Source: a virus | Length of the DNA stretch: 58,154 nt | Direction: 5' to 3' (one strand) | IMG/VR virus record: IMGVR_UViG_3300046692_000249 | Span: 1 to 58,154 of that record | In this document: positions 1-58,154 of the stretch, in pieces | Numbering within the stretch: position 1 is the stretch's first letter | Layout: the number at the start of each line of letters is the position of its first letter | The notes under the pieces: model-generated | What the model saw: only the letters and a program-made list of their open reading frames with translations | The model's database searches: none | What the model was told of the DNA's origin: nothing | Program-made: the position numbers and the translations under genes

Positions 1-1
1 C

Positions 2-34
2 GCCGTTGCTCGCCTGAAGGGCGTCCTCGTTTAA
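2..34 (+). CDS. 3' end of an upstream gene (partial)
   Basis: Ten codons (reading AVARLKGVLV) followed by TAA at 32-34. The gene starts before the window. Its position just ahead of structural genes and of a strong terminator would suit the end of a capsid gene, but ten residues cannot identify it. Another frame stays open here and runs into the next gene, so the frame choice is an inference. Confidence 0.4.
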   Translation, partial: AVARLKGVLV

Positions 35-43
35 GCTTGAAAG

Positions 44-61
44 TAAGTAAGAACTTACTTA
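44..61. promoter_or_regulatory. operator-like dyad, copy 1
   Basis: TAAGTAA-GAAC-TTACTTA, both arms perfect. It lies between the end of the upstream gene and a strong terminator, 47 nt before the start at 109. It belongs to the 18-copy family described under findings. Confidence 0.8.
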
Positions 62-63
62 TG

Positions 64-91
64 ATGGGCGGGATCAATTCCCGCCCATTTT
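64..91 (+). terminator. intrinsic terminator after the upstream gene
   Basis: Stem ATGGGCGGGA / TCCCGCCCAT (64-73 with 79-88), 5-nt loop, then a short T run to 91. It sits directly behind operator copy 1 and 17 nt before the next gene. Confidence 0.75.
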
Positions 92-108
92 GCTATTCGG
101 AGAAAGCA

Positions 109-675
109 ATGCCGCGCATCAAGCTCATGAAGCCCAGCTTCGCCAATCTGACCGGGCAGCTCCCCGGCAAGAAGTTCCGGGGTGTTAATTTCACCGGCGG
201 CATTTCTGACGACATTCCTCTCGCCGTGGTCGACAAGATCGCGGCCCAGCTCGCAGGCTGCCGCCTGGTCGATGGCTCGGGTGTAGACCTCGGGCCGGCC
301 GGCTCCGCCTATCGCAAGACGACGATCATCCCGACGCCTGTCGTGCGGCGCACCGAGTCCGTGATCGCCGAAGGCTCCGACGCCACGCGCGTTCGGACCA
401 TCAGCACCACCACCTATACGCTCGTCGCTACCGATGCCGGTATGATCCTCGACTTCACGGTCGGCACCGTGGTCACCGTTCCCGCATCACTCCCGGCTGC
501 CTTCAACTGTGCGCTTCGCCAGGGTGGTGCCAATCAGATCCAGGTGGTCGCCGGCGCCGGCGCAACTGTTGAGGAGATCGACGGCAAGTTCAAGTCCGAG
601 AAGCGCCTCGCGCTGCTGACGCTTGCACGCTTCCCGGACGGCAAGTTCCAGCTCATCGGAAGGACTTCGGCCTAA
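109..675 (+). CDS. putative virion structural protein
   Basis: 188 aa. I chose the ATG at 109, preceded by GGAG 7-10 nt upstream. The frame is open further upstream, but a start there would read through an operator and a terminator. The C-terminal half is a compact, glycine-rich beta-type domain with a run of V/T residues, as seen in phage head-decoration or fibre modules. The N-terminal part has no recognisable domain. The TAA overlaps the ATG of the SGNH gene by one base (TAATG), so the two are probably translationally coupled. Structural role is inferred from context. Confidence 0.65.
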   Translation: MPRIKLMKPSFANLTGQLPGKKFRGVNFTGGISDDIPLAVVDKIAAQLAGCRLVDGSGVDLGPAGSAYRKTTIIPTPVVRRTESVIAEGSDATRVRTISTTTYTLVATDAGMILDFTVGTVVTVPASLPAAFNCALRQGGANQIQVVAGAGATVEEIDGKFKSEKRLALLTLARFPDGKFQLIGRTSA

Positions 676-2270
676 TGGCGTCGTTTCTTTCCTCAATCGT
701 CGGTCTGATGGCAGGTGTAGCTGCGGCCTCTCTTGTCGCTCCGCCGGCCGATGTCGATCCTGATCGCTACATGTTCTTTGCGACCCGCAACCGCGTGCCG
801 ACTGGCACGCTGGTCACGGCCGCGGCCGGCCACAACTACGTGACCTCGAAGATCGTGGTTAACACTCCCGAATACCCGGTCAACCATCTACGCATCCACT
901 TCTCGAACTTCCTGCTGACCGAAGGCGGGAACTCGCCGCGCGAGCAGGCAACGGGTGCCATTCAGACCAACGCCAAGGTCATCGACAAGGTATTCGCCTA
1001 CGCCAATGGCGAATTGGTCCAGGTCAAGTTCGGCGGCGCTCCCGGTCTGACGATCGCTACCGCGGCAAGGGGCGGTTGGTCGGACGAGATCGTTTTCACC
1101 AATAAGGTGACTGGCGAGACCAAGGTGACCTTTTTCACCATCTATCACACGGCCGTTGGCGAGAAGCAGATCCCGGTCTATCGGATCCAGAAGCATCGCG
1201 GCGAACGCGTATGGTCGGGCGCCGATCTTGCGACCGTCGAGGCATATGTCACCAATCCCGACGCCGACTCCGTTGGTCCTCTCGATGTAAGCTATGCCTC
1301 GCAGGCTCAGCCGCAGGTCTATGGCCCTGACTTCATGGTCGCCAAGGGCTGGGATGGGCGTCCGGTCGCCTGCTGCTTCGTGGACTCGATCGGTGAAGCT
1401 CGCCAGGAGTTCAGCGCGGCCGCCGACGATCGCGGTAATCTCGGCTGGCTTCGTCGCTGGCTCGATAAGAAGGCCGGCATCGGCCGCATCCCGCACATGA
1501 TGATGGCAGGGCCTGGCGCTCACGCCGAATACGAAATGACCGGCACGGGGTCGACCATCGCAACGATGCGCTGGGATATTGTCGATGAAGTGAAGGCGAT
1601 GAATGGTGGCACCAAGCTCCCCTTCACCGTGTTCGTCAATCAATTGGGCCAGAACGACACCGGCACGACCATCGCTCAGTGGTGGACGCGCATTTTCAAT
1701 CCGCGCACCCGGTCGAATACCCGCTATCCCGGCATTCGCCACGTTTACGTTCCTCCGCTGGGTCGCACCACGACCAATAACAATTGGAGGGACGCTGCCG
1801 GCCAGTCCTTTTCTTCAAATAATGTTTGGCCCGCCAACGAAGCTGATCCCGCGACCGGTAAGTGGGTGATGCGTGCCCGCATCTTGGCGCTCTTCGGCGC
1901 CATCGCCGATGCCGCAATCGACACCTACGCCGCCTGGGTCTCTCCCAGCGCCGATGGCAAGTGGCCTGGTTACCTCGAGCTGCCGTTCTCCACGCTCACG
2001 CAGCCGCTGAACGCGACCGCCTCGATCACTGTCGCTGACGGTTCGATCTATACGCCCGAGCAGGTGATCCTGGTCGGCAACACCAACAAGATCATTGCCG
2101 CTGTGAACGACAATGTCATCACCTTCACCTCGGCTACCGCCGAAGTGCAGCCGGTCGGAACGCCGATCTATCAGATCCCGACGGTCGACGGGGTTCATCC
2201 CTATTCAGTCATGGTCAAGCGCATCGTCGCTGGCATCCCTCAGTCCGAAAAGCAGAAGCTTGTCGCTTAA
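675..2270 (+). CDS. SGNH/GDSL-hydrolase-like structural protein
   Basis: 531 aa. The C-terminal two thirds carries spaced SGNH-hydrolase blocks: Ser238 in VDSIGE (block I), Gly325 and Asn327 in LGQND (block III), and Asp505/His508 in DGVHP (block V, the catalytic Asp-His pair). SGNH enzymes are esterases or deacetylases; on phage particles they typically remove O-acetyl groups from capsule, exopolysaccharide or O-antigen. Residues 1-230 are a beta-rich region that could be a virion-binding domain; the extreme N terminus is hydrophobic. The gene lies between structural genes, so particle association is likely. The hydrolase assignment rests on motif spacing. The substrate is not visible. Confidence 0.6.
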   Translation: MASFLSSIVGLMAGVAAASLVAPPADVDPDRYMFFATRNRVPTGTLVTAAAGHNYVTSKIVVNTPEYPVNHLRIHFSNFLLTEGGNSPREQATGAIQTNAKVIDKVFAYANGELVQVKFGGAPGLTIATAARGGWSDEIVFTNKVTGETKVTFFTIYHTAVGEKQIPVYRIQKHRGERVWSGADLATVEAYVTNPDADSVGPLDVSYASQAQPQVYGPDFMVAKGWDGRPVACCFVDSIGEARQEFSAAADDRGNLGWLRRWLDKKAGIGRIPHMMMAGPGAHAEYEMTGTGSTIATMRWDIVDEVKAMNGGTKLPFTVFVNQLGQNDTGTTIAQWWTRIFNPRTRSNTRYPGIRHVYVPPLGRTTTNNNWRDAAGQSFSSNNVWPANEADPATGKWVMRARILALFGAIADAAIDTYAAWVSPSADGKWPGYLELPFSTLTQPLNATASITVADGSIYTPEQVILVGNTNKIIAAVNDNVITFTSATAEVQPVGTPIYQIPTVDGVHPYSVMVKRIVAGIPQSEKQKLVA

Positions 2271-2285
2271 TAAGGAAACTCTAAT

Positions 2286-2993
2286 ATGGAAATGAAGAAG
2301 CTCAAGGTCGCAACCGCGCGTATGGCTGGCTATACCGGCGTCCTCGGTCCCGTTCGGTTCACCGATGGCGTATCCGATGAATATCTGCCGCGCCACATCC
2401 GCGACCGCATGGCCGCTTCGATGGAATTCCTCGAGGTCGACGCCCAGGGCAATGAACAGCCGGCCGGCGCCCAGCACCGCCTGATCACCGAAAGCGCCGA
2501 GCGCGCGCCTCAGCTTGCGCCGCTCACGCGTCAGACGGATGCCGAGAAGGCTGCCGAGATTGCGGCTGCGGCCGTCATTGCCGCGAAGGTGCCGGTTCTG
2601 GAAACCCGTGCAAGCCTCGAAGAGATCGCTCAGAAGAGCGGCATCAAGGGTCTGCGCGAGATCGGCAAGAAGTGGGCCGTCAAGCATCGGTCGATCCCGA
2701 CGCTCATCGAAATGATCCTCGACGCCCAGGAAAAGGCAGTTGCCGCCCGTGCCAAGACGGAAGCGCCGGCAGCGGCTGAGCCTGTCGCTGAAACGCCGGC
2801 TGTCGTCGAGAATGACGATGAAAAGGCCGATGACTCGTCGATTGTCCCGGCTGTTGAGGCTGAAGCCGAGCGTCTGGCTGCCGAAAACGCGGCCGAGGCT
2901 GAGGCTTTCCGGCAGGCGCAGGAGGCAATCAAGGCTGCCGCGGCTACCGGCGATCTTGCCGCTGCCATCTCCACCGAAACCCCGCAGGAGTAA
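2286..2993 (+). CDS. hypothetical helical protein with C-terminal TGDLAAAI motif
   Basis: 235 aa, in the structural operon. Residues about 105-145 form a short helical unit (ASLEEIAQKSGIKGL...) resembling Rho-N/SAP-type motifs found in many phage proteins next to capsid genes. Residues 150-225 are Ala/Glu-rich, probably a long helix or linker. The C terminus contains TGDLAAAI (2945-2968), which recurs in two replication-region proteins (29000-29557 and 50632-50964) and is otherwise unexplained. I cannot assign a function. Confidence 0.7.
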   Translation: MEMKKLKVATARMAGYTGVLGPVRFTDGVSDEYLPRHIRDRMAASMEFLEVDAQGNEQPAGAQHRLITESAERAPQLAPLTRQTDAEKAAEIAAAAVIAAKVPVLETRASLEEIAQKSGIKGLREIGKKWAVKHRSIPTLIEMILDAQEKAVAARAKTEAPAAAEPVAETPAVVENDDEKADDSSIVPAVEAEAERLAAENAAEAEAFRQAQEAIKAAAATGDLAAAISTETPQE

Positions 2994-2998
2994 AATCC

Positions 2999-3817
2999 TT
3001 GAAGTTCTATCCCGAGGATTACATCGTCGAGGTGGTCGTAAAGTTCACCGATCTCAACGGAGCAGCCGTCACCCCGACGGCTGTTTCTGCCGTTCTCTAT
3101 GATGGCAACGATACCGAGGTCGTGGATTTCGGCTCGCTGCCCTTTGATGCGTCCGAGGGACAGAAGTCGATCTCCATTCCGAAGGAGTTCAACCGGCTCG
3201 CAGACGGCGAGAACCGCGCGGCCCGCATTCTGCGTGTGGGCATTGAGACGGAGCAGGGCACTATCCCGCGCTCCTTCTCCTATGCGATCGAGTCCGACCA
3301 GCGCCTGGTGCTCCTGACCAATACCTTCGTCACTCTGGAAGCTGCCGAGTTCATGGCGCTCGACACGCCGAACGTTACCGGCTGGAATGTTGCAAGCGAC
3401 GACCAGAAGCTCGCGGCGCTGACCGAAGCCTATCGCCGGCTGACCCGAATCCCGATGAGGTTCCCGACCTACGCGCCGGGGACGGGGTTCGATTCCTTCA
3501 ACACGATCGCTCCGCGCGAGCTCCTTGAGGAGACGGTCATCGAGCGCGACATGTGGGACGATATCACCGGCGAGCAGTTCAACGATTTTCCGATCGCCTT
3601 CAAGAAGGCCGTGCGCCGCGCTCAGTTTGTCGAGGCAAACGAGCTGCTGCAGGGTGACAACGTCGCCAAGAAGCATCGCCAGGGTATCGTGACTGAAACC
3701 ATCGGCGAAAGTTCCGTGACGCTGCGCGACGGCCGCATCGATTACGGTATCGGCTCCGAGACGCTGAAGGCGCTGACCGGCTATATCTATTTCAACATGA
3801 GGATCCGGCGCGCTTGA
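2999..3817 (+). CDS. putative head-tail connector/adaptor protein
   Basis: 272 aa starting at TTG 2999, with AGGAG at 2986-2990 overlapping the end of the previous gene. Residues 1-105 form a beta domain; residues about 110-260 are helical and end in IGESSVTL plus a repeat-like tail, a pattern typical of head-tail connector (gp6/DnaT-like) proteins. The following gene starts inside its stop (TTGA). Position ahead of a HK97 gp10-like gene supports a neck role. The assignment is inferred from pattern and order. Confidence 0.5.
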   Translation: MKFYPEDYIVEVVVKFTDLNGAAVTPTAVSAVLYDGNDTEVVDFGSLPFDASEGQKSISIPKEFNRLADGENRAARILRVGIETEQGTIPRSFSYAIESDQRLVLLTNTFVTLEAAEFMALDTPNVTGWNVASDDQKLAALTEAYRRLTRIPMRFPTYAPGTGFDSFNTIAPRELLEETVIERDMWDDITGEQFNDFPIAFKKAVRRAQFVEANELLQGDNVAKKHRQGIVTETIGESSVTLRDGRIDYGIGSETLKALTGYIYFNMRIRRA

Positions 3818-4563
3818 TCCCTCATCGGCTTACTGAGGCGGCTGACCAGGCCGCTCGTCGCTACGATCTCCTGTCGCAGACCTTTAGCGCGCTCTATCGC
3901 AGCGCGCTGCTGTCGGCTGACTTCGGCTCTGCCAATCAATCGCCGGCGCTCTTCAACGACGCCTACGAGAACGCTGGCCTGTATTTCGAACGCGACAAGG
4001 ACGAGCTCGCGATCCTTTCTCTCGAAATTGCTGAAAACGCTCACCAGAGCGCGCTAGCGAAAATCGCGAGCGTCGACTCATCTGGCCTGCCGGACGCAGC
4101 CCTCGCGCATGTGAGCGAGACCCAGACGTATCTTTCAAACGAGATAGCAGCTCAGGTGCATCGCGATGTCGCGCACATGCGATTTTCCCTGCAGCGAGCG
4201 GTTTTGGACGTGAGCATGATTGCTCGCACGCGCCGGCTCGATCATCGCCGGGCGCAGATGGCCTATGTCATGAAGAATACCGAGGAGCTCGAGCTTCAGT
4301 TTGTCGATCGCCGCGGGCGCCGCACGCCGACGCGCACTTTTGTCCGCTCCCTCTATCGCCAGTCGCTGCTGTCGATCCACAATGAGACCACGCTGCACGC
4401 GCTTGCCGATCACGGCATCGAGACGGCCGCGGTGATGAAGCTCGAGGATGGTGTCGAAAAGCAGATCGACCGCATTTCGATCCATGACTACGCCGAGCTG
4501 CGCGCCAGCCTCTTTCACCCGAACTCGAATTCCTTCCTCGACGTGGAGACCGACGATGTTTGA
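3814..4563 (+). CDS. hypothetical protein of the head-tail joining region
   Basis: 249 aa, start TTG 3814 overlapping the TGA of the preceding gene by 4 nt. Almost entirely alpha-helical by composition, with Arg/Glu-rich central helices and no cysteine, signal peptide or membrane segment. I do not recognise the family. The tight overlap on both sides (next ATG at 4556) places it in the neck/head-completion operon, so a minor head or connector role is possible. Confidence 0.6.
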   Translation: MIPHRLTEAADQAARRYDLLSQTFSALYRSALLSADFGSANQSPALFNDAYENAGLYFERDKDELAILSLEIAENAHQSALAKIASVDSSGLPDAALAHVSETQTYLSNEIAAQVHRDVAHMRFSLQRAVLDVSMIARTRRLDHRRAQMAYVMKNTEELELQFVDRRGRRTPTRTFVRSLYRQSLLSIHNETTLHALADHGIETAAVMKLEDGVEKQIDRISIHDYAELRASLFHPNSNSFLDVETDDV

Positions 4564-4903
4564 GCCCAATGTGGTTGGCAAGCTCTTGCGAGTGACTGGC
4601 CGCGACGTTCATGCCCGGCCGACCTATTCCGAGGCGGTGGATTGCCCGTGCGGCATCGTCAACCTGGACATCGGTTCGGACAAGACCGTCGTGCGCGCCG
4701 ACTCGTCCGCCTCCCGCGGCTCTGCTGACGAAAAGAGCGCCCAGCGCGGCAAGATCCTGATCGCCAGCTATGTGACGGTGAACATCGGCGACCGCTTCGA
4801 ATTCGACGGCATGCCCTTCGAAATCAAGTCCAAGCACGTCCGGCGCTCCGTCATGGGCGCGGTCGATCACTTCGAATGCGATATGGAGCTCCTGCCGGCA
4901 TGA
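4556..4903 (+). CDS. putative head-closure (stopper-like) protein
   Basis: 115 aa from ATG 4556, with GGAG 9 nt upstream; a longer reading from 4448 would be entirely inside the previous gene. Small beta-rich protein with a CPC motif near residue 35 and a C-terminal pattern (GDRFEFDGMPFEIKSK) like SPP1 gp16/lambda gpFII-type closure proteins. It lies just upstream of a HK97 gp10-like gene, the usual place for a stopper. Family assignment is tentative. Confidence 0.5.
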   Translation: MFEPNVVGKLLRVTGRDVHARPTYSEAVDCPCGIVNLDIGSDKTVVRADSSASRGSADEKSAQRGKILIASYVTVNIGDRFEFDGMPFEIKSKHVRRSVMGAVDHFECDMELLPA

Positions 4904-5388
4904 ACGGGCGCATCCGCATGACTGGCCTGGCTGCCGTGCGAACCGAGCTTCGCACGATGGCAACGCGCGTGCCAGAAGGAGCACGCAAGACCATGCACCG
5001 CTCTGCGGAGATCATTGTCGAGCAGGCGAGGAAGTATGCGCCGGAAGACACCGGCAACCTGGTGCGCGGTATCCAGATCATCAAGGATTACGCCGGCGCC
5101 AACGGCCGCCTTCAGATCGACGTTGGCATCATGATGCCGCCTGACGCCTTTTCCGCATCGGGCACGCCGCTGACTGAGGCGCAGTTCGACCGCTACGTCA
5201 CGCTGATCCACGAGAACTACGAGTCCATCATCGAGAAGCCCGGCAAGCGCACGCTTCAGAAGATGGGAGAGAACCCCGGCAAGGTCGGGTCAGGCTTCCT
5301 CACGCGCGCCGCGGCCGAGGAGGGCCAGAAGCTCGAGGCAAAGACGATCGCTGCCATCACCAGGATTATCGAAGAGGTTCAGAAGTGA
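4900..5388 (+). CDS. HK97 gp10-like neck/tail protein
   Basis: 162 aa from ATG 4900, overlapping the preceding stop (ATGA). The N-terminal half has the gp10-family signature: a long amphipathic helix followed by ARKYAPEDTGNLVRGI, matching the usual A-x-x-x-A-P-x-D-T-G-x-L-R-x-S-I pattern. Members join the head-completion complex to the tail. An insert after residue 75 contains MMPPDAFSASGTPL. The next gene, a tail terminator-like protein, starts within the stop codon. Confidence 0.7.
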   Translation: MNGRIRMTGLAAVRTELRTMATRVPEGARKTMHRSAEIIVEQARKYAPEDTGNLVRGIQIIKDYAGANGRLQIDVGIMMPPDAFSASGTPLTEAQFDRYVTLIHENYESIIEKPGKRTLQKMGENPGKVGSGFLTRAAAEEGQKLEAKTIAAITRIIEEVQK

Positions 5389-5801
5389 TCTACGACATTC
5401 TCGAAAAGAAGCTCGCCGATAGCGGCCTCGTGGTGCCCGGTCAGTCCCTGTTTCGCAGCTTCATGCCGGGTGACTGCCAGATCGGCGTCATGATCCGGGC
5501 GCCGCTGTCGGGTATCGAGATCGACCCGTTCATCGAAGGCTGGCACAAGACGCAGCTGCAGGTCATCACGCGCCATACCGACCCCGTCGAGGGTGACAAG
5601 ATGGCAAACGAGGTGTCGAGGATCCTGTTTGTCGAGAAGCCGGAATTCTACGAGGCGAGCTCCGAGCGCGGCCCGGCACATATCAACCTGTTCTATCCGA
5701 TCTCGCTGCCGATCCAGTATCCGCGCCTTGAAGGCAACAGCCTGGAGTTCTCGCAGCACTTCCAGGCAGCCTTCGGCTTCAAGCCGGCCTGGCGCTCTTA
5801 G
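5385..5801 (+). CDS. tail terminator / minor capsid-like protein
   Basis: 138 aa, GTG start at 5385 overlapping the previous TGA (GTGA). The sequence fits the small phage 'minor capsid' family that caps the tail tube at the head end: N-terminal helix DILEKKLADSGL, then beta strands with DCQIGVMIR and a C-terminal PISLPIQYPRL segment. Order (gp10-like, terminator, tube protein) is canonical. Its TAG overlaps the stop of the convergent minus-strand gene by 4 nt. Confidence 0.65.
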   Translation: MIYDILEKKLADSGLVVPGQSLFRSFMPGDCQIGVMIRAPLSGIEIDPFIEGWHKTQLQVITRHTDPVEGDKMANEVSRILFVEKPEFYEASSERGPAHINLFYPISLPIQYPRLEGNSLEFSQHFQAAFGFKPAWRS

Positions 5802-6148
5802 CCTTGCCGGATGCCGTCGAGCATCGACCTGTAGATCCGATTCAGCCTCGAGAGCTGATCGAGGTAATCGGAAGGGCAGGGCAGTTGTGCCGGCCGCGAC
5901 CGTTCCTCGTTATAGGCTCTGTCGAGATCCTGCTGGACTTTGACGATGTCGGCTCCCTGCTGGAGAAGCACGCCGAGATAGTCGGTGTAGACTTTGGGAT
6001 CGAACTGAAGCTGGCAGCTCTCGGTCATCACACGCATGCGTGTGATGTGGATCTGCATGGCGCTGATCGCCGAGCTGTCTGTTGCATTCGCGCCTGTCGC
6101 GGCACTCAGCATCGCCAGGGCGGCGATCGCTGCCTTACGTGTCGTCAT
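5798..6148 (-). CDS. small secreted protein inserted in the tail operon (moron-like)
   Basis: 116 aa on the minus strand, from the ATG whose complement is 6146-6148, with AGGAG 8 nt upstream. A longer reading from 6244 would start in the intergenic control region. Residues 1-22 are a clear signal peptide (positive MTTRK, hydrophobic core, cleavage after ANA). The mature part has two cysteines (ESC, LPC) that could pair in the periplasm and two amphipathic helices. It interrupts a plus-strand structural operon between terminator and tube genes and has its own operator copy upstream. This is typical of a moron; superinfection exclusion or host-envelope modification are possible roles. No family recognised. 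Confidence 0.7.
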   Translation of the reverse strand: MTTRKAAIAALAMLSAATGANATDSSAISAMQIHITRMRVMTESCQLQFDPKVYTDYLGVLLQQGADIVKVQQDLDRAYNEERSRPAQLPCPSDYLDQLSRLNRIYRSMLDGIRQG

Positions 6149-6216
6149 TTCCTGTCTCCTGGAAGCATGCAGCCTCTCTAACAGTGCCCGTTTAGGGTGT
6201 CTACGGCCGAAATCGG

Positions 6217-6234
6217 CAAGTAAGGACTTACTTA
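6217..6234. promoter_or_regulatory. operator-like dyad, copy 2 (faces the minus-strand gene)
   Basis: CAAGTAA-GGAC-TTACTTA; one mismatch in the left arm. It lies 68 nt upstream of the minus-strand secreted-protein start. Between it and copy 3, a TTGTCA/TTGACA element reads as a -35 box on either strand. Confidence 0.7.
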
Positions 6235-6238
6235 CTAT

Positions 6239-6269
6239 TGTCAAGCCCCATCGGTTTGCGGTATTGTAA
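6239..6269 (+). promoter_or_regulatory. possible promoter for the tail tube gene
   Basis: TTGTCA followed after 18 nt by TATTGT, which runs straight into operator copy 3. The same -35 region read on the minus strand is TTGACA, so the spacer may hold back-to-back promoters. The -10 match is modest. Confidence 0.35.
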
Positions 6270-6284
6270 GTAAGTGCTTACTTA
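6267..6284. promoter_or_regulatory. operator-like dyad, copy 3
   Basis: TAAGTAA-GTGC-TTACTTA, perfect arms, extended by one more G:C pair on each side. It lies 43 nt upstream of the tail tube protein start. Confidence 0.8.
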
Positions 6285-6327
6285 CTTCGTCCATCGTGGG
6301 CGAAGCTGCCGCTAGGAGAAATCACGT

Positions 6328-7155
6328 ATGTCGTCCACCGAGAACGTAAAGCTCGGCGTCTGCAACGTTCTCTTCGACGGAGTTGACCTTGGCTTCACCA
6401 AGGGCGGCGTCGAAGTTGAAGTTGCCACGTCCACGAAGGAAATTACCGTCGATCAGATGGGTGAAACCCCGATCGGCGAAGTTATCATGGGCCGCACCGT
6501 CCAGGCGACCGTCCCGCTCGCCGAAACCACGCTCGACAACCTCGTCGCAGTCATGCCGGGCTCCGTGCTGATCTCTGACGGCGCCAAGGCGACCGGCACG
6601 ATCACGTTCTCGACGGCTGCTCCGGTCAACAATGACAAGATCTCGTTCGGCGGCATCGACTACGTCTTCAAGACCACGCCGCTTCTGCAGAACGAAATGG
6701 CAATCCCGGCCACGATCGCGGCCGCCGCAAGCGAGCTCGCCATCAAGATCAACGCCATTTCCGGCAACTTCGTCGCCTCTGCTGTCGGTGCCGTCGTAAC
6801 GGTTACGGCCAAGAGCCGTGGCGTCGACGGCAACGTGGCGATCGTCAAGACTGTTGCTACTCCGGCCAACGTCACGACCGTCAACCTTTCGGGCGGCGTC
6901 GATACGACCAAGGCTCAGGTCAAGGTCTCGACCGGCGTCAACATCAACCTGCTCAAGCTCGCAAAGACCCTGGTCCTGCGTCCGAAGGGCACGGACGGCG
7001 AAGACGACTTCACCATCCACCGCGCCATGTGCCCCGGTGCTCTGAACTTCGCCTACCAGTTCGATAACGAGCGCGTCTTCAACTCCGTCTTCAAGGGCTA
7101 CGCCCAGGACAACGGCGACCTCTTCGCTGTCGGCGACGTGACGGCCACCGCCTAA
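6328..7155 (+). CDS. major tail tube protein
   Basis: 275 aa from ATG 6328, with AGGAG 9 nt upstream. Residues 1-85 and 195-275 carry the tube-protein fold pattern (N-terminal LGVCNVLFDGVDLG, a central beta-hairpin, C-terminal VFKGYAQDNGDLFAVGD). Between them, about residues 88-190, is an inserted beta module (GTITFSTAAP ... VVTVTAKSRGVDGN) of the kind found in many siphovirus tube proteins and exposed on the tail surface. It is the first gene after a divergent control region and is followed by a terminator, consistent with strong independent expression. Confidence 0.8.
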   Translation: MSSTENVKLGVCNVLFDGVDLGFTKGGVEVEVATSTKEITVDQMGETPIGEVIMGRTVQATVPLAETTLDNLVAVMPGSVLISDGAKATGTITFSTAAPVNNDKISFGGIDYVFKTTPLLQNEMAIPATIAAAASELAIKINAISGNFVASAVGAVVTVTAKSRGVDGNVAIVKTVATPANVTTVNLSGGVDTTKAQVKVSTGVNINLLKLAKTLVLRPKGTDGEDDFTIHRAMCPGALNFAYQFDNERVFNSVFKGYAQDNGDLFAVGDVTATA

Positions 7156-7182
7156 GCGATCCGACCCGCTTAATCCTCACGG

Positions 7183-7215
7183 CCGGCGCCTCTCACCAGG
7201 GACGCCGGTCTTTTT
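7183..7215 (+). terminator. intrinsic terminator after the tube gene
   Basis: CCGGCG (7183-7188) pairs with CGCCGG (7203-7208), the stem can extend inward, and TCTTTTT follows. It would limit transcription from the tube gene into the chaperone and tape-measure genes. Confidence 0.75.
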
Positions 7216-7239
7216 CCTAAAAGCAACAGAGAGACAGAT

Positions 7240-7596
7240 ATGACCAAGGTCATCAATATCGCTTCCCTTCGCAAGCCTGCCGCTGTCGTCATCGAGACGG
7301 AAGACGGGAAGAAGCACGAAATGGTTCCGGCCACCGTCGATACGTTCCTTGAGAACCTGAAGGACGTGGAGACGCTCGGTCTCGATGCCTCTCCGATCCA
7401 GGAAGCCGAGCTGACGATCCGCGCTATCCAGCGTGCGTTCCCGACCATCGACCGCAAGGAGATCGGCGGCTGGGATCTCGACGTGATCAAGAGCCTCTAC
7501 GAAATGATCATCACCGTGAATGGCGAGGTTGTCTCTCAGGATCCCGAAGCGATCAAGGAGATCGAACAGACGGGAAAGTCCGCGCAGGCGGCGTAA
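7240..7596 (+). CDS. tail assembly chaperone (gpG-like)
   Basis: 118 aa, between the tube protein and tape measure as in lambda-like phages. The sequence is a small alpha/beta chaperone with no catalytic motif. Near its end, GGA AAG is read in frame inside the heptamer GGGAAAG (7572-7578), the same slippery sequence that lambda uses. A -1 slip would bypass the TAA and enter the frame of the next reading frame, giving a longer G-T protein. Both forms normally coat the tape measure while the tube is built. Confidence 0.75.
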   Translation: MTKVINIASLRKPAAVVIETEDGKKHEMVPATVDTFLENLKDVETLGLDASPIQEAELTIRAIQRAFPTIDRKEIGGWDLDVIKSLYEMIITVNGEVVSQDPEAIKEIEQTGKSAQAA

Positions 7597-7943
7597 GTCA
7601 GATAGATCTCGGCTTCCTGCTCTGCAGGGTCATGGCCGAGTATGGCTACACCGTCGAAACCGTCCTCAAGCTACCGATCAAGCAGTTCTGGTTCATCTCG
7701 AACATGGTTGATCGCTTGAGGGCAGAAAAGGATCTCCGGCAGATCCAGTTATTGGCATCGGTGACGACCAAGGAAGCCTACACGGAAGCCTTCAAGTCAC
7801 TGAACAACCAGGCCGGCCAGGTCTACGTGTTCGAAAAGGAAATCCCGACGGAGATCCGCATCGACCCCGCAACTGGACTGGATCCTGAATTCGATCGTGA
7901 GGGTCTGCGGGCACTGAAGATGAATATCGCTGCTGGCCGCTGA
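7240..7943 (+). CDS. tail assembly chaperone, -1 frameshift product (gpGT-like)
   Basis: Predicted product of a -1 slip on GGGAAAG: codons 7240-7578, then 7578-7943, 234 aa in all. After the slip the frame reads GTC CGC GCA... without a stop through to the downstream frame, whose own ATG is at 7632. The T-like part (from 7632, about 103 aa) starts AEYGYTVETV. I see no good ribosome-binding site for independent initiation at 7632, which supports frameshifting. The slippage itself is inferred. Confidence 0.65.
7572..7578 (+). other. programmed -1 frameshift site GGGAAAG
   Basis: Canonical X-XXY-YYZ heptamer, phased as G GGA AAG in the chaperone frame (codons 112-113), 16 nt before the zero-frame stop. 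Confidence 0.75.
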
Positions 7944-7945
7944 CC

Positions 7946-7963
7946 TAAGTAATTACTTACTTA
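7946..7963. promoter_or_regulatory. operator-like dyad, copy 4
   Basis: TAAGTAA-TTAC-TTACTTA, perfect arms, extended by a C:G pair. It fills the gap between the chaperone stop and the tape-measure start and touches the ribosome-binding site, so there is no room for a promoter downstream. Confidence 0.75.
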
Positions 7964-7973
7964 GGATTTGAGA

Positions 7974-10900
7974 ATGACGGCTATTCGCGTTGAACTTCAG
8001 CTGGCAGACGGCTCCTTTACCTCGGGCATGCTCCGGGCAGGGCAGTCGCTTGCGCAGCTCCAGGCGCAGCTCGTTCGCACCAACCCTCAGCTTGCAAACG
8101 TGGCAGCGAATGGCGGAAACGTCATTCGCTCCATGACTGGCATGGACAGCTCTACCAAGGGCTTTCTGTCCACCCTTCGCGACGTGTCGATCGTCACCGG
8201 CCTGGTATCGATGGGACTGTCGAAGATGTCCGGCGCGGCTAATGGCTGGGTTGGCGACATCGTCCGCATCAATGCGGAAATGGAAAAGCTGAACTTCCAG
8301 ATGCGGGCGATGGCGACTTCCGCCGACCCGATGAAGGAAGCGGCCGACAACGTGAAGTATCTGCGCGAGCAGGCGGCTCAGATGCCGTTCTCGCTGCGAA
8401 CCATCACTTCCGGCTTCGTCAAGCTCAAGGCAACCGGCACGGACCCGATGAACGGCTCGCTGAAGGCGATCGCCGATGGTATCGCGTCGTTCGGCGGTTC
8501 CGACGAAGCCTTTAACCGCACCATTCTCGGTATTACCCAGGCGGCCGGTAAGGGCGTCCTGCAGATGGAAGAGCTGCGTCAGCAGATCGGCGAATCCATG
8601 CCGAACGCGATGCAGCTGCTTGCGCGCTCGATGGGCCTGTCTGTCGGTCAGCTTGCCAAGGAAATCTCCACCGGCACGGTAGCCTCGCGCCCGGCTTTGG
8701 AGAAGCTCTACGATGAGCTTAACCGCGTCTACGGTGGCACCTCGCAGCGCATGATGCGCACCTTCTCGGGCCAGCTCACCCAGCTTCATACCAACCTGCA
8801 GAACCTTGCCACCAATGAAGGCGGCAGTGGCTTCTTCGATCAGGTGAAGGGTCAGCTCCAGGACATCAACCGGTTCCTGGCAAGTGATATGGCAAACCAG
8901 TTCGCGACCAGGCTCGGCAATGCCCTGTCCTCGGTCGTCCAGGGTCTGCGCACGGCAATCACCACGATCTGGCAGTTCCGCGACGAGATCACCCGCGTCG
9001 GCGTCATCATCGCCGGCGGCCTCGGTATGCTCGCACTTGCCCGCGGTATCCAGTCGACGACGGCTGCGATCACGGCTGCCGGCTTTGCCTGGAAGATCTT
9101 CCGGACCAACATGGCCGAGGCTGTATCCAACATCACGCTTGGAGTGACCGGCTTCCGGAACATGACCACGGCTACGACCGGCCTGTCGTTCGTGCTGATG
9201 GGTATGCGTGGCGCGTTCGGAGCGATCCTGACCGGCTTCACGGCCTTTGCGCCGCTGATCGTCGGTGTTGGCGTCGCGGCTTATACGGCCGGCGAATATT
9301 TCGGCCTGTTCAAGGATCGCGTCGGCGACGCCTACGAGGAGCTGAAGAAGTTCGGCGCCGAGTCCGAAGCCATTGCCCGCAAGACGGTCGAAGCCAAGCG
9401 CAACCAGCTGCAGGAACGCCTCAGCTCGATGCAGAACGCCCGCGCTCTGGGCGGCCAGGGCTGGGATGACAAGATTGCCGCGCTCCAGAAGGAGATGGAA
9501 CAGTTCGAGGTCGAGAGCCCGAAGTTCGTCCAGGACGCGGCCAAGAACGAGAACAACAAGAAGCTCGATACCTACAAGGCAGGCATCCAGGACGCTGTCG
9601 CTGTCCAGCAGCAGGGCTACGAGAAGCTCCAGAAGGAGCGCGACCAGCAGTTTGACGACGATCTCGCCAAGACCGGCGAGCACGAAGAGTCGAAGGCTGA
9701 GATCACCAAGAAGTATCAGGATGATCTGCGGGAGAACCAGAAGAGCCTCTCCAAGGCGATCATCAAGGAATACGACAATCGCCTCGACGCGCTGAACAAG
9801 GCGCTGACCACCGCGTCTGGCTCCGAAAAGGAGCTGATCCAGCAGCAGATCGCCTACGTCAACAGCCTGCGCAACCCTGAATACCAGCGCTTTCTCACCC
9901 TGGACGACAAGACCTTCAGTGTCGACCACACCTCGACCGGTGCGAACGAGACCAAGGATGTCAACCGCGGCAAGAAGGCGCTCGAGGAGCTTCAGGCCGA
10001 TATCGCCAAGATCCAGGCGAACATGAACGGCGCGTCCGGCGCTGCCGCTGAAATGGCCGAGAAGATCGCGGCCAATGACTTCGGTTCGATCAAGGAAGGT
10101 GGCGAGGATGTCGCCAGGCTCCACGATCAGCTGATGGCTGCTGCCGAGGCGAAGGAAACCCTCGACAAGGCCATGAAGGGTAACCAGAAGGCCGACCGTG
10201 ATCTGGAGAATGTCCAGGAGGATATTCGCGAGCGCGAAATGAAGCTCCTGGAGCGTCAGCAGGGCAGGGAGCTCAACGACGCCCAGAAGATGCGCCTGCG
10301 TCTCGACAACGGTGGCTACTTCGCCCTCGGTCCCTACGACAACATCAAGAAGGCACTCGGCGAAGTCGTCGGCGCCATGAACGCCCAGGGTATGGCTGCC
10401 AACCAGGTTGGCACGGTCATGCGCGAGAACACGTTCAGTAACGAGACCGTCAAGCACGTCGACACCGTCACCGATGCCATCGGCCGGCTGAGCGGCGCTA
10501 TCCAGGGCGTCGGCACGTCGCTGAATGGTCTGAACTTCGCCGACATCGGCAAGGGCCTTCCTGCGCTGAATAGCTTCCAGGGCGGCGCTCTGCAGGGAAT
10601 GGCTGGCTTCACCGGCCTGCCGACCAGTGGCGCAAACCTGATGTCGAAGAACATGGATACCTTCGGCGATCCCCGCGCTTCCGGTTGGAAGGACAGCAAT
10701 ATCACGTCGATCATGGCCTCGAACGGCATGACCGTGCAGGTCCACAAGGCGGCTGCGGACGCGTTCAAGGGCTTCCTCGATGAGCTGATGGCGTCCGGCT
10801 ACAAGGTTAAGTCGGTGGGCGGCTATAGCCTTCGTGACAAGGTCTCCGGCAAGGGCCTCTCCGAGCATGCGTTCGGCAATGCGATCGACATTAATCCCGA

Positions 10901-12590
10901 GCAGAACCCTTACGGCAAGTCGCTCGTCACCGACATGCCGGCCAACATCCGTGAGATGGCTGCCAAGCACGGCCTGTCCTGGGGCGGCGACTGGAATTCC
11001 GTCAAGGACGCGATGCATTTCGAGTGGAAGGGCGGCGCTAGCCCTGGCACGCGCCAGGAGCAGGCACCGGCGCCGCAGCTACAGCCGGCTAGCCTTGTGC
11101 AGTTCCAGCCGACCGTGATCGACGCTCAGATCGAAAAGACCGAAGACCTTCGCAAGTCGCTTGATGAGGCCGACAAGAAGTATCAGGAGCTCGGCAAGCA
11201 GACCAACGACGCCGATCTGGCCGACTGGATCAAGCAGACCTCGACCGAGACGAAGAGTCTCGGCAAGGACGCTGATGATACCGGCAAGCGCTATGACGCT
11301 CTGGTCAAGGCCATCGCGGGCGGCAAGTTCGGCGACAGCGCCGAAGACAAGAACCCCGAGGCAGCGCGCTACAAGGACGCGATCGCCGCGGCGAAGGCAT
11401 ACGACGCCGTTGCCAAGGATGTCGATGAGAAGAAGAAGCTTCGGACCCAGACGGATCGCGATACCGAAAGGCTCGAGGAGGATCGCCTTGAACTCAACCG
11501 GCGCCTGGCTGAAGCTCAGAAGAAGGTCTCCAATCCGGACTACATCAAGGACTCGTCGGCCCTTGAGGAGCTGACCACCCGTCTCGACGCCTACATCGCC
11601 AAGACCAAGGAGCTCTATGGCGAAGACAGCACCGCATATCGCCAGGCGCTAGAGACCAAGACCAACATGCTGCGCTCGCAGTCCCAGCTCGACAGCGCCG
11701 TCACCCAGACGAAGCTCGAGAAGGAACGTCGCGACACCGAGAGCACGCTGCTCACCACGACGCAGATGCGTCAGCAGGAGATGCAGCGCAAGATCGCCCT
11801 TATCGACCAGGCCACGCAGGAAGCGATTGCTGCCGGCGAGGATGAGATCGAGGCGACCAGGCGTGGCGAAGCTCAGAAGGCGGCTATCCGTGCACAGTAT
11901 GCGCAGGAAATGTCGCCCATGCAGAAGCAGTTCAAGGAGTGGGGCGACCTGCAGGGCAACCTGGCGCAGGCGTCGGCCCGCTGGATGGATTCGCTGGCGG
12001 ACGGTATCGGCGGCCTTATCACGGGCACCGGCGACCTCCAGCAGGCTCTTCAGGGTATCCTGAAGGACATCGTCAGCATGGGCGTCAAGTATATGATGTC
12101 CGGCATGTTCTCCGGTAAGGGCGGTGGCGCTGCTTCCGGTGGCAAGAAGGGCGGCCAGGCTGCGCTTGCTGCAGGTGGTAAGGGCGGCAAGGGTGCCGCT
12201 GTCGGCCTCTTCCACACGGGCGGCATTATCGGCGCGGGCGCTCGTCCGTCCAAGATGCTCTCGGCCGCTGCGTTCCACGGCGCGCCCAAGTTCCACACGG
12301 GCGGCATCGTTGACAGCCTGCTGCCTTCCGAAGTGCCGATCATCGCCAAGAAGGGCGAGGGTGTCTTCACGCCTGATCAGATGGACGCGATGGGCGGCTT
12401 CTCCCAGAACCAGCAGATCGTCATCTCGTCGCCGATCACCGTTCAGGGCTCGGCCGGCTCGCCGGAACAGAACCAGGATCTCGCAAAGAAGATGGCCCGC
12501 GAATACGAGCGGTCGATGCGTGGCGTCGTCGCTGAAGAGATCCGGAAGCAGACGCGTCCGGGCAATTACATGAACCAGAGGAGCCGCTGA
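7974..12590 (+). CDS. tape measure protein with embedded M15-type peptidase
   Basis: 1538 aa from ATG 7974 (TAGGA upstream). It sets tail length and is ejected on infection. Visible parts: an N-terminal tape-measure domain to about residue 250; hydrophobic segments near 340-360 and 405-440; long charged coiled coils at 450-850 and 1040-1340; and a M15-like (VanY/endolysin) peptidase domain near 920-1025 with SEHAFGNAID (His965, Asp972) and MHFEW (His1015), the zinc-binding pattern. The C terminus has two FHTGG motifs (residues 1413 and 1440) typical of this class. The peptidase would open peptidoglycan during DNA entry. Tape-measure role is firm; peptidase activity rests on motifs. Confidence 0.88.
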   Translation: MTAIRVELQLADGSFTSGMLRAGQSLAQLQAQLVRTNPQLANVAANGGNVIRSMTGMDSSTKGFLSTLRDVSIVTGLVSMGLSKMSGAANGWVGDIVRINAEMEKLNFQMRAMATSADPMKEAADNVKYLREQAAQMPFSLRTITSGFVKLKATGTDPMNGSLKAIADGIASFGGSDEAFNRTILGITQAAGKGVLQMEELRQQIGESMPNAMQLLARSMGLSVGQLAKEISTGTVASRPALEKLYDELNRVYGGTSQRMMRTFSGQLTQLHTNLQNLATNEGGSGFFDQVKGQLQDINRFLASDMANQFATRLGNALSSVVQGLRTAITTIWQFRDEITRVGVIIAGGLGMLALARGIQSTTAAITAAGFAWKIFRTNMAEAVSNITLGVTGFRNMTTATTGLSFVLMGMRGAFGAILTGFTAFAPLIVGVGVAAYTAGEYFGLFKDRVGDAYEELKKFGAESEAIARKTVEAKRNQLQERLSSMQNARALGGQGWDDKIAALQKEMEQFEVESPKFVQDAAKNENNKKLDTYKAGIQDAVAVQQQGYEKLQKERDQQFDDDLAKTGEHEESKAEITKKYQDDLRENQKSLSKAIIKEYDNRLDALNKALTTASGSEKELIQQQIAYVNSLRNPEYQRFLTLDDKTFSVDHTSTGANETKDVNRGKKALEELQADIAKIQANMNGASGAAAEMAEKIAANDFGSIKEGGEDVARLHDQLMAAAEAKETLDKAMKGNQKADRDLENVQEDIREREMKLLERQQGRELNDAQKMRLRLDNGGYFALGPYDNIKKALGEVVGAMNAQGMAANQVGTVMRENTFSNETVKHVDTVTDAIGRLSGAIQGVGTSLNGLNFADIGKGLPALNSFQGGALQGMAGFTGLPTSGANLMSKNMDTFGDPRASGWKDSNITSIMASNGMTVQVHKAAADAFKGFLDELMASGYKVKSVGGYSLRDKVSGKGLSEHAFGNAIDINPEQNPYGKSLVTDMPANIREMAAKHGLSWGGDWNSVKDAMHFEWKGGASPGTRQEQAPAPQLQPASLVQFQPTVIDAQIEKTEDLRKSLDEADKKYQELGKQTNDADLADWIKQTSTETKSLGKDADDTGKRYDALVKAIAGGKFGDSAEDKNPEAARYKDAIAAAKAYDAVAKDVDEKKKLRTQTDRDTERLEEDRLELNRRLAEAQKKVSNPDYIKDSSALEELTTRLDAYIAKTKELYGEDSTAYRQALETKTNMLRSQSQLDSAVTQTKLEKERRDTESTLLTTTQMRQQEMQRKIALIDQATQEAIAAGEDEIEATRRGEAQKAAIRAQYAQEMSPMQKQFKEWGDLQGNLAQASARWMDSLADGIGGLITGTGDLQQALQGILKDIVSMGVKYMMSGMFSGKGGGAASGGKKGGQAALAAGGKGGKGAAVGLFHTGGIIGAGARPSKMLSAAAFHGAPKFHTGGIVDSLLPSEVPIIAKKGEGVFTPDQMDAMGGFSQNQQIVISSPITVQGSAGSPEQNQDLAKKMAREYERSMRGVVAEEIRKQTRPGNYMNQRSR

Positions 12591-12943
12591 TGGCGCTGCC
12601 GACCTTTGAACCGCCCGTCGGTCCCTCGCCGGGCACTGCTCACAAGCCGACCGTCAACCTTTGGGAGTCGGAATTCGGCGACGGATACAGCCAGACCATG
12701 CCGAAGGGCATCAACCACATCAGGAAGACCACTTCCCTGAAGTGGGAGACGCTGACCTACGACGAGATGCGCGAGATTGTCGATTTCTTCGAAGAACGGC
12801 AGGGCTCGAAGGCATTCTGGTTCAAGCCGTTTGGCGAACCCCTTCGCGTGAAGTGGACCTGCAAGGAGTGGGACTATGTCACCAACGGTGGCATCTGGTC
12901 CGTCTCGGCCAACTTCGTCCAGAGCTACACGACCGAATTGTAA
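12590..12943 (+). CDS. minor tail protein, gpM-like
   Basis: 117 aa, ATG 12590 overlapping the tape-measure stop (TGATG). Matches the phage minor tail protein M family: N-terminal FGDGYSQ and a central region around FWFKPFGEPL, then an aromatic-rich C terminus. It would act at the tail tip with the L, K, I and J homologues that follow. Confidence 0.8.
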   Translation: MALPTFEPPVGPSPGTAHKPTVNLWESEFGDGYSQTMPKGINHIRKTTSLKWETLTYDEMREIVDFFEERQGSKAFWFKPFGEPLRVKWTCKEWDYVTNGGIWSVSANFVQSYTTEL

Positions 12944-12969
12944 GTGTTTCCTTATCTAGGGCTTGCAAG

Positions 12970-12987
12970 TAAGTAAGCACTTACTTA
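12970..12987. promoter_or_regulatory. operator-like dyad, copy 5
   Basis: TAAGTAA-GCAC-TTACTTA, perfect arms, flanked by one extra G:C pair. It lies 27 nt before the gpL-like start, splitting M from L. Confidence 0.8.
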
Positions 12988-13014
12988 CAATTGGGCTTCA
13001 TTAAAGAGGCCCGA

Positions 13015-13722
13015 ATGTCCGTTCAGTCTGAAGCTCAGTCGCTTTCGCCGTCTGCCATCATCTCGCTGTTCACCATCGACGCTTCGCCGATGGGCGGCCC
13101 GCTGATGTATTTCGTGCAGGGCTCGGAGAACGACGGCCCGGTCGTCTACAACAGCATCGAGTATCAGCCCGTCGACGTTCAGTTCGAAGGACTGGAAACG
13201 TCCGGCGCCGGCGCGCTGCCGCAGCCGAAGATTCGCATCTCCAACGTCGACGGCATGGCCCAGGCCCTGGTCTCGACCTATGGCGAGCTACTCGGCTGCA
13301 CGCTCTACCGCGTCCGCACCTACAAGCGCTTCCTCGACCACCAGCCCGACGCCGACCCGGAAGCTTTCTATGGCCCCGACATCTTCCGCTTTGAGCGCAA
13401 GACCTCGGAAAACGGCGTCTTCATCGAGTGGGATCTGTCTGCGTCGATCGACCAGGAAGGCAAGATGCTGCCTGGCCGCACGGTTATCCGCAACACCTGC
13501 CTGTGGCGCTACCGCTACTTCAACACCCTGACCGGCACCTTCGACTACTCCAAGGCGCAGTGCCCTTACACGGGCGGCCGGTATTTCGACATCAACGATG
13601 CAGAGGTTAGCGACCCGTCCAAGGACATGCCGTCGCGCCGGCTCAACTGCTGCCGCACCCGCTTCGGCCGCGGCAATCCGCTGCCCTTCGGCGGCTTCCC
13701 TGGCGTCCAGAGGATCTCCTAA
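13015..13722 (+). CDS. minor tail protein, gpL-like (metal-cluster type)
   Basis: 235 aa from ATG 13015, with AGAGG upstream; an earlier TTG at 12991 lacks a ribosome-binding site. It resembles lambda gpL: N-terminal beta domain, then a C-terminal cysteine domain with NTCLW, AQCPY and a Cys-Cys pair in LNCCRTRFGRG. In lambda gpL, four C-terminal cysteines hold an iron-sulfur cluster at the tail tip. The spacing here is compatible with the same; cluster binding is inferred. Confidence 0.75.
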   Translation: MSVQSEAQSLSPSAIISLFTIDASPMGGPLMYFVQGSENDGPVVYNSIEYQPVDVQFEGLETSGAGALPQPKIRISNVDGMAQALVSTYGELLGCTLYRVRTYKRFLDHQPDADPEAFYGPDIFRFERKTSENGVFIEWDLSASIDQEGKMLPGRTVIRNTCLWRYRYFNTLTGTFDYSKAQCPYTGGRYFDINDAEVSDPSKDMPSRRLNCCRTRFGRGNPLPFGGFPGVQRIS

Positions 13723-14505
13723 ATGATGAAGTTTGCACTCGCTTTCGAGGATGCGAAGGCTCACGCGCGTCGGGTCTATCCCGAGGAAAGCTGCGGTCTG
13801 ATCGTCGGTGAAAGGTATATCGCCTGCGAGAACGTCGCGGCTGATCCGACCACTCACGTCGATGATCCGAACTGCTCCTGCCGCAGGTGCTCTTTCGAGA
13901 TCTCGCCGTCCGTCTACGTCACCCACGCCGACAACATCGATGTGGTCGTGCATTCGCACCCGGACGGCCCCTTCTATCCGTCGAAGGCCGACATGGAATG
14001 CCAGGTCCAGACCGGTAAGCCCTGGGCGATCATCACCCTCGACGAGGAACGCGTTGCCGACAAGCCGGTGATCTGGGGCGGCGACATTCCCGAGCTCCTC
14101 GGCCGTCAGTTCATGCACGGCGTCACCGACTGCTATGCGGTCATCAAGGACGCCTACGCGCTCGGCAAGGACGCGCTCGAAAAGCAGGGTATTCCCGGCT
14201 GGCCTTACGATCCGATCATTCTGCCTGAGTTCCCGCGCAGCGATGCCTGGTGGGAAGTCGGCGAGGATCTCTACATCGACAATTTCGCCAAGGCCGGCTT
14301 CGTGGAGAGCACGGACACGCCGCAGCCCGGCGATGTCTTCCTGATGAAGATCCGCTCCTCGAAGGAGAACCACGGCGGGCTTCTCGTCGGTAACGACCTC
14401 ATCGTCCATCACCTGCCCTCGCGCATGTCGCGCCGTGAACCTGCCGGGCTCTGGGGCCGGCAGGCAACGCGTTGGCTTCGCTACAAGGGGAACGCCCATG
14501 CGTAA
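13723..14505 (+). CDS. tail tip peptidase, gpK-like (JAMM + NlpC/P60)
   Basis: 260 aa. Residues 1-125 are a JAMM/MPN+ domain: Glu in PEESCG and HSHPDGPFYPSKAD (HxH...S..D). Residues 130-260 are NlpC/P60-like: catalytic Cys in VTDCYAV and His in ENHGG, with VHHLP following. This is the lambda gpK layout, a peptidoglycan hydrolase plus isopeptidase-like module at the tail tip. The first of two adjacent ATGs is used, 8 nt after AGAGGA. Confidence 0.85.
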   Translation: MMKFALAFEDAKAHARRVYPEESCGLIVGERYIACENVAADPTTHVDDPNCSCRRCSFEISPSVYVTHADNIDVVVHSHPDGPFYPSKADMECQVQTGKPWAIITLDEERVADKPVIWGGDIPELLGRQFMHGVTDCYAVIKDAYALGKDALEKQGIPGWPYDPIILPEFPRSDAWWEVGEDLYIDNFAKAGFVESTDTPQPGDVFLMKIRSSKENHGGLLVGNDLIVHHLPSRMSRREPAGLWGRQATRWLRYKGNAHA

Positions 14506-15148
14506 GGTCATCCTGCACGGTTCCCTCGGCGACAAGTATGGCAAGGAATTCTGTCTCGACGTGCGCACGGCCGGCGAGGCTGTCCGCGCGCTCGCGGCCA
14601 ACTTCCCGATGTTTATGAAGGATCTGCGCGAAGGCGCCTGGCATGTCGTGCGCGGCAAGAAGATCGACAGCGGTCTCGCGCTCGATGAAACCCAGATCAG
14701 CGGTTTTCGCCTGGGCAAGGGTGATCTCCATATCGCGCCGTTCGTCGCCGGCTCCAAGCGGGGTGGCCTGCTCAAGGTGGTTCTCGGCGTCGTGCTGATC
14801 GGCGCAGCATTCGCATTCACGGGCGGCGCGCTGGCGACCACGATCGGCGCTGGCGCGATGGGCTCTCTCGGCATCACCGGCACCCAGGTTGCGCTCTTTG
14901 GCGCGGCAGTGGCGCTTGCCGGCGTCTCATCGCTGCTCTCGCCCGAAGAGAAGGCCAAGGAAGAGGACGGCTCTCAGTCGTTCACCATGTCCGGGCCTGG
15001 CAACACCTCAGAGCAGGGTGCTCCGGTCCCGCTTGTCTACGGCGAGGTCATCACGGGCGGCGTCCTGATTTCGGGCGGCATCGACATCGAGCAGATCGCC
15101 GTCACCGGCGACGGTGGTGGGTCTGTCGGCAGCGGAGGCAAGAAGTGA
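14498..15148 (+). CDS. tail assembly protein, gpI-like
   Basis: 216 aa from ATG 14498 (AAGGGG upstream), overlapping the gpK-like stop by 8 nt. N-terminal ubiquitin-like beta-grasp region, then two hydrophobic stretches (residues about 86-110 and 120-147), then a Gly-rich C terminus with PVPLVYGEV, the usual gpI pattern. In lambda it is needed for tip assembly and is thought to be processed. The J homologue starts inside its stop (GTGA). Confidence 0.8.
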   Translation: MRKVILHGSLGDKYGKEFCLDVRTAGEAVRALAANFPMFMKDLREGAWHVVRGKKIDSGLALDETQISGFRLGKGDLHIAPFVAGSKRGGLLKVVLGVVLIGAAFAFTGGALATTIGAGAMGSLGITGTQVALFGAAVALAGVSSLLSPEEKAKEEDGSQSFTMSGPGNTSEQGAPVPLVYGEVITGGVLISGGIDIEQIAVTGDGGGSVGSGGKK

Positions 15149-18100
15149 TCAATATCCTCTCCCACGGCGACACCGCGCTCGCGACCCAGGAAATCGTCAA
15201 TTCCCAGCCGGCGCGTATTCGCGGCTTCAAGGGCAGCAGCAAGGGCGGCTCCGGCGCAACGAACGACGGTAATACGCTGCGCTCGCGCGCGAACTTCCGA
15301 CTGGTCGAGGCTGTCTCCGAAGGTCCGATCTGGGGTCTCGTCGATGGCGCCAAGTCAATCTTCTTCGACCAGACGCCGCTCCTCAACGACGACGGCACCT
15401 ACAACTTCAAGAACATTTCGCTGATCGCTCACAAGGGTCTGCCTGACGAAGGTTATTTCAACGGTCACACTGCCGTCGAGACGCCGGTCAACGTCGAGGT
15501 CCAGGTCAAGAATTCGCTCGGCCCGACGGTGCGCACCATCGTCGACGAGAACGTCGACGCCGTCCGCGTCATCATGCGCATTCCGTCTCTCGTCCAGCAG
15601 GACAGCAAGGGCGGGCTGAAGAAGACCTCGGTCTCCTACGCGATCGATGTGCGCGCCAACAATGGTGGCTGGACGCAGGTCGTCGTGCAGGATCTGTCCA
15701 ACCAGAAGACGCTCTCGCCGGTCCAGATCGATCACCGTGTTCCCCTGCCGCTGAATGGCGCGCCCTGGGACGTGCGCGTGCGCCGTCTGACGGCCGACTC
15801 CACCGACGACAAGCTTCAGAACGATACCTATTGGGAGGGCTACGTCGAGCTTGTCGAAGGCAAGTTCATCTACCCGAACACGGCTGCCTTCGCGATCTCC
15901 GGCTCTGCTGAACAGATGGGATCGAACATCCCGCCGCGGTCCTATCACATCCGCGGCCTGCTGGTGAACGTTCCGTCGAACTACAACCCGCTGACGCGCG
16001 CCTATACCGGCATCTGGGACGGCACCTTCAAGATCGCCTGGACGAACAATCCGGCATGGGTGTTCTACGATCTGCTGGTCAACGACCGCTACGGTCTCGG
16101 CGAATTCATCAAGCCCGACATCGTTGACAAGTGGTCGCTCTACACCATCGCGCAGTATTGCGACCAGCTCGTCAAGTCCGGCTTCAAGAACGGCGACACG
16201 GGCGCGGATCTCTATGAGCCCCGCTACACCTTCAACGGCGTCATCAACACCAAGGATGAAGCCTTCTTCGTGCTGCAGTCGATCACGAAGGCATGGCGCG
16301 GCATGGGCTATTGGGCACTCGGCCAGGTCTTTGCGACCGCTGACATGCCGCAGGATCCTGTGCGCCTGGTCACGCCGGCAAACGTGCTGGGTGGGGAGTT
16401 CGAATACGGCGGAACGGCGCTCAAGGCCCGGCACTCCGTCATCATGGTCAAGTGGAACAATCCTGACGACTTCTATCGGCCGGACACCGAAGTCGTCATC
16501 GATAGCGAGCTTCTCCACAAGTATGACTGGCGCGACAAGACGCTCCAGCTCACCGGCTGCACCTCGCGCGGCCTCGCGCATCGTTACGGCAAGTGGGTAA
16601 TCGATACCGAACAGCACGAAACCGACACGCTCACTTATCAGGCGAGCTGGGATCATGCCGAACTGCGGCCTGGCGAAATCATCGCTGTCTCGGATCCTCG
16701 CAAGGCGCTGATCCGCGCGGGCGGGCGCATTGTCGATCACAGCGGCCTGACGGTGACGCTCGACGCGGACTTTGAATACACCGAGGGCGCAACCTACCAG
16801 CTCATGCTGACGCTGCCGTCGGGTCAGGTCGAGACCAAGCCGATCCTTGCCTTCCTGGACGCTCGCACGGTTCGTCTCTCCTCGGGCTTTTCCGCTGAAG
16901 CCCAGCCCGACGCGGTATGGACGATCAAGGGCACGGACATCACGCCGCGGCTCTATCGCGTCATCTCCGTCGATGAGACGGACACCAACGTCTTCAAGAT
17001 CACGGCACTGTTTCACGATCCGCTGAAGTATGCGCGCATCGAGAAGGACATTGTTTTCGAACCGCTGCCGTATGATCGGCCGGACAAGAAGGCCATTCCG
17101 CCTTCGAACCTCCTCGTGCGTGAGACTGGCTATGTTACGGGCGGCCAGACTTTCCATTCGCTGACGGTCTCCTGGACGCCGCCTCCGAATACGCTGGTGC
17201 GCGGCTTCGTCGTCGCCGTCGATGCGCCGGACGGCGATAGCTTCGTCATTGGCTCGACCAACGAGACCTTCATGGAGCTGCTGACGACGAGGGGCGGCAC
17301 CTACAAGTTCTATGTCCAGACGATCAGCTACACCGGCCTGGTGTCGGATCCTGCAACCATCGAATTCGAGGCAGTCGGCCCGGAGGGCTATCCGATCCCG
17401 ACCGTCACGGATCTGGAACTGGTCGACGATCCGACGACCTCGAACTTCACCGGCACGGATCTCCGGGTCCGGTGGAAGAACAACTTCGCGCTGTCGGCCA
17501 ATGGCGCCCTCGAGCACGTTGCCTCGCCGCACTACAGTCACAACACGGTCAACGTCTACCACAACGGCACGGGCGCGCTGCTGCGCTCCGAGCGCATCAC
17601 GTCTGAGACCTATACCTACGATCTTGGTTCGAACCGCGCCGACTGCAAGAAGCTGGGCTATTCGACCCCGACCCGCGCTGTCCGCATCGAGGTTAGTGTA
17701 ACCGACGTTTTCGCCCGCACCTCGAATGTGGTCGATCGCGTGTTCACCAACCCGGTCCCGCAGGCGATCGCGCCGAGCTACACCGTTGCCGCGTCCACGA
17801 TCTTCCTCGGCTTCAATCAGCCGGCCGATCCCGACTATGCCGGCTATGTGCTCCTGCGCTCCAAGACCTCGGGCATCGATGTAACCGACGAGCCCTATTA
17901 CGACGGCCAGGCCAACCCGCTGACCGTTCCGGGCGAACCGAACACGACCTATTACTTCCGCATTGCCGCATACGACGCCTTCGGCAAGACGGGCCTCAAC
18001 TGGTCGACCGAATTCGAAATCGCCACGCACACCGACAGCGTCGACTTTGAGGCGCCTGCGGTTCCGACCGGCCTCGCTGCAACTTCGGTCATCCGCGCCG

Positions 18101-21100
18101 ACGGCATGGTGGATGTCACCTACACCTGGGACGCCAACACCGAAGGCGACCTGATGGGCTACATCGTCCAGATCAAGGAAGGCGCGGGCAACTACATCGG
18201 CTTCTCCGCCCCGTCGCCGGCGCTGAAGGTCACCGTGCTGCCGACGACCTTGCTGACCGCACAGGTGCTCGCCTACGATACCAACGGCAACAGGTCGAAC
18301 TTCAGTGACCCGCCGCTCATCTACACGGCAAGCCGGGATGAGCTGCCGCCTGCCGTTCCGTCGAACTGGACCGCAAGGGGCGGTTTCGGCCTCGTCGTGC
18401 TGTCCGGCGATCCGAATACCGAACTGGATTTCTCCCACTACGAGATCTACCAGAGCACGACCGACACGGCACCCGACGCCGCAAGGCCTGCGACGCTTGT
18501 CGCCAGCTCCAACCAGTTCTTCGTCACCGACCTCGATGACGAGCTGACGCTCTATTTCTGGCTGCGTTCGGTCGATGGTAGCGGCAACAAGTCGGACTGG
18601 TCCGAGGGCCTGGTCGCGACCACGGTCTCTTCGAACGTTCTGCTGACCACCGAGGCTCTCGAGGGCCTCGTCGACCGGACGAGCTTTGCGACCTCGATCG
18701 AGCCGCCCGGCATCGGCAATACCCTGCCTGAGCTGCCCTTTACCAGCCAGACCCCGAAGCAGTTCTTCCTCACCACCGAGGGGAAGATGTATATCCAGAA
18801 GGTCGATGGCTCCGGCTGGGTGCTGACCACCTCGACCACCATCCTCGACGGCAAGATCGTCACGGGCCAGATCGCGGCAGGGGCGATCGGCGCGGATCAG
18901 ATCGCGGCCGGCGCAGTCACCACCAAGAACCTGTCGATCCGCGATTTCACGATCCTTGCGGAAAATGCAGACATGCAGCTCGGCAGCGCTGTCGGCTGGG
19001 CGAGCGGCAAGGAGCGCATCATCCAGGACGCAGCGAATGCCTATCCGGGCCAGACCTGGGTGGCAGCGCTGACGGGCACGACCACTCTCGTCGTGACCAA
19101 CGCCCTCGAGGTGCCGTGCGTCGCCGGTGAGCGCTTCTATCTGTCCGCGCATGTGAAGACCGTCGGTAACGCGGGCGCCGGCCGCAAGGGCGTGCGTGCT
19201 CAGTTCATCGACAAGGACGGCAATCTGCTGACGCCTGGCACGGCAGACACGACCAGCAACCCGACGGCCTGGACTGCCGTTGTAGGCTTTGCGACCGCGC
19301 CTGCGGACACGGCCAAGGTTCGGCTCGAGGTCATCAACTACAACAATGTGGGCGGCACCTGCTATGTCGCCAACCCGCGCATGATGCGCGCGGCCGCGGT
19401 TCTGATCGAGCCGAACGGCATCACGGCCGACAAGCTGACGACTGGCGAACTGATCACGCTCTCGGCGCAGATCAAGGATGCCATCATCACCAGCGCCAAG
19501 GTCGTCGACCTCGATGCGGCTAAGATCCGTGCTGGCACCATCATGGCCGGGACCATCACGGTCAACGGGTCGCAGCTCGGCATCATCAAGAACAATGCCG
19601 AACTCGGCGCAACCGATCCGGCAACCCGCATCAACACCGGCACGACGACGATCAACGGCGGAAAGGTCACGATCTCCAACACCGGCGTCCTGAGCGATTG
19701 GGCGATGGGTGGCGACTCGACCGAGATCAACGGTGGCGCCGTTGCGGCAAACACCCTGACGGCCAATAAGCTGACGATCGGCCAGCGCGGCATCAACCTC
19801 GAGAACGTCCAGTTCTCCTACGATAAGGCAACTGGCATCGTCTCGTGGACGGCTGGTGTGCTGCGCTATACCCGCACCAATGCGACGACGCTCGCCCCCG
19901 AAGTCGGCTTCGTCAACATCTCTGCCGGCACCGCGACCTGGACCACTGGCCGCCTCTATGTCTATTGGGACAAGGGCGCAACGGATCCGGCCAACGGCGC
20001 GGCCGTCACGCTCAGCTCCACCACCGCTGCCGGCACGGCAAACGGTGACAACAAGCTCGTGCTGGCGACCTATAGCGGTGGCACGATGTTTGTCGCCAAC
20101 TACGGCCAGACGATCATCGACGGCGGGACCATCCGCGCGCAATCGATCGACGCGGCGCAGATCAAGGCCAACGCCATCACGGCCGGGCTGATCGCTGCGG
20201 ATGCGATCGAGACGCGACACTTGAAGTCGCAGATCATCACCGCGAAGCAGATGGTTATGTATGACGCCCAGAATTGGGTGTCGAACGGTGAATTCGAGGA
20301 GCTCGACACCGAGGCTACCTGGGCCTTCGGCGGTGGCAACATTTCGCCGCAGTTCAGCGGTCTCGACACGACCAGCATGTTCTATCTGTCGACGGAGGGA
20401 TCGCAGACCGGCCGCTACGTCCTGGCGCTCGATCGCAAGAGCCCCTCGTATGGCACCAACCTGAACGTCAACATGAAGAACAAGTTTCAGGTGACCTCGG
20501 GATCTACTCTGACGGTCAGCGTCGCCTTCGGCTCGCTGAACGCAGCCAGCAGCGCGGGCTTTTACATCACGCTTTACTGGTATGATTCCGACGGCGTGCA
20601 GACGACCAGCACGTTCCTCTGGAACAACAGCTCCATTCCGGCGACGATCACCGAGCAGACGAAGAAGGTGGTCGTGCCGGCAGGCGCTACTTATTGCCAT
20701 CTGCGTATCACCCACGGCGCCGGCTCGACCGAACCGGTCATCTACGTCGACCGCGTCGCCGTTCGTAAGGCCAACGCGGCCAGCCTGATCGTGGACGGCG
20801 GCATCAAGGCCAACCATATCGATGTCGATAACCTGAGCGCCTTGAACATCAAGGTCGCCAACATCGACATCGACACCGGCACGATCGGCGGGGAGAAGCT
20901 CACCAACGGTGCGATCTCCGAGGTCTATGTCGATAGCTCTGGATCGTCGATCTACCTCAACGGTTCATCGAACATCCTCGTCCGCAACATCGCCGTGAAA
21001 GCGACTGAGCGGCTCCTGTTCACGGGTTTCTGGAACATCCGGAGCTTCATCGACTACAACAGTGAAATCACCTGGTTTGGTTATGCTCAGCTCGTCGTCA

Positions 21101-21342
21101 ATACCACCGTGATCGCTCAGACCATGATCGTCGGGCCTGCCGTTGACGGATATACGTGCAGCAACCAGTCGATCTCCGGCGCTTGCATTATCGGTTCGGA
21201 CCAGACCGTGACTTGCTATTTCCGCTTCGTTATCGGCTCCGGCGGCACTCCTCGTTCCGGTAGCTACAATGCCGGCGCGCTTTCGCAGAACCCGATGTCT
21301 AACGACAGCGTTTCGTGGTCTATCATGAGGGCAAAGAAGTGA
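15145..21342 (+). CDS. host-specificity/central tail fibre protein, gpJ-like
   Basis: 2065 aa from GTG 15145, nearly twice the length of lambda gpJ. Residues 1-600 hold the conserved tip-attachment core. From about 650 onward come fibronectin-type repeats (several segments of about 90-100 aa with P..P/W/Y-x-Y patterns). Residues 1170-1600 contain a switch region with GQIAAGAIGADQI-like repeats and a beta-sandwich, and the last 400 residues are a second tip module. The extra C-terminal domains are the likely receptor-binding part and would set host range. Confidence 0.88.
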   Translation: MINILSHGDTALATQEIVNSQPARIRGFKGSSKGGSGATNDGNTLRSRANFRLVEAVSEGPIWGLVDGAKSIFFDQTPLLNDDGTYNFKNISLIAHKGLPDEGYFNGHTAVETPVNVEVQVKNSLGPTVRTIVDENVDAVRVIMRIPSLVQQDSKGGLKKTSVSYAIDVRANNGGWTQVVVQDLSNQKTLSPVQIDHRVPLPLNGAPWDVRVRRLTADSTDDKLQNDTYWEGYVELVEGKFIYPNTAAFAISGSAEQMGSNIPPRSYHIRGLLVNVPSNYNPLTRAYTGIWDGTFKIAWTNNPAWVFYDLLVNDRYGLGEFIKPDIVDKWSLYTIAQYCDQLVKSGFKNGDTGADLYEPRYTFNGVINTKDEAFFVLQSITKAWRGMGYWALGQVFATADMPQDPVRLVTPANVLGGEFEYGGTALKARHSVIMVKWNNPDDFYRPDTEVVIDSELLHKYDWRDKTLQLTGCTSRGLAHRYGKWVIDTEQHETDTLTYQASWDHAELRPGEIIAVSDPRKALIRAGGRIVDHSGLTVTLDADFEYTEGATYQLMLTLPSGQVETKPILAFLDARTVRLSSGFSAEAQPDAVWTIKGTDITPRLYRVISVDETDTNVFKITALFHDPLKYARIEKDIVFEPLPYDRPDKKAIPPSNLLVRETGYVTGGQTFHSLTVSWTPPPNTLVRGFVVAVDAPDGDSFVIGSTNETFMELLTTRGGTYKFYVQTISYTGLVSDPATIEFEAVGPEGYPIPTVTDLELVDDPTTSNFTGTDLRVRWKNNFALSANGALEHVASPHYSHNTVNVYHNGTGALLRSERITSETYTYDLGSNRADCKKLGYSTPTRAVRIEVSVTDVFARTSNVVDRVFTNPVPQAIAPSYTVAASTIFLGFNQPADPDYAGYVLLRSKTSGIDVTDEPYYDGQANPLTVPGEPNTTYYFRIAAYDAFGKTGLNWSTEFEIATHTDSVDFEAPAVPTGLAATSVIRADGMVDVTYTWDANTEGDLMGYIVQIKEGAGNYIGFSAPSPALKVTVLPTTLLTAQVLAYDTNGNRSNFSDPPLIYTASRDELPPAVPSNWTARGGFGLVVLSGDPNTELDFSHYEIYQSTTDTAPDAARPATLVASSNQFFVTDLDDELTLYFWLRSVDGSGNKSDWSEGLVATTVSSNVLLTTEALEGLVDRTSFATSIEPPGIGNTLPELPFTSQTPKQFFLTTEGKMYIQKVDGSGWVLTTSTTILDGKIVTGQIAAGAIGADQIAAGAVTTKNLSIRDFTILAENADMQLGSAVGWASGKERIIQDAANAYPGQTWVAALTGTTTLVVTNALEVPCVAGERFYLSAHVKTVGNAGAGRKGVRAQFIDKDGNLLTPGTADTTSNPTAWTAVVGFATAPADTAKVRLEVINYNNVGGTCYVANPRMMRAAAVLIEPNGITADKLTTGELITLSAQIKDAIITSAKVVDLDAAKIRAGTIMAGTITVNGSQLGIIKNNAELGATDPATRINTGTTTINGGKVTISNTGVLSDWAMGGDSTEINGGAVAANTLTANKLTIGQRGINLENVQFSYDKATGIVSWTAGVLRYTRTNATTLAPEVGFVNISAGTATWTTGRLYVYWDKGATDPANGAAVTLSSTTAAGTANGDNKLVLATYSGGTMFVANYGQTIIDGGTIRAQSIDAAQIKANAITAGLIAADAIETRHLKSQIITAKQMVMYDAQNWVSNGEFEELDTEATWAFGGGNISPQFSGLDTTSMFYLSTEGSQTGRYVLALDRKSPSYGTNLNVNMKNKFQVTSGSTLTVSVAFGSLNAASSAGFYITLYWYDSDGVQTTSTFLWNNSSIPATITEQTKKVVVPAGATYCHLRITHGAGSTEPVIYVDRVAVRKANAASLIVDGGIKANHIDVDNLSALNIKVANIDIDTGTIGGEKLTNGAISEVYVDSSGSSIYLNGSSNILVRNIAVKATERLLFTGFWNIRSFIDYNSEITWFGYAQLVVNTTVIAQTMIVGPAVDGYTCSNQSISGACIIGSDQTVTCYFRFVIGSGGTPRSGSYNAGALSQNPMSNDSVSWSIMRAKK

Positions 21343-21734
21343 TTTGGTTCGTATTGTATAAGCCTGATGGCTCGATCACCCAGCACGGCAACGCGATCTC
21401 TGAAGAGGAAGCGAACGAGCAGGCTGACCTGCTCGGCCTCTCCATTCTTCCCGTAGCGGATCAGCTTGGAGACGTGCGCGACTGGTATGTCTCGGCAGGT
21501 GTGCTCACGCCGAAGCAGGAAATCGACGCCGAAGACGAATACACGATCGCCGCTGACGGGGTGGCCGAGGTCTCCTTCCCGGTGCCTGAAGGAACTCCGA
21601 TCATCTTCCAGAAGGCATGGCACCTGTCCGACGGAGAGTTTGCGTTTACCACCGACACGCCGGGAAATTATGAGGTCAAGATCGAGACCGGGGCCACGAC
21701 TTTGAGCAAGAGGGTAATCATCCATGCGGTTTGA
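21339..21734 (+). CDS. hypothetical protein downstream of gpJ
   Basis: 131 aa from GTG 21339, overlapping the J stop (GTGA), with GAGGG 7 nt upstream. Two beta-rich halves: an N-terminal YKPDGSITQHG segment and a C-terminal Ig-like segment ending in KRVIIHAV. No membrane segment or catalytic motif. Its coupling to J suggests a tail-tip accessory or fibre chaperone; not recognised. Confidence 0.6.
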   Translation: MIWFVLYKPDGSITQHGNAISEEEANEQADLLGLSILPVADQLGDVRDWYVSAGVLTPKQEIDAEDEYTIAADGVAEVSFPVPEGTPIIFQKAWHLSDGEFAFTTDTPGNYEVKIETGATTLSKRVIIHAV

Positions 21735-22149
21735 TTTCAAGATGGGCCTCACGGCTATCAAGGCGGAGCTGAAGACCAAGGTCGACCTGCAGGCGGGACA
21801 GGTTCGTAGTCTCTACATCACGACCATTCCGGGCCAGGACATGGTCTACATGGAGAAGCGCATCGAAGCCGAGCTCGTCGTTGCCGACGCCGCGCTTGGT
21901 GAGACGCTTCCGGCTGCCGAAATTCCCCACATCGCCAGGGAGGCCATCGCATCAGGCGTCAGTCGCTTCGACAAGGCCGTTGAGATCCTGACGATCGCCA
22001 ATCTGTGGAAGCAGATTTCCCCGATGATCGAGGAGCGCCGGCTTTCGGTGAAGAGCGCGATCGATGCCGCTACGACTGTGGCCGAGGCACGGGAGGCTGC
22101 CGACGCGGACTGGAGCGACCTGGTGCTACCGACGCCCGCCAGTTTATGA
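21724..22149 (+). CDS. hypothetical tail-associated protein
   Basis: 141 aa, overlapping the previous gene by 11 nt. Mostly helical, with a conserved-looking core (VRSLYITTIPGQDMVYMEKR) and an alanine-rich C terminus. Proteins of this size just after J and before lysis genes are often tail-fibre assembly factors, but no motif supports that here. Confidence 0.6.
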   Translation: MRFDFKMGLTAIKAELKTKVDLQAGQVRSLYITTIPGQDMVYMEKRIEAELVVADAALGETLPAAEIPHIAREAIASGVSRFDKAVEILTIANLWKQISPMIEERRLSVKSAIDAATTVAEAREAADADWSDLVLPTPASL

Positions 22150-22202
22150 GCGAATCTACCGGCTGCGCCCGGCTTTTAGTTGCCCTTTTCTCCAACCTGT
22201 AG

Positions 22203-22220
22203 TAAGTAAGTCATTACTTA
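22203..22220. promoter_or_regulatory. operator-like dyad, copy 6
   Basis: TAAGTAA-GTCA-TTACTTA, perfect arms, 21 nt before the first lysis-region gene. Confidence 0.8.
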
Positions 22221-22241
22221 TCTATTCGTTGGAGACGTGTC

Positions 22242-22595
22242 ATGGCAGCCATGCCTTCCATTAAGCTCAACAAGGAGACGCTCGGTCTTGTGATCGCGTG
22301 TTTCTCGGTCGCAGGCAGCATCTTTGCCGCCTACAACTGGCTGCTGGCCGGGCGCGCAGAAAATGCCCCGATCGTTCGTCAGCTCGTGCTGAAGGATCAG
22401 ATGCAGGACAAGCGCCTCGATCGCACCGACGAAGATCGCGCCATTACCAAGGAGCTCAGCCAGAAGACCGGCGAACTCAAGGAAGCCGTCGTCAAGTTGA
22501 CGACCGTGCTGGAGAACACCCCGACCCGCAAGGCCGAATACTATTTCGAGAACGCTCCGCGGCCGAGCATGCCCACCATGGAGGTGCGGCGTTGA
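22242..22595 (+). CDS. membrane-anchored protein of the lysis cassette
   Basis: 117 aa, with GGAG 9 nt upstream. One hydrophobic segment at about residues 12-32 (LGLVIACFSVAGSIFAAYNWLL) followed by a charged coiled-coil region and a Pro-rich end. This is a single-span membrane protein. It precedes the holin-like gene and may be a second holin/antiholin component; not assigned to a family. Confidence 0.6.
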   Translation: MAAMPSIKLNKETLGLVIACFSVAGSIFAAYNWLLAGRAENAPIVRQLVLKDQMQDKRLDRTDEDRAITKELSQKTGELKEAVVKLTTVLENTPTRKAEYYFENAPRPSMPTMEVRR

Positions 22596-22822
22596 TCCAT
22601 CCCGACTGGAAGAAGATCTTAGGTCACTCCTATGTGGCCTGGTGCGGTTACGCGCTCTTCATCCTCAACGCGCTTGATGCGTCCTACTGGTTCTTCCTCG
22701 GATACGCGCCCATCGCGCCCTGGGCCATGGGCCTTGTGTCTGCCCTGATCGGCCTCGCGATCCCCTACCTGCGCGTCAAGCTTCAGAAGAGCATCTCAGG
22801 AGACACCCATGCCGGTGAATAA
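22592..22822 (+). CDS. putative holin
   Basis: 76 aa from TTG 22592, overlapping the previous stop (TTGA), with GGAGG upstream. Two hydrophobic segments (about residues 12-33 and 37-60) with a basic C terminus, the class II holin layout. It sits directly ahead of the endolysin, which starts before this gene ends. It would form the lethal membrane lesions that time lysis. Identification is by topology and position. Confidence 0.65.
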   Translation: MIHPDWKKILGHSYVAWCGYALFILNALDASYWFFLGYAPIAPWAMGLVSALIGLAIPYLRVKLQKSISGDTHAGE

Positions 22823-23420
22823 GACCTTCGCGACCAAGCGCGGCAAGGCCGCCGTCGCTGCTGCGATCATGGCCGCTGCGATGGCAGGCTGGCAGGGCTT
22901 CAAGGATACCAACCCGACCAAGCACGTCTATCCGCCTGCGGTCATCCTCGCGACCGAAGCCCTGATCGAGCCGTGGGAAGGCACCGTGCTGACCGCCCAT
23001 TGGGATCCCTTCGCCAAGATCTACGACATCTGTCACGGCAAGACCCGCTTCAACGGCAAGCCTGTCACCAAGGGTATGAAGTTCACCAAGGAGGAGTGCG
23101 CCGACTTCCTCGAGGCGGATCTCTACAATGACTATTACCTGCCGCTGACCAAGAAGATTCCCGGCTTCACCTCCTTCCCGATCGGCAACCAGGCCGCAAT
23201 GATCTCCGGCGCCTATAACTTTGGCGTTGCCGCAATGGTCAATTCGACGGCAACCGGCTTGGCGCTGAAGGGTCAGTGGGAAGCCGCATGCGACGCCCAG
23301 ACCGCCTTCAACAAGGCAGGTGGCGTGCGTGTGCCTGGCCTCGTGAAGCGCCGCGAGATGGGCGACGATTACCGCAAGGGCGAAGCCGAGATCTGCAAGT
23401 CCGGCCAGGTAACGAAGTGA
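22809..23420 (+). CDS. SAR endolysin, GH24 lysozyme
   Basis: 203 aa. The N terminus (residues 10-28) is a weakly hydrophobic Ala-rich segment after KRGK, typical of a signal-anchor-release sequence. The catalytic region has Glu in PWEGTV, Asp in HWDPF and Thr in CHGKT, matching the E...D...T triad of T4/P21-type lysozymes. SAR endolysins are exported by the host Sec system and activated when released from the membrane. Gene order holin-endolysin-spanins is standard. Confidence 0.8.
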   Translation: MPVNKTFATKRGKAAVAAAIMAAAMAGWQGFKDTNPTKHVYPPAVILATEALIEPWEGTVLTAHWDPFAKIYDICHGKTRFNGKPVTKGMKFTKEECADFLEADLYNDYYLPLTKKIPGFTSFPIGNQAAMISGAYNFGVAAMVNSTATGLALKGQWEAACDAQTAFNKAGGVRVPGLVKRREMGDDYRKGEAEICKSGQVTK

Positions 23421-23761
23421 TCAAGGCGCTCATCGCACCCTACCTCGGCTACGTCTACACGAGTCTGGCTGTGCTGGTCGTTACTGCCGGCGCCTATGCC
23501 TACAACGCCATCTACGATCGCGGCTGGGACGCCAATGAAGCCGGCTGGATCAAGAAGCAGGCCGACCAGGTCGCAGCCAATGACCGGGCGATTGCGAACG
23601 CTACGAAGGAGTTGCGGGAGGATATCGCCGCACTGGTTGTTGAAAACGGAAAGCTTGAAAATGATGTCGCTCGCCTTAATGAAGAAGCCCTTCAGGATCC
23701 TGACGCTCATTCTGGTGGCATCAAGCGCAGCAGCGTGCAGCGCGTTAACTCCGTCCGCTAA
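23417..23761 (+). CDS. i-spanin (Rz-like)
   Basis: 114 aa from GTG 23417, overlapping the endolysin stop (GTGA). One N-terminal membrane segment (about residues 10-30) followed by a periplasmic coiled coil, the Rz layout. The lipoprotein gene begins inside it in another frame. Together they would disrupt the outer membrane at the end of lysis. Confidence 0.75.
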   Translation: MIKALIAPYLGYVYTSLAVLVVTAGAYAYNAIYDRGWDANEAGWIKKQADQVAANDRAIANATKELREDIAALVVENGKLENDVARLNEEALQDPDAHSGGIKRSSVQRVNSVR

Positions 23762-24014
23762 AGTTCCGATCAATCTTCCGCCTCTGCCGAGCGATGTGCT
23801 CTGGATCTGCAAGCTCGACAAGGACGGCAAGCAGGTATGCAAGCCGACGTGTCCGGAAGGAGTGCTCGTGCCGGATCGCGATATTGATCAGGCCGAAACG
23901 GAAACCTACTGGATCCAGGACCGCGCCGGCCTTCGAACCTGCCGGAACGCTTTCAACATGACCGTGAAGTTCTATGAGAATCTTCGATCGGAACTCTCCG
24001 CGCCGGAGAAGTGA
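23661..24014 (+). CDS. o-spanin lipoprotein (Rz1-like)
   Basis: 117 aa starting inside Rz in the +1 frame. I chose ATG 23661 (GGAAAG 8 nt upstream) over 23679. A signal sequence ends in a lipobox, SSAAAC, with Cys26 as the acylation site. The mature part is Pro-rich near its start (NLPPLPSD), as in Rz1, and carries four more cysteines. It is longer than most Rz1 proteins. Confidence 0.75.
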   Translation: MMSLALMKKPFRILTLILVASSAAACSALTPSAKVPINLPPLPSDVLWICKLDKDGKQVCKPTCPEGVLVPDRDIDQAETETYWIQDRAGLRTCRNAFNMTVKFYENLRSELSAPEK

Positions 24015-24029
24015 TCCATCTTTCGTCTC

Positions 24030-24057
24030 TTATATGCATCTGACTAAGTGCATATAA
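24030..24057. repeat. inverted repeat, 9-bp arms
   Basis: TTATATGCA and TGCATATAA are perfect complements separated by 10 nt, just after the lysis cassette. No T run follows, so it may be an operator or a weak transcript end. A TTGACA at 24064 follows but has no good -10. Confidence 0.5.
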
Positions 24058-24140
24058 TTATACTTGACAGTGAACGGACGGGAATAAGCTTCCGGACGGC
24101 GAGATCGCGTCCCGGCTCCCCACACAACCCGAAATAAATG

Positions 24141-24158
24141 TAAGTAAGTCCTTACTTA
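24141..24158. promoter_or_regulatory. operator-like dyad, copy 7
   Basis: TAAGTAA-GTCC-TTACTTA, perfect arms, 62 nt upstream of phoH. Confidence 0.8.
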
Positions 24159-24220
24159 TTCAGAAGCTTTCAGCTACATTGGGCTCGTAGTCGATACCTC
24201 CCCAATGGAGCTCTCCTGAA

Positions 24221-24976
24221 ATGTCTAAGCCTCGCAAGTCCGTCGCACGCCAGACCCGCCGCGACGACCGCGCACGTATGCGCAACGACTCCAAGCTGAT
24301 CGCCTCTGCCGATCGGTCGATCCCTGCGCAGCCCACTCCCGCACGTAGGGAGCCTGTCAAGCCGCTGACCCATGGTCAGAAGCGCTATGACGCTGGGTTC
24401 AAGTCCTCCGACATCATCTTCGGCATTGGGCCGGCAGGCACCGGTAAGACCTGGTTTGCCATCCAGCGCGCCGCAGAAGCCCTGAAGGCTGGCCTGATCA
24501 AGAAGATCTACGTCACCCGGCCGGCGATCGAGGTAGGCGAGGGGATGGGCTTTCTGCCGGGCGAGCTGGACGAGAAGTTCGCACCCTATCTGATCCCGCT
24601 GAAGGAAGCCTTTGTCGAGGCCCTCGGCGCCGGCTTCTATGAATACTGCCTTAAGGTAGGCATCATCGAGCCGATCCCGCTTGCCTTCATCCGCGGCCGC
24701 ACGCTGAAGGACGCCTGGGTGATCTTCGACGAGGCGCAGAACGCGACCAAGGCTGAGTTCAAGGCATTCCTGACCCGTATCGGCGAGAATGCCAAGTTCG
24801 TCATCAATGGCGACATGTCGCAGATCGATGAGAAGATCGGCTACAAGTCCGGCCTGCAGGACGCCGTTGACCGCATCGGCAATCATTCCCAGGTCTCGGT
24901 CGTGACCTTCACGCGCGGCGAGGTCGTCCGCTCCGGCCTCTGCCAGGACATGGTTGAGGCATACGAACACGCCTAA
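24221..24976 (+). CDS. phoH: PhoH-like ATPase
   Basis: 251 aa. Walker A GPAGTGKT near residue 70, Walker B VIFDEAQN near residue 168, and the PhoH-typical TRPAIEVGEGMGFLPG and INGDMSQID between and after them. PhoH proteins are common in phages; roles in RNA metabolism or phosphate stress are proposed but unproven. The basic N terminus is phage-specific. It opens the replication half and ends in a long hairpin. Confidence 0.88.
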   Translation: MSKPRKSVARQTRRDDRARMRNDSKLIASADRSIPAQPTPARREPVKPLTHGQKRYDAGFKSSDIIFGIGPAGTGKTWFAIQRAAEALKAGLIKKIYVTRPAIEVGEGMGFLPGELDEKFAPYLIPLKEAFVEALGAGFYEYCLKVGIIEPIPLAFIRGRTLKDAWVIFDEAQNATKAEFKAFLTRIGENAKFVINGDMSQIDEKIGYKSGLQDAVDRIGNHSQVSVVTFTRGEVVRSGLCQDMVEAYEHA

Positions 24977-24984
24977 CGAGCCTT

Positions 24985-25016
24985 GAAGCGAGCGCGGACA
25001 ACCCCGCGCTCGCTTC
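24985..25016 (+). terminator. strong hairpin after phoH
   Basis: 13-bp perfect stem (24985-24997 with 25004-25016), 6-nt loop. The following GTCTGCTCTT is a poor U tract, so it may protect the mRNA end or pause polymerase rather than terminate fully. Confidence 0.55.
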
Positions 25017-25024
25017 GTCTGCTC

Positions 25025-25046
25025 TTCCGCATGACGCTCGCTATAA
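25025..25046 (+). promoter_or_regulatory. CGCTATAA promoter, copy 1
   Basis: CGCTATAA at 25039-25046 preceded by a short TTCCGCATGACG block. It lies 28 nt before the next gene and right behind the phoH hairpin. Confidence 0.55.
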
Positions 25047-25074
25047 GTCATCACAGAACAACGAAAGTCCTGTC

Positions 25075-25827
25075 ATGCCGCATCTGATTACCGCCTATTC
25101 AACCGACCTCGAAGCCGAGCGCGTCACTACGCTGGAGAACGATTACATCATCTCCAACTACATTTCGCATGAGTTTCAAGAGTTTGATCGGATGGGCTGG
25201 TCGCGGAAGTGGTTCGATTATCGCCATATGACGCTGCTGCAGGCGACCCATAAATACATGGAAGTTTATGGCGATATCTACCGGCGCATCTTTGCCCGCG
25301 AGTTCGATCGCGAGCGCGCCGAACACATTCGCCCGCTGAATTTCGACACGATCCTCGGCGCACTTCGCCCCGACGGCCAGACGGATAACAAGAAGGTCAC
25401 GAAGGCGAAGAAGCAGCTCGTCGGCTGCTGGCGCGGCCGTCAGGTCGCAGACATGCTGGGCTGCCCTTACGATGTCTACATCGATCTCGCCTTCACCTAT
25501 CGCATGCGGCGCTGGAAGCAGAACAACATGCCGCAGCCGCTGCACCTCTATCACGAGTATGACGTGGAGAAGATCGCCGATCGCTGGGAGGAGCTGCAGG
25601 CAAGCCGGCTCTATCTGGCCGAGCACTCCGCCTACCTCGTCCAGAACTACCGCGATTTGCCGCAGCAGAACGACTACCACGAGTGGCTCTTCAAGCAGGC
25701 CAAGCTCCGCTCCAACCCGGCCGAGTTCGTCGCCCGCTTCATCGAGGACGATCTGCTTCCGATTGAGAAGGTGAAGGTCCGCACCGATCTCCCCGAATGG
25801 GAAATGATCGAGCGCTACCTGCAGTAA
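25075..25827 (+). CDS. hypothetical protein upstream of the helicase
   Basis: 250 aa, no recognised family. Mixed alpha/beta with many aromatic and charged residues; a basic stretch near residue 105 (DNKKVTKAKKQ) could touch nucleic acid. No signal or membrane segment. It has its own CGCTATAA promoter and lies just before a DnaB-like helicase, so a replication accessory role is possible but unsupported by motif. Confidence 0.65.
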   Translation: MPHLITAYSTDLEAERVTTLENDYIISNYISHEFQEFDRMGWSRKWFDYRHMTLLQATHKYMEVYGDIYRRIFAREFDRERAEHIRPLNFDTILGALRPDGQTDNKKVTKAKKQLVGCWRGRQVADMLGCPYDVYIDLAFTYRMRRWKQNNMPQPLHLYHEYDVEKIADRWEELQASRLYLAEHSAYLVQNYRDLPQQNDYHEWLFKQAKLRSNPAEFVARFIEDDLLPIEKVKVRTDLPEWEMIERYLQ

Positions 25828-25850
25828 TCCCAGCGCGCTTCTCGCTATAA
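25821..25850 (+). promoter_or_regulatory. CGCTATAA promoter, copy 2
   Basis: GCAGTAATCCC block, 11 nt, then CGCTATAA at 25843-25850. Operator copy 8 follows 30 nt downstream, before the helicase. Confidence 0.6.
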
Positions 25851-25880
25851 CATGAGCATGACGCTTCGCGCTTGCTTGAA

Positions 25881-25898
25881 TAAGTAAGCACTTACTTA
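25881..25898. promoter_or_regulatory. operator-like dyad, copy 8
   Basis: TAAGTAA-GCAC-TTACTTA, perfect arms, 17 nt upstream of the helicase GTG start. Confidence 0.8.
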
Positions 25899-25915
25899 GG
25901 AATTGGAGTTGATAC

Positions 25916-27235
25916 GTGACTGAGACGGCACAGTTTGAGTTCGATCAGTCTTTCCAGACGAAGGTCGCGGCGCTGGTTATGCGCGACACGAACTTCGCCA
26001 TGAATACGAAGGATCTGATCAAGCCCGAATATTTCACCGAGGACGCAGCCGGCGCCCTTGTTCGCATCGTGCATGAGCATGTGAAGACCTATCGCTCAGT
26101 GCCCGACATGAAGATCCTGCCGACGATCTTGAAGGATGAGATCGCAGCCAAGCGCATTCGCTCGGACATGGTGGATCCGATCAAGAAGATGGTGCGCGAC
26201 GTGCTCACCACCGATCTGTCGAACCCGCAGTTCGTTCAGGACAAGGTGACGGACTTCGCCAAGCACCAGGCCGTCGAAGGCGCCATCATGCAGATCCTGC
26301 CGCTGCTCGAAAAGGGCAAGGATTGGGGCAAGATCGGCCAGCTGATGAAGGATGCCGTCTCGATCGGCTCGACCACCGACGGTGGCGACTACGACTTCTT
26401 CAACGAGATTGGCAACCGCACTAAGCAGCGCCACGACCTGAAGGCCGGCAAGGTCATCAGGAACGGCATCACGACCGGTTACCCGGCGATCGACGCCTAT
26501 CTCTATCACCTCGGATGGGGCCGCAAGGAACTGAGCTGCATGATGGGTGCAGCCAAGGCCGGCAAGTCGATGTCGCTTGGCGACTTCGGCAAGAACGCGG
26601 CGATGGCAGGCTTCAACGTCCTTTACGACAGCCTCGAAGTGTCCAAGGAAATCATTGCCGAGCGTATCGACGCCGCGATGTCCGATACCTTGATGCGCGA
26701 GCTGCACAAGGATCCTGACGCCGTCGAAGCTGCGATCAGGGCGATTGCTGCCAAGTCCGGCCACTTCAAGCTCCGTGACCATGCATCCGGCACCCTGAAG
26801 CCGTCTGCGCTGCATCGCGTCATCGAGAACTATCGCTCCGAAGGCATCATCTTCGACCTGGTGATTGTCGATTACGCCGACATAATGGCCGCGGAATATC
26901 GTTCCGACAATCTGATCGAGAACCTGCGCACCATCTATATCGACCTGCGCGCGCTCGCCCACGAGCTGAACTGCGCCTTCCTGACGGCCACGCAGACCAA
27001 CCGCGACGGCGCAAAGGCTGCAACGGCCAAGGCCACCGATGTTGGCGACGACTGGAACAAGGCTCGAACCGTCGACATCATGATCGGCATCAACGCGACC
27101 GACGCTGAGAAGGCTGCCGGCGAGGCGCGTCTCACCTGGCTACTGTCTCGTAACACCGAAGACGGCTTCAGCCTGCGCATCAAGCAGGACCGGGCAAAGA
27201 TGCAGTTCCTCAAGAAGGTGATCGGGAAGGAGTAA
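25916..27235 (+). CDS. DnaB-like replicative helicase
   Basis: 439 aa, GTG start with GGAG 9 nt upstream. Residues 1-140 form a helical N-terminal domain; the RecA-like motor has Walker A GAAKAGKS, Walker B LVIVDYADIM, the motif TATQTNRDGA and a C-terminal Arg-rich RIKQDRAKM. This is the hexameric helicase that unwinds the phage fork; the primase gene follows at once, as in T4 41/61 or T7 gp4 functions. Confidence 0.82.
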   Translation: MTETAQFEFDQSFQTKVAALVMRDTNFAMNTKDLIKPEYFTEDAAGALVRIVHEHVKTYRSVPDMKILPTILKDEIAAKRIRSDMVDPIKKMVRDVLTTDLSNPQFVQDKVTDFAKHQAVEGAIMQILPLLEKGKDWGKIGQLMKDAVSIGSTTDGGDYDFFNEIGNRTKQRHDLKAGKVIRNGITTGYPAIDAYLYHLGWGRKELSCMMGAAKAGKSMSLGDFGKNAAMAGFNVLYDSLEVSKEIIAERIDAAMSDTLMRELHKDPDAVEAAIRAIAAKSGHFKLRDHASGTLKPSALHRVIENYRSEGIIFDLVIVDYADIMAAEYRSDNLIENLRTIYIDLRALAHELNCAFLTATQTNRDGAKAATAKATDVGDDWNKARTVDIMIGINATDAEKAAGEARLTWLLSRNTEDGFSLRIKQDRAKMQFLKKVIGKE

Positions 27236-27236
27236 G

Positions 27237-28364
27237 ATGTCCAAGCTGTCCTTTGCACAGATCCAGGACGAGCTGGACATGGAGTTCTTCCTCGAGCGCG
27301 AAAGCATCTCCTTTCGCGAGACGCGCGGCACGTCCGGCCTTCAGCTGAACATCAAGACTTGCCCGAACCCGGCCTGCCGTGACGAACGTTGGCGCACCTA
27401 TTTCGGGATCGATAACGGGAAGGGCAACTGCTTCGTCTGCGGCCAGTCCTTCAACAAGGTCCATTTCGTCAACAACTATTTCGATTTTGGCGACAACTGG
27501 CGCGCCACCTTCCAGATGTGCGAGGAGATCCTGCGCGACCAGGGCTATCGCCCGAAGCGAAAGGCAATGGTGCGCGTTGAGCATGGCGACGTGACGCTTC
27601 CGGTATCCGATCCGCTGCCTCTGCCGGATGGTTCGAACCTGGCCTACCTCGAGCAGCGCGGCTTCGGCCCCGACATCTGCAAGTATTTCGAGCTGCGTTG
27701 GTGCCAGTTCGGCTGGTGGAAGTTCAAGGATCCTGACGGCAATACGCAGACGCAGAACTTTAGCGATCGCGTCATCATTCCGGTCTTCGACCTCGACGGC
27801 ACGCTCAAGACCTTCCAGGGCCGCGATCTGACCGGCGAGTCGGCAAAGAAGTATCTGTTCCCGATGGAACTGCCCGGAACCGGCCGTTACCTTCTGAACG
27901 GTCACAATGCCGTGGCGACTGACCATGTCTGCATGGGCGAGGGCGGTTTCGACGTGGCTGCGATCAAGCTCGCCTTCGATGAGGATTCGGAGCTACGCCA
28001 TATCGTGCCGATCGGCTCCTTCGGCAAGCATCTGTCCTATGGTGCGCCTGATGGTGACGATCAACTCGGTCGCTTCCTGAAGCTGAAGGCGAGGGGCATC
28101 ACGACCGTCACGATCATGTGGGACGGCGAAGTCAACGCGCTGCTCGCCGCGCTCGACGCCGCGAAGGTTCTGTCCGGTATCGGATTGAAGGTCCGTATCG
28201 CTTTATTGCCTTTCGAGAAGGATCCGAACGAAGTCACCGGCGACGTGACGCGCAAGGCTTTCTACGAGGCACAGCTCTGGACGCCGGCGCTCGATATCAG
28301 GTGGCGTCTACGCAACCCCTATGCAGAGGACGCCAAGAAGAAGGCCGCAGCTGCAAAGGAATAA
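27237..28364 (+). CDS. DnaG-like primase
   Basis: 375 aa, one base after the helicase stop. An N-terminal zinc-ribbon (CPNPAC ... CFVC), then a TOPRIM core with the acidic motif MGEGGFD near residue 233 and WDGE near 300. It would make RNA primers with the helicase. It is shorter than bacterial DnaG and lacks an obvious C-terminal helicase-binding domain; the Lys/Ala-rich tail may replace it. Confidence 0.8.
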   Translation: MSKLSFAQIQDELDMEFFLERESISFRETRGTSGLQLNIKTCPNPACRDERWRTYFGIDNGKGNCFVCGQSFNKVHFVNNYFDFGDNWRATFQMCEEILRDQGYRPKRKAMVRVEHGDVTLPVSDPLPLPDGSNLAYLEQRGFGPDICKYFELRWCQFGWWKFKDPDGNTQTQNFSDRVIIPVFDLDGTLKTFQGRDLTGESAKKYLFPMELPGTGRYLLNGHNAVATDHVCMGEGGFDVAAIKLAFDEDSELRHIVPIGSFGKHLSYGAPDGDDQLGRFLKLKARGITTVTIMWDGEVNALLAALDAAKVLSGIGLKVRIALLPFEKDPNEVTGDVTRKAFYEAQLWTPALDIRWRLRNPYAEDAKKKAAAAKE

Positions 28365-28379
28365 GTAGCTCCTTACTTA
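28362..28379. promoter_or_regulatory. operator-like dyad, copy 9
   Basis: TAAGTAG-CTCC-TTACTTA; the left arm has one change. It starts with the primase stop codon, the only copy that touches a coding sequence. Confidence 0.65.
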
Positions 28380-28386
28380 CTTCCTA

Positions 28387-28414
28387 CCGCGTTCCGACGA
28401 CGCGCTCGCTATAA
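28387..28414 (+). promoter_or_regulatory. CGCTATAA promoter, copy 3
   Basis: CGCGTTCCG block, 10 nt, then CGCTATAA at 28407-28414. It would drive the WGR-ligase operon. Confidence 0.6.
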
Positions 28415-28475
28415 CTGAAAACACAGATGTCAAAGCAAGCGACAAGCGCAAAGGCGATTGTCGACGAGGAAAGCT

Positions 28476-29000
28476 ATGTCCGTTTATCCGATCAAGGTCC
28501 ACTCGATCTCGCTCGATCATCGAGGAGGGACCAAGTCCTACCATCTGATGATGATCGAGGCTGCGAACGGCAACTCGGTCGTCGTCTATCGCTGGGGCAA
28601 GACCGGCGTGTTCGGTGAAATCAAGATCGAGACCTTCGACAGCCCGATCAAGGCACGCAAGGGCTGGGAGAAGAAGGAACGCGAGAAGACCAGCAATGGC
28701 TATTCGCAGACCGGCCCGGCCGTCGAGAAGGTCGCTGCCGATGCAAGCGAGCTTATGGCTGCGATCGGTCGCAACATGTTTGCCAAGCTCGGCGCGTCGA
28801 ACGTCAAGCATCTGGACCCTTCCTTCGATACCAGCGGCATGCGCGAAGCCGACGACCCTCAGTATGACGAGGAGACCGGCAAGAAGCTCGACACCGCCCG
28901 GAAGATGGACCTCGCCGCACTGCTCGAGGAGCAAAAGCGCAAGGAAGAGGCCGAAATCGCCCGCGCCTATGAAGTCAACGATCTCTACGGGAGGTTCTAA
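28476..29000 (+). CDS. WGR-domain protein
   Basis: 174 aa from ATG 28476 (GAGGAAAG upstream). Residues 12-75 match the WGR fold: beta strands, the signature RWGKTGVFG near residue 40, then a helix starting ARKGW. WGR domains are found in PARP-family enzymes and some DNA-end-binding proteins and usually contact nucleic acid. A charged helical tail ends in DLYGRF, the second recurring C-terminal motif of this phage. It is co-transcribed with a DNA ligase two genes on, so a DNA-nick or end-binding role is likely. Confidence 0.7.
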   Translation: MSVYPIKVHSISLDHRGGTKSYHLMMIEAANGNSVVVYRWGKTGVFGEIKIETFDSPIKARKGWEKKEREKTSNGYSQTGPAVEKVAADASELMAAIGRNMFAKLGASNVKHLDPSFDTSGMREADDPQYDEETGKKLDTARKMDLAALLEEQKRKEEAEIARAYEVNDLYGRF

Positions 29001-29557
29001 TGTCGCGCCAATATCTGACGCTGGACAACGATAATCAGTTCCAGTTCGCGTGCCCGATTTTCAACGTCACCACCAAGATGAGCCTGTGCATGAAGCTGCG
29101 CGAGCTGGTCTGGATGGGTAAGCGCCCGGACGTTCGCAAGGGCTGCCAGGCGTGCATGTCGGCCGGCAAGTGCCCGGCTGCCGCGATCGTCTCCAAGATC
29201 TCCTATGGCCGCGACGTGCCGGACGAATACGGCTCGAAGGCGCCGATCGTCGGCAAGCTGCGCCGCGACATTCTGGAGCGCGTCCATCGCCCGATGGTGC
29301 TTGAGAAGACGCTCAATGATTTCAGCGTTCCGCCTGCTGAGCGCGACCTCATCGCCGGCGCCTCCGAGCGCATCGGCAAGATGATCGGCGCAGCACCGCT
29401 GCCGTCCACTGACGGTCCGCCGAGCCGCTCTGCCTTCGATACCGAGACGGCCGCTCCCAAGCAGCCGCGCAAGGCAAAGCCGAAGGCCGACAATTCTAAC
29501 AAGGTCAACGAGGCAGCCAGGACCGGCGACCTCGCGGCCGCAATCAATGCAGCATAA
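29000..29557 (+). CDS. hypothetical cysteine-rich protein with TGDLAAAI tail
   Basis: 185 aa, TAATG overlap with the WGR gene. Cysteines at 18, 30, 49, 52 and 58; the last three form C-x2-C-x5-C, a pattern shared with the protein at 38975-39523 and suited to zinc or an iron-sulfur cluster. Residues 130-165 are a Pro/Lys-rich linker. The C terminus carries TGDLAAAI (29522-29545). It lies between a WGR protein and a DNA ligase, suggesting a DNA transaction; function unknown. Confidence 0.65.
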   Translation: MSRQYLTLDNDNQFQFACPIFNVTTKMSLCMKLRELVWMGKRPDVRKGCQACMSAGKCPAAAIVSKISYGRDVPDEYGSKAPIVGKLRRDILERVHRPMVLEKTLNDFSVPPAERDLIAGASERIGKMIGAAPLPSTDGPPSRSAFDTETAAPKQPRKAKPKADNSNKVNEAARTGDLAAAINAA

Positions 29558-29569
29558 GGAGAGGTATTC

Positions 29570-31099
29570 ATGGACGCATATGGAGTCGCGCGTCTGATCG
29601 AGGACATTGCGTCCACGTCGTCGCGCACGGATAAAGAGCGCCTGACGAAGACGCTTGCCGAGTCCGATATCGGCAAGTTCATTCTGACTTGGGCCTACAA
29701 CCCGTTCATCACCTTCGGCATCACGCCGGCTATTTCCGATAACGCCGGCAAGCTCGCCTTCGAGTTTAAGCCGAGCCTGGTCGAGCCGCTTCTGCAGCAG
29801 CTTTCGAGCCGCGAGCTCACTGGCATGGCAGCCGAGCGCGAGATTGGCGAGGTGATGGCAGCGCTCAACGAAGATGGGCAGCGTCTGCTCTTCCTGATCC
29901 TGTCCAAGGATCTGAAGTGCGGCATTGCCGCGAACACGATCAACCAGGCTATGCCTGGACTGATCCCGGTCTTCTCCGTTCAGCGCGCCGTCGCCTACGA
30001 GGCGAAACGCATGACCAAGGTCATGAAGGCCGAGTTCAAGCTCGACGGAAATCGCAACACCTTCCTGTCGAAGGACGGCAATGGCGGCTTCTTCTCGCGC
30101 ACCGGTAATCGCGTTGTGCCGCTCGACTTCCTGGTGCCGCACGTCATGAAAGCCGCAGCCTACGCCGCCCAGAAGGGCAGCGATGCGCTGAAGAAGGTGC
30201 TGCTCGGCGATCGCGTGGGCAGCATTTCGAGCCTCAACTTCATGCTCGACGGCGAAGCCATGATGACGCTGTTTGAGGAGACCGGCGCATTCCGGCGCAA
30301 GGAGGAAGACGCTATCGGCGCCGAGCTCCACCTCTACGACATGATGAGCTACGAGGACTTCGACGCGCCTGGCGCCGTCGGCGAGCCGCTCGAGGTTCGT
30401 CGTGTGTGGGTCGCGGAGTTCGTCAAGCTCGCCAAGGAAGCTCTCACCGGCACTGTAGGCGCCGAAGCCGTTCAGCTCGTGCCGCAGTTCTTCGTCAATA
30501 ACGATGCCGAGGTTCAGGCGCTGTTTGAGCGCGCTCGCTCGATGACGCTCGCCAAGTATCTCGCCCGCGGCAATGCCGAGCGTGAGAAGGAGCTGCTCGC
30601 CAAGACGATCGACAAGGCGACCGGCCAGCCGAAGGTTCTCGAAGGTATCGTCGTCAAGGATCCTGCTGCCCTCTACGAGAAGAAGAAGTCCGCGGCCTGG
30701 CAGAAGCTCAAGGCGGAAGAGACGCTCGATCTACCGATGATTGGCGTCTTCAACGGCCAGGAGCATTCCAAGTATGAAAACATCCTGGGCGGCGTCATCG
30801 TCGACCATAAGGGTGTCGAGGTCCGTGTCGGAGGAGGGATCTCCGATGAAGATCGCGCCTATCTCTGGACGCTCTGGGAGAAGGACGCAGCAATCATTGG
30901 CGTCGCTCCGAAGGTCGGTTTCAAGGGCGCAACCTTTGACTACGCCACGCTCAAGCGGCTTGGCGCGACCAATCTTCTCACCCGGCTTCTCGAAACCGAG
31001 TTCATGGAAGTGACGCCGGATGGATCACTCCGTCACCCGCGCGCCATTCGCTTCCGTGACGACAAGGATGGCGAAGTTGAATCCAGGGAAGCCGCGTGA
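29570..31099 (+). CDS. ATP-dependent DNA ligase
   Basis: 509 aa. The adenylation motif KLDGNR is present, with Lys157 as the probable AMP-accepting residue, and the later motif EGIVVKDP and KLKAEETLDL complete the nucleotidyl-transferase core. It would seal Okazaki nicks and recombination intermediates. An N-terminal helical domain (about 150 aa) resembles T4/T7-type phage ligases. Next to the WGR gene. Confidence 0.82.
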   Translation: MDAYGVARLIEDIASTSSRTDKERLTKTLAESDIGKFILTWAYNPFITFGITPAISDNAGKLAFEFKPSLVEPLLQQLSSRELTGMAAEREIGEVMAALNEDGQRLLFLILSKDLKCGIAANTINQAMPGLIPVFSVQRAVAYEAKRMTKVMKAEFKLDGNRNTFLSKDGNGGFFSRTGNRVVPLDFLVPHVMKAAAYAAQKGSDALKKVLLGDRVGSISSLNFMLDGEAMMTLFEETGAFRRKEEDAIGAELHLYDMMSYEDFDAPGAVGEPLEVRRVWVAEFVKLAKEALTGTVGAEAVQLVPQFFVNNDAEVQALFERARSMTLAKYLARGNAEREKELLAKTIDKATGQPKVLEGIVVKDPAALYEKKKSAAWQKLKAEETLDLPMIGVFNGQEHSKYENILGGVIVDHKGVEVRVGGGISDEDRAYLWTLWEKDAAIIGVAPKVGFKGATFDYATLKRLGATNLLTRLLETEFMEVTPDGSLRHPRAIRFRDDKDGEVESREAA

Positions 31100-31263
31100 T
31101 GCGGCTCGTCCTCTGCCTGCTGGCGCTCACCGCGTATGTCGCGGTGGGCAACTACTTCTTTCAATCAACCCTGGCGCAGATCCTTCTAGGCGGGCTCGGC
31201 TTGACGGCCGCTGTCGTGATCTTCGTGCTGATGAGGAACGACGATGAAGCTGTGGATCCCTGA
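31099..31263 (+). CDS. small two-span membrane protein
   Basis: 54 aa from ATG 31099, overlapping the ligase stop (TGATG). Two hydrophobic segments (residues 3-20 and 24-45) separated by a short polar turn, ending in RNDDEAVDP. No family recognised; its reading frame is tightly coupled to neighbours on both sides (the next ATG is at 31244), which argues it is real. Confidence 0.6.
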   Translation: MRLVLCLLALTAYVAVGNYFFQSTLAQILLGGLGLTAAVVIFVLMRNDDEAVDP

Positions 31264-31774
31264 TATCGGCGACAAGATCATTCTGACGGCCGACTGGACC
31301 TTTACCGTCATCAATGAAGGTCGCAACGCTGCGATCTGGCAGGCGCTCGGTCTCGAGAAGCACCCTGACGCGATCGCCTGGAACGCCGAGAGGATAAAGC
31401 GCCTCGCGGCTGCGGAGGACCACGAGAAACGTCACCGCACGGTGAAACAGAATCTTGGGCGCTGGGGTCATCAGTGGCTATGGGATAGCCCCGAAAACGA
31501 AAAGCGGGGCGAGGAGCTCTGGGAAGCATATCGGGACGCCGAACATGCCAAGGTCGATGTGACCCTTCCGGCGGATACCCGTTTGACCATCGATCGCGTG
31601 TATATCCGCAAGGGCGCATCAGAGTTCTCGAGCCTGACTTTCTTCATCGGCGACAGCCCCATGAAGGAACTGCAGCCTGCGCGCAAGGGCGGCCGCTGGC
31701 CCGGTGGTCAGCGTCGGTTCTTCGCGCGCCTTGCGGACGTGAACAAGATCGAATGCGATCTCCTCGATGCGTGA
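31244..31774 (+). CDS. hypothetical protein
   Basis: 176 aa. N-terminal beta region (WIPDIGDKIILTADWTF), a charged central helix, and a C-terminal beta segment around LTIDRVYIRKG that occurs in a number of uncharacterised phage proteins. Overlaps both neighbours slightly. Function not recognised. Confidence 0.65.
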   Translation: MKLWIPDIGDKIILTADWTFTVINEGRNAAIWQALGLEKHPDAIAWNAERIKRLAAAEDHEKRHRTVKQNLGRWGHQWLWDSPENEKRGEELWEAYRDAEHAKVDVTLPADTRLTIDRVYIRKGASEFSSLTFFIGDSPMKELQPARKGGRWPGGQRRFFARLADVNKIECDLLDA

Positions 31775-31976
31775 GAAGGCCGAACTAACAGATGAAGCAC
31801 GACGACTGATCGAAACTATCCTCATCGATTCCAGATCCGAGGACTTCTCGACCCGGCAGGAGGCGCGGTTTGCGATCATAAAGGTGCAGATCTTATATGG
31901 CCGTGAAGCGTTGGAGGTGGTCGAGGAAGAGCTGGCAACTCGATTTGGCGAAATGCAAGCCGGCGTCTGGGGCTAA
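31767..31976 (+). CDS. small hypothetical protein
   Basis: 69 aa, overlapping the previous gene by 8 nt. A single amphipathic helical protein, acidic and without cysteine. Its TAA overlaps the stop of the convergent repC gene (CTAA at 31973-31976). No family recognised. Confidence 0.55.
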   Translation: MREKAELTDEARRLIETILIDSRSEDFSTRQEARFAIIKVQILYGREALEVVEEELATRFGEMQAGVWG

Positions 31977-33079
31977 CGTTTGAGTAATCGTCGGACCTCC
32001 TGCGTGAGGTCAACCTGTCCGGACTTGATAAGCCGGACCAGCGCGCGGAAATAACCGCCCGCATTCTTGATCGGTTCGGCCCCTGGCGTGGGCCGCGCCT
32101 GCAGCTGGATCACGTAGACCAAGGTCGCAGCCGCCCCGAGCAGCCCGATTTCGCGGCCAGCTTCCTCCCAGGCCGACGGCGACACGCCAAACGCGCCCCG
32201 CATCCTGCCGACGCCTAATATAAACTCCCGATCATTTCGCACCTGCCCAATAAACTCCATTGCGTCCGGGCACGCCCTAACCAGGTCATCTACGGTCGCA
32301 ATCGGCCGCTCCGGCTCCCTCACATCTTCAGAGCCATTGTTACAAGACTGGTCAGGGGCATATTTGTTGTTGTCTTTGTGACGGCAAGAATTGCCGGCAG
32401 AGGCGGCGTAATATCTGCCTTCTGCCTCCATACGGAGCTGATGCCAGGCATCACGGGCGCTGTCGGCCGATCCCGTCGCCGATCGCCGCGGCGTGACTCG
32501 TGAAAGCTCCAGAGCGCGCGCCGTCAGATCGGTGATGTCAGAGTCCGGATAGACCTCGGCAAGCGTCCTGAGAGCTTCCTGGGCTGATCTGCGATGAATG
32601 GTCAGCTCGTCAAAGGCCAGCGCCCGCTCGCGCTCGCGCTCCTGGATCGCAGCCAGGCGCTCATTCAGCTCCGGCAGCTTCTCGAGGAGAGGGGAGAGGT
32701 CGAAGCCATAGGCTCGGATGATCTGGCCTTGCGCCGATCGCTGGGCGAACCGCTTGCCGTTGGCGCTGTCCTTGGCGACGATTAGACCTTCCTCAATGAG
32801 CCTCGCGAGCGAGTAGCGCACCGAACGCTCCGGAATGCCGGTTCTTTCCACAAGAAACTCGTTAGAAGGCCATACGAGGATCCTGTTTTCGATGAGTTCG
32901 CCGCGATAGCAGCCGACGAGTTGGTCCAATACGAAACGGGCGCTGCTTGGCAGCTGCAGCACCTTTGCCGCGATTCGAGCGGCGTCGAAGAGTTCTTGCT
33001 TGTCCGCGGAGTCCTGCTCTCGCGCCGATGGCAGTGTCGGCTTGAGAGCACGCCAACCGGACGGTTGTGCGCTGGTCAT
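31973..33079 (-). CDS. repC: RepC-like plasmid replication initiator
   Basis: 368 aa on the minus strand; ATG complement at 33077-33079, with GAGGGA upstream. It closely follows the RepC plan: an N-terminal winged-helix region (about residues 25-195) with LVWPSNEFLVERTGI and KDSANGKRFAQR, then a variable A+T-rich linker, then the C-terminal domain (about 260-368) with GVSPSAWEEA and NAGGYFRALVR, all matching motifs of repABC-family initiators. In plasmids, RepC binds an origin inside its own gene. No repA or repB neighbours are present. Homology is strong; its use by this phage is inferred. Confidence 0.88.
   Translation of the reverse strand: MTSAQPSGWRALKPTLPSAREQDSADKQELFDAARIAAKVLQLPSSARFVLDQLVGCYRGELIENRILVWPSNEFLVERTGIPERSVRYSLARLIEEGLIVAKDSANGKRFAQRSAQGQIIRAYGFDLSPLLEKLPELNERLAAIQERERERALAFDELTIHRRSAQEALRTLAEVYPDSDITDLTARALELSRVTPRRSATGSADSARDAWHQLRMEAEGRYYAASAGNSCRHKDNNKYAPDQSCNNGSEDVREPERPIATVDDLVRACPDAMEFIGQVRNDREFILGVGRMRGAFGVSPSAWEEAGREIGLLGAAATLVYVIQLQARPTPGAEPIKNAGGYFRALVRLIKSGQVDLTQEVRRLLKR
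32330..32400. other. A+T-rich segment inside repC (candidate oriV)
   Basis: Within repC, the stretch encoding the inter-domain linker is clearly richer in A+T than the flanking coding DNA. RepC origins in repABC plasmids lie in such an A+T-rich patch in the middle of repC. Only position and composition support this here. Confidence 0.4.
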
Positions 33080-33128
33080 GATCCCTCATTTCCGGGTCAA
33101 AGCTTCGCCGCCCGACTCGAAAAGTCGG

Positions 33129-33157
33129 TTGACAAATCAGCGGTGATTCGGGATAAC
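33129..33157 (+). promoter_or_regulatory. sigma70-like promoter for the antisense RNA
   Basis: TTGACA (33129-33134), 17-nt spacer, GATAAC (33152-33157). It points away from repC and into the 33.2 kb terminator, with no gene in between. Confidence 0.7.
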
Positions 33158-33163
33158 CAAGAT

Positions 33164-33264
33164 GCTAATGGCTTGGTTTACGGTGACCCGACGGTCTAAT
33201 TGATCCCGAACTCCTTGCTTCTATTAAAGGCTCTGGGCTGGCAGGCTCGGAGCCTTTTGCTTTT
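33164..33264 (+). ncRNA. putative countertranscribed RNA opposite the repC leader
   Basis: About 100 nt between a sigma70-like promoter and an intrinsic terminator, with no credible reading frame, transcribed divergently from and antisense to the repC 5' leader. In repABC plasmids, a small antisense RNA (ctRNA, IncA, RepE) in exactly this position limits RepC synthesis. Same layout here; I cannot compare sequence with known ctRNAs. Confidence 0.6.
33226..33262 (+). terminator. terminator of the antisense RNA
   Basis: AAAGGCTC (33226-33233) pairs with GAGCCTTT (33250-33257), followed by TGCTTTTT. It would also lie just downstream of the minus-strand RHH gene but has a better U tract on the plus strand. 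Confidence 0.7.
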
Positions 33265-33267
33265 TCC

Positions 33268-33462
33268 CTAGTTTCTATCCTCAATTAAGCGGTGAACGGC
33301 ATCCGTAACGGCTTCAGACCGATTACGGTAAGCGCCGGACTTGATCAGCCGGTCGAGTTGCTCGGTCAGACGACCTTCCATCCACAAAAGCACTTGCTTT
33401 TCGCCGTTGGATTCTTTCTTGACGCGATACTTCTTCGCTGGCGTGATGTCCTGGATGCCCAT
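33268..33462 (-). CDS. ribbon-helix-helix transcription regulator
   Basis: 64 aa, minus strand. Residues about 22-62 fit the CopG/Arc-type RHH fold: a beta strand (KQVLLWM), then two helices (LTEQLDRLI and NRSEAVTDAVHRLIE). The N-terminal 20 residues are basic and could touch DNA. RHH dimers bind short repeated sites. It lies upstream of repC on the same strand and downstream of a regulatory gap, so it may control repC or the phage-wide dyads. Confidence 0.7.
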   Translation of the reverse strand: MGIQDITPAKKYRVKKESNGEKQVLLWMEGRLTEQLDRLIKSGAYRNRSEAVTDAVHRLIEDRN

Positions 33463-33670
33463 GCTTTGCCCTTCGACTCATGCAAATCACTTCGCTAGTG
33501 ATCGCCCGATTCTCACGATTTGTGAACCCCCATTATCTTACTCATCCAATGGTAGATGTTAACGGACCATTAACCATTCAAAATTGCATAAGATGCCTTA
33601 TGGAACTTATGAGCTGGCCTGACGACCGAGACGGCGAGATAGTGAATCACAGCTGAGGAGTCCAGAAAAA

Positions 33671-33688
33671 TAAGTAACTGTTGACTTA
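33671..33688. promoter_or_regulatory. operator-like dyad, copy 10
   Basis: TAAGTAA-CTGT-TGACTTA; one mismatch in the right arm. It is flanked by A and T runs, so the sequence could also fold as a weak terminator. Confidence 0.6.
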
Positions 33689-33714
33689 TTTTTTTTCATG
33701 TGGTCTGAGGTGAG

Positions 33715-33745
33715 GCGCAGTAACCCCATGCGCTTCTCGCTATAA
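33715..33745 (+). promoter_or_regulatory. CGCTATAA promoter, copy 4
   Basis: GCGCAGTAACCCC block, 10 nt, then CGCTATAA at 33738-33745, 60 nt before the XRE gene. Confidence 0.6.
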
Positions 33746-33805
33746 GTGAAAGCGTCAGAGCGAGAATGCAACGTAACAGAGCCGCACCATCCAGGGGATA
33801 ATAAA

Positions 33806-34198
33806 ATGGCTAAGGAAAAAGGAACACCCACGAGGTTTTCCAACTACATATTTAAGAAGCTGATGGAGTCGACGAAGTCTCAGAAAGAGATCGCCGAGGA
33901 AGCCGGTTACTCCAATCCGAACATGATCACAATGCTGAAACTTGGTCATGTTAAGCTGGCGCTCGATCGTGTGCCGGCAATGGCGAAAGCCTTGAACGTC
34001 GATCCTCTCGACCTGTTCAAGATCGCTCTGACCCAATTTTATGACGAACAAGCCGTCAGATTTCTGACCGAGATCATCGAAGGCGGTATCTCGCCTTCCG
34101 AGAAGAAGATCCTCCAGATCGTTCGGGACGCCAGCGGAAACGACACACCGCAGCTCACACCGGAGCGGGCAAAGCAGCTCGCCGAGATCTTCAAGTAA
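33806..34198 (+). CDS. XRE-like helix-turn-helix regulator
   Basis: 130 aa from ATG 33806, with AGGGG 8 nt upstream. A helix-turn-helix near residues 20-65 (KSQKEIAEEAGYSNPNMITML, LDRVPAMAKALNVDP) followed by a helical C-terminal half suited to dimerisation. XRE proteins bind palindromes as dimers with half-sites about one helical turn apart, exactly the 11-bp centre-to-centre distance of the phage dyads. It is the best candidate for the phage repressor; binding is inferred. Confidence 0.7.
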   Translation: MAKEKGTPTRFSNYIFKKLMESTKSQKEIAEEAGYSNPNMITMLKLGHVKLALDRVPAMAKALNVDPLDLFKIALTQFYDEQAVRFLTEIIEGGISPSEKKILQIVRDASGNDTPQLTPERAKQLAEIFK

Positions 34199-34211
34199 CT
34201 CGCTCCTGACC

Positions 34212-34241
34212 TGACGCGGTTCCAAAGGCGGCCTGCTATAA
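34212..34241 (+). promoter_or_regulatory. CGCTATAA-like promoter, copy 5 (inside a terminator stem)
   Basis: GACGCGGTTCC block, then TGCTATAA. The TATAA lies in the loop of the terminator that follows the XRE gene, so it may be chance. Confidence 0.3.
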
Positions 34242-34265
34242 ACGTGGCAGGCCCTCTTTTTATTT
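34230..34265 (+). terminator. intrinsic terminator after the XRE gene
   Basis: GGCCTGC (34230-34236) pairs with GCAGGCC (34247-34253), then CTCTTTTTATTT. Confidence 0.8.
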
Positions 34266-34272
34266 GCCGACA

Positions 34273-34290
34273 TAAGTAATCACTGACTTA
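34273..34290. promoter_or_regulatory. operator-like dyad, copy 11
   Basis: TAAGTAA-TCAC-TGACTTA; one mismatch in the right arm. 20 nt before the next gene. Confidence 0.65.
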
Positions 34291-34310
34291 ACCTACGAGG
34301 AAAGCGAAAC

Positions 34311-34538
34311 ATGTCTAACGAGTCCCCCTTCCTGCGCAATCTGTCGATGAATGACGAGCAGGCTTACCAGTTGGCTATGGAGCTTGAAGGTAAACAGGAG
34401 GACGCCATGAACGGTTGCACGATCTACAGCGGCAAGCATCCCGTGCATGGCAATATCCACATCGTCATCCCGGCGATGGGCGAGGCTAAGGCACTTCTGC
34501 CCTTCGATCTGAAGCCTGTCGTTCTCCGTTCTTTTTGA
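34311..34538 (+). CDS. small hypothetical protein
   Basis: 75 aa, with GAGGAAAG 7-14 nt upstream and operator copies on both sides. No family recognised; the middle (GNIHIVIPAMGEAK) is beta-like and the N terminus helical and acidic. Possibly a small regulator or modulator of host functions. Confidence 0.6.
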   Translation: MSNESPFLRNLSMNDEQAYQLAMELEGKQEDAMNGCTIYSGKHPVHGNIHIVIPAMGEAKALLPFDLKPVVLRSF

Positions 34539-34547
34539 GCGTAGAAC

Positions 34548-34565
34548 TAAGTAATAGATTACTTA
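34548..34565. promoter_or_regulatory. operator-like dyad, copy 12
   Basis: TAAGTAA-TAGA-TTACTTA, perfect arms, 20 nt before the vWA gene. Confidence 0.8.
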
Positions 34566-34585
34566 TGCGAAGGAGTTAGCGAAGC

Positions 34586-36919
34586 ATGAACCGCGATATC
34601 ATGGAGCTGCGCGAGGTCGTCCAGAAACTCGTTCCTCTGCTCGCTGGCAAGGGGCTCGTTGTGACGCAGCGCGGCTCCCAGGCTTACGTGCGGACCAACA
34701 CCACGACGAAGCAGCCCGAAGAGGTCAACATCCCGAACATCCCGGACAATGCGTCCCAGGAGTTCGTCTGGGCGATCCAGGGTTTCATCGACCACGAAGT
34801 CGGCCACATCCTGCACACCGACTGGCTCTGGTATGGTGGCAAGGGTGGCGTATCGGAAGCCGACCTGCGCAGTCCGGCAAAGCGCGCCTTCATGAACACC
34901 CACAATATCGTGGAAGACGTGATGATCGAGCGGGAAATGGCGAAAACCTTTCCTGGCGCCCGGCGCAACATCTCCAACACCCGCAAGTGGTTCCTGGCGA
35001 AGATCACCGACGAGGCGCTCAAGGGCGTCAAGGATCCTCGCGAGCAGTTCAACTACCTGATCGTTCCGGCCATGCGCGCCCTCGGTGATCACGAGGAAAT
35101 GCAGGAGTGGATGGATAAGGGCAGCTGGTGGAAGAACAAGTATGTCGCCGAGCTCCTCAAGACGATGAAGCCGGCAACCCTCGACCTCCTCAAGACCTGC
35201 ACGACGACCAAGGAAACGCTGGTCATCGCCGAAGAGCTCCATGCGATCATCATGGGCAAGGTCGCACCCCCTGCCCCTCCGAAGCCGCCTGAAAAGAAAA
35301 AGGAAGACAAGAAGGACAAGGGCAAGTCGAAGGACAAGCCCGAGAAGGAGGCTGGCGAAGGCGAAGGTGACGGCGAGCGCGATCACAAGGAGCCGGAAAA
35401 GAAGGAAGAGGACAAGAAGCCCTCCGACGACGGCAAGGGGAAGAAGGACGATGAAGACGATAAGGGCGAAGGCGCCGGCGACGACGAAGACGCCGAAGCG
35501 GAAGCAGATGAGCCCGACGCTGGCGATGATGACGGCGATGAAGACGCTGAGCCCGAAGAAGACGCCGGCGACGACGAGGACGATCCTGCTGCCGATGAAG
35601 CTGATGGCGAAGACGCTGACGATGATGACGATGAGCCTGCGTCCGGCGCATCAGATGATGACGGTGAGGATGAGTCCGAGGCTTCCGGATCGGCTGCGGC
35701 CGACGAAGATGACGGTGAAGACGATGAACCGGCAGGTGCTGGTTCTGGTGGCGCCGGTGGAGCCGACGAGGACGGCGAAGGCTTTGAAGGATTCGACGAA
35801 GATGCACCGGGCGGCCCGCAGATCATTACGGCCGGCGCCGACGGTGGTGGAGTAGGCGACCCCGACGACGAGACTGAGGACGAAACTCAGGGCGGCGGAG
35901 GCGGTGTCGGCAACAGTATGTCCAAGTCCCTCTTCGACTTTGAGGACGGTGATTTCAACGAGGTCGACATGTCGGCGCAGATCGCCATCAAGATCTCCGA
36001 GGAAGCCGTCCTTGCGATGGATCCGAAGCAGTATCTCGTCTACACCCGCGACCTTGATCGCATCGAGCCTGTGGTGCCGCCCGAGGACATGAAGAAGACC
36101 TGGGTGCCGTCTCTCGAGGAAGACACCCGGCAGATGACCTCGAAGATGCGCAAGGATATCGAGCGTATGATGGCATCGCAGTCGCACGTCATCCGCACGC
36201 CTGGTCATCGAAACGGCAAGCTTCATGCGCCGTCGCTCTTCCGCGTGCCGCAGGGTGATCCTCGCGTCTTCACGCAGAAGCAGGAGCATGTGTCGAAGGA
36301 TACGGCTGTCGAACTGGTGATCGACAATTCCGGCTCGATGAGTGGCGCGAAGATGAAGCTTGCCATGACGGCCGGCTATGCGCTCTGCACCACGCTCGAT
36401 GCGGTCAAGATCGCCCACGAGGTCATCGGCTTTACGACCGGTGGCTGGCATCACCTGCCCCACACGATCCGGCAGGCGATCACCGACGATCTGCACAAGT
36501 CCTCAATCCAGTGGGACCGCGTTGGCCCGCTGGTGCTGCCGATCTACAAGACCTTCGAGGAACGCATCACCGCGACCGTCAAGGCGCGTTTTGCCTATAT
36601 GCGCGAGGCGCAGGCCGGCATCTCCGGCAACGTCGACGGCGAGTCCCTCGAATACTGCGCCGAACGTCTGCTCAAGCGCCCTGAAAAGCGCAAGGTGATG
36701 ATGGTTCTGTCTGACGGTCAGCCGGCCGGCTCCCACAAGGCAGGGCCGCATCTGTCCCATGTCGTCAAGCAGCTTAGCAAGATGGGAATCGAATGCATCG
36801 GCATCGGTATCCAGGATGACAGCGTGAAGCGCTACTATCCGAAGTTCACGGTCCTGCATAATGCCGCGGACCTCCCCGGCCAGGTGATGGGCGAAATCAA
36901 GCGCATCCTGTTGTCCTGA
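34586..36919 (+). CDS. CobT-like vWA protein with HEVGH motif
   Basis: 777 aa. Residues 60-130 hold a metalloprotease-like HEVGH (His70, His74) followed by NTHNIVEDVMIE, the N-terminal layout of vWA-like metallopeptidases. Residues about 228-445 are an extreme Asp/Glu/Lys low-complexity region. The C-terminal vWA domain has a complete MIDAS: Asp580-x-Ser582-x-Ser584, and later Asp in SDGQPAG. This architecture matches cobaltochelatase CobT and its phage relatives; the AAA+ partner (CobS/MoxR-like) is next. As no cobalamin genes are near, a role in remodelling a phage or host complex is more likely. Confidence 0.75.
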   Translation: MNRDIMELREVVQKLVPLLAGKGLVVTQRGSQAYVRTNTTTKQPEEVNIPNIPDNASQEFVWAIQGFIDHEVGHILHTDWLWYGGKGGVSEADLRSPAKRAFMNTHNIVEDVMIEREMAKTFPGARRNISNTRKWFLAKITDEALKGVKDPREQFNYLIVPAMRALGDHEEMQEWMDKGSWWKNKYVAELLKTMKPATLDLLKTCTTTKETLVIAEELHAIIMGKVAPPAPPKPPEKKKEDKKDKGKSKDKPEKEAGEGEGDGERDHKEPEKKEEDKKPSDDGKGKKDDEDDKGEGAGDDEDAEAEADEPDAGDDDGDEDAEPEEDAGDDEDDPAADEADGEDADDDDDEPASGASDDDGEDESEASGSAAADEDDGEDDEPAGAGSGGAGGADEDGEGFEGFDEDAPGGPQIITAGADGGGVGDPDDETEDETQGGGGGVGNSMSKSLFDFEDGDFNEVDMSAQIAIKISEEAVLAMDPKQYLVYTRDLDRIEPVVPPEDMKKTWVPSLEEDTRQMTSKMRKDIERMMASQSHVIRTPGHRNGKLHAPSLFRVPQGDPRVFTQKQEHVSKDTAVELVIDNSGSMSGAKMKLAMTAGYALCTTLDAVKIAHEVIGFTTGGWHHLPHTIRQAITDDLHKSSIQWDRVGPLVLPIYKTFEERITATVKARFAYMREAQAGISGNVDGESLEYCAERLLKRPEKRKVMMVLSDGQPAGSHKAGPHLSHVVKQLSKMGIECIGIGIQDDSVKRYYPKFTVLHNAADLPGQVMGEIKRILLS

Positions 36920-36953
36920 AAAAAAAGTAAGCGGGAGCTTAATATTCCCGCTT
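36919..36953 (-). terminator. minus-strand terminator after the vWA gene
   Basis: AAGCGGGA (36929-36936) pairs with TCCCGCTT (36946-36953). The 8-A run before it (36919-36926) is a U tract only on the minus strand, so it would stop antisense transcription although no minus-strand gene lies to its right. Confidence 0.55.
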
Positions 36954-36970
36954 GCATGCCATCGCAAAAC

Positions 36971-36988
36971 TAAGTAATGACTTACTTA
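36971..36988. promoter_or_regulatory. operator-like dyad, copy 13
   Basis: TAAGTAA-TGAC-TTACTTA, perfect arms, 39 nt before the AAA+ gene. Confidence 0.8.
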
Positions 36989-37027
36989 TAGCGCAACGCG
37001 AAAGCGCTTTTCACAAGAGGGTTAAAC

Positions 37028-38323
37028 ATGAGCCAGTTAGCAAACGCTGGTGCAGCTGCCACTGCACCGGACGATAAAATTCTGTGCCAGATCGACAACG
37101 TGCGCGTCCACTCGATCCAGAGCCACATCAAGAAGAACCATCCCGATTGGACGGTCGAACGCTACCAGGCCGAGTTCCCTGGTGAGCCGCTCTTCTCTCA
37201 GACCGCGCTTGATGTCATCGAGCGCCAGAAGAAGGAAAAGGAGCTCGCTGCAGCCGCTGCGCCCCAGGCCAACATGGCTATCTCTGCAGGTCTCGGGCCT
37301 TCCAAGATGAGCTTCAAGAACGCCATGTTCCATGAGCTGTTCGAACTCGGCAACGCGGCCGCTGCCATGTCGTCGAAGGGTGCGCCGATCCCGGTCAAGG
37401 TGCTTGAAGGTCTCGACGCTCAGTCGCTCGACTACCTGCCCGAGCTCGACAAGAGCTACGTCTTCAATATCGACCTGCTCAAGAAGGTCATCATCGGCAT
37501 GGAACTGAACATGCCGACCTACCTCTGGGGCTTCCACGGCACCGGCAAGACCACGATCCTGCAGCAGGCAGCCGCCCGCACGCGCCGGCCGTTCATCCGC
37601 GTCCAGCACACGATCAACATGCAGGAGTCGGACGTTCTCGGTCAGTGGACCGTTCGCTCCAAGGAAGTCGAAGTCGAGGAGCTCGACAACGACGGCAAGA
37701 AGGTCGTGGTCAAGAAGCAGCAGTCCGTGACCGAATACCAGCTCGGTCCCTTGCCGCTCGCCATGATCAACGGCTGGGTCTACTGCGCTGACGAATACGA
37801 CTTCGCCATGCCGTCGGTCACTGCCGTCTATCAGCCGGTTCTCGAAGGCCAGTCGCTGCTGATCAAGGACGCTCCTCCGCACTTCCGCAAGATCGCCCCG
37901 CATCCGAACTTCCGCTTTGTCGCGACCGGCAACACCAACGGCGTCGGCGACGAAACTGGCCTCTATCAAGGCACGCTCGTTCAGAACGCCGCAAACTATT
38001 CCCGCTTCGCGATCACCGAAGAGGTCGAATATATGGAAGCGAAGATCGAGACCGCGATCCTGCAGTCCAAGACCGGCATCGACAGCGCATCGGCTGGTAA
38101 GATCGTCAAGATGGCGAACGAAGTCCGCAAGATGTTCCGCGACGGCAAGATCACCATGACGGTCTCGCCGCGCGAGCTGATCCGCTGCGCCTCGCTCGGC
38201 ATTGCTTACGGTGGCAACTGGTCGCTCGGCATGGAGCTCGCCTTCGCCAACCGTCTGTCGCGCGTCGATAAGAAGGTTGTCCAGGAATACATGCAGCGCG
38301 TCTTCGGTGGAGTCGCTGCATAA
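37028..38323 (+). CDS. CobS/MoxR-like AAA+ ATPase
   Basis: 431 aa, with GAGGG 10 nt upstream. Residues 1-80 resemble the small N-terminal domain of CobS; the AAA+ core has Walker A GFHGTGKT (Lys174, Thr175), Walker B YCADEYDFA, sensor FVATGNTNG and a C-terminal helical lid. MoxR/CobS ATPases work with vWA partners such as the protein just upstream to insert or remove cofactors or remodel complexes. Pairing is conserved by gene order; the target is unknown. Confidence 0.82.
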   Translation: MSQLANAGAAATAPDDKILCQIDNVRVHSIQSHIKKNHPDWTVERYQAEFPGEPLFSQTALDVIERQKKEKELAAAAAPQANMAISAGLGPSKMSFKNAMFHELFELGNAAAAMSSKGAPIPVKVLEGLDAQSLDYLPELDKSYVFNIDLLKKVIIGMELNMPTYLWGFHGTGKTTILQQAAARTRRPFIRVQHTINMQESDVLGQWTVRSKEVEVEELDNDGKKVVVKKQQSVTEYQLGPLPLAMINGWVYCADEYDFAMPSVTAVYQPVLEGQSLLIKDAPPHFRKIAPHPNFRFVATGNTNGVGDETGLYQGTLVQNAANYSRFAITEEVEYMEAKIETAILQSKTGIDSASAGKIVKMANEVRKMFRDGKITMTVSPRELIRCASLGIAYGGNWSLGMELAFANRLSRVDKKVVQEYMQRVFGGVAA

Positions 38324-38967
38324 TGGCAATCGTTCGCGATCCGAAGCTCGACAAGGTCCAGGTCCGGGCCTTTGCATCCAAGGTTCTCAGGCGCGTTCAC
38401 GCGCTTGGGGCCAGGACGCAGACCATCGACGATATCGAAAGTGAGTTGTGGGTTGCCTGGTGCATCGCCTGCGATCGCTACAATGCCGAAGCTGGTGCTG
38501 CGTTCGCGACCTTCCTTTATTGCGGCATGCGCCGGCATATCAACCGGTGGATCGAGAAGAACTTCGAACGCTTCCACGAAGAGACCATCGCCGCATCCCT
38601 GGACGCGGATATCGAGCTCGATGGTCAGGAAGGTCGCGGCAGCCAGGTCGGCCAGCTCGTCGCCGATCCGAACATGACCCAGGACGAAGCCTATCAGCGC
38701 GAGAACTGCTTCGCCTACGCGCTGAGCCGGGTATCGCCGCGCGCCGGCCAGTTCCTGAAGTTCCTGAAGGACCATCCGCCCGAGCTGATCCAGAGCATGA
38801 GGGATCTCGAAGCCAAGGCCGCATATGCCAAGGAGTGCGGCGTCAATTACGCCATGCCCCACCGTCTCACCTCATCGATGATCCTCGACTTCATGGGCGC
38901 CAGCCGCGTCGAGCGCAAGCAGATCATGGATGAAGTTACCCAGATCGGGCAGCTGATTTCGCAGTAG
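38323..38967 (+). CDS. sigma-70-like factor (region 2 present)
   Basis: 214 aa, TAATG overlap with the ATPase. Residues about 35-80 fit sigma region 2: DDIESELWVAWC, then FATFLYCGMRRHINRWIEKN, which matches the core-binding and -10-recognition helices. A shorter, less clear region 4-like segment is near the C terminus (residues 140-205). It may direct RNA polymerase to the phage CGCTATAA promoters; that link is inferred. Confidence 0.65.
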   Translation: MAIVRDPKLDKVQVRAFASKVLRRVHALGARTQTIDDIESELWVAWCIACDRYNAEAGAAFATFLYCGMRRHINRWIEKNFERFHEETIAASLDADIELDGQEGRGSQVGQLVADPNMTQDEAYQRENCFAYALSRVSPRAGQFLKFLKDHPPELIQSMRDLEAKAAYAKECGVNYAMPHRLTSSMILDFMGASRVERKQIMDEVTQIGQLISQ

Positions 38968-38974
38968 GACCAAG

Positions 38975-39523
38975 ATGACCACTATTCCTGAATTCTCACC
39001 CGGTTGTTTCGGCTCGGCCGTCGCCTTCAAGAAGGACGACACGGTATGCCGTGGTTGCAAGTTCGCTGAGTTCTGCGAGCCGGCGCATATTGAGGCTCAG
39101 GCGGCGCTGCGTGAGCGATACGGGATCAAGACGACCCAGCAGGTGCTGTCCGACCAGAAGCAGGCGCGTGACGCCGAGAAGGCAGCGCGCCAGGCTTCCA
39201 AGGATGCAACTGTCCTCGTCCTGCCCAAGAAGACCCAGGATCTCATCGATCGTCTCGATCGCGGCAATTACGACGTGAAGGGCAAGTTCTCGCGCGGCGA
39301 GAACCCCTTTGGCCAGTCCATGCGCTTCATGCAGATCGTCGGGCACCTTCTCCTCAATCTCAAAGACGTGCGTCTCAATCGCCAGCTCCTTGCGGCCGCC
39401 TTCGTCAAGAAGCTCGAATGGCAGCAGGGCACGGCTGACGCGCACGCCCGCATGGCAATTCAGGCGCTGGAGCATATCGGCGCCATCGCTAACAACGACG
39501 GTGTAATCTCCCTTAGAGGATAA
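38975..39523 (+). CDS. hypothetical cysteine-motif protein
   Basis: 182 aa. Cys11, Cys25, Cys28 and Cys34 (C-x13-C-x2-C-x5-C) suit zinc or a small iron-sulfur cluster; the last three match the spacing in the 29000-29557 protein. Residues 55-85 are a charged coiled coil; the C-terminal half is helical with a winged-helix-like end. It sits between the sigma-like factor and the polymerase. Function unknown. Confidence 0.6.
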   Translation: MTTIPEFSPGCFGSAVAFKKDDTVCRGCKFAEFCEPAHIEAQAALRERYGIKTTQQVLSDQKQARDAEKAARQASKDATVLVLPKKTQDLIDRLDRGNYDVKGKFSRGENPFGQSMRFMQIVGHLLLNLKDVRLNRQLLAAAFVKKLEWQQGTADAHARMAIQALEHIGAIANNDGVISLRG

Positions 39524-39528
39524 CAGCA

Positions 39529-42500
39529 ATGCATTCGGTTCTCGCAGCGCGGACTGACTTCTCAGTCGGCGAAAGCATCCTCACGACCAAGCGTCTGATC
39601 AAGAACGCCGTCGATGTCGGTGCAAAGGCCGTCGCCATGACCGACACTATGTCGATCACCGGCATGATCGATTTCACCAATAAGGCGAAGGCTGAAAAGC
39701 TGAAGCCGATTATCGGTGTTCGCCTGCGCCTGGTCGACAATCCGACCTGGCGTCCGGGCAAGGACGAAAAGAAGAAAGATATGCCGCGCGCATACTTCCT
39801 GACGCTCTATGCGCTCAAGGAAGCCGGCATGAAGGGTATCTTCCGGCTGCTGACGCTCGCCAATTCCGATGACCGCTTCTACTACGAGTCCAAGCTCGGC
39901 TTCGAGGATCTCTATGCGGAGTTGAGAGGTCTCTCAGCGAACGATGTGGCGATTGTTCTTGGTGATGCCCACTCAGTTCTGGAGCATCCGAGCGCCAACG
40001 ATATCGTGGATAAGCTGAATACGCTTGTCGCTCACCTTTATGCGCCGCTGATTCCGATCGACACGCCCTACTACGGCCGCCTGAACAATCTGGCACTATC
40101 ACAGGTTGTCGATAACGCGGTTCGCCCGATCGTCGTGCGTCCGGCATTCTACGGTCAGGGCGAAGCCGACACTCAGGAAATCATGACGGCGATCTCCGAG
40201 AACCATAAGGTGACGGATGGCTGGTTCAGGTCGCGGCACAATCGCGACATGCACGTCATGGGCGCGCCCGAGCTCGTCGGCGAAATGAAGAAGGCCGTCG
40301 CCCATCTGGTCAAGCGCGGGAATGATCCGACGTTCGTCGCGGCTCAGTTCAAGAGGGGCCTTATCGCTACGGCTGAGCTGGTCGACGCCGTCGAATACGA
40401 ATGGAAGAAGGCCGAGGTCTCGCTGCCGGTCATGGCACCGAATGAATTCGCCGCAGTCGTGGAAGAGTGTAAGAAGGGCTGGAAGACGCGCTTCGACAAG
40501 CCGATCTTCGGGCATCAGCCCGACGCGAAGGAGCTGGTCGAGGTCTACAAGCCCCGCCTCGCCTATGAGCTTGAGACGCTGAAGCGGTTGAACTTCTCGG
40601 GCTACTTCCTGCTCGTGCAGGACGTGGTCCAGTTCGCCAAGAGCAGCGGCATCATGGTTGGCCCTGGTCGTGGTTCCGTGGGCGGATCCCTCGTCGCGTA
40701 TCTGATGGGCATTACCGAGTGCGATCCGATCCGCTTCGGCCTGCTCTTCGAACGCTTCATCAACCCTGAGCGTATCGACTTGCCCGACGCTGACCTCGAC
40801 TTCATGTCCGAGCGCCGGCACGAGGTCTTCGAATATCTGACCAAGAAGTATGGCGAGGCGCGCGTCGCTGGCGTCAACAACTATGGCACGCTCGGCTCTG
40901 CGTCTGCGATCCGCGATGTCGGCCGCGTCACCAATATTCCTGAAAAGGACTATTCCGTTTCGAAGTATGTGCCGAAGCTGCACGGCCAGAACGTGCCGCT
41001 GCCGGAAGGCCGTAAGCAGGTCGCGGAAATCGATGCCTTCGCGCTGAACTATCCGACCCACTGGGGTATTATGGAGCGCCTCGAAGGCACCATCCGCAAC
41101 TTCAGCCAGCACGCAGGCGGCGTCATCGTCGGCGGGGTCGATATTGTCGATCGCGCCGTTATTGAGCGGCGCAAGGACGGCAACGTCGTCTGTTGGGACA
41201 AGCGCATCGTTGAAGACCAGGGCCTCGTCAAGATGGACGTTCTCGGACTCAACACGCTCGATCTTATGACGCTGGCGCTCGACTATATCCGCGAGAACTC
41301 GGGCAAGCGCCTCGATTTGAACCGCATTCCCCTCAATGACGAGAAGGTGCTGGCGAACTTCGCCAAGGCTCACACGACCGCCATCTTCCAGTTCGAGTCA
41401 GGCGGTATGCGCCGGCTGCTGAAGGAGCTCGGCCGCGACGGCTCGATCACCTTCGACGATATCACCGCGGCGACCGCGCTCTACCGTCCTGGTCCGATGG
41501 AATCGGGCATGATGGACTCGTTTTACAAGCGCAAGCAGGGCGACGAGGACATCGAATACGATCATCCGCTGATGGAGCCGGTGCTCGAGGAAACCTTCGG
41601 CGTCATCGTCTACCAGGAGCAGGTCATGAAGATCTCCCAGGTGATCGCCGGCTACTCGGGCGCGGCTGCTGACAAGCTCCGCAAGATCATGGGCAAGAAG
41701 CTGCCGGAGGAGATGAAGAAGGAGCGGAAGAAGTTCTGCGACGGCTGCGTCGCCACGATCAGCTGCACCGAGGAATGGGCAGGCGCGCTGTTCGACAAGA
41801 TCGAAGGCTTCGCCGGCTACGGCTTCAACAAGTCGCACTCGGTCGAATACACGCTGATCTCCTACCAGGCGATGTATCTGAAGACCTACCACGCTGCCGA
41901 GTTCTATGCGGCCGCGCTGACGGTGCAGAAGGAAGAAAAGCTCACCGGTATCATCCGTGACGCAAGGATGCTCGGTATCGAGGTCTCGATGCCCGATATC
42001 AACATCTCGACCGACCGCTTTGAAATGGCGACTTCGGTGCGCCTGGTCATGCCGCTGCAGAGGATCAAGGGGCTGTCAGAGAAGGCGACCAACGCCGTCC
42101 TCGAGGCCCGCAAGGCAGGTGGACCCTTTAAGGACAAGAACGACTTCCTGTCCCGCGTGGAGAAGCGCGTCTGCAACAAGCGCGTCCAGGAGGCGCTGGA
42201 GCTCGTCGGTGCGTTTGCGCGCATCGAGCCTGGCTCTGTCCCGGCCAATGACCCGAGCCGCATCAAGGACCAGATCGAGCTGTTGCCGGGCCTCATCGCC
42301 AGCCACGTCCCTATCGACCACGAGCTGAACAGGGACAACGACACGAAGATCGCGCTTGGCGAAGTCGTGGACGACTACCGTCGTGCGCACGGCCCGACCT
42401 CGGGCTCTGTCGACGGTTATCCGGTCAAGCCGTTCTTCGGTAGGAGCGCCGATTTCATGATCATCGCGGACGCGCCTGGCAACGAGGAAGACACGGGCGG

Positions 42501-42897
42501 TATCATGGGCTTCTCGATGTCGAATAACGCGGTCGTGGAAGCGATCGAAGCGGCAAGCCTCGATAGGTCGAACGCCTACTGGACCGCGCTCATCAAGCGC
42601 CCGAAGCGCGGCAAGCAGGTAGGTCCGGACGAGATCGCCATGTATTGGCCCTACCTCGAGCGGGAAATCGACCTGCTCAAGCCGCCCGTCATCGTGCTGC
42701 TCGGCTCGCAGACCGTTCGCCACTTCATCCCGGACTTCAAGGGTAAGGCATCCGACGCGGCCGGCAAGGTGATCTATTCGAAGAAGTATGACGCCAACAT
42801 CGTGATCGGCTTCTCGCCCGGCGAAATCTACCACGACCCGGACAAGCAGCAGAACATGAACGAGGTGTTCGGCGCCGTTGCGGATTGCCTCGCATGA
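39529..42897 (+). CDS. dnaE: DNA polymerase III alpha fused to a UDG-like domain
   Basis: 1122 aa (GAGGATAA upstream). A C-family polymerase: N-terminal PHP domain, palm with LPDADLDF (Asp420, Asp422, Asp424), fingers, and an HhH segment near 870-900. The PHP domain lacks the usual metal ligands: the HxH pair and the His of TDH are replaced (LAARTDFS, TDTMSITG). From about residue 940 the OB fold and C terminus of bacterial DnaE are replaced by a uracil-DNA-glycosylase-superfamily domain (IADAPGNEED, NAYWTALIKRP, VLLGSQTVRHF), but the family-4 cluster cysteines and HPS motif are absent. So a phage replicase, probably not proofreading through PHP, with a UDG-like module of uncertain activity. 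Confidence 0.85.
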   Translation: MHSVLAARTDFSVGESILTTKRLIKNAVDVGAKAVAMTDTMSITGMIDFTNKAKAEKLKPIIGVRLRLVDNPTWRPGKDEKKKDMPRAYFLTLYALKEAGMKGIFRLLTLANSDDRFYYESKLGFEDLYAELRGLSANDVAIVLGDAHSVLEHPSANDIVDKLNTLVAHLYAPLIPIDTPYYGRLNNLALSQVVDNAVRPIVVRPAFYGQGEADTQEIMTAISENHKVTDGWFRSRHNRDMHVMGAPELVGEMKKAVAHLVKRGNDPTFVAAQFKRGLIATAELVDAVEYEWKKAEVSLPVMAPNEFAAVVEECKKGWKTRFDKPIFGHQPDAKELVEVYKPRLAYELETLKRLNFSGYFLLVQDVVQFAKSSGIMVGPGRGSVGGSLVAYLMGITECDPIRFGLLFERFINPERIDLPDADLDFMSERRHEVFEYLTKKYGEARVAGVNNYGTLGSASAIRDVGRVTNIPEKDYSVSKYVPKLHGQNVPLPEGRKQVAEIDAFALNYPTHWGIMERLEGTIRNFSQHAGGVIVGGVDIVDRAVIERRKDGNVVCWDKRIVEDQGLVKMDVLGLNTLDLMTLALDYIRENSGKRLDLNRIPLNDEKVLANFAKAHTTAIFQFESGGMRRLLKELGRDGSITFDDITAATALYRPGPMESGMMDSFYKRKQGDEDIEYDHPLMEPVLEETFGVIVYQEQVMKISQVIAGYSGAAADKLRKIMGKKLPEEMKKERKKFCDGCVATISCTEEWAGALFDKIEGFAGYGFNKSHSVEYTLISYQAMYLKTYHAAEFYAAALTVQKEEKLTGIIRDARMLGIEVSMPDINISTDRFEMATSVRLVMPLQRIKGLSEKATNAVLEARKAGGPFKDKNDFLSRVEKRVCNKRVQEALELVGAFARIEPGSVPANDPSRIKDQIELLPGLIASHVPIDHELNRDNDTKIALGEVVDDYRRAHGPTSGSVDGYPVKPFFGRSADFMIIADAPGNEEDTGGIMGFSMSNNAVVEAIEAASLDRSNAYWTALIKRPKRGKQVGPDEIAMYWPYLEREIDLLKPPVIVLLGSQTVRHFIPDFKGKASDAAGKVIYSKKYDANIVIGFSPGEIYHDPDKQQNMNEVFGAVADCLA

Positions 42898-43481
42898 AGC
42901 TGCTCAACTGGTTGAAGAAGGGCCTGGCGCGCAAGAGCAAGTTTCTTCAGCGCCAGGATGAGATCCGCAGCGGCGAGGTTAGCGCCGCTGAAACCCTCAA
43001 GCGGGTGCAGGAGACGGTGAGTCCCATCCCGCTGAGCTACGGCAGGATGTGGATCGATCCCGCATTAAGCAAGTATGATCAGGTCTTCACCTGGGAGGGC
43101 GAGCCTCTCACTGACACGCAGTATGGCTACAGGCCGGCGCCCGACCTATGGCAGGCTCGCGCGACTATTCCAAGCGTCATCGATGGAATGAAGGTCTTCG
43201 AGAAACATACGATCGAGGAGTGGAACGACATGACTGAAGATGAACGTCGGGAGGGAATCAAGGAGTGGAGGAAGGTTGCCTCGCTCGGCCGTATGGGCAT
43301 CGTCATGCCCGGTGACCCCTCGCCCGAGGAACAGCATATGGAGCGCATGAAGCACCGGGCTGAAACCAACCAGCTCGCGGCTGATATGGAAGCTCACAAG
43401 CGCAAGCTTTTGAAGGAGCTCGAGGAGGCTGCGAACCAGGAGCAGCACTACGAGGCCAATCCGACGTTCGGCGCTTTCTGA
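42894..43481 (+). CDS. hypothetical protein ending in TFGAF
   Basis: 195 aa from ATG 42894, overlapping the polymerase stop (ATGA). N-terminal basic amphipathic helix (LLNWLKKGLARKSKF), a central beta region, and a long charged helix ending ANPTFGAF. The last residues match the [LT][FY]G[AR]F motif of two other phage proteins. Tight coupling to the polymerase suggests a replisome accessory protein; not recognised. Confidence 0.6.
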   Translation: MKLLNWLKKGLARKSKFLQRQDEIRSGEVSAAETLKRVQETVSPIPLSYGRMWIDPALSKYDQVFTWEGEPLTDTQYGYRPAPDLWQARATIPSVIDGMKVFEKHTIEEWNDMTEDERREGIKEWRKVASLGRMGIVMPGDPSPEEQHMERMKHRAETNQLAADMEAHKRKLLKELEEAANQEQHYEANPTFGAF

Positions 43482-43483
43482 TC

Positions 43484-43512
43484 GACGCAGCCCGAGCGTC
43501 AGAGCGCTATAA
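43484..43512 (+). promoter_or_regulatory. CGCTATAA promoter, copy 6
   Basis: GACGCAGCCC block, then CGCTATAA at 43505-43512, 30 nt before the next gene. Confidence 0.6.
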
Positions 43513-43541
43513 CTTCTATATCTCAAACAGAGGAATGACAC

Positions 43542-44117
43542 ATGACTACCCCGACGACGGCAGACGCCGCGACCGTGTCGACGACCTACCAGGTCCGCGA
43601 TTTCGTTGATGCCGCGCAGCTAAAGCGCGACCTCGCCTATTCCCCGAATAACCTGACCGACGCCATGATGCAGCAGGCGTCCATGTTCTCCCATTATGGG
43701 ATCCTGGCAGCCGACGCCGCGCGCCAGGTGGACGTGGTCAAGATGCTCCTCGAAAACACCGAGGCGGCCGTCCAGCAGATCATCCGCGATGAACTCGCGA
43801 GCTCCGGCGAGAAGGTTACGGAAAGCATGGTCGCTGCCAAGGTTGCGCGCCATACCCGCACGATCTCGATGAAGAAGGCGCTGAACGAAGCCAAGCGCGT
43901 CGAGTCCATCTGCAAGACCGCGGTCGAAGCCTTCCGGCATCGTCGTGACATGCTGGTTCAGCAGGGCCTGATCTCCCGCGAGGAGATGAAGGGCGAGCTG
44001 ACCATCCGCGAACGCAACGCCCGCGAAGATGCTCTGGAGTCCACCAGGGCGCTCGCGCTCGACCGGGCAGCCCGTCGCAATGCTGCGAATGCTGCCGCAG
44101 AAACTTCTGCAAATTAA
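43542..44117 (+). CDS. hypothetical helical protein upstream of SSB
   Basis: 191 aa, GAGGA upstream. Entirely alpha-helical, with coiled-coil segments at about 75-105 and 115-165. It lies ahead of the SSB gene, where T4-like phages place recombination mediators, but no sequence feature shows that. Function unknown. Confidence 0.6.
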   Translation: MTTPTTADAATVSTTYQVRDFVDAAQLKRDLAYSPNNLTDAMMQQASMFSHYGILAADAARQVDVVKMLLENTEAAVQQIIRDELASSGEKVTESMVAAKVARHTRTISMKKALNEAKRVESICKTAVEAFRHRRDMLVQQGLISREEMKGELTIRERNAREDALESTRALALDRAARRNAANAAAETSAN

Positions 44118-44118
44118 G

Positions 44119-44145
44119 TGCAATCCCTCGTCATTTGCGTTATAA
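44119..44145 (+). promoter_or_regulatory. CGCTATAA-like promoter, copy 7
   Basis: GTGCAATCCC block, 10 nt, then CGTTATAA at 44138-44145, immediately followed by operator copy 14. Confidence 0.6.
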
Positions 44146-44147
44146 AG

Positions 44148-44165
44148 TAAGTAAGCACTTACTTA
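44148..44165. promoter_or_regulatory. operator-like dyad, copy 14
   Basis: TAAGTAA-GCAC-TTACTTA, perfect arms, starting 3 nt after the TATAA box, so it would cover the transcription start. Confidence 0.82.
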
Positions 44166-44194
44166 GTGTGACGCCTCTTCAAAGGAAGATCCTC

Positions 44195-44458
44195 ATGGAA
44201 GCAATCATCGCATACCTGCGCAAGATCGTTGGTCTGGAACTGACCATCGACCGTGTTGTCTCTCGTCAGTCCAAGGTCGTTCGTGACCTCGAGACTCTCG
44301 AAAAGGTCCACAAGGTTAAGGCTGACAAGGCAGACAAGAAGGCAACGGCCGCATGGAAGCGCGCCGAAGCTGCACGCCTGGAAGCCGCTGACGCAGCCGA
44401 ACTCTCGAACAACTGGAAGAATTCCGGACTGATCCGGCCGGCCCGCAAGGCCGCCTGA
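44195..44458 (+). CDS. small coiled-coil protein
   Basis: 87 aa from ATG 44195 (AAAGGA upstream); an earlier start would span the operator. N-terminal amphipathic helix, then a long Lys/Ala/Glu coiled coil (residues 25-72). No family recognised. It lies directly ahead of the SSB promoter. Confidence 0.6.
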   Translation: MEAIIAYLRKIVGLELTIDRVVSRQSKVVRDLETLEKVHKVKADKADKKATAAWKRAEAARLEAADAAELSNNWKNSGLIRPARKAA

Positions 44459-44472
44459 TCCGACGGGAATGC

Positions 44473-44500
44473 ATGCGATCCCATCAAGTGATCGCTATAA
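44473..44500 (+). promoter_or_regulatory. CGCTATAA promoter, copy 8
   Basis: GCATGCGATCCC block, 10 nt, then CGCTATAA at 44493-44500, driving the SSB gene. Confidence 0.62.
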
Positions 44501-44502
44501 GT

Positions 44503-44527
44503 AGATAGCTAATTAGCTAGATAGCTA
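44503..44527. promoter_or_regulatory. variant palindrome in the SSB leader
   Basis: AGATAGCTAATTAGCTAGATAGCT: the core TAGCTAATTAGCTA is a perfect 14-bp palindrome, with a further partial AGATAGCT copy. It takes the place where other promoters have the TAAGTAA dyad, but its sequence differs. Confidence 0.5.
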
Positions 44528-44540
44528 TGCCGCAAGTCTC

Positions 44541-44566
44541 AAAGCACAAAGCACGAAGCACGAAGG
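44541..44566 (+). repeat. tandem 7-nt repeats in the SSB leader
   Basis: AAAGCAC, AAAGCAC, GAAGCAC, then a partial GAAG, ending at the ribosome-binding site. Unstructured A-rich repeats upstream of gene 32 are where T4 SSB represses its own translation; this may be an analogue. Confidence 0.5.
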
Positions 44567-44576
44567 AATAAAGCAT

Positions 44577-45650
44577 ATGGCGCTTAACCCCGAACTGAAG
44601 AAGATGGTCTCCGCTGCCAAGAACAAGTATTCTGGCGGAAGCGGCAAGACCGTAAAGCCCAAGGACGGTCGCAACACCTACCGTATCCTGGCCCCGACCT
44701 CCGCCCAGGCTCCCTGGGTTCCGGCTTCCGGCCAGTATTGGGCCGATCTCGGCGTTCACTGGATCAAGGCAGACAAGAACGGCAAGCCGCTCGTCGTCGT
44801 TGGCGACTGCGACACCGTTTACCAGCAGCCTTCGCCGCTGAATACGGCGATCGAAATGGCAATCGCCTCGGCAATGGATGAGGACTCGAAGGAGCTCTAC
44901 AACGAGTGGAAGGCCAAGAAGTCGGTTCTCCTCTGCGCTGTCGATTTCTCGGGCAACCTCGACGAAGTTGTTCCGCTCGAACTGACCGGCACGACCTTCG
45001 GTAAGGTCGCGGATCTCATCAACGTCTACGACGACGCTGGTAAGGACATCACCGACCCGCTGACCGGCGTCAACATCATCATCACGAAGACCGGCAAGGG
45101 TCTGAATACCAAGTATGACGTGATGGTCGATCCGGCGCCTGCCAAGCCGCTCAGCGCCGACATTCTGACCCGCACTCCGGACCTGCACGCCTTCATCGCG
45201 CAGAACTTCTTCCGCGGTGAGGAACAGAAGGCGCTGAACTGCATCGCACAGATCGCAGGCATCGCTGTTCCGGCGCTGACTGGTCCGTCTGGCCCGGCTG
45301 GTGTTCGCACCCCGACTGCAGCACTCGCCTCCTCGGCCGCTTCGGTCGCCGGCGCGAGCGTCGACAACTCCGCGGCTATCGCTGCTGAAGCCGCCCGCAA
45401 GGCAGCTGCAGAACAGGCTGCCGCGGCACAGGCCGCAGCCGCTGCCCAGCAGGCAGCACCGGTCGAAGATCCGCTCGCTGCAAAGCGCGCAGAGATCCTG
45501 CGTCGCCAGCAGGAAGCAGAGGCTGAGCTTGCCGCTCTGTCCGCTGAACCGGCACCGGCTGCCGCAGCCGCAACGCCGGCCGCTGGCATCTCCTCGCTGC
45601 CTGTTTCCGAACAGGACGCGATCCTCGCTGAACTCGATAACCTCGTGTGA
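44577..45650 (+). CDS. gp32-like ssDNA-binding protein
   Basis: 357 aa, AAGGA upstream. Residues 1-210 resemble T4 gp32-type SSB of phages: N-terminal basic YSGGSGKTVKPKDGRNTYRIL, then the OB-fold core ending NTKYDVMVDP. Residues 240-340 are an Ala-rich linker, and the C terminus (AILAELDNLV) is acidic and hydrophobic, as used for protein docking. It would coat the single strands made by helicase, FEN and SbcCD, and it lies in a cluster with flap nuclease and RecA. Confidence 0.78.
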   Translation: MALNPELKKMVSAAKNKYSGGSGKTVKPKDGRNTYRILAPTSAQAPWVPASGQYWADLGVHWIKADKNGKPLVVVGDCDTVYQQPSPLNTAIEMAIASAMDEDSKELYNEWKAKKSVLLCAVDFSGNLDEVVPLELTGTTFGKVADLINVYDDAGKDITDPLTGVNIIITKTGKGLNTKYDVMVDPAPAKPLSADILTRTPDLHAFIAQNFFRGEEQKALNCIAQIAGIAVPALTGPSGPAGVRTPTAALASSAASVAGASVDNSAAIAAEAARKAAAEQAAAAQAAAAAQQAAPVEDPLAAKRAEILRRQQEAEAELAALSAEPAPAAAAATPAAGISSLPVSEQDAILAELDNLV

Positions 45651-45659
45651 AGCTCCCCG

Positions 45660-45710
45660 CCAGGCAGTCTCCCCTCCCCTGCCTGGTCGCCTCATCGTCG
45701 CGGATGAGGC
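45660..45710 (+). other. two tandem hairpins after SSB
   Basis: CCAGGCAG/CTGCCTGG (45660-45686) and GCCTCATC/GATGAGGC (45689-45710), both perfect 8-bp stems, followed at once by a terminator-type hairpin. They may stabilise the SSB mRNA end. Confidence 0.7.
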
Positions 45711-45713
45711 TTA

Positions 45714-45757
45714 GCGACGACGCCGATCCCTGCCCCGGCGTCGTCGCCTTTCCTTTT
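45714..45757 (+). terminator. intrinsic terminator after SSB
   Basis: 12-bp perfect stem (45714-45725 with 45736-45747), 10-nt loop, then CTTTCCTTTT. Third of three hairpins in 100 nt. Confidence 0.75.
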
Positions 45758-45768
45758 GAGAGGCTTTC

Positions 45769-46722
45769 ATGTCCAAGAATTACATGCTGATCGACGGCAA
45801 CTCGCTCGGTCACTTCTACAACAACGCCAAGCCGCTCCATATCGGCGAAGTCCAGGTGCAAGCCATTTTCGGCTTCCTGAAGGGTCTGCGCGAGCAGATC
45901 GCCATGTTTCAGAATTATCAGCCGGTCGTCCTCTGGGATGGCGCGTCGTGGCGCAAGCTCATGTTCGCTGCCTACAAGGACAACCGCGAGAAGCGCGAAA
46001 CCAAGAACGAGATCAAGGTCCAGGACCAGAAGGACGCCTACAAGAAGCAGCAGCCTTATATTCGCAAGGCGCTGCGCTTCCTCGGCGTGCCCCAGGTTAT
46101 AGCGCTCAACATGGAAGCCGACGATCTCGGTGCGATCCTGACCGACCGCTACACCAAGAACGGCGCCAACATCATCCTCCTCACCGGCGACAAGGATTGG
46201 CTGCAGCTCGTCGGCCCCGGCGTCGTCTGGCGCGACTTCGCAAATCAGCGCCTGGTCACGCAGAAGGACTTCAAGGAATTCACCGGCGTCGACACGATCC
46301 GGCAGTTCGTCGAGGTCAAGGCGCTCGCCGGTGATATGGGCGACAACGTCGCTGGTGTCGGTGGTATCGGCCAGAAGGGCGCTGTCGATTTCATCAATCA
46401 GTATGGGTCGGTCTCGGCATTCACCAATGCCTGCATCCTCGAAAAGAGCATCGATGTCGCAAAGCTGCCCAAGAAGTATCGGGCGCTTGTCGATGACGAG
46501 GACAAGGCCATCACGTTTTCCCGCAACATCGATCTCATGGATCTTCGGACAACGGCGCGTCCCGCGCCCCAGGCGCTCGAGGTCGATAAGGGCGATCCCA
46601 GCAAGGAGAAGTTCCAGCAGTTCTGTGAGCTCCTCCTCTTCAAGTCGATCCTGAAGGATTTCGACAGCTGGATCTCCGTCTTCCCGGCTTTCCGTGAGCT
46701 GCCGCAGGCGCTTGCAGCCTAA
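45769..46722 (+). CDS. 5'-3' exonuclease / flap endonuclease
   Basis: 317 aa. PIN/FEN fold: N-terminal LIDGNSLGH (acidic metal site), MEADDLGAIL and GDKDWLQL metal clusters, then a helix-hairpin-helix GDNVAGVGGIGQKG. This matches T4 RNase H and T5 exonuclease. It would remove RNA primers and flaps; RecA and SSB are its neighbours. Confidence 0.85.
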   Translation: MSKNYMLIDGNSLGHFYNNAKPLHIGEVQVQAIFGFLKGLREQIAMFQNYQPVVLWDGASWRKLMFAAYKDNREKRETKNEIKVQDQKDAYKKQQPYIRKALRFLGVPQVIALNMEADDLGAILTDRYTKNGANIILLTGDKDWLQLVGPGVVWRDFANQRLVTQKDFKEFTGVDTIRQFVEVKALAGDMGDNVAGVGGIGQKGAVDFINQYGSVSAFTNACILEKSIDVAKLPKKYRALVDDEDKAITFSRNIDLMDLRTTARPAPQALEVDKGDPSKEKFQQFCELLLFKSILKDFDSWISVFPAFRELPQALAA

Positions 46723-46741
46723 TCAACACGAAGGAGTAAAT

Positions 46742-47878
46742 ATGAGCAGTCCTGCAGATATCATGAAGGCTCTGACCGGCGTCATTGGGGCAAACGATCC
46801 CGAAGCGACCGTCACCGCCTATCTGGACAGCGGCTTCCCGCCGCTGAATAACGCATCGAGCTCCGATTGGGATGATTGCTTCCCGGTCGGGCGCGTGATC
46901 GAAGTCGCCGGCCCGCCGTCATCCGGTAAGACCGCGATCGCGACGAAGGCAATGGCAGCGGCCCAGGCTTTGGGTGGCGTTGCAGCGTTCCTCGACTACG
47001 AGCGCTCCTTCTCGCTGAAGCTGGCGCCGAACCTCGGCCTCGATACCACGCCCGGCCGGTTCGTCTACAAGAAGCCGGAAACCTTCGAAGACGGCGTTGC
47101 GATGTTCCACCTGATGGTGGAAACCATTCGCGAAAAGAAGCTCATTAAGGCTGATGCGCCGATCTGCGTCGTCTTCGACAGTCTCGCGGCCATGACGCCG
47201 CAGTCGACGCTCTACGACTCCAAGGGCAAGCGTCGTGCTCCGGGCGACCGCAACATGAACGACAACACGGCGCTCGCCCGCGCGACCTCGAACCACTTCG
47301 CCGGCATCGCCCAGATCGCCGAGAAGTATAACGTCTGCGTCATCTTCCTGAACCAGATGCGCACCAAGATCGGCGTCATGTTCGGCGATCCGCGCAAGAC
47401 GACGGGCGGCGACACGCCTGAATTCTACTTCTCGCAGCGCCTCTGGCTCACCTCGAGCAAGATCGTGGACGAGAAGACGAAGGAAGTCATCGGCATGGAA
47501 GTGTCCGGTATCTTCATGAAGAACAAGGTTTCACGGCCGTTCGTGAAGTCCAAGTGGCGCTTCATGTTCCAGGCCGACGGCACCGGGCGTTTTGACCGTG
47601 AACGTTCGCTGGTCGAATTCCTCAACGAGCGCAAGCTCCTGATCGATATCGATCCGGCGACCGGCAAGGAGACCAAGAAGGGCTACTTCATGTGGGAAGG
47701 CAAGCAGTTGACCCGTGAAGGCATCGCGCGCGCCGTCGAGGCCGAAGGCGATGTCGGCTTCAACAAGCTGAAGGCTTTGCTGCCGGCCAAGTATGTCGCA
47801 CCGGTCGTCGCCGAGGCTGAGCTCGATGAGGTTGCCGCGACCGTCGGTGATGTCGAAGATTCTGCGGTCGCGGCTTAA
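46742..47878 (+). CDS. RecA/UvsX-like recombinase
   Basis: 378 aa from ATG 46742 (AAGGAG upstream). Walker A GPPSSGKT (Lys63), Walker B VVFDSLAAM, and the RecA motif LNQMRTKIGVMFG with the GG...T pattern. It would drive strand exchange and recombination-dependent replication. The C terminus is acidic, as in UvsX. Confidence 0.85.
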   Translation: MSSPADIMKALTGVIGANDPEATVTAYLDSGFPPLNNASSSDWDDCFPVGRVIEVAGPPSSGKTAIATKAMAAAQALGGVAAFLDYERSFSLKLAPNLGLDTTPGRFVYKKPETFEDGVAMFHLMVETIREKKLIKADAPICVVFDSLAAMTPQSTLYDSKGKRRAPGDRNMNDNTALARATSNHFAGIAQIAEKYNVCVIFLNQMRTKIGVMFGDPRKTTGGDTPEFYFSQRLWLTSSKIVDEKTKEVIGMEVSGIFMKNKVSRPFVKSKWRFMFQADGTGRFDRERSLVEFLNERKLLIDIDPATGKETKKGYFMWEGKQLTREGIARAVEAEGDVGFNKLKALLPAKYVAPVVAEAELDEVAATVGDVEDSAVAA

Positions 47879-47903
47879 AATTCCACCCGCAAAGCGTTAG
47901 GTA

Positions 47904-47941
47904 AGATCACCTCTTCAATTCTGAAGGGGTGATCTCATTTT
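47904..47941 (+). terminator. intrinsic terminator after RecA
   Basis: AGATCACC (47904-47911) pairs with GGTGATCT (47928-47935), with inner TTCA/TGAA pairs, then CATTTT. Confidence 0.7.
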
Positions 47942-47951
47942 CGGAGGATAC

Positions 47952-48458
47952 ATGAAGTTCTTTAATTTTCAGTGGGGCAAGCCGCAGCTCTTCTATCGGA
48001 CCACTGCTGGTGAACGGAAGACGCTCAACACCCCTCTTCCGATTTTGGTCGGAGTGCCGGACGAGGCCAAAGAGGGTGACGCATATGCCGTTTTTCACAA
48101 ATACTTAGGGCCGTGGGTATCCACGACGATCTCGGATAGGGATTTCAATCAAATTGAAAGCTACATTACTGCCAATTCGGCGACTGGCGGTCAGAGTAAG
48201 CTGGCAAAGGTTATTGGAGCAGCTCAAGAGGAGCTGGGATCAATTAAAATCCAGTCCATTGTGGCTTGGCATAAGCCCCATGATAACGACAGCGACGAGC
48301 ATATCCCGGTGGTCAGGCTTCGGATCTTGGCGCACGAAGCCGACCGAGTTCGTGTTCTGAATGTTAGGGGCGACGAATACGGAAACGAAGACAAAGACAA
48401 AGGCGTCATCGTTGATGATCCCTTAGATCTCGCAGAGGCTATTGCAGATCTCTTTTGA
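47952..48458 (+). CDS. hypothetical protein, lower G+C
   Basis: 168 aa, GGAGG upstream. Visibly A+T-richer than its neighbours, especially in its first third, with a start right behind a terminator and a promoter behind it: possible recent acquisition. N-terminal beta strands (FFNFQWGKPQLFY), acidic C terminus (DDPLDLAEAIADLF). No family recognised. Confidence 0.6.
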   Translation: MKFFNFQWGKPQLFYRTTAGERKTLNTPLPILVGVPDEAKEGDAYAVFHKYLGPWVSTTISDRDFNQIESYITANSATGGQSKLAKVIGAAQEELGSIKIQSIVAWHKPHDNDSDEHIPVVRLRILAHEADRVRVLNVRGDEYGNEDKDKGVIVDDPLDLAEAIADLF

Positions 48459-48463
48459 CATCT

Positions 48464-48491
48464 CTGCGTTCCCTTGCCCAGCTCGCTATAA
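48464..48491 (+). promoter_or_regulatory. CGCTATAA promoter, copy 9
   Basis: CTGCGTTCCC block, 10 nt, then CGCTATAA at 48484-48491. Confidence 0.62.
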
Positions 48492-48524
48492 GTAGATCGT
48501 AAACTCTAGCAAGCTGGGCACAGA

Positions 48525-49070
48525 ATGAAGGTAATTTCCATCTGGCAGCCCTTCGCCTCTTTAGCGGTGAAGGGCTTTAAAACTTTTGAAACACGCACCT
48601 GGCCTGCGCCGGCTTCGATCATTGGTCAAACGATTGGTATTGCGTCCACCAAGGGACTGAAGCCTGTGCAGCGCGCCTATTTCGACGACGAACGCTTCAG
48701 GCGGTTCTACGCCGGAACCGGAATGCCGCCTCTCGATGAATTGCCGTGCGGCTATCTGCTCGGCACCGTGACGATCGATGAAAGCATCCTCATGACTGAG
48801 GAATTCATGGACGAGGTATCGGACGAGGAAAAGGCATACGGTCATTGGGAGCTCGGCAACTACGCCTGGCGCCTGGAACCGCGCATTTCGCTTGAGCATC
48901 CGATTCCGATTAGAGGCGCACAGGGGCTCTACGAATGGAATGGAGTTCTTCCCGATGGTAGCGAGACGCAAGTTTCCGAAACCCCCTCAGCGCAAGTGGC
49001 CCAAGAAGGGCATCTTATGGACGTTCAAGCGCGGTCGCGCAGTGATCGGCCACGGCTGCGCATTGTCTAG
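48525..49070 (+). CDS. ASCH-domain protein
   Basis: 181 aa. Residues 1-145 fit the ASCH (PUA-like) fold: N-terminal ISIWQPFASLAVKGFKTFETRTW, the signature strand and ET-R motif, then LLGTVTI and an aromatic YAWRL end. ASCH domains bind RNA or modified nucleic acids. The last 35 residues are unlike ASCH and overlap the next gene in another frame, so they may be extra. Confidence 0.72.
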   Translation: MKVISIWQPFASLAVKGFKTFETRTWPAPASIIGQTIGIASTKGLKPVQRAYFDDERFRRFYAGTGMPPLDELPCGYLLGTVTIDESILMTEEFMDEVSDEEKAYGHWELGNYAWRLEPRISLEHPIPIRGAQGLYEWNGVLPDGSETQVSETPSAQVAQEGHLMDVQARSRSDRPRLRIV

Positions 49071-49392
49071 TGGCGATCTGGTCTACGTCGCGCGTCGTTG
49101 GCGCGGCGAGATCTGGTGCGGCGGGGAGGCTTCCATCTCCGCTGCAGCCGCGGCCGGCAAGGACGGCTGGGCACTCGATCATGACCACGTCCTCGAGCTC
49201 CGGCTCAAGAAGGTGAAATACGTGGTCTTCCAGGAGCGGGAGCGCGACGGCGGCCGCTACATCACCACCCTCGAAGCATTCACCGATCCTTCGACCCATC
49301 AGATGATGAACTACAAGGCTCGCGGTGGTGAGCTCCAGCACTACGTCAACATGAAGCACTTCCGTATCGAGCCCGGCAAGGTGAAGTTCTAA
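48955..49392 (+). CDS. hypothetical protein overlapping the ASCH gene
   Basis: 145 aa from ATG 48955 (GGAG about 9 nt upstream), overlapping the ASCH gene by 116 nt in another frame. Basic N terminus (RRKFPKPPQRKWPKK), then a beta-rich body (LRLKKVKYVVFQERE). Function unknown. The long overlap is unusual for this compact phage and may reflect a mutation near the ASCH 3' end or a later start. Confidence 0.55.
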   Translation: MVARRKFPKPPQRKWPKKGILWTFKRGRAVIGHGCALSSGDLVYVARRWRGEIWCGGEASISAAAAAGKDGWALDHDHVLELRLKKVKYVVFQERERDGGRYITTLEAFTDPSTHQMMNYKARGGELQHYVNMKHFRIEPGKVKF

Positions 49393-49409
49393 AAGTCCCG
49401 CGCAGAACC

Positions 49410-49439
49410 TGACGCATCCCAATGCGTGCTTCGCTATAA
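49410..49439 (+). promoter_or_regulatory. CGCTATAA promoter, copy 10
   Basis: TGACGCATCCC block, 11 nt, then CGCTATAA at 49432-49439; operator copy 15 follows 10 nt downstream. Confidence 0.62.
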
Positions 49440-49448
49440 GCAGAGCAA

Positions 49449-49466
49449 TAAGTAATTGATTACTTA
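49449..49466. promoter_or_regulatory. operator-like dyad, copy 15
   Basis: TAAGTAA-TTGA-TTACTTA, perfect arms, 12 nt before the SbcD-like gene. Confidence 0.8.
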
Positions 49467-49478
49467 AACGAGGTTACA

Positions 49479-50567
49479 ATGAAGTTCGCCGTTCTCGCAG
49501 ACATTCACGCATACGGCTCGACCGTCTATTCCGGCACCGAAAGCGACGGCGTCAATTCGCGCCTGAAGATCATCCTTGACGAATTGGAGCGCGCTGCCGC
49601 CCAGCTCGTGACGGAAGGTGGGAAGCTGATGTTCATCGCCGGCGATATCTTCCACACGCGCGGCGCCATCGATCCGGAAGTGCTCAATCCTCTGCGCGAG
49701 GCTGTGGAGCGGATCTTAAGCCTCGGCATCGATATCTACGCGATCCCCGGCAACCACGATCTCAAGTCGCCGGATAGCCGCGCCCTGTCATCGCAGATCG
49801 AGAACCTCGCCCAGATCTCCCTCGCAGGCGGCGAGTTCAAGGTCTTCAACCGCGCGACTTCCCGCGAAATCGACGGTCAGTGGTTCGGCTTCGTGCCCTG
49901 GCGCAATACCGTCGACGACCTGAAGAAGGATTTGACGGCGCTACAGGGGCCGAAGGCTGTTGAAATGCATGTCTTCATCCACGCCGGCATCGATGGTGTT
50001 CTCTCGGGCATGCCGGCGCACGGCCTTACTGATGGCGACCTGGCTGCATACGGCTTCAAGCGCATCTACGCCGGTCACTACCACAACCATATGATCTTCC
50101 CCGGCGAGAAGGTCGTCTCGATCGGCGCGACCACGCACCATAATTGGGGCGACGTTGGCACGCGCGCCGGCTTCCTCATCGTCGATACCGACGCCGACAC
50201 TGTCACCTTCCACGACAGCCGTGCGCCAAAGTTCGCCGACCTGACCGGCCTCGATGAGCTGGAAATGGAACTCGAGTGCAGGGGCAACTACGTTCGCTTC
50301 CGCGGCCCGACCATGACCCAGCTCGAAATCAACGAGCTGCGTGACCAGTTCCGCAAGTGGGGCGCGCTCGGCGTCTCGATCGAGGTTCCGAAGTCGACGG
50401 TCGCCACCAGGTCGGCCAGTCCCGTGAAAGGCGTAACGGTCGATCAGTCCGTCGCCAACTTCATCGACGCCAAGAAGGACATTCCGCCGGCGATCGACCG
50501 GGCAAAGCTCAAGAAGCGCGCCCAGGAACGCCTGGACGAGTCCCGCTCGGTCTTCGAAGAAGCCTGA
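49479..50567 (+). CDS. SbcD/gp47-like nuclease subunit
   Basis: 362 aa. Calcineurin-like metallophosphoesterase motifs in order: ADIHAYG, GDIFHTRG, PGNHDL, FIHAGI, AGHYHNH. It is the nuclease half of the SbcCD/Rad50-Mre11 type complex (T4 gp46/47). Three small genes separate it from its SbcC-like partner at 51373. Confidence 0.85.
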   Translation: MKFAVLADIHAYGSTVYSGTESDGVNSRLKIILDELERAAAQLVTEGGKLMFIAGDIFHTRGAIDPEVLNPLREAVERILSLGIDIYAIPGNHDLKSPDSRALSSQIENLAQISLAGGEFKVFNRATSREIDGQWFGFVPWRNTVDDLKKDLTALQGPKAVEMHVFIHAGIDGVLSGMPAHGLTDGDLAAYGFKRIYAGHYHNHMIFPGEKVVSIGATTHHNWGDVGTRAGFLIVDTDADTVTFHDSRAPKFADLTGLDELEMELECRGNYVRFRGPTMTQLEINELRDQFRKWGALGVSIEVPKSTVATRSASPVKGVTVDQSVANFIDAKKDIPPAIDRAKLKKRAQERLDESRSVFEEA

Positions 50568-50631
50568 CGCACTCCATTCGCTGATGTCGTAAAACGATAT
50601 CAAGTTATTGAAAATCAATAGGAATACGAAC

Positions 50632-50964
50632 ATGCAGCTTTATACGGTGCATTTCACGACCAAGCATGTCGTGAGCCAGTTTGACGACAAGGGCCGCAAG
50701 ACCGGCGAATACACCACCGATATCGCCCAGACCATCAACGCGCTGCCGCTCTCGACCTGCCAGAGCTACAAGAAGTTCGATAACTGGCGGGTCGAACCCT
50801 ACTACGCCGATATCTCCAAGCGGCCGATGGAAAGCAAGAAGCAGAGCTTCAACTTCCGCGGCACGGCACCGACCAGCGGCAAGAAGGCGCCGGCAGCTTC
50901 CTCGGTCAAGAACGCTGCAAAGACCGGCGACCTGGCTGCGGCTATCAGCGCTGGGGCGAAGTGA
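50632..50964 (+). CDS. hypothetical protein with TGDLAAAI tail
   Basis: 110 aa from ATG 50632 (AGGA 8 nt upstream). An N-terminal beta domain, then a Ser/Ala/Lys linker and the C-terminal TGDLAAAI motif (50923-50946). Between the SbcD and SbcC genes, so it may act with that nuclease. Function unknown. Confidence 0.6.
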   Translation: MQLYTVHFTTKHVVSQFDDKGRKTGEYTTDIAQTINALPLSTCQSYKKFDNWRVEPYYADISKRPMESKKQSFNFRGTAPTSGKKAPAASSVKNAAKTGDLAAAISAGAK

Positions 50965-51155
50965 TGGAGTCGCGGTTGGTTACGATGCGCAATGTTTTCA
51001 CGCGCGCTCGTATTGATAAGCGCACCTACGGCTTTCTCCGCGACTCTACCGATAGGCTTATCGTCCGATCGGCCTGCGTTTCACTGAACGTTACGCTCAC
51101 CGATCAAGAATTGGACGAGGTTGCCGGTCGTCTCGCGAAAGGAGGCCGCTGGTGA
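50964..51155 (+). CDS. small hypothetical protein
   Basis: 63 aa from ATG 50964 (GTG 50961 is an alternative), overlapping the previous stop. Basic first half, then a helical LTDQELDEVAGRLAKGG end. No family recognised; the tight overlaps on both sides support it as a gene. Confidence 0.5.
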   Translation: MESRLVTMRNVFTRARIDKRTYGFLRDSTDRLIVRSACVSLNVTLTDQELDEVAGRLAKGGRW

Positions 51156-51376
51156 AACTGGTCACCCGCAAGATCGGCTCGCAGCGCGCCTCGCAGCCCA
51201 AGCCTGTCGAGATCGAGCCGAATTGGTGCGGTCAGGGCGGCAGCCAGGATCTCATCCTCAAGACCGAAGAGGGTTGGTTGATCCTCAAGCCTGAAACCGA
51301 AGCGGAGACGCGCCAGCTTATGAGCGCGGCTACCTGCATGTTCAAGAATTATAGGGACAAGGACGCCCGCGCATGA
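51152..51376 (+). CDS. small hypothetical protein
   Basis: 74 aa from GTG 51152, overlapping both neighbours by 4 nt. Alpha/beta, with one beta strand (GWLILKPE) and a Met/Cys-rich helix. Function unknown; within the SbcD-SbcC operon. Confidence 0.5.
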   Translation: MKLVTRKIGSQRASQPKPVEIEPNWCGQGGSQDLILKTEEGWLILKPETEAETRQLMSAATCMFKNYRDKDARA

Positions 51377-53310
51377 AGTTCCCCGAACTTGAAATCCATA
51401 ACTTCCTCGCGATCACCGACGCCAAGATCAATCTGTCCGATCGCGGCCTGGTGCTGCTGCAGGGCAGCAATCACGCCGACAGCTCGGCCGACTCCAACGG
51501 CGTCGGTAAGTCCTCGATCCCGGAAGCACTCGAATGGTGCTGGTTCGGCGAGACGGCGCGCGGTCTGGCCGGCGATGGGGTCATCAACAACGTGGCGAAG
51601 AAGGATTGCTTCGTGAAGTCCGTCGCCGTCGACGGACATATCACCTATACGGCGACCCGCTATCGCAAGCACAAGACGGGCAAGAACACGTTCACCCTGA
51701 AGTCGTTCGACGGCTTCAAGGAAACGGATCTGACGAAGGGCACCGAGAAGCTCACCGAGGAAGTCGCCCGCGGTATCATTGGTTGCTCGCTCGAGGTCTT
51801 TGCCGCATCGATCTATGCGGCGCAGGAAAAGATGCCCGACCTGCCGGCGATGACCGACAAGAACCTGAAGGTCATCATCGAGGAAGCATCCGGCGCATCC
51901 CTACTGGAGAACGTCTACCGGCACGCCGCGAAGACGCTGAACGATGCCGAGAAGGAATTGGTGACGCGCAAGGCGACGGCTTCAGCCGCCCAGAGCCAGC
52001 TCGACTTCATCCGCAGCCAGCTCGTCAACGCCACGGCCCAGCTTTCGAGCTGGGGCTTGAACAAGGGCGTTCGTGAAGCCGACATCAGGGCATCCGTCGG
52101 GCCGCTGCTTCCGGTCATCAGGAAGCTGAAGGAAGACGTGGATGCGATCGACAAGGCAGCGATCGAGGCGAAGATCGCCGACTGCGACAGCAAGATTGGA
52201 CTGGTCGCGGAAGAGCAGAAGGGTCTGACCGCGCTCGACAAGACGCTCGCCGATGCCAAGGTCTATCTTGGCATGTATCAGAACGAGGTCGCAATGCACT
52301 CCAACGCGCTCACCCGCGCGAGTGCGGCGCTGGCCGGCGTCGAACATCAGGTCGGCTGCCCCTGCACGTCCTGCGGCCGTCCTTTGACCGACAAGGAGCT
52401 CGCAGCGGCCAAGGCGAGCAAGCAGGCTGACGTTGACGCCTACAAGAAGGCAGTGGCCGAAGCCGAGGATAAGGTCAGCCTGCAGGAAATCGCTGTAAAC
52501 GACACCCAGCGCGCTCGGGACGAATTCGCTGCTACGATGACTGACATCACTGCGGTCGCAACCCAGCGCGCTGTATATAACAAGCATCTTGCGTCCTATT
52601 ACGACCTGGTGCGTCAGCAGACGAGTATTGTGAATCAGGCGAAGAACCTGCGCGATCAGCTGATCGCGGTCCAGGCAGAAGCCAACCCGCATCAGAAGAC
52701 CATCGATACGCTGACCAAGCAGGCCGAGGCCGTCGAGAAGGCGCTCACCGACGCGTTGGCGAAGGTCACTGAGCAGGAAGAGGAAGTCGCGCTCGAGGCC
52801 GAGGTCGTGAAGGTCTACGGGCCGGCCGGCGTGCGCGCCACGATCCTCGACGACGTGACGCCGTTCCTCAATTCGCAGACCGCTAAGTATCTGACGATCC
52901 TGTCCGACGGCAACATCGAGGCGACCTGGACCACGCTCACTCCGGATGCCAAGGGCAATCTGAAGGAGAAGTTCACCATCGACGTGAACAACACGCTCGG
53001 CGGGGATAACTTCAAGGCGATCTCCGGTGGCGAGAAGCGCAAGGTTAGGATCGCGACGGCGCTCGCCCTGCAGGATCTTGTGGCGACCCGCGCAACGAAG
53101 CCGATCGAGCTTTGGATCGGTGACGAAATCGATGACGCATTGGACAAGTCCGGCTTGGAACGTCTGATGCAGATCCTCGAGGAGAAGGCACGCGAACGCG
53201 GCTCGGTCTTCGTCATCAGCCACAACGAGCTCCGCGACCATATCAAGCAGGTCATGCTGATCGAGAAGCTCGCCAACAAGACCACGAGGATCACGGAGAT
53301 GGCAGCATGA
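51373..53310 (+). CDS. SbcC/gp46-like ATPase subunit
   Basis: 645 aa. SMC-type ATPase: Walker A SNGVGKSS near residue 45, long coiled coils on either side of a zinc hook (VGCPCTSCGR) near 330, then signature ISGGEKRK near 548 and Walker B WIGDEIDDALD. Together with the SbcD-like nuclease it would process DNA ends and hairpins in recombination. Shorter than bacterial SbcC, like T4 gp46. Confidence 0.85.
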   Translation: MKFPELEIHNFLAITDAKINLSDRGLVLLQGSNHADSSADSNGVGKSSIPEALEWCWFGETARGLAGDGVINNVAKKDCFVKSVAVDGHITYTATRYRKHKTGKNTFTLKSFDGFKETDLTKGTEKLTEEVARGIIGCSLEVFAASIYAAQEKMPDLPAMTDKNLKVIIEEASGASLLENVYRHAAKTLNDAEKELVTRKATASAAQSQLDFIRSQLVNATAQLSSWGLNKGVREADIRASVGPLLPVIRKLKEDVDAIDKAAIEAKIADCDSKIGLVAEEQKGLTALDKTLADAKVYLGMYQNEVAMHSNALTRASAALAGVEHQVGCPCTSCGRPLTDKELAAAKASKQADVDAYKKAVAEAEDKVSLQEIAVNDTQRARDEFAATMTDITAVATQRAVYNKHLASYYDLVRQQTSIVNQAKNLRDQLIAVQAEANPHQKTIDTLTKQAEAVEKALTDALAKVTEQEEEVALEAEVVKVYGPAGVRATILDDVTPFLNSQTAKYLTILSDGNIEATWTTLTPDAKGNLKEKFTIDVNNTLGGDNFKAISGGEKRKVRIATALALQDLVATRATKPIELWIGDEIDDALDKSGLERLMQILEEKARERGSVFVISHNELRDHIKQVMLIEKLANKTTRITEMAA

Positions 53311-53471
53311 GTGATCGCCAGCTCAATCTCGCCGCGATCATCATCCTGGCCGTGATCTTCGTCCCGATCTTATTCTTCGGGCTGAAGCAGTGCGCGCAAG
53401 GCTGTCCGGAAGGCCAGGTTCTGGCGCGCGGCGTCTTCGGCTTCGTCTGTGTTCAGGCAGGTGCGCCATGA
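53307..53471 (+). CDS. small membrane protein with C-terminal cysteines
   Basis: 54 aa from ATG 53307, overlapping the SbcC-like stop (ATGA). One hydrophobic segment (residues 7-26), then a short tail with Cys29, Cys33 and Cys48. No family recognised; the next ATG overlaps its stop, so the unit is translationally coupled. Confidence 0.55.
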   Translation: MSDRQLNLAAIIILAVIFVPILFFGLKQCAQGCPEGQVLARGVFGFVCVQAGAP

Positions 53472-53635
53472 GCGGCTGTCTCTATCAGCTTCAGACGAAC
53501 GCCTTGCCTGGTCAGATCATGGTCATCGCCGGCCCGTTCGACACCTATGGTCGGGTAATCAAGCTCCAGGACAGCGGCTATCACCTGATCCGCGGTCTTG
53601 GTCATCAGAAGCCTTCGGAAAGGATTAGCTCATGA
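53468..53635 (+). CDS. small hypothetical protein
   Basis: 55 aa from ATG 53468 (ATGA overlap). Beta-rich (GQIMVIAGPFDTYGRVIKL), no cysteine cluster or membrane segment. Function unknown. Confidence 0.5.
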   Translation: MSGCLYQLQTNALPGQIMVIAGPFDTYGRVIKLQDSGYHLIRGLGHQKPSERISS

Positions 53636-53925
53636 ACCGGCGCGAACATCTGTTGACGATCCTCGGCGAGGAAGGTGTCGAAGTTTCGCAGCGCTGCTCG
53701 AAGGCGTTGCGCTTCGGACTGGAAGAGATCCAGCCCGGCCAGGAACTGACCAACGCGCAGAGGATCCGCGGCGAATATCTCGATATGTTCGCGGTGATGG
53801 AAATGCTTATCGAGGAAGGTTTGATCGCACCCATTGACGGTCATGACCTTCAAGCGATCCGGGCCAAGAAGGCGAAGGTCGAGAAGTTTCTCGCCTATTC
53901 TCGCGATTGTGGGACGCTCACCTGA
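53632..53925 (+). CDS. MazG-like NTP pyrophosphohydrolase
   Basis: 97 aa from ATG 53632. Helical, with the EExxE...ExxD signature of all-alpha NTP pyrophosphatases: EEGVEV and GEYLDMFAV. Such enzymes remove non-canonical or excess dNTPs; with the nearby RNR genes it could shape the nucleotide pool. Assignment is from motif and size. Confidence 0.65.
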   Translation: MNRREHLLTILGEEGVEVSQRCSKALRFGLEEIQPGQELTNAQRIRGEYLDMFAVMEMLIEEGLIAPIDGHDLQAIRAKKAKVEKFLAYSRDCGTLT

Positions 53926-53940
53926 GTCACCACAATATCT

Positions 53941-53969
53941 TGTGCGTTCCCTCGAAATGTGCGCTATAA
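53941..53969 (+). promoter_or_regulatory. CGCTATAA promoter, copy 11
   Basis: TGTGCGTTCCC block, 10 nt, then CGCTATAA at 53962-53969; the operator begins at 53972. Confidence 0.65.
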
Positions 53970-53971
53970 AG

Positions 53972-53989
53972 TAAGTAAGCACTTATTTA
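53972..53989. promoter_or_regulatory. operator-like dyad, copy 16
   Basis: TAAGTAA-GCAC-TTATTTA; one mismatch in the right arm. It abuts the -10 box, so it would cover the transcription start. Confidence 0.75.
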
Positions 53990-54005
53990 GAAATAGGAGT
54001 CTAAC

Positions 54006-54467
54006 ATGGCCCGGAACATGACCCCCGAAGCCAAGCGCATCATGGAAGAGGTCGCAGCCGAGATCGTCGAGAAGCTTAAGGGCGAGTTCTACGAAGTCGA
54101 CGGCGTGCCGATGGCAACCGTGAAATACGACGCAGGCAACTTCAAGAAGAAGACGCTGATGGCCGGGTGGCTGTTCCAGCTCGAATACGCCTATGTCGGC
54201 GCGATGGGCAAGATCGTCTTCGGCCTCTCACCGGAAGACGCCCAGGAATACAAGTTCACCGAAATGAACCCGAAGGAAGTCGATAGCGCCTTCCCGCTCA
54301 TCGGTGGCGCCGTCGCGCAGCTCTTCGGTCATGAAGGCGAAAACCTTCAGATCGTCCTCGACCAGGAAATCACCAAGCGCGCGGACGTGCTGGCGAAGGC
54401 CGAGGAGATGGAGAAGAAGCAGACGGAAATGGCTCTGCAAAACAACGAACTGTTTGGAGCCTTTTGA
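54006..54467 (+). CDS. hypothetical protein ending in LFGAF
   Basis: 153 aa, AGGAG upstream. N-terminal helix (EAKRIMEEVAAEIVEKLK), a central alpha/beta part, then a charged helix ending QNNELFGAF, one of three proteins with the [LT][FY]G[AR]F tail. Q-x3-LF in this copy resembles a bacterial sliding-clamp-binding peptide. Function unknown. Confidence 0.6.
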   Translation: MARNMTPEAKRIMEEVAAEIVEKLKGEFYEVDGVPMATVKYDAGNFKKKTLMAGWLFQLEYAYVGAMGKIVFGLSPEDAQEYKFTEMNPKEVDSAFPLIGGAVAQLFGHEGENLQIVLDQEITKRADVLAKAEEMEKKQTEMALQNNELFGAF

Positions 54468-55058
54468 ATGGGTAAGATCCTCATTGCCGGCCTCGACGGA
54501 TCCCTTCGCAACTTTGGCGTAGCGACCGCATGGCTGGACCTCGAAACCCTGAAGCTGGATATTCACCGGCTCACGATCATCAAGACCGAACTCTCGAAGG
54601 ACAAGAAGGTCCGCTCCTCGTCCGACTATTTGCGCCGGTCGCTGGAGATCAAGAACGGCGTGCATCCGGCGATGAAGGGTGTCACGACCGCCTTCTACGA
54701 AGTGCCCTCGGGTGGCCAGGACTACAAGTCGGTCATGGGCTTTGGCATCGTCATCGGCACCTATGCGGGCCTCCCGGTTCCCGGCTGCGAGGTCTCACCC
54801 TACGAGACGAAGCTTGCGGCCGTCGGCACCAAGACCGCCTCGAAGGAGGAGATGATCGCCTGGGCCTTCGAGAAGTATCCGGACGCGCCCTGGCGCCTCT
54901 ACGAGAAGGGCGGCAAGAGCTGGAAGAAGGGTGATCCTCATTCCGACAACGAGCACGTCGCCGACGCCGTTGCGATCATGGAAGCCGGGATCAAGACGCC
55001 CTCCTTCCTTCAGACCTTGGCAATCCTGCGGTCGCTCCCTGTGGCACAGGCGGCATGA
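54468..55058 (+). CDS. RuvC-like Holliday junction nuclease
   Basis: 196 aa, ATG right after the previous TGA. RNase H-fold motifs with acidic residues: AGLDGS (Asp10), FYEVP, and the C-terminal DNEHVADAVAI. RuvC-type phage enzymes resolve recombination junctions and branched DNA before packaging. Confidence 0.75.
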   Translation: MGKILIAGLDGSLRNFGVATAWLDLETLKLDIHRLTIIKTELSKDKKVRSSSDYLRRSLEIKNGVHPAMKGVTTAFYEVPSGGQDYKSVMGFGIVIGTYAGLPVPGCEVSPYETKLAAVGTKTASKEEMIAWAFEKYPDAPWRLYEKGGKSWKKGDPHSDNEHVADAVAIMEAGIKTPSFLQTLAILRSLPVAQAA

Positions 55059-55080
55059 CCTTTTTATTTGTCAAGGCTAG

Positions 55081-55098
55081 TAAGTAATCACTTACTTA
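55081..55098. promoter_or_regulatory. operator-like dyad, copy 17
   Basis: TAAGTAA-TCAC-TTACTTA, perfect arms, 62 nt upstream of the RNR operon. Confidence 0.8.
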
Positions 55099-55160
55099 TC
55101 TATAGTGCGAACCCATCCTCGTGATGGGTTCATCCAACCTCCGAACCAACGAGAATATCC

Positions 55161-56129
55161 ATGCTTTTTGAACGCCAGGTCGAGCGCTTACCCGACCTCT
55201 ACCCTTGGGCTCAGGACTTCATCGAGGCCATGCACGATGGTCATTGGACGGCCAAGAAGTTCACCTTCGACAGCGATGTCACCGACTACGAACTCCACCT
55301 CACCGATCAGGAGCGCGAAATCATCAAGCGCTGCCTCGCCGCGATCGCGCAGATCGAGGTCAAGGTGAAGGAATATTGGGCGCTGCTCGGCCGCAAGCTG
55401 CAGCACCCGTCGATCTCCGATCTCGGCATCGTCATGGCGAATATCGAGGTCATTCATAATAACGCCTACGAAAAGCTCCTCAAGAAGCTCGGCCTGATCA
55501 GTGTCTTCAAGGACAACATGCACGTTCCGGCCATTGCCGGCCGCGTCAGTTATCTGAACAAGCACACGGAGCTGGCCTTCAAGGGCGACGATCGCAAGCA
55601 GTTTATCTACAGCCTGATCCTCTTCACGCTGTTTGTGGAGAACGTCAGCCTTTTCAGCCAGTTCTATATCGTCCTCTGGTTCAACCGCTTCGAGAACCGC
55701 TTCAAGGACGCTGCTCAGCAGGTGAAATACACCCGCAATGAGGAGATGCTCCATGCCCAGGCCGGCATGAAGATCATCAACACGCTGCGCCAGGAATATC
55801 CGGAGCTCTTCGACGCGGAGCTGGAAGCCAAGATCAAGGAAGAGTGCCAGGTCGCGCTCAATGCGGAATCCGCCCTGATCGACTGGATGCTCGGCGACTA
55901 TGACCAGCCGAAGCTCAATGCCTCGATCCTCAAGACCTATGTCGCCCAGCGCCTGAACGAGTCCCTCGCCGGCATTGGCTACGCGCCGATGTTCGAGGTC
56001 TCCGAGGCTGAGAAGGCCGAGACCTTCTGGATGACCGAAGGGCTGCTCGCGCCCGCCAAGGTCGATTTCTTCCACTCCGAACCCACCGCCTACCAGCAGG
56101 CCGACCAGCCTGACGACGACAATTTTTAA
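55161..56129 (+). CDS. nrdB: ribonucleotide reductase small subunit
   Basis: 322 aa. R2 core with the di-iron site: Glu96-x-x-His99 in ANIEVIHNNAY and Glu-x-x-His in RNEEMLHAQAG, with radical Tyr103 in the usual E-x2-H-x3-Y position. The C terminus (DQPDDDNF) is the acidic tail that binds the large subunit. It supplies the radical for dNTP synthesis. Confidence 0.88.
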   Translation: MLFERQVERLPDLYPWAQDFIEAMHDGHWTAKKFTFDSDVTDYELHLTDQEREIIKRCLAAIAQIEVKVKEYWALLGRKLQHPSISDLGIVMANIEVIHNNAYEKLLKKLGLISVFKDNMHVPAIAGRVSYLNKHTELAFKGDDRKQFIYSLILFTLFVENVSLFSQFYIVLWFNRFENRFKDAAQQVKYTRNEEMLHAQAGMKIINTLRQEYPELFDAELEAKIKEECQVALNAESALIDWMLGDYDQPKLNASILKTYVAQRLNESLAGIGYAPMFEVSEAEKAETFWMTEGLLAPAKVDFFHSEPTAYQQADQPDDDNF

Positions 56130-56146
56130 GCAAGAAGGAAATGGCA

Positions 56147-57829
56147 ATGCGCCCTGATTGGGAACACTTCAACGACATTGCGTTGAAGACCCTCTCCCGC
56201 GGATATCTGCGCGAGGGGATCGCAAAGGAAGACCTCAAGGATGAGGCCATCAAGCGCGCCAACGCGCTTGTTGATGCTGCCGAGAAGGAACTCGGCATGA
56301 AGCTGCCGATGGTTCGCTACGGCATGAAGCGCGGCTGGGTATCGCCGGCCTCGCCGATCTGGTCGAACTTCGGCACGGATCGCGGCCTGCCTATCAGCTG
56401 CAACGGCTCGTTTATGGCCGACGACATGGATTCCATCCTGTTCAAGAACGCCGAGATCGGCGCGATGACCAAGGAAGGCGCCGGCACCTCGCTCTATATG
56501 GGCGCATTGCGTCCGTTCGGCTCGCCGATCGCAGGCGGTGGAACGTCGGAAGGGCCGGTTCACTTCGCCCGTCTGCCGCAGGAGCAGGTCCAGGTTATTT
56601 CGCAGTCGAATGTCCGGCGCGGTAACTGCGCGGTCTACCTCGACATCGAGCACCAGGACATCGATCGCTGGATGCAGATGCGTTCCACGACCGAAGGCGT
56701 GCATCACCCGATCCAGCATCTGTCGTTCGGCGTCGTCATCGGCGACGACTGGATGAACGAAATGCTGGCCGAGCCCAAGGGCGGCCCGAAGCGCAAGCTG
56801 CTGGCGAAGATCCGCAACAAGCGGCGCGAGACGGGCTTCCCCTATATCGTGTTCCGCGACAATGCGAACAACGCCCGGCCGGAGATCCTGAAGCGGCTTG
56901 GTCTGCTGATCTACGCTTCGAACCTCTGCACCGAGATCATGCTGCCTTCCGGGCCGGATGAAAGCTTTGTCTGCGATCTGTCGTCGGTCAACGTCCTCTA
57001 TTACGACGAATGGAAGGGCACCGACTTCGTTCGGGAAATGATCTATTTCCTCGATGCGGTCATGTCCGAATACATCCGCAAGACCAAGGGCAAGCGGCTC
57101 ATGGCCGATGCGCGGCGCTTTGCCGTGCGTTGGCGCGCTCTCGGCCTCGGAACGCTCGGCTGGCATTCCTACCTGCAGTCGCGTGAGATCCCGATCGAGA
57201 CGCAGGAAGCCCGCGACCTCAATATCGAGATCCACAAGTATCTCCATGACGAGTCCCACGCCGCATCCCGCTGGCTGGCGATGCAGTATGGCGAGCCTGA
57301 AGGTCTCGAGGGCACCGGCTACCGGAACCTGACCGTCAACGCGATTGCGCCGACCACGTCCTCCTCGATCATCTGCGGCCAGGTCTCGCAGTCCATCGAG
57401 CCGTGGGAAGCCGTCGTCTTCGAGAACGACAACGCCAAGGGCGTGTTCACGAACTACAATCCGCAGTTCGTCGCACTCCTCGATCGCCTCGGCATGAACC
57501 GCACCGATGTCTGGGAGTCCATCCTGGGAGCAGGCGGCCGCGTCGAGCATCTGGACTTCCTGACCCGGCGCCAGAAGGACACCTTCAAGCCGTGGGTCGA
57601 CATCGACCAGATGGAGCTCGTGCGCCAGAACAACGACCGCACGCCGTTCATCGACCAGGGCATCTCCTTCAACGTCCAGCTTCCTCCCGAAGCGACCATG
57701 AAGGACGACATCGACATCATCGTCGAGTCCTGGAAGGGCGGCGCGAAGTCTCTCTACTACCGCAAGGGTTTGAACAAGGCACAGGAGCTGGCTCGTGCCA
57801 ACGCTTCGTGCGTAGCGTGCGAGGCATAA
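56147..57829 (+). CDS. nrdA: ribonucleotide reductase large subunit
   Basis: 560 aa; ATG 56147 is best placed behind AAGGA (7-nt spacing), with ATG 56141 as an alternative. Class I R1 active site: Cys85 in SCNGS, Asn259-x-Cys261-x-Glu263 in NLCTEI, Tyr pair in YYRKGLN and C-terminal CVAC redox pair. It starts near the catalytic barrel and lacks the N-terminal ATP cone of about 100 aa found in enzymes that respond to dATP, so activity-site inhibition is probably absent. The glutaredoxin that follows would reduce the CVAC pair. Confidence 0.88.
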   Translation: MRPDWEHFNDIALKTLSRGYLREGIAKEDLKDEAIKRANALVDAAEKELGMKLPMVRYGMKRGWVSPASPIWSNFGTDRGLPISCNGSFMADDMDSILFKNAEIGAMTKEGAGTSLYMGALRPFGSPIAGGGTSEGPVHFARLPQEQVQVISQSNVRRGNCAVYLDIEHQDIDRWMQMRSTTEGVHHPIQHLSFGVVIGDDWMNEMLAEPKGGPKRKLLAKIRNKRRETGFPYIVFRDNANNARPEILKRLGLLIYASNLCTEIMLPSGPDESFVCDLSSVNVLYYDEWKGTDFVREMIYFLDAVMSEYIRKTKGKRLMADARRFAVRWRALGLGTLGWHSYLQSREIPIETQEARDLNIEIHKYLHDESHAASRWLAMQYGEPEGLEGTGYRNLTVNAIAPTTSSSIICGQVSQSIEPWEAVVFENDNAKGVFTNYNPQFVALLDRLGMNRTDVWESILGAGGRVEHLDFLTRRQKDTFKPWVDIDQMELVRQNNDRTPFIDQGISFNVQLPPEATMKDDIDIIVESWKGGAKSLYYRKGLNKAQELARANASCVACEA

Positions 57830-57831
57830 GA

Positions 57832-58050
57832 ATGGGCTACCACATCATGACCAAGCCGGGTTGCAACTATTGCACCCGCGCCAAGGCTCTCCTGAAGAGC
57901 CAGAACATCTCCTACACGGTGCAGGATCACGACACCCAGGAGAAGATCGATAAGTTCAAGGACGCCGGCTACAAGTCCTTCCCGATGATCTTCCACGACG
58001 GGGTGCTCGTGGGCGGCTACGACGCCTTGGTTGACTACCTCGAATACTAA
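57832..58050 (+). CDS. glutaredoxin
   Basis: 72 aa from ATG 57832, GAGG upstream. CNYC active site, FPM cis-Pro motif and GGYD substrate motif. It is the expected reductant for the ribonucleotide reductase just upstream, and it is followed by a strong terminator, so nrdB-nrdA-grx is one operon. Confidence 0.85.
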   Translation: MGYHIMTKPGCNYCTRAKALLKSQNISYTVQDHDTQEKIDKFKDAGYKSFPMIFHDGVLVGGYDALVDYLEY

Positions 58051-58053
58051 AAG

Positions 58054-58080
58054 GCGGCGCTTCGGCGCCGCTCTCTTTTT
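58054..58080 (+). terminator. intrinsic terminator after glutaredoxin
   Basis: GCGGCGC / GCGCCGC (58054-58060 with 58065-58071), TTCG tetraloop, then CTCTTTTT. Confidence 0.85.
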
Positions 58081-58108
58081 GTGCGATCCCGAGACGATCG
58101 CGCTATAA
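58081..58108 (+). promoter_or_regulatory. CGCTATAA promoter, copy 12
   Basis: GTGCGATCCC block, 10 nt, then CGCTATAA at 58101-58108; operator copy 18 follows at 58111. Confidence 0.65.
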
Positions 58109-58110
58109 AT

Positions 58111-58128
58111 TAAGTAAGCACTTACTTT
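58111..58128. promoter_or_regulatory. operator-like dyad, copy 18
   Basis: TAAGTAA-GCAC-TTACTTT; one mismatch at the end. It abuts the TATAA box and precedes the last gene by 17 nt. Confidence 0.75.
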
Positions 58129-58145
58129 GCATCAAAGGAGACAAT

Positions 58146-58154
58146 ATGTCCGGT
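58146..58154 (+). CDS. start of the next gene (partial)
   Basis: ATG 58146 behind AAAGGAG and a full promoter-operator unit; only three codons are in the window, so nothing can be said about its product. Confidence 0.5.

Follow-up and report, generated by a model that had tools for sequence, protein, structure and literature searches.

Eighteen copies of the dyad TAAGTAA-N4-TTACTTA are scattered over the window, the whole 58,154-nucleotide stretch of viral DNA analysed here, which raises the question of what they do and which protein reads them. At 58 kb, the window covers about half of a phage-plasmid of ~120 kb whose host is Rhizobium, a nitrogen-fixing bacterium. It shares 93-94% identity with B1VFA, V1VFA-S and RHph_X66. 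Its plasmid relatives are pRlX6 (~95% identical) and pLM21S1 (81% identical), and both are known as plasmids (PMC5537653, PMC12509600). Structural genes, RepC and circular plasmid relatives occur together, as in the RepC-type phage-plasmids of the RHEph10 / pLM21S1 / SSU5-like group (PMC12509600). The XRE protein is very probably a lysogeny master repressor and the dyads its operators, with ~40 sites per complete element in an arrangement that resembles P1 C1 or stoperator systems but is symmetric. The features are listed below; the dyads, taken as putative operators, are given without strand.

44..61, dyad TAAGTAA-GAAC-TTACTTA, taking up the spacer that separates -35 TTGAAA (37-42) from -10 TATGAT (60-65)
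6217..6234, dyad with 1 mismatch (CAAGTAA), paired with the dyad at 6267..6284, 50 bp further
6267..6284, perfect dyad, directly 3' of a TATTGT -10-like hexamer
7946..7963, perfect dyad, preceding the tape measure gene
12970..12987, perfect dyad, filling the spacer between -35 TTGCAA (12963-12968) and -10 TACAAT (12986-12991)
22203..22220, perfect dyad
24141..24158, perfect dyad, preceding a phoH-like gene
25881..25898, perfect dyad, preceding a DnaB-like/primase gene pair
28362..28379, dyad with 1 mismatch (TAAGTAG), overlapping the stop codon at 28362-28364
31973..33079, minus strand, RepC, a protein of plasmid replication that identifies the element as a phage-plasmid
33268..33462, minus strand, RHH-like protein, rejected as an alternative repressor
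33671..33688, dyad with right arm TGACTTA, between RHH/RepC (minus) and XRE (plus)
33806..34198, plus strand, XRE (Cro/CI-type HTH) protein of 130 aa, proposed master repressor; Asn37 lies at the start of the recognition helix (helix 39-45)
34273..34290, dyad with right arm TGACTTA, just 3' of XRE and 5' of a 75-aa gene
34548..34565, perfect dyad, preceding a CobT-like gene
36971..36988, perfect dyad, preceding a CobS/MoxR-like gene
44148..44165, perfect dyad, starting 2 bp 3' of the -10-like TTATAA (44140-44145)
44498..44515, weak operator-like match of doubtful function (3 mismatches, 14.9 bits)
49449..49466, perfect dyad, preceding a metallophosphoesterase-like gene
53972..53989, dyad with 1 mismatch, starting 2 bp 3' of the -10-like CTATAA (53964-53969)
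55081..55098, perfect dyad, preceding the ribonucleotide reductase genes
58111..58128, dyad with 1 mismatch, starting 2 bp 3' of the -10-like CTATAA (58103-58108)

The 12 perfect copies and the six with one mismatch make up the 18 of the original prediction, which had also noted correctly that they occur in the late and replication halves alike and that one touches a stop codon (dyad 28362, over the TAA of the ORF ending at 28364). Its description of 7-bp arms in each copy applies strictly to the 12, while the other six have one changed arm base. When up to 3 mismatches were allowed, the window contained 28 matches, against a shuffle-based expectation of 0.06 on average. The variant right arm TGACTTA at 33671..33688 is kept at the same place in most relatives. 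Whole relatives carry 36-41 dyads each, 36-38 of them with at most 1 mismatch.

Placement statistics were obtained from the complete relative B1VFA, with 39 strong sites. A motif search over this whole genome found all 39 site centres between genes, whereas the intergenic fraction of the genome is 9.5% (P ~ 1e-40), and 36 dyads were wholly intergenic. A start codon followed within 0-110 nt on the 3' side of 35 of the 39. The arms occurred 27 times at a gap of 4 and 0-2 times at each other gap from 0 to 11. The location between genes, the short distance to starts and the spacer of exactly four bases, all claimed from the window at the outset, thus held for the complete genome. Chance or an AT-rich artefact was rejected, because none of 101 dyads with permuted arms and unchanged composition occurred in B1VFA. 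The unrelated Rhizobium phage L338C contained zero dyads with both main seeds and 6 with the short NNTGACT seed.

By simple consensus, ~14 of the 39 B1VFA sites adjoin or span recognisable promoters. The -10-like hexamers begin 14-22 bp 5' of the dyad centre at 11 sites, where ~0.7 would be expected from the intergenic rate. A TTGNNN-17-TANNNT class, in which the dyad fills the spacer, is present three times per complete relative. An E. coli sigma-70 matrix scored the dyad flanks at 5.6 bits against 4.9 for shuffled flanks, barely higher, and therefore only the position-specific -10 enrichment was used. The remaining ~25 sites had no obvious promoter by the same consensus; they may act as roadblocks or belong to promoters that escaped recognition. 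Such sites, and the precedent of the cluster A phages (PMC6550527), are what would speak for most copies blocking elongation 3' of promoters instead of initiation. However, cluster A stoperators lack symmetry and run mainly in one orientation, unlike the symmetric dyads here; nearly all dyads lie directly 5' of start codons and not within operons, and -10 hexamers adjoin many of them. We regard predominant elongation blocking as unlikely; it is a variant of the master-repressor explanation and does not contradict it.

The layout extends well beyond the close relatives. A motif search of the family found 24-55 dispersed dyads in each of 24 genomes (shuffled controls, 0-9), with the same layout and a shifted consensus. 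The hosts include Rhizobium, Sinorhizobium, Shinella, Pararhizobium, Methylobacterium, Methylocystis, Acinetobacter and Klebsiella. Across this phage-plasmid family the half-site has the core T-[T/G]-A-C-T in a single register. Both arms of the 18-bp two-fold symmetric site are conserved, and the central 4 bp hold little sequence information. Intergenic dyads were also the rule elsewhere, with 13/14 in Acinetobacter and 20/24 in Methylobacterium.

The XRE protein is the best assignment for the binder of the dyads, judged from sequence comparison. It contains an HTH_3 domain (PF01381, E 1.3e-6, above cut-off), and its predicted model (pLDDT 86) matched P22 c2, 434 Cro/repressor and SinR at Z 8-9 on realignment. 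The assignment of a lambda-repressor-like fold is based on the Pfam domain and the realignment, since by itself the Foldseek search of the PDB yielded no hit with E under 0.001; a PADLOC scan of XRE was empty. XRE is present in 24/24 genomes, with an operator no more than 350 bp 5' of it in 23/24 and one 3' of it in 20/24. All 14 genomes with Asn37 have T at half-site position 4 (T4 class), and all 10 with Lys, Gln or Arg at residue 37 have mainly G there (G4 class). Residue 37 was the sole tracking column among 131 in XRE, and no column tracked the operator base in DnaE (1107), TerL (417), ParB1 (222) or ParB2 (217). At least 3-4 changes were placed on the DnaE tree, and residue and base always shifted together, although an independent-pairs test had just 3-4 pairs, too few to reach 0.05. 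A shift from the T4 to the G4 consensus requires change at many sites, and this counts against the master-repressor explanation; intermediate states were seen in three genomes only. On balance we lean slightly towards a predicted code in which the choice of Asn37 or Lys/Arg/Gln, a single residue of the recognition helix, determines one half-site base across the alpha- and gammaproteobacterial phage-plasmid lineage. Under this code ~40 operators would have been rewritten in step at least 3-4 times, and immunity groups might be readable from sequence.

A tblastn search found the repressor family in 583 records of plasmids, most of them Klebsiella, Enterobacter and Salmonella elements of ~110 kb. 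CYRAN_45 of E. coli LF82 is an XRE ortholog (profile E 2e-34) at the same position beside CobT/CobS/DnaE. It is annotated as a putative lysogeny repressor, and its expression in the LF82 lysogen is 10-fold above the prophage background (PMC9928086). The original prediction of phage-wide operators for a dimeric HTH repressor, with XRE as the first candidate, is supported by the intergenic placement, the promoters, the family-wide occurrence and the covariation at residue 37.

The dyad is self-complementary and often lies just 10-20 nt 5' of a start codon, so that a 7-bp RNA stem in the 5' leader might control translation, mRNA decay or processing; a translational or processing role had been considered in the original prediction. 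This is very improbable. The two arms vary independently: at arm positions 4, 6 and 8 they match each other no more than by chance in the relatives with variable half-sites (N1_10, Y2_11, RHEph10, Pararhizobium, Methylobacterium and Shinella), and at position 8 of RHEph10 they agree in 13/39 sites where 19.7 would be expected. Arm pairing is thus freely broken while the half-site consensus is kept, which disfavours a hairpin. In addition, at sites of the +1 type transcription would probably begin within the dyad and leave part of the hairpin out of the RNA, and the dyad sequence covaries with a DNA-binding helix.

We give an equally low likelihood to the dyads being centromere or nucleoid sites for one of two ParB-like proteins, in which case they would function in partition and perhaps also in repression. 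The family conserves a ParA gene and a tandem pair of ParB-like genes, and KorB of RK2 provides the precedent of a ParB with dispersed palindromic operators. The ParB-like proteins are universal, yet 0/222 columns of ParB1 and 0/217 of ParB2 follow the operator whereas one XRE recognition-helix column does, and the dyads lie at promoters of individual operons instead of being grouped near the par genes.

Other binders were also rejected. For the RHH protein, the second candidate of the original prediction, searches of the Klebsiella, Acinetobacter and G013 genomes, all of which have the operator layout, gave no match, and this candidate was not supported. A phage sigma factor likewise had no match in these three, and the dyad is symmetric. 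A host-encoded regulator was rejected because most sampled chromosomal loci with XRE homologues lacked nearby dyads, and because in the Methylocystis assembly, among the matches listed, dyads were almost all confined to three contigs of ~35-43 kb in a 4.2 Mb genome.

Taken together, we propose that an XRE dimer binds both 7-bp arms of each 18-bp site. At the clear promoters it would sit between -35 and -10, or just 3' of the -10 over the start point, and bound XRE would probably act as a repressor by excluding RNA polymerase. The ~40 sites would allow early, replication and virion operons to be silenced one by one during the RepC-type plasmid state, presumably the lysogenic state in which XRE is active. 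The variant operators flanking its own gene probably let XRE regulate itself.

We found no earlier account of this dyad operator system in the literature searched. Phage-plasmids of this lineage are widespread, and their silencing mechanism is undescribed in that literature. The present analysis names a likely master switch and its full regulon in each genome, with a predicted recognition rule of one residue and one base, and might forecast which elements should be mutually immune. The family also offers a natural series for a long-standing question of regulatory evolution, how a regulator and ~40 sites shift specificity together.

Several known systems share parts of this arrangement. The SPbeta MrpR/SPBRE element was likewise a dispersed intergenic element seen first in silico and later proved to be a master-repressor site (PMC10516654), but MrpR has a tyrosine-recombinase fold and ~10 sites, in contrast to an XRE with ~40. 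SSU5-type phage-plasmids, including Cyrano of E. coli LF82, have the same XRE-CobT-CobS-DnaE order, the same repressor family (CYRAN_45) and a plasmid prophage, whereas the alphaproteobacterial elements use RepC; no operator set for the SSU5 type was described in the literature searched. The P22 c2 and phage 434 repressors match XRE in fold, but the lambdoid operators are few and clustered at one switch, unlike the ~40 dispersed sites here. In P22 operators, 7-bp arms enclose a 4-bp centre that the repressor does not contact. With tens of copies per genome, all 39 B1VFA centres intergenic and -10 hexamers adjacent, the dyads resemble the dispersed operators of P1 C1, cluster A and SPbeta. P1 is also a phage-plasmid in which a single repressor, C1, silences lytic genes from 22 operators dispersed over the genome, with the 17-bp asymmetric consensus ATTGCTCTAATAAATTT (PMC8546580). 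The present consensus is different and symmetric, an 18-bp dyad with a Cro/CI-type XRE, and so is not the P1 C1 system proper. The cluster A phages (L5, Bxb1) also have many genome-wide sites, whose consensus differs by subcluster along with the repressor (PMC6550527), but these are 13 bp long and mostly off promoters, whereas ours are intergenic and partly overlap promoters. The cluster A repressor binds stoperators as a monomer (PMC9283540). The 18-bp symmetric dyad sets our system apart from that of cluster A proper, although the two may work alike. The stoperators named in the original prediction are a fair functional parallel, and P1 C1 is the closer one in lifestyle.

The dyad TAAGTAA-N4-TTACTTA occurs in the window as 12 perfect copies and 6 with one mismatch; after shuffling, hardly any would be expected. 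The window, a fragment of 58 kb from IMG/VR, shares 93-94% identity with three Rhizobium phages, B1VFA, V1VFA-S and RHph_X66 (genomes of 118-122 kb), and the complete relatives carry 36-38 dyads at no more than one mismatch, or 38-41 by profile. In B1VFA, the arms were found 27 times at a gap of four, each of the other gaps gave 0-2 occurrences, and dyads with permuted arms were absent. The centres of all 39 strong B1VFA sites are intergenic, compared with 9.5% of the genome, and 35 of the 39 sites have a start codon no more than 110 nt downstream. The original prediction of 18 copies with a spacer of exactly four bases, placed between genes shortly before starts, was therefore borne out. A second dispersed dyad, TAGCT-N4-AGCTA / AGCTA-N2-TAGCT (window 44506-44527), is common to the window, B1VFA, V1VFA-S, RHph_X66 and three further relatives (G002, G008, G009) and is mostly intergenic; its N4 form has 5-11 copies per element (B1VFA 7, V1VFA-S 11).

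Two promoter geometries were observed. In the first, a CTATAA/TTATAA-type -10 hexamer lies 2-5 bp upstream of the dyad, which thus covers the start point; the hexamer was found 14-22 bp upstream of the centre at 11 sites, where the intergenic rate would give about 0.7. In the second, the dyad exactly fills the 17-bp spacer from TTGNNN to TANNNT, as at two window sites:

44, dyad between TTGNNN and TANNNT
12970, dyad between TTGNNN and TANNNT

Either placement is compatible with a bound protein keeping RNA polymerase off. The other sites showed no evident promoter by simple consensus.

De novo dyad counts and symmetric motif refinement revealed an equivalent set in relatives lacking the exact sequence.

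Operator sets in relatives
RHph_N1_10, Y2_11, RHEph10, Pararhizobium plasmid: 39-42 sites, half-site rTTGAyTkA
Methylobacterium pAMS5a: 54 sites, half-site TGACTkA
Shinella plasmid: 53 sites, TTACTTA and TGACTTA mixed
Acinetobacter plasmid: 32 sites, half-site rCTTAyT
Klebsiella plasmid: about 30 sites

Shuffled genomes gave 0-9 sites. Counted from the centre, half-site positions 3-7 read T-[T/G]-A-C-T in all sets, and in Klebsiella a one-base-shifted register also fits. In annotated stretches of 41-50 kb, 13 of 14 Acinetobacter and 20 of 24 Methylobacterium sites are intergenic. The dyad system is a trait of the family. The Klebsiella phage-plasmid NZ_LR890314.1 (loci L209-L214) also has a separate dispersed dyad, AAACAA-N1-TTGTTT, in 10 copies.

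An RNA hairpin had been proposed as an alternative. In genomes with variable half-sites, arm-arm matching was no more frequent than chance, so the half-site consensus is conserved but pairing between the arms is not. This argues for protein recognition of DNA half-sites. Two binders had been suggested:

33806-34198, + strand, XRE, 130-aa Cro/CI-type HTH protein
33268-33462, - strand, RHH protein

Profile searches found XRE in every genome of the set, whereas RHH, like sigma, had no match in Klebsiella, Acinetobacter or relative G013, so only the XRE half of that suggestion stood. The gene order XRE-CobT-CobS-DnaE is preserved from Rhizobium to Klebsiella and E. coli. In 23 of 24 genomes an operator is present in the 350 bp upstream of XRE, and in 20 there is one downstream. 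The decisive comparison for the candidate binder, itself one of sequences, was half-site position 4 against XRE residue 37, which points to XRE. The 14 genomes with Asn37 have T at position 4, and the 10 in which residue 37 is Lys, Gln or Arg have mainly G; in G013, Shinella and G016, which have Asn-Ala-Asn-Phe, G reaches an intermediate 20-26%. Of the 131 columns in XRE, 37 alone divides the classes so that one of them shows a single residue, and no column does so in DnaE (1107), TerL (417), ParB1 (222) or ParB2 (217). The DnaE tree requires a minimum of 3-4 changes of the trait, and in each of them residue and base shift jointly; the independent pairs are too few for a significant sign test. 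The XRE model has a Cro/CI fold, with residue 37 in the turn into the predicted recognition helix 39-45.

At the operator upstream of XRE (window 33671-33688 and homologous sites), most relatives retain a TTGACTTA right arm, including those in which TTACTTA ends almost every other operator. This arm may serve additionally as a -35 element, or it may make binding weaker.

Up to 20 kb around XRE homologues, family dyads were absent from 51 of 55 genome loci, with one in 3 and six in 1, a Methylocystis locus (L254); at least one occurred at 22 of 24 viral loci with an XRE homologue. Nearly all listed dyads of the Methylocystis assembly are on three contigs of 35-43 kb, a distribution that fits a phage-plasmid assembled in pieces. 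XRE homologues of 35-48% identity in Rhodobacterales and Mesorhizobium genomes (L242-L296) lack dispersed dyads and apparently have a co-opted or unrelated role.

The dyad-bearing elements are phage-plasmids, judging from RepC encoded in the window, the related circular plasmids pRlX6 and pLM21S1, and published descriptions (PMC12509600; PMC5537653), which do not mention operators in the text consulted. Because RepC is annotated in two pieces and the CobT region is broken into shorter ORFs, pRlX6 (NZ_CP140813.1, L189) may be partly decayed. Two tandem ParB-like genes, far from the lone ParA, are kept in the complete elements examined (L006:1-1174 and relatives).

CYRAN_45, the E. coli ortholog of XRE, carries the annotation of putative repressor in the SSU5-type phage-plasmid Cyrano and belongs to the small group of genes that the lysogen expresses (PMC9928086). 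Taken with the promoter geometry and with the prophage's existence as a plasmid, this makes some 40 operators of a lysogeny master repressor the best reading of the dyads; we infer XRE binding, the sign of regulation and immunity. Among the best Foldseek matches of the XRE model (window 33806-34195) is the SaPI repressor Stl in complex with dUTPase. As B1VFA encodes a dUTPase, this enzyme might, speculatively, act as an antirepressor.

The literature searched, with subscription journals and preprints outside its scope, held no earlier account of this operator set. The cluster A stoperator parallel drawn in the original prediction holds for the way of working but not for the site, since the dyad is symmetric and of another sequence (PMC6550527). 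The same likeness and difference apply to P1 C1 with its 22 dispersed asymmetric operators (PMC8546580), and the dyad falls outside the site definitions of both systems. The SPbeta MrpR/SPBRE system likewise works in the same way (PMC10516654).

Follow-up and report, generated by a model that had tools for sequence, protein, structure and literature searches.

Why should a phage that encodes its own replication machinery also carry an initiator of the plasmid type? The question is raised by a 58,154-nucleotide stretch of viral DNA (the window), in which a repC gene known from repABC plasmids is surrounded by phage genes. In our judgement, and with a probability of about 0.85, this locus serves a temperate SSU5-like phage-plasmid of rhizobia as its plasmid replicon. 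An operon of repC and a ribbon-helix-helix (RHH) gene, transcribed against the direction of the phage genes, would make RepC, which would bind an origin in its own coding sequence (32324-32407) and start theta replication of the circular prophage. A counter-transcribed antisense RNA (ctRNA) would pair with the repC leader, shut repC off and hold the copy number low, as in repABC plasmids, and the RHH protein would probably repress transcription in the manner of CopG of pMV158. The copies would be segregated by a ParA/ParG-like pair encoded separately in another part of the genome, and the phage helicase, primase and polymerase would serve lytic replication.

RepC and its phage surroundings

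As a fragment, the window covers 48% of the genome of an SSU5-like siphophage of Rhizobium (B1VFA/V1VFA-S/RHph_X66). Its counterpart in the 122-kb genome of Rhizobium phage B1VFA, positions 60,086-118,949, is colinear with it and mostly 91-96% identical; V1VFA-S and RHph_X66 are as close as B1VFA, and RepC is 96% identical in all three. The RepC proteins of RHEph10, RHph_N1_10 and RHph_Y2_11 are about 70% identical to that of the window. Virion-side genes (tail, lysis), the phage replisome and the RepC module are found on one element, and its relatives are plaque-forming phages. The genes concerned are the following:

25916..28364, plus strand: phage DnaB-like helicase (25916-27235) and primase (27237-28364)
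29570..31099, plus strand: ATP-dependent DNA ligase, backbone gene bordering the replicon slot on the left (Pfam/PHROG)
31973..33079, minus strand: repC, replication initiator of 368 aa, with an N-terminal winged-helix domain (RP-C), a C-terminal RP-C_C domain and a predicted disordered linker between them
33268..33462, minus strand: predicted RHH protein of 64 aa, upstream of the ctRNA and repC and on the strand of repC
33806..34198, plus strand: Cro/CI-type HTH regulator, divergent from RHH-repC (Pfam HTH_3, 2.3e-6; same place in relatives)
34586..36919, plus strand: CobT-like VWA protein, backbone gene bordering the replicon slot on the right (Pfam/PHROG)
39529..42897, plus strand: phage DNA polymerase III alpha subunit (DnaE), with relatives in SSU5, nickie and Acinetobacter phage-plasmids
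44577..47878, plus strand: SSB (44577-45650), 5'-3' exonuclease (45769-46722) and UvsX/RecA-like recombinase (46694-47878)

The initial annotation had recognised the 368-aa protein as a RepC with both domains, and this holds. The gene starts with ATG, the Pfam families RP-C and RP-C_C match residues 23-172 (E=2.3e-39) and 263-363 (E=1.9e-13), both above the curated cut-offs, and the phage RepC family phrog_22671 ("replication protein") matches with E=1.3e-98. The span originally given for the locus, up to 33264, takes in the repC leader, which proved important. The AlphaFold model of RepC has a pLDDT of 82, with residues 231-259 below 50 and thus predicted to be disordered. Foldseek returned DnaD as the best match of this model (probability 1.00, E 1.8e-3 to 0.05), the likeness being in the winged-helix part; this resemblance fits a helicase-loading initiator but proves nothing. 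A scan of a genome collection with RepC patterns, which catch close relatives only, found a single locus.

The phage surroundings were described correctly as well. Ligase, CobT/CobS-like genes and a sigma factor flank repC, and the phage's own replisome in the window consists of DnaB-type helicase, primase, Pol III alpha, ligase, SSB, exonuclease and UvsX/RecA-like recombinase. The gene order helicase-primase-ligase-CobT-CobS-DnaE and the DnaE similarity are common to the SSU5-like phage-plasmid community. DnaE is 38% identical to that of SSU5 and 42-44% identical to those of phages nickie and ANB28 and of Acinetobacter phage-plasmids, and by its sequence the polymerase ties the backbone of the window to the SSU5-like phage-plasmids. 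The CobT/CobS-like genes (34586-38323) are a fixed pair beside DnaE throughout the phage-plasmid group; a role in cobalamin synthesis has been considered doubtful because CobN is missing (PMC4447125).

The content of the interval between ligase and cobT differs between the members of this community. Phage nickie has one small gene and 98 bp there and no initiator, SSU5 has small genes and a tRNA with its RepA elsewhere in the genome, one Acinetobacter phage-plasmid has parA, a gene annotated as an integrase and an HTH gene on the opposite strand, and the rhizobial phages have repC-RHH and the HTH gene. Judged by gene order, this interval is a site where plasmid functions plug into a shared phage backbone. 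One slot that is empty in nickie and differently filled in Acinetobacter points to a phage lineage that swaps its plasmid module with the host group.

The HTH gene in the slot has its ATG start at 33806 as in B1VFA, while the longest open reading frame begins with GTG at 33746, and its product is a candidate lysogeny repressor. A 16-bp palindrome, AAGTAA-N4-TTACTT (consensus AAGTAAGNNCTTACTT), is dispersed over the window, with 14 exact copies compared to none in 100 shuffled sequences:

45, 6218, 6268, 7947, 12971, 22204, 24142, 25882, 34549, 36972, 44149, 49450, 55082, 58112: exact copies
28363, 33672, 34274, 53973: weaker copies

Most copies are located directly upstream of plus-strand genes, and only a weak copy is near repC. 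There are about 40 in the whole B1VFA genome and some in SSU5, and none were found in the 41 kb of RHEph10 examined. By analogy to the operators of P1 C1 or the L5 stoperators, the palindromes look like dispersed operators of a master repressor. The Acinetobacter phage-plasmid (L074) has a palindrome of its own, AGTCAG-N2-CTGACT at 3309, 13187, 20659, 27126 and 31580, and its HTH protein differs as well, a hint of co-variation between operator and regulator.

The putative origin and its control elements

Seven elements within and upstream of repC make up the remainder of the proposed replicon:

32324..32407, unstranded: putative oriV core, repC codons 225-252 with nearly frozen synonymous sites, including a 71-nt core (32337-32407)
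32382..32396, unstranded: CGGCAA-TTC-TTGCCG, a perfect dyad of the oriV core and a candidate for the site that RepC binds
33112..33128, minus strand: S-element-like hairpin of the repC leader, preceding the Shine-Dalgarno sequence and adjoining the ctRNA -35 box (from folding and alignment, covariation not counted)
33129..33157, plus strand: ctRNA promoter TTGACA-17-GATAAC, with TTGAC invariant in 29 of 29 distinct loci
33135..33148, unstranded: AATCA-N4-TGATT, an inverted repeat lying between -35 and -10 of the ctRNA promoter and a candidate for its operator
33164..33265, plus strand: predicted ctRNA of about 95-100 nt, antisense to the repC leader (covariance model)
33226..33257, plus strand: intrinsic terminator of the ctRNA with a 14-bp stem (pairing across 29 loci)

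In p42d, RepC is sufficient for replication and oriV lies within repC (PMC3155836). For the window, the linker-coding stretch had been described as A+T-rich and as the place of RepC origins in plasmids. The A+T peak itself is weakly true, the best 150 bp having 47% against 38% gene-wide, but it does not stand out against codon shuffles (p=0.43), and canonical repABC repC genes reach 59-61% A+T in their best stretch. The near-freeze of synonymous sites is stronger evidence for an origin. Synonymous identity over codons 225-252 is 0.93 versus 0.575 gene-wide in 18 homologues (permutation p=2e-4), and the freeze recurs when 10 non-redundant homologues (0.94) or six distant ones from phages (0.93 versus 0.45) are compared. 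The linker is predicted to be disordered in the protein yet is frozen in the DNA, as an overlapping origin predicts, and this stretch is best read as the putative origin. Of the positions of the 71-nt core, Rhizobium phages conserve 60-71, distant rhizobial relatives 47-57, and Methylobacterium and Microvirga plasmids 43-49; in canonical repABC and pRmeGR4a repC the core is at chance level (32-35 of 71). Mapping of the origin by GC skew, as had been proposed, did not point to this locus: the skew of the 122-kb B1VFA genome is monotonic without a turn at repC. No convincing direct repeats or iterons were found around repC.

The RHH gene and repC are separated by 188 bp, and the antisense strand of this leader carries the ctRNA gene. 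In its terminator, pairing is found for 96.8% of the 404 stem cells of the 29 loci, compared to 84.0% in shuffled alignments and 63-67% after a slide by one column. Two-sided changes occur at 11 of the 14 pairs, with 66 double-change cells against 14.3 in the shuffles. Counted by hand, the stem has about 66 G-U/U-G cells versus one A-C cell on the antisense strand. On the strand of the repC mRNA these G-U cells would be A-C mismatches, so it is as a structure of the antisense strand that the hairpin has been maintained by selection.

Antisense ctRNAs control repC-family plasmids (PMC10194956), and an antisense RNA against the repC leader, a mark of a repC family replicon, is predicted here from sequence. 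A covariance model was derived solely from nine distant loci, all outside the clade of the window, and searched against 378 kb. It has a single match in the window, 33129-33269 on the plus strand (E=5.8e-5). The same model finds the ctRNAs of canonical repABC loci, in L038 with E=2e-4 at the position of Rfam RF00489 and in L039 and L059 at about 5e-3, and gives a weaker match in pRmeGR4a repC. No Rfam family matched the ctRNA of the window. RF00489 (ctRNA_p42d) matches the repABC loci L038 and L039 and misses the window as well as L002, L024, L008 and L034. Therefore, the phage ctRNA is related to the repABC ctRNAs, which are known from experiment, but lies outside their Rfam family.

The AATCA-N4-TGATT repeat is conserved in most loci of the Rhizobium clade and has its sole copy in the window within the ctRNA promoter. 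In two copies of the cassette on nif plasmids (L024 and L029, both 11831-11950) the terminator is preserved, but the promoter spacer is one base short within this repeat and the -10 box has changed. In folding models the Shine-Dalgarno sequence of repC is at least slightly more open with the ctRNA-covered part of the leader present in 24 of 24 loci (mean 0.36 versus 0.24, many of the differences being tiny), which only suggests that a leader without bound ctRNA leaves this sequence better exposed.

The 64-aa gene in front of the ctRNA is kept in place across phages, phage-plasmids and captured cassettes. Pfam RHH_1 scores below its cut-off on the protein, and the assignment to the RHH fold therefore rests on the AlphaFold model (pLDDT 88.6), which has the helix pattern of this fold. 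The best PDB folds for the model are RHH (ParD/PrpA with probability 0.96, NikR with 0.89), at E-values of 0.7-1.2. By analogy to CopG of pMV158, the protein is probably a transcriptional repressor of repC. RHH gene, antisense RNA gene and repC follow each other in this order and form a self-contained module without RepAB. A literature search on the RHH gene with repC, on RepC in phage-plasmids and on dispersed operators in SSU5-like phages found no prior description, most subscription journals lying outside its coverage.

The orientation of repC opposite to its phage neighbours could also be that of a recently acquired, non-functional passenger gene. This is highly improbable given that repC is kept in every close relative examined and that both the synonymous-site constraint and the covarying antisense terminator extend over deep divergence. 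What had been annotated as a phage with RepC becomes a defined, testable replicon, with the putative origin placed to about 85 bp, the brake RNA almost to the base, and a small candidate repressor.

Probable plasmid state and transfer to symbiosis plasmids

That RepC might keep the genome as a plasmid was one of three roles considered at the outset, and it is well supported by circular plasmid forms, a ParA/ParG-like pair, the lack of an integrase, and the conserved ctRNA and putative origin. The circular forms, of 116-119 kb, belong to relatives and not to the window record itself: Rhizobium beringeri pRlX6 (119 kb, 93%), Sinorhizobium pLM21S1 (118 kb, 80%), and, more distant, plasmids of 116-118 kb from Shinella, Pararhizobium and two Methylobacterium. 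A tyrosine integrase (PF00589) was found in none of nine related records. The window itself has a complete plasmid replication switch, consisting of an initiator gene that harbours the putative origin, a small brake RNA and a small repressor-like protein, which makes a lasting plasmid state in the host very probable. In pRlX6, repC is split (L025, 5751-6897), the N-terminal part being 98% and the C-terminal part 67% identical. Because cobT and dnaE are split there too, sequencing indels are likely behind this, with recombination in the linker being possible.

The statement that repA and repB are absent stands for repB, as PF07506 is absent from all seven phage or phage-plasmid records of the lineage. 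In these records repC is not preceded by an operon of RepA and RepB, and the RHH gene occupies that place. The statement does not extend to partition, because the rest of the genome carries a ParA/ParG-like pair; absence of repAB is thus not absence of partition. A ParA of 213-215 aa is present in eight of eight related records tested, these genes lying outside the window, and in related records is followed by an overlapping gene of 84-92 aa. The Pararhizobium copy of the small gene has a Pfam ParG match of 3.5e-4, just under the cut-off, and the B1VFA copy has no Pfam match. By sequence, the two genes look like a type Ib partition pair. In B1VFA (L049, 45850-46757) the gene that follows and overlaps ParA encodes 87 aa and has ParG-like relatives. 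The published parB of this phage, a ParB-domain protein about 4 kb from parA, is probably not the partner of ParA and may be misnamed.

A second role considered for RepC was the firing of the first replication rounds. RepC might only start lytic replication, opening a phage origin in repC and handing over to the phage replisome without a stable plasmid. The free phages B1VFA, RHEph10 and RHph_X66 keep repC intact, and the RepC model resembles the helicase-loading protein DnaD, both of which would agree with this. However, it is hard to reconcile with the circular forms in sequenced hosts and the ParA/ParG-like genes, a copy-number ctRNA would be useless to a purely lytic phage, and nickie has the same replisome without an initiator between ligase and cobT. 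We regard a purely lytic role as unlikely and favour the plasmid replicon.

The presence of RepC and the phage-plasmid idea are already in print for this lineage. In 2015, pLM21S1 and RHEph10 were presented as archetypes of plasmid-like prophages forming a new group (PMC4447125), and mitomycin C failed to induce pLM21S1 (PMC4447125); B1VFA and V1VFA-S were proposed to be phage-plasmid-like in 2025 on the basis of parA, parB and repC (PMC12509600). New here are the make-up of the replicon, the kinship of its ctRNA to the repABC ctRNAs, the mapped candidate origin, and the transfer from phage to symbiosis plasmid.

A phylogeny of RepC had been suggested as a check. In a tree of 41 rows phage-type RepC is split from canonical repABC RepC with full support. 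Within the phage clade, the RepC proteins of three R. leguminosarum/R. beringeri nif plasmids are placed beside those of two phage contigs, L008 and L010; one of these plasmids (L024) and L008 have identical ctRNA terminator hairpins. The phage CobT-like gene is absent from all three nif plasmids. Therefore, a phage replicon has moved to symbiosis plasmids together with the RHH gene and the ctRNA but unaccompanied by phage genes, a clear case of gene flow from phage to plasmid. Canonical repABC is present besides the captured cassette in two of the three plasmids. In Methylobacterium, phage-plasmid and large-plasmid RepC are intermixed in the tree.

The third role, interference, would make the cassette a device by which phage RepC or ctRNA disrupts repABC plasmids already resident in the host. 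Among repABC plasmids both RepC and ctRNA act as determinants of incompatibility (PMC3155836, PMC10194956) and the phage ctRNA is recognisably related to theirs, but with the phage RepC only 29-33% identical to the canonical proteins, the origin core at chance level and the ctRNA outside the RF00489 family found in canonical repABC, such action is very unlikely. What is conserved is, moreover, a complete self-replicon. A narrower target is plausible, namely the same cassette captured on R. leguminosarum nif plasmids. Conversely, the captured RHH-ctRNA-repC cassette might confer immunity based on incompatibility, if the resident ctRNA and RHH protein repressed repC of an incoming phage-plasmid and blocked prophage establishment; we consider this rather doubtful. 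The captured cassette makes phage-plasmid incompatibility in rhizobia directly testable.

Comparison with known replicons and phage-plasmids

The plasmid replicon proposed here has its closest counterparts in B1VFA, V1VFA-S and RHph_X66, which share the colinear genome and the same RHH-repC locus; the ctRNA, the RHH gene and the putative in-gene origin are unmentioned in the paper on B1VFA and V1VFA-S (PMC12509600). pLM21S1 and RHEph10 belong to the same family but are more distant (RepC 78% and 69% identical, respectively). The SSU5-like and Acinetobacter AB phage-plasmids have the backbone of DnaE, helicase, primase, ligase and CobT/CobS-like genes in the order of the window, with a DnaE identity of 38-42%. 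SSU5 differs in using a RepA, placed elsewhere.

Among plasmids, the repC family replicons without repAB (pRmeGR4a, pSmeLPU88b repC2) combine RepC with antisense RNA control, as does the window. A tblastn search with the phage RepC at 1e-8 did not recover the RepC of pRmeGR4a, and no RHH gene was seen ahead of that repC. The repABC plasmids (p42d, Ti) resemble the window in RepC, in a ctRNA between the upstream gene and repC, and in an origin inside repC, putative in the window, but they have RepA and RepB, whereas the module of the window has the RHH gene upstream instead and a separate putative origin and RepC clade. The copG-rnaII-repB region of pMV158 presents a small RHH repressor, an antisense RNA and an initiator in the same order as the module of the window (PMC4485353). 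Its initiator is of the rolling-circle type and unrelated to RepC (PMC4485353), so that the likeness is one of analogy and not of kinship.

Follow-up and report, generated by a model that had tools for sequence, protein, structure and literature searches.

The replication locus of this Rhizobium virus raises the question of whether the stretch between its RHH gene and repC holds a gene for an antisense RNA that limits RepC and, if so, which known control system that gene resembles. The window, meaning the complete 58,154-base virus record analyzed here, carries repC, the plasmid-type gene of the replication initiator, on its minus strand (31973..33079; 368 aa; Pfam RP-C at E 2e-39 and RP-C_C, with tblastn matches to phage and plasmid RepC). 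Upstream of repC lies the RHH gene (33268..33462, minus strand), recognized with an RHH family profile and encoding a candidate CopG-like repressor, and an XRE-type regulator gene (33806..34198) is divergent from the RHH-repC pair. The repC region is 92-97% identical to those of the Rhizobium phages B1VFA and V1VFA-S and 89% identical to that of RHph_X66. These three phages measure 115-122 kb and have been described as possible phage-plasmids (PMC12509600), as have pLM21S1 and RHEph10 (PMC4447125); all five share both their phage group and the RHH-repC arrangement with the window. For phage-plasmids of this group, one paper names repC, parA and parB (PMC12509600) and two others speak of a replication system of the RepC-like kind (PMC4447125, PMC5537653); these three accounts make no mention of an antisense RNA.

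Beyond the replication unit, a CobT/VWA-like gene (34586..36919, plus strand) and a CobS/MoxR-like AAA gene (37028..38323, plus strand) adjoin it as a pair, which is likewise the case in several relatives of the group. A DNA polymerase III alpha-like protein is encoded at 39529..42897 (plus strand) and has a C-terminal uracil-DNA glycosylase superfamily domain (aa 972-1104).

On the plus strand, the sequence TTGACA-N17-GATAAC that an earlier note had pointed out is present at 33129..33157 as an exact match, the only one in the window. It consists of TTGACA at 33129-33134, a 17-nt spacer (AATCAGCGGTGATTCGG) and GATAAC at 33152-33157. The hairpin-U terminator described there was also recovered, as an intrinsic terminator at 33226..33266 (plus strand) with a 14-bp hairpin (stem 33226-33257) and the T-rich tail TTGCTTTTT. 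With the start taken from the promoter spacing and the end from the terminator, the predicted antisense RNA is about 98-100 nt long (33165..33264, plus strand); the site lies wholly between the RHH gene and repC and is oriented opposite to repC. Plus-strand open reading frames overlapping it reach only 92, 48 and 23 aa, of which the two longer ones are shadows of repC and the shortest lies in a region that is not conserved, in line with the earlier view that these roughly 100 nt lack a credible reading frame. In the window sequence taken alone, promoter and terminator are not beyond chance. More specifically, the promoter, with GATAAC as a weak −10, failed the −10 rule of our promoter scan, and a single-sequence terminator scan found 8 terminator-like sites in the region against 7.5 expected. 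The case for an antisense RNA gene rests on comparison.

RepC relatives were gathered from phages, plasmids, viral contigs and bacterial genomes, giving 48 phage-type leaders (37 non-redundant), which are relatives and not independent samples, and in some of which the repC start codon was assigned from the open frame. An antisense TTGACa-like hexamer with an acceptable −10 was present in all 48, almost always at a spacing of 17 nt. The −35 precedes the repC start by 47-58 nt in 47 of them, the exception (L156) having an uncertain start codon. Among the non-redundant leaders, 36 of 37 have the promoter at this distance from repC, an outcome that dinucleotide shuffles give in 0.57% of cases and genomic slots in 0.52%. 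When the viral collection was searched for the 29-bp promoter word, with the 4 bp at its core left free, 11 contigs matched, all of them already-known repC loci. A pattern search of viral contigs with TGTCAA...GGCGAAGCTTTGYC returned five repC loci and one further contig, L161, whose match was rejected as unrelated sequence.

Several of the relatives have features of their own. RepC relatives in Microvirga (loci L048-L069, which are mostly Microvirga plasmids and contigs) also have a TTGAC box in antisense orientation, which precedes repC by about 41-56 nt, and no RHH gene. In pRlX6 (3001-4147), repC is split into two annotated CDS. Plasmid pRL9b2 has one intact and one broken RHH-repC-type copy besides its repABC genes, and the leader of the broken copy is well kept, scoring 70.6 bits with a phage-type leader model.

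Conservation differs between the parts of the locus. In 66 pairwise comparisons among 12 close relatives, the 29-bp promoter with its spacer averages 93% identity, the terminator 69%, RepC 68%, the 5′ portion of the RNA 50% and fourfold-degenerate repC sites 49%. The 5′ part diverges with indels, and between the window and RHph_X66 it is 45% identical even though RepC is 96% identical, as would be expected of a specificity-determining non-coding RNA. The terminator stem shows two-sided compensatory changes at 12 of 13 pairs (32 relatives), and its T-tract lies on the antisense side (6.4 vs 4.4 T per 10 nt; Wilcoxon p 5e-6). The scan detects the terminator in 37 of the 48 leaders, while in the other 11 a GC-rich hairpin is followed by a poorer T-tract. 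The predicted RNA length varies among relatives from 62 to 128 nt, in steps that are not multiples of three. A short plus-strand protein, for which the 23-aa frame at 33200..33271 would be the candidate, is next to impossible in view of these length changes and the unconserved sequence, and a short coding gene was rejected on both counts.

A conserved promoter, a covarying terminator and a drifting 5′ part together form the pattern of a non-coding antisense RNA with a drifting recognition part. Since the position and conservation of the promoter are far above chance and the terminator covaries, this comparison indicates that an antisense RNA of about 98-100 nt is almost certainly encoded opposite the repC leader, as the earlier note had proposed. 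The marked conservation of the promoter relative to the 5′ part of the RNA could also be accounted for by transcriptional interference, in which the promoter would act on the RHH-repC mRNA and its RNA product would be idle. We regard this as quite improbable: the covarying terminator would end transcription within about 100 nt, and in the repC family of pRmeGR4a, where the start site has been mapped, it is the antisense RNA that represses repC and determines incompatibility, according to Izquierdo et al. (2005) as cited in PMC10194956.

Conservation within the promoter extends to its 17-bp spacer, which is kept as strongly as the hexamers. It contains the palindrome AATCA-GCGG-TGATT (33135..33148), a possible operator conserved in the closest group, and a GANTC site of the CcrM methylation type (33145..33149) lies inside the promoter. 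The block might therefore be a DNA element, such as an operator, a CcrM site or part of an origin, that merely resembles a promoter. This is extremely improbable, and a bare DNA element was rejected, since TTGACA-N17 and the downstream terminator persist in distant relatives in which the spacer, the palindrome and the place of GANTC differ. GANTC occurs in the promoter or early RNA of 33 of 37 leaders (0.27 expected per 120 nt). A second conserved block, GAATCGGGC-GATCACTAGCGA (33490..33512), lies upstream of the RHH gene and is probably an operon control site; it also has GANTC, and its GAATCG is found at the same aligned place in 21 of 21 loci. Counts of this kind are inflated by the relatedness of the phages. 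In the repABC locus of Agrobacterium chromosome 2, CcrM and GcrA act probably via the RepE promoter (PMC11514494). The spacer palindrome is similar to this second block, strongly so in RHph_X66 and one further locus (L016) and marginally elsewhere. A shared-operator weight matrix gave marginal values as well, with region p between 0.004 and 0.04 for most members of the close group and none in distant loci. A dual control, in which a single RHH protein recognizes one palindrome present both in its own operon promoter and in the antisense promoter, and CcrM/GcrA sites in both promoters tie phage-plasmid replication to the host cell cycle, is a tentative idea that we consider rather unlikely. The GANTC sites in the promoters make the cell-cycle link directly testable.

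Other conserved elements are found near the unit. The block GTTCCATAA-N6-CTTATGC, at about 33580-33610 upstream of the RHH gene, is conserved in most phage loci. Palindromes of the form TAAGTAA-GNNC-TTACTTA give 41 strand-wise matches in the window against 0.09 expected. They amount to about 18 sites, which include 44, 6217, 6267, 7946, 12970, 22203, 24141, 25881, 28362, 33671, 34273, 34548, 36971, 44148, 49449, 53972, 55081 and 58111; three of the palindromes flank the XRE gene. These dispersed sites look like the operator set of an immunity repressor. The window-wide scan placed none of them on the unit formed by the RHH gene, repC and the antisense RNA gene, so this unit may be free to work in a lysogen.

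How the RNA would act on repC can be approached from the leader of the repC mRNA (minus strand). Hairpin HP1 (CCGACU/AGUCGG; 33112..33128) lies between the promoter and the Shine-Dalgarno sequence, with two-sided changes at 5 of 6 pairs and 79.7% paired cells against 63.7% after shuffling. It is followed at 33080..33109 by the conserved GGCGAAGCUUUG element and the Shine-Dalgarno region (GAGGG), which is held in a second hairpin, HP2, that is weaker than HP1 and falls below 0.05 individually in 10 of 36 leaders. In a folding model in which the antisense target was masked at its proper length, instead of a fixed 75 nt, the mean accessibility of the Shine-Dalgarno sequence decreased from 0.42 to 0.33 over 36 leaders, with a drop of more than 0.1 in 11 and a rise of that size in none. 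The window leader gave a mixed outcome: the GGG of the Shine-Dalgarno sequence becomes paired and neighboring bases open. This modeled switch, small on average, is weak evidence, because p42d, for which a switch has been published, stays unchanged in the identical calculation. A mRNA-sense intrinsic terminator was found by the scan in none of the 36 leaders, a scan that also misses the published p42d terminator, and no U-tract follows HP1. Based on the modeled drop in accessibility and the lack of a sense-strand terminator in the 36 leaders, translational inhibition is favored over premature termination or attenuation.

Attenuation would be expected if the locus were a member of the repABC ctRNA family, in which RNA binding makes the repC leader form the S-element terminator. 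The place and orientation claimed by the earlier note do agree with the ctRNA/RepE genes of p42d and pTiR10: the −35 lies about 47-58 nt upstream of repC in the phages and mostly 51-61 nt upstream in repABC loci. The layout of promoter plus terminator and the GANTC sites near the promoter are also common to both, the latter lying in the antisense promoter as in Agrobacterium RepE (PMC11514494). However, the Rfam covariance models that recognize repABC controls do not recognize the window. RF00489 (ctRNA_p42d; gathering cut-off 50 bits) had no match in the window even at E 10 (0.9 kb), nor in eight related leaders, whereas p42d, pRL9b2 and the repABC locus of pRmeGR4a score 67.5, 58.1 and 57.3 bits. 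RF00490 (S-element; 47 bits) was not matched in the window or in eight related phage leaders, while it finds p42d (84.2 bits) and pRL9b2; the Rfam search of the window, at gathering and at E 10, returned only chance matches. The predicted RNA is about 98 nt long instead of 55-59 nt, and no sense terminator is visible in the 36 leaders to the scan that also misses that of p42d. We therefore consider membership with attenuation unlikely and retain an antisense RNA that inhibits translation as the preferred reading.

The idea that the phage took over the whole repABC copy-control module, as the earlier note had worded it on condition that the RNA is real, is not supported in that form. A ctRNA in the broad repABC sense lies between repB and repC, whereas the gene upstream of repC in the window is the RHH gene, and neither repA nor repB is in the operon. 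Furthermore, the RepC proteins of phages and phage-plasmids group with relatives from Microvirga and Methylocystis in a single clade that excludes repABC (100/100), which by this tree is a separate deep clade and not a recent capture. A closer counterpart of the leader is found in the repC family, in which repC stands outside a repAB operon as it does here. When 23 phage-type leaders were combined into a covariance model (R1), it matched the second leader of pRmeGR4a, which belongs to the repC family, as a homologous repC leader with an antisense RNA gene, at 25.4 bits (E 1.4e-4), while repABC leaders reach about 7-10 bits. That leader has TTGACA-N17-GAGAAA and a terminator at the same place, and shares the leader motif GAACGGCGAAGCTTTGCC and, with the leader region of the window, GGCGAAGCTTTGCC. 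In contrast to the window, no RHH gene lies upstream of the pRmeGR4a repC, and its RepC is distant (30% identity over part) and falls with repABC on a very long branch.

Because the upstream partner is an RHH gene and not repA/repB, the layout resembles copG-rnaII-repB of pMV158 (PMC4485353), where an RHH gene is likewise followed by an antisense RNA opposite the intergenic leader and an initiator gene. RNAII, like the predicted RNA, has a 5′ tail, one terminator hairpin and a U tail. The initiators are unrelated (a rolling-circle RepB there, RepC here), as are the hosts, and the window RNA is twice as long. CopG is an RHH repressor, and several observations bear on the candidate repressor of the window. 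In most phage loci, 154-203 nt lie between the end of the RHH gene and repC downstream of it, and its family profile matches NikR RHH structures (E 1.6e-5). Pfam RHH_1 was matched in 7 of 16 relatives, the window protein being below the cut-off. A search of viral contigs with the RHH protein alone confirmed nothing, and a single-sequence AlphaFold model (mean pLDDT 69) was not used.

From these comparisons we infer the following mode of action. The promoter at 33129-33157, of a constitutive type, would be transcribed from the strand opposite the RHH-repC mRNA into an RNA with a variable 5′ part followed by the terminator hairpin. This RNA would pair with the whole leader, from the RHH stop codon to the ribosome-binding region of repC, and lower RepC synthesis, chiefly because the Shine-Dalgarno sequence would be hidden and less through premature termination. 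Lowered RepC would keep initiation of the plasmid form at a low copy number and make like replicons incompatible. The promoter of the RHH-repC operon is most probably repressed by the RHH protein itself, which would give two-layer control as with CopG and RNAII in pMV158. We hold this explanation as a whole, an antisense RNA that limits RepC and copy number with an RHH repressor as a further layer, to be likely, with considerable confidence.

As judged from the sequences compared, the antisense RNA gene is real, with its function deduced; all relatives examined have it in the corresponding position, mostly together with a small gene that resembles a repressor gene. An antisense RNA of the RepC world is here joined to an RHH gene, in a layout known from small Gram-positive plasmids. 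Very probably, this RNA restrains the replication of the virus during its life as a plasmid in the cell. It represents a candidate for the control of copy number and incompatibility in the phage-plasmid group of RHEph10 and pLM21S1, the first in the literature on the group that we examined, and would predict which of these phage-plasmids can share one cell.

Follow-up and report, generated by a model that had tools for sequence, protein, structure and literature searches.

The window analyzed here is the whole of a 58,154-base virus record, and at 33268-34198 it carries a gene for a ribbon-helix-helix (RHH) protein and a gene for an XRE protein on either side of one intergenic gap. The question raised by this locus is whether the two proteins form a single master switch or belong to different systems. 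The initial annotation had favored a lysis/lysogeny or copy-number switch made of both. The open reading frames bear out its arrangement, with repC and RHH reading leftward and XRE rightward, and the 343-bp gap is found at 33463-33805 with the contents described for it, namely a dyad copy, a CGCTATAA box and a CATAAG palindrome. Its picture of minus-strand regulators amid plus-strand lytic genes holds for RHH and repC but not for XRE, which reads with the lytic genes. Our analysis indicates that the hub is not one switch and consists of three adjacent modules, XRE, RHH/repC and a dif-like palindrome. We view it as a junction between a plasmid module (repC, a candidate antisense RNA, RHH and the dif-like site) and a putative phage-silencing module (XRE and its predicted operators).

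The phage-plasmid and its features

The window has no terminal repeats. Between 31 and 36 kb it shares 92-94% identity with the Rhizobium phages B1VFA, V1VFA-S and RHph_X66 (X66), which are 118-122 kb long, about 94% with the resident plasmid pRlX6 and about 80% with pLM21S1 of Sinorhizobium, a plasmid-like prophage without an integrase (PMC4447125). Given this close identity to relatives of 118-122 kb, the window is judged from its sequence to be about half of a ~120-kb RepC phage-plasmid of the B1VFA/X66/pRlX6/pLM21S1 type. The announcement of B1VFA and V1VFA-S calls them likely prophage-plasmids, lists parA, parB, repC and a DNA-binding protein without a name, and reports no operators (PMC12509600). 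The extrachromosomal prophage state proposed earlier agrees with the existence of pRlX6 and pLM21S1 as resident RepC plasmids, and the proposed lack of an integrase agrees with its absence from pLM21S1 and from the annotation of X66, the window itself covering only about half a genome. The features of the window are collected in Table 1.

Table 1. Genes, predicted operators and other elements of the window
Feature	Position	Strand	Remarks
RepC plasmid replication initiator	31973..33079	-	368 aa; Pfam RP-C, NCBIfam RepABC_RepC
Candidate counter-transcribed RNA	33129..33262	+	antisense to repC leader
RHH protein, probably of the repC replicon module	33268..33462	-	64 aa
Putative XerCD dif-like site	33581..33610		contains palindrome 33587-33602 (CATAAGATGCCTTATG); between RHH and XRE
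Predicted repressor promoter TTGACT-N17-TCTGAG	33681..33709	+	TCTAAG in relatives; -35 inside variant operator
Second promoter-like element CGCTATAA	33738..33745	+	upstream of XRE; no abutting operator
XRE/HTH_3 putative repressor	33806..34198	+	130 aa from conserved ATG
75-aa ORF	34311..34538	+	ORF of similar size between XRE and CobT in relatives examined
CobT-like VWA protein	34586..36919	+	
CobS-like AAA ATPase	37028..38323	+	
Sigma-70 region 2 protein (phage sigma factor)	38323..38967	+	
Predicted operator	45..60		in N17 spacer of TTGAAA...TATGAT
Predicted operator, first of pair	6218..6233		PWM
Predicted operator, second of pair	6268..6283		PWM
Predicted operator	7947..7962		before tape-measure gene
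Weak operator-like site, 14 bits	12938..12953		PWM
Predicted operator	12971..12986		in N17 spacer of TTGCAA...TACAAT
Predicted operator	22204..22219		before lysis-region genes
Predicted operator	24142..24157		before phoH
Predicted operator	25882..25897		before DnaB-like helicase/primase operon
Predicted operator, one half-site altered	28363..28378		PWM
Predicted variant operator AAGTAA-CTGT-TGACTT (AAGTAACTGTTGACTT)	33672..33687		XRE's own promoter; one A-type and one C-type half-site
Predicted operator AAGTAATCACTGACTT	34274..34289		before 75-aa ORF
Predicted operator AAGTAATAGATTACTT	34549..34564		before cobT-like gene
Weak operator-like site, 11 bits	36925..36940		PWM
Predicted operator AAGTAATGACTTACTT	36972..36987		before cobS/sigma/dnaE operon
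Predicted operator	44149..44164		directly after CGTTATAA
Weak operator-like site, 17 bits	44499..44514		PWM
Predicted operator	49450..49465		17 nt after start of GCTATAA
Predicted operator, one mismatch	53973..53988		PWM
Predicted operator	55082..55097		before ribonucleotide reductase operon
Predicted operator	58112..58127		after GCTATAA; before thymidylate synthase in X66

The XRE protein and its neighborhood

XRE matches Pfam HTH_3 above the cut-off, and its helix-turn-helix (HTH), with helices at residues 26-33 and 39-46 and putative specificity residues N37 and H48, is the only domain that Pfam finds. The structure model is all-helical, its Foldseek neighbors are XRE proteins (best E 7e-3), and by both Pfam and the model the 130-aa protein has no S24 peptidase domain. 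Homologues are encoded by Shinella, RHEph10, Pararhizobium, Methylobacterium, Cupriavidus and Acinetobacter elements and by hundreds of plasmids of Klebsiella, E. coli, Enterobacter and Salmonella, and in all homologue loci examined the neighborhood is the same, XRE being accompanied by a small ORF, a CobT-like gene and a CobS-like gene. The 75-aa ORF of the window has no matching family in Pfam or NCBIfam. The tblastn comparison of XRE with its Klebsiella homologue gives 33% over 99% (E 2e-10), and the Klebsiella protein in turn compares at 56% with CYRAN_45 of Cyrano. By homology and neighborhood, the XRE of the window falls in the XRE repressor family of the SSU5/pKpn/AB phage-plasmids.

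Several further observations concern this cassette. A terminator-like hairpin with a T-run (34230-34253 of the window) lies directly 3' of XRE and parts it from the 75-aa ORF. In Cupriavidus (L117:9017-12615) the cassette adjoins a ParA-type gene and a TrfA replicon, that is, the replication module is exchanged and the repressor cassette stays. X66 and pRlX6 (L004) have an extra minus-strand gene (L002:23067-23420) between the dif-like site and XRE that is absent in the window; its product has a signal-peptide-like start, and it is a candidate cargo gene expressed in lysogeny.

A dispersed family of promoter dyads

When searched with up to 2 mismatches, the window contains 39 matches to AAGTAA-N4-TTACTT, as compared with 6.7 +/- 2.8 in shuffled sequences, and it contains 14 exact copies where about 0 are expected. 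The same dyad ranks first in an unseeded enumeration of all gapped palindromes. Each complete close relative holds 24-30 exact copies, reversed-pattern controls hold 0, and none is found in the 318 kb of pRlX1, a conjugative RepC plasmid of the same host group that served as the negative control. A symmetric weight matrix (PWM) finds the 21 sites of Table 1, all of them (21/21) intergenic in a sequence of which about 9% is non-coding, and nearly all have a plus-strand gene starting 11-97 nt downstream. Whole relatives have 39-59 sites (39 to 44 in those of the same group) versus 0.2-11 after shuffling, counts that come from seeded matrices and that are less sharply defined for the enteric sites, where the shuffled background is 4-11. 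The dyads of X66 precede the terminase, portal, capsid, tape measure, lysis, helicase, CobT and CobS genes as well as the ribonucleotide reductase, thymidylate synthase, rIIA and NAD genes; none precedes repC or RHH. Two sites in X66 flank ParA/ParB-like genes, and therefore some partition genes may be under the same control.

Around the dyads, -10-like hexamers cluster at two fixed distances from the dyad center, one directly upstream and the other directly downstream (32 and 27 sites versus a mean of 1.6 in the alpha, or Rhizobium, set and, independently, 40 and 38 sites versus 3.2 in the gamma, or enteric, set). The sites at 45 and 12971 lie exactly within the 17-bp spacer of good sigma-70 promoters, and the geometry as a whole fits repression by occlusion. 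The predicted promoter upstream of XRE is kept in 4 lineages, and the register of the variant operator on it is conserved in pLM21S1 and in two further relatives (L007, L010). Because this variant dyad overlaps the gene's own -35, it suggests that XRE is under weak negative autoregulation.

The CGCTATAA box is one of several sites of a second promoter motif, GCRYTCC-N12-13-GCTATAA, which has roughly 15-20 sites per relative, some without an adjacent operator; in the plus strand of the window they are at 25040, 28408, 33739, 43506, 44138, 44494, 48485, 49433, 53963 and 58102. The phage sigma factor (38323-38967) is a candidate reader of this motif. Enteric elements of the SSU5 type (L043-L048, L087-L092, L105-L116) have a further dispersed dyad, AAACAA-N1-TTGTTT, in 9-13 copies, which is unrelated to the XRE dyad. 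The XRE homologues of the non-phage plasmids of Cereibacter and Gemmobacter are accompanied by no such dyad family; a repeat considered in Cereibacter was rejected, since its plasmid also has a type I CRISPR system, whose array the repeat probably represents. A search of the open-access literature for AAGTAAG returned nothing relevant.

Covariation of XRE residues with the dyads

Every phage-plasmid genome examined that has an XRE homologue also has its own dispersed dyad family. AGTCA-N4-TGACT occurs 40 and 28 times in two Methylobacterium elements, 23 times in Acinetobacter and 12 times in Cupriavidus, and the enteric elements have dyads of GTAAG types. Aligned in one common register, the half-sites have either A or C at base -4: by unseeded counts, which are low for RHEph10 (3), Cyrano (7) and PhiR41 (7), the A-type comprises the window group, Shinella and the enteric elements, and the C-type comprises Methylobacterium, Pararhizobium, RHEph10 and Acinetobacter. 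At XRE residue 37, N is present in 13/13 A-type proteins and in 0/8 of the C-type, which have Q, R or K there or a deletion, and residue 48 is H, R or K in the A-type versus D, E or N in the C-type. Inside the HTH recognition region, the two classes are told apart at columns 37, 48 and 49 and at no others, and in the structure model residue 37 is placed just before the recognition helix (39-46) and residue 48 just after it. Residues 11, 13, 79, 88 and 121, outside the recognition helix and loop, separate the classes too, so some of the separating positions lie away from the DNA. On a tree of CobS, in which Acinetobacter and Cupriavidus have long branches, the -4 trait changes at least 2 times and a single A-type clade is rejected (p-AU 0.006). 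We consider this change of recognition element and target base together, twice, to be the strongest evidence from sequence that XRE binds the dyads.

Replication and putative dimer-resolution elements

RepC scores 195 bits against NCBIfam RepABC_RepC (cut-off 150), and the usual repA-repB-repC operon is absent; RHH precedes repC, and a ParA-like gene lies elsewhere in X66. The RHH protein scores 15.2 bits against Pfam RHH_1 (cut-off 20.5, E 0.02), its structure model has two helices only and no beta-strand (pLDDT 65), and it is named CopG/RHH in relatives; a search of viral contigs with RHH gave no relatives. RHH likewise precedes repC, with the same antisense-like promoter and hairpin, on the conjugative non-phage plasmid pRlX1, where no XRE is annotated in the compared stretch beside repC-RHH. 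Because it is paired with repC on this dyad-free plasmid, RHH is probably part of the plasmid replication module, together with an antisense RNA. The plus-strand promoter (TTGACA-N17-GATAAC, from 33129) and 14-bp terminator hairpin (33226-33257; z = -2.3 for the hairpin region) resemble those of a counter-transcribed RNA and are kept between repC and RHH in 8/8 replicons searched, pRlX1 included. An Rfam search of 31900-34600, taken to E 10, yielded no match beyond chance hits below threshold. In pRlX6, the repC annotation (L004:18082-19228) consists of two pieces that overlap, and further long genes look split, by real decay or by sequencing errors.

The palindrome CATAAGATGCCTTATG is the sole exact copy in the window and is conserved in all RepC phage-plasmids compared. 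The spacer of 4 nt that it was said to share with the dyad is a coincidence, the conserved form being CGCATAA-N6-TTATGGAAC (the core in the window begins TGCATAA). In the GTDB genome collection this form occurs almost only in Hyphomicrobiales replicons. A dif matrix built from 79 sites, nearly all from Hyphomicrobiales, has a single hit in the window (38 bits; core test CGCATAA-N6-TTATG) and one strong site per phage-plasmid of the Rhizobium group and Methylobacterium; in Shinella and Pararhizobium the single sites are weaker. In all alphaproteobacterial relatives checked for its position, the site falls between RHH and XRE. The matrix finds no site in the enteric or Acinetobacter elements, where an integrase adjoins XRE. 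The palindrome is absent beside repC-RHH of pRlX1. For reference, dif of E. coli is GGTGCGCATAATGTATATTATGTTAAAT (PMC3025954). The palindrome is best read as a putative XerCD dimer-resolution site, and the earlier suggestion of a regulatory element gives way to its match to Rhizobiales dif and its occurrence once per genome.

Proposed regulation and alternatives

We regard it as very probable, from the sequence comparisons above, that XRE is the master lysogeny and immunity repressor of this RepC phage-plasmid. From the positions of the sites and the covariation we infer that an XRE dimer would bind about 40 symmetric operators per genome, T-AAGTAA-N4-TTACTT-A, 21 of them in the window. These adjoin the -10 box of almost all lytic operons, some falling within the -35/-10 spacer and others covering the transcription start. 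Binding there would repress rather than activate, silencing structural, lysis, replication and nucleotide genes, and XRE would probably tune itself through the weaker, mixed operator that covers the -35 of its own promoter. RHH and repC point in the opposite direction and have no canonical operator, so plasmid replication could continue under lytic silencing, with RHH and the antisense RNA most likely setting the copy number and host XerCD resolving dimers at the dif-like site. The cited part of the report on Cyrano (PMC9928086) annotates CYRAN_45 as a putative repressor, gives its transcription in the lysogen as 10-fold above the prophage background and describes induction by ciprofloxacin; mitomycin C did not induce pLM21S1 (PMC4447125). 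The induction route of the XRE system is likely an antirepressor.

RHH and XRE could instead form a bistable switch of the CI/Cro kind within the 343-bp gap, RHH being the regulator on the lytic side. Proteins of the RHH class often have regulatory roles, and here the two genes do flank one intergenic region with conserved elements; RHH nevertheless adjoins repC on pRlX1, a plasmid without dyads, it is missing at the XRE locus of the enteric, Acinetobacter and Cupriavidus elements, where the dispersed dyads are still present, and in X66 and pRlX6 a further gene stands between it and XRE, all of which makes such a switch quite unlikely. We are just as doubtful that the palindrome serves RHH or XRE as an operator: a perfect dyad within a regulatory gap would suit such a role, but its conserved N6 form, its dif match, its single occurrence per genome and its absence at the repC-RHH genes of pRlX1 speak against this. 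As the hub consists of separate modules, the lysis/lysogeny switch is right for XRE, with its dispersed operators and residue/operator covariation, unsupported for RHH, which pairs with repC on pRlX1, and wrong for the palindrome. The copy-number switch fits the repC/RHH side, where the antisense-RNA-like promoter and terminator are conserved, and does not fit elsewhere.

Two other readings keep the dyads as regulatory sites. XRE might be an activator, with the dyads switching on middle or late phage promoters, as the association of dyads with promoters would allow in a phage that also has a sigma factor and a second promoter motif. The dyads, at fixed -10 offsets, cover the core promoter and not the usual upstream position of an activator, and in the cited part of the Cyrano report the homologue's transcription in the lysogen exceeds the background of the prophage (PMC9928086); we find this reading very unlikely overall, and XRE could be an activator at some sites, against which the overlap with the -10 box argues. 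Alternatively, another conserved phage protein, such as the 75-aa ORF product or the sigma factor, would read the dyads and XRE would be a bystander. The 75-aa ORF always adjoins XRE and has its own predicted operator; it matches no Pfam or NCBIfam family, however, and base -4 tracks the recognition-helix/loop residues of XRE in two independent switches, which leaves the bystander reading scarcely credible.

With XRE as the repressor, we lean toward the broader view that the XRE/small-ORF/CobT/CobS cassette, together with about 40-60 symmetric operators at promoters, makes up the immunity system shared by a whole alpha/beta/gamma phage-plasmid supergroup that includes SSU5, pKpn and AB, in which the code relating residues 37 and 48 to base -4 predicts mutual exclusion. 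Clinical enterobacteria and Acinetobacter commonly harbor phage-plasmids of these three groups, which are able to carry resistance genes (PMC9600943), and the regulation sections of a 2024 review, as cited here, name no repressor-operator system for them (PMC11652158). With the operator set and the two-residue specificity code, immunity, element exclusion and induction become directly testable, and a dispersed-operator system would explain how replication genes remain active when about 40 lytic promoters are silenced.

Comparison with known systems

The replication side of the locus resembles repABC copy control in its RepC family and in the antisense promoter and terminator of the repC leader, and differs in that RHH replaces repA/repB upstream of repC and in that no Rfam ctRNA family is matched. 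Unlike repressors of the lambda CI, 434 and LexA type, XRE has no S24 autocleavage domain, and dozens of predicted operators are present here as opposed to the few at one switch in lambda and 434. Among the closest described counterparts is CYRAN_45 of the SSU5-like Cyrano, a homologous, lysogen-expressed protein in the same neighborhood of XRE, small ORF, CobT-like and CobS-like genes (PMC9928086), the enteric and Rhizobium forms sharing about one-third identity. CYRAN_45 is divergent from the small ORF and has an integrase beside it where the window has the dif-like site, and the cited part of the Cyrano report gives no operators (PMC9928086).

As with Rep of mycobacteriophage L5 and Cluster A, there are many sites per genome, and site and repressor specificity diverge among relatives (PMC6550527). 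The Cluster A stoperators are asymmetric, lie mostly off promoters and block elongation (PMC6550527), whereas the promoter sites found here are beside -10 boxes. The C1 repressor of phage P1, which has 22 dispersed, asymmetric operators (PMC8546580), offers the parallel of a plasmid prophage with one repressor at many genome-wide operators, autoregulation being only predicted here. The P1 operator is the 17-bp asymmetric ATTGCTCTAATAAATTT, in contrast to the symmetric 16-20-bp dyads of the present system, which are about twice as numerous and would be read by a small XRE protein different from C1. Because the operators are symmetric, AAGTAA-N4-TTACTT, we describe XRE as a protein that would work like C1 and do not class it as C1.

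Follow-up and report, generated by a model that had tools for sequence, protein, structure and literature searches.

The 58,154-base virus record analysed here (the window) is a close relative of the Rhizobium phage B1VFA (122 kb). On its plus strand lies an open reading frame, 39529-42897, that begins with ATG, is free of internal stops, and encodes a protein of 1122 amino acids sharing 98.8% identity with the annotated DnaE of B1VFA. The replicase gene is accompanied by genes for other replication proteins (Table 1). The presence of a RepC-type protein supports a phage-plasmid life style, and the circular plasmid pRlX6 of Rhizobium beringeri possesses a DnaE, annotated as two ORFs, that is 95% identical to that of the window. 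The CobT- and CobS-like genes likely represent a MoxR-VWA type pair rather than genes of cobalamin synthesis. The protein described here is the replicase encoded by a Rhizobium phage of the phage-plasmid kind to which SSU5, nickie, and B1VFA belong.

Table 1. Features of the replicase gene and its surroundings in the window.
Feature	Residues	Position	Strand	Basis
DnaB-like replicative helicase		25916-27235	+	
DnaG-like primase		27237-28364	+	
RepC-type plasmid replication protein		31973-33079	-	
CobT-like VWA protein and CobS-like AAA ATPase, directly upstream of dnaE		34586-38323		conserved in SSU5, nickie, RHEph10
Sigma-70 region 2 protein, between CobS and dnaE		38323-38964		
DnaE-type replicase with C-terminal UDG-fold domain	1122 aa	39529-42897	+	ORF, family matches, identity to B1VFA DnaE
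PHP domain, metal ligands replaced (A6, R8, T40, R65)	8-165	39550-40023	+	Pfam and motif alignment
Polymerase core	311-573 (DNA_pol3_alpha), 576-742 (finger domain)	40459-41754	+	Pfam
Catalytic carboxylate motif D420-A-D422-L-D424		40786-40800	+	invariant columns
Helix-hairpin-helix, HHH_6	816-900	41974-42228	+	Pfam
QxELLPGL, candidate beta-clamp-binding peptide at DnaE clamp-motif position	915-922	42271-42294	+	alignment
UDG-fold domain replacing OB fold and CTD	937-1122	42337-42894	+	AlphaFold2 models and structure search
Former UDG motif 1: Glu replaced by D981 (invariant), E987 kept	979-991	42463-42501	+	UDG-domain alignment
Former uracil-recognition segment: Asn replaced by A1020, cluster Cys by R1024, basic KRPKxGKQ	1017-1031	42577-42621	+	alignment
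Former motif 2: catalytic His replaced by S1096 (Asn in most relatives), HPS by [NS]-P-G	1091-1101	42799-42831	+	alignment
gp32-like single-stranded DNA-binding protein (replication module)		44577-45650	+	family matches
5'-3' exonuclease (FEN type)		45769-46722	+	family matches
UvsX/RecA-like recombinase		46694-47878	+	family matches

The polymerase and its replication companions

Pfam families are matched along the protein in the order PHP, Pol3 core, fingers, helix-hairpin-helix (HhH), and UDG, each above its gathering score. All 36 homologues have the polymerase carboxylates D420, D422, and D570, in agreement with an earlier note on this DNA, which had described the polymerase core as intact and the PHP metal ligands as lost. 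The second claim holds as well: at the positions assigned to the ligands by motif, A6-A7-R8 occupies the place of HxH, T38-D39-T40 that of TDH, and G63-V64-R65 that of G-x-E. This loss is ordinary, since Timinskas et al. (NAR 2014, PMC3919608) note that DnaE1 proteins of major proteobacterial classes also lack PHP metal sites. In a full-length AlphaFold2 model (pLDDT 86.8, pTM 0.72), residues 1-905 match DnaE structures with Z up to 46; structure comparison gave Z 46 for the polymerase core against 5lew and Z 25.7 for residues 1-291 against an E. coli PHP chimera. With a PHP domain, a Pol3 core bearing its carboxylates, and an HhH region in this order, the protein is a C-family DNA polymerase (DnaE). 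The C-terminal OB fold and tau-binding domain of DnaE1 are absent, residues 937-1122 being predicted to form a UDG fold.

Between the HhH region and this domain lies the peptide QxELLPGL, in which, among 55 aligned sequences, Q is found in 54, P in 53, and L922 in 54; mean conservation is 0.78 over residues 911-928 versus 0.42 over residues 929-961. Its position makes QxELLPGL a candidate clamp-binding peptide, although the known clamp consensus, QxxLF, ends in Phe where QxELLPGL has Leu or Ile. Searches with PF02768 and PF00712, which did match the control genomes, detected no beta clamp in either the window or six complete relatives; the T4-type clamp family PF02916 gave no match, but as the control genomes likewise lacked one this is uninformative. 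A DnaQ-like RNase_T exonuclease is encoded by all six complete genomes, and thymidylate synthase by five of the six, B1VFA being the one without it.

A UDG fold in place of the OB and tau-binding domains

The Pfam UDG family matches residues 972-1104 with 42.4 bits (cut-off 24.3), and TIGR00758 scores 58.6 bits against a cut-off of 125.3. A domain model of residues 900-1122, built by AlphaFold2 with 35 homologues, has a pLDDT of 89 and a pTM of 0.84; within it, residues 900-929, the stretch that contains QxELLPGL, are of low confidence. The top matches of this model in Foldseek and VIA-align are family-4 UDGs and UdgX (Z 20-22, about 180 residues), with Z 21.9 and 2.3-2.5 Å over about 180 residues for 1l9g and 4zbx; the family-A polymerase of phage phiLo is matched through its N-terminal part (Z 14.7). 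In the full-length model residues 937-1122 match UDGs, and the fold begins near residue 937. The earlier note had placed a UDG-superfamily domain, from about residue 940, at the site of the OB fold, and both Pfam and the models bear this out, ruling out a non-UDG fold. A C-family polymerase is thereby predicted to carry a family-4-like UDG fold at the site usually taken by the OB fold and the tau-binding C-terminal domain (CTD).

The likeness to family-4 UDGs (S. tokodaii 4zbx, T. thermophilus 1ui0, T. maritima 1l9g) extends to fold (Z about 22 over about 180 residues) and to the Pfam and TIGR00758 matches, but not to the cluster cysteines, the catalytic His, or the recognition Asn. The motifs reported previously are present, as ADAPGNEED (980-988), YWTALIKRP (1017-1025), and LLGSQ (1057-1061), and so are the reported alteration of HPS, which reads S-P-G (1096-1098), and the reported lack of cluster cysteines, none of the four being present in the alignment of the window domain. 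Relative to family 4, the motif-1 Glu is replaced by D981, Phe by G994, the Asn that follows Thr by A1020, Cys by R1024, and the HPS His by S1096, whereas T1019, K1023, and E987 are as in family 4. The DNA-crosslinking His of UdgX (H109) is also missing, the loop past K1023 being short (KRPKRGKQ) and free of His. These replacements are general: in the 55-sequence set, position 981 is always D, position 1020 is A in 36, G in 10, and S in 8, never Asn, and position 1096 is N in 32, S in 14, A in 6, and G in 3, never His. As judged by alignment, then, the domain of the window lineage has neither the His for catalysis nor the Asn for reading uracil, and the cluster cysteines are missing too.

The altered segments are nonetheless well conserved. 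Among 36 diverse sequences the mean majority-residue frequency is 0.77 in the three former motif segments versus 0.62 elsewhere in the domain, and of 161 circular placements of the segment mask the true one alone attains this level. Residues D981, T1019, K1023, P1025, K1026, D1088, and N1090 are invariant, and close pairs yield dN/dS values of 0.04-0.20 in the UDG part versus 0.04-0.14 in the polymerase core. The remodelled active-site segments are thus under strong purifying selection, and the low dN/dS together with the high conservation of the former motifs shows that the domain is not a drifting remnant and that the old active-site face serves a function.

Distribution of the fusion and splitting of the gene

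The window protein was used to fetch 66 IMG/VR loci, and these loci and annotated relatives provided an alignment of 55 full-length proteins, including that of the window, in each of which polymerase and UDG domain occupy a single open frame. No second UDG was found; each genome has one UDG match, always in the polymerase frame. A false fusion through a missed stop or a gene split, with the C-terminal part as a separate gene, is thereby ruled out. Whole-length alignments extend to proteins of Stenotrophomonas, Pseudomonas, Klebsiella, Escherichia, and Salmonella phages, and an HMM of the UDG part of the window clade picks up both the SSU5 type (E about 1e-23) and the nickie type. Plasmid records matching the SSU5-type domain number 875 and those matching the window-type domain 187, some of the latter being ordinary stand-alone UDGs, with overlap between the two sets in Acinetobacter. 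A search of genome contigs returned six loci, every one on a possible phage-plasmid or prophage.

The earlier note had regarded a replicase and a UDG-like module in one chain as uncommon. This view is not upheld: the architecture was published in 2014 (PMC3919608), is named in the GenBank note for RHEph10, is covered end to end by phrog_405, and recurs in the 875 plasmid records, and it is therefore already known and fairly common, being frequent in large phage-plasmids. Timinskas et al. describe a DnaEX variant of some Yersinia pestis and Salmonella enterica strains, in which a PHP-Pol3-(HhH)2 core ends in a UDG domain (PF03167) instead of OB and CTD; the window protein has this same arrangement. 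In those strains DnaEX-UDG is an additional polymerase, and the passages on it contain no analysis of the UDG catalytic residues. The protein of Salmonella phage SSU5 can be aligned end to end with that of the window, at 36% identity, but has an in-frame insert near residue 745 that the window clade of rhizobial phages lacks.

In some relatives the gene is split near residue 745, well before the UDG domain begins. In L056, L068, L080, L086, L107, L112, L140, and L153, dnaE is divided into two ORFs at one site (window residues about 742-750, about 41752-41778), and the N-terminal half ends in a homologous tail of about 45-50 residues, the same that forms the in-frame insert of SSU5. A NUMOD4-HNH homing-endonuclease ORF separates the halves in L080, and only about 67 bases do so in L107. 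A search of nine loci with Rfam at gathering thresholds gave no group I intron at this site, and Pfam gave no intein match for the intein-like tail of about 50 residues. In an A. baumannii phage-plasmid (L315:4197-5462, 421 aa, adjoining a NUMOD4 protein) and a K. pneumoniae phage-plasmid (L316:3332-4501, 389 aa), the C-terminal half is annotated as 'uracil-DNA glycosylase (family protein)'. Such names are probably misannotations, and they amount to an annotation problem for phage-plasmids of Acinetobacter and Klebsiella, as the SSU5-type domains examined have no catalytic residues. Separate UDG ORFs in L207 and L182 were not counted as natural splits; the polymerase is also frame-changed there, which suggests assembly frameshifts. 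The frame of L214 stops before the UDG domain, through truncation or error.

Loss of the glycosylase motifs and the role of the domain

Alignment of the UDG domains reveals three kinds. In the first (L204, L205, L206, L208, L209, and L216) the motifs are complete or nearly so, comprising (G/L)E-x-P, an Asn that precedes a cluster Cys, HP(S/A), CxxC, and the final cluster cysteine; single positions vary in L209 and some other members. A further complete-motif relative, L210 (4905-9536), contains a large intein-like insert within the UDG domain, at the conserved KC and ending in VSHN before the Cys. The intermediate kind (L220, L223, L225, L235, L057, L150, and others) keeps CxxC and the last cysteine, with D in place of Glu and with Asn and His absent, except for L242, whose motif 2 does contain a His; in L215 four cysteines remain but the catalytic residues have been lost. 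The third kind, the window clade and the SSU5 type, has neither catalytic residues nor cysteines. In a midpoint-rooted FastTree phylogeny of the core polymerase, UDG-bearing sequences fall into one clade (support 0.91) with low support at several inner nodes, and L239 and L240, which have an OB-like C-terminus, lie inside it on a long branch. A single capture of a UDG by C-family replicases is favoured, though not proven, by this tree, and the ancestral domain would have been an active UDG. The tree hints that catalysis was lost before the cysteines, several of the nodes concerned being weakly supported. More tentatively, a family-4 UDG captured once may have served C-family phage replicases as an active, fork-coupled glycosylase, as it still might in lineages with complete motifs, and have been changed stepwise in phage-plasmids into a non-catalytic DNA-reading module, with a new pocket recognising one particular base or structure at the fork. 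Neither the decay series nor the conserved remodelled pocket seems to have been reported before; our literature search, which had most subscription journals outside its reach, found no analysis of the catalytic residues of the C-family fusion.

UDG domains also occur in family-A phage polymerases, including PaBG gp205, phiLo (9qhs), PMBT14, Lebethron, and LysYB1, which likewise unite a UDG fold and a phage replicase in one chain. The polymerase family is unrelated, however, and the UDG lies at the opposite, N-terminal end; some of these polymerases (L075) retain the catalytic residues while in others they are changed, and in a weakly supported UDG-domain tree these domains do not group with those of the C family. 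The PaBG paper suggests a repair function for the N-terminal domain (PMC7412058), and a 2024 survey of phage polymerases makes no mention of UDG (PMC11348598).

On balance, we lean towards the view that a catalytically dead UDG has been kept as a DNA-holding module in the replicase. The domain would no longer excise uracil but would grip DNA, either the template strand ahead of the polymerase or the duplex behind it, thereby making the DNA contacts that the missing OB fold would otherwise provide. QxELLPGL, in the flexible linker before the domain, would dock the host beta clamp, as proposed because a clamp of the phage's own went undetected, and proofreading would come from the separate DnaQ-like exonuclease. 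Consistent with this model are the high-confidence UDG fold, the replacement of catalytic positions throughout the 55 sequences, purifying selection on the domain, the high conservation of the former active-site segments, the basic invariant residues K1023 and K1026, the graded motif series in one mostly UDG-bearing clade, and the clamp and exonuclease inventory of the six genomes. A functional precedent is vaccinia D4, a UDG that belongs to the processivity factor of the polymerase (PMC5682278). Its complex with A20 also places a UDG fold as a DNA-holding part inside a viral replicase, but D4 is a separate subunit of another UDG family and itself a glycosylase, so the likeness is one of analogy only. 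Against the model, conservation of the old pocket (D981, E987) could equally fit a base or ligand that is still read, the domain could bind protein instead of DNA, the clamp interaction is putative, the peptide being a motif at the expected place, and the tree has moderate support, a midpoint root, and OB-bearing members within the clade.

The earlier note had left the domain as either a sensor of uracil or damaged bases or a structural DNA-binding module, and the latter fits better, as the family-4 Asn, His, and Phe positions are changed in the window clade. We consider it unlikely that the domain is a non-cleaving sensor that checks the template for uracil or some other base and retards or halts the polymerase, in the manner of the archaeal family-B read-ahead pocket. 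The remodelled pocket segments are the best-conserved part of the domain, which speaks for a sensor, but the residues that would contact uracil are now A1020 and S1096. A dUTPase in three of the six complete relatives (B1VFA, RHEph10, and ANB28) implies that avoiding uracil is important for some of these phages, yet no dUTPase was matched in SSU5, nickie, or Cyrano, and the annotation of B1VFA names no pyrimidine-modification gene. Among family-A phage polymerases the recurrent UDG folds lie in some cases beside thymidylate-synthase or pyrimidine-hydroxymethylase genes, and the phiLo structure was solved 'with modified template', both of which would suit a sensor. Rather more doubtful is a protein-docking platform, in which the tau-binding CTD was exchanged for contact with the phage helicase, primase, SSB, or the CobS/CobT-like AAA-VWA pair; the domain does sit at the OB and tau-binding place, and SSU5, nickie, RHEph10, and the window all have the CobT/CobS-like genes a short way upstream of dnaE, but the most conserved residues fall in the former base-contact and DNA-contact segments. 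An active glycosylase whose altered chemistry employs the invariant D981 (the position of UdgX E52) on uracil or another base is very improbable in the window clade, where, despite the acidic residue and the retained E987, none of the motif-2 His, recognition Asn, stacking Phe, and cluster cysteines survives, although the six relatives with family-4 motifs may be active.

UDG folds have thus been joined to viral replicases in several settings: at the C-terminus of C-family polymerases, at the N-terminus of family-A polymerases, and as the D4 subunit in poxviruses. The existence of complete-motif and motif-less versions of one and the same fusion makes the purpose of coupling a replicase to a UDG directly testable by comparison.
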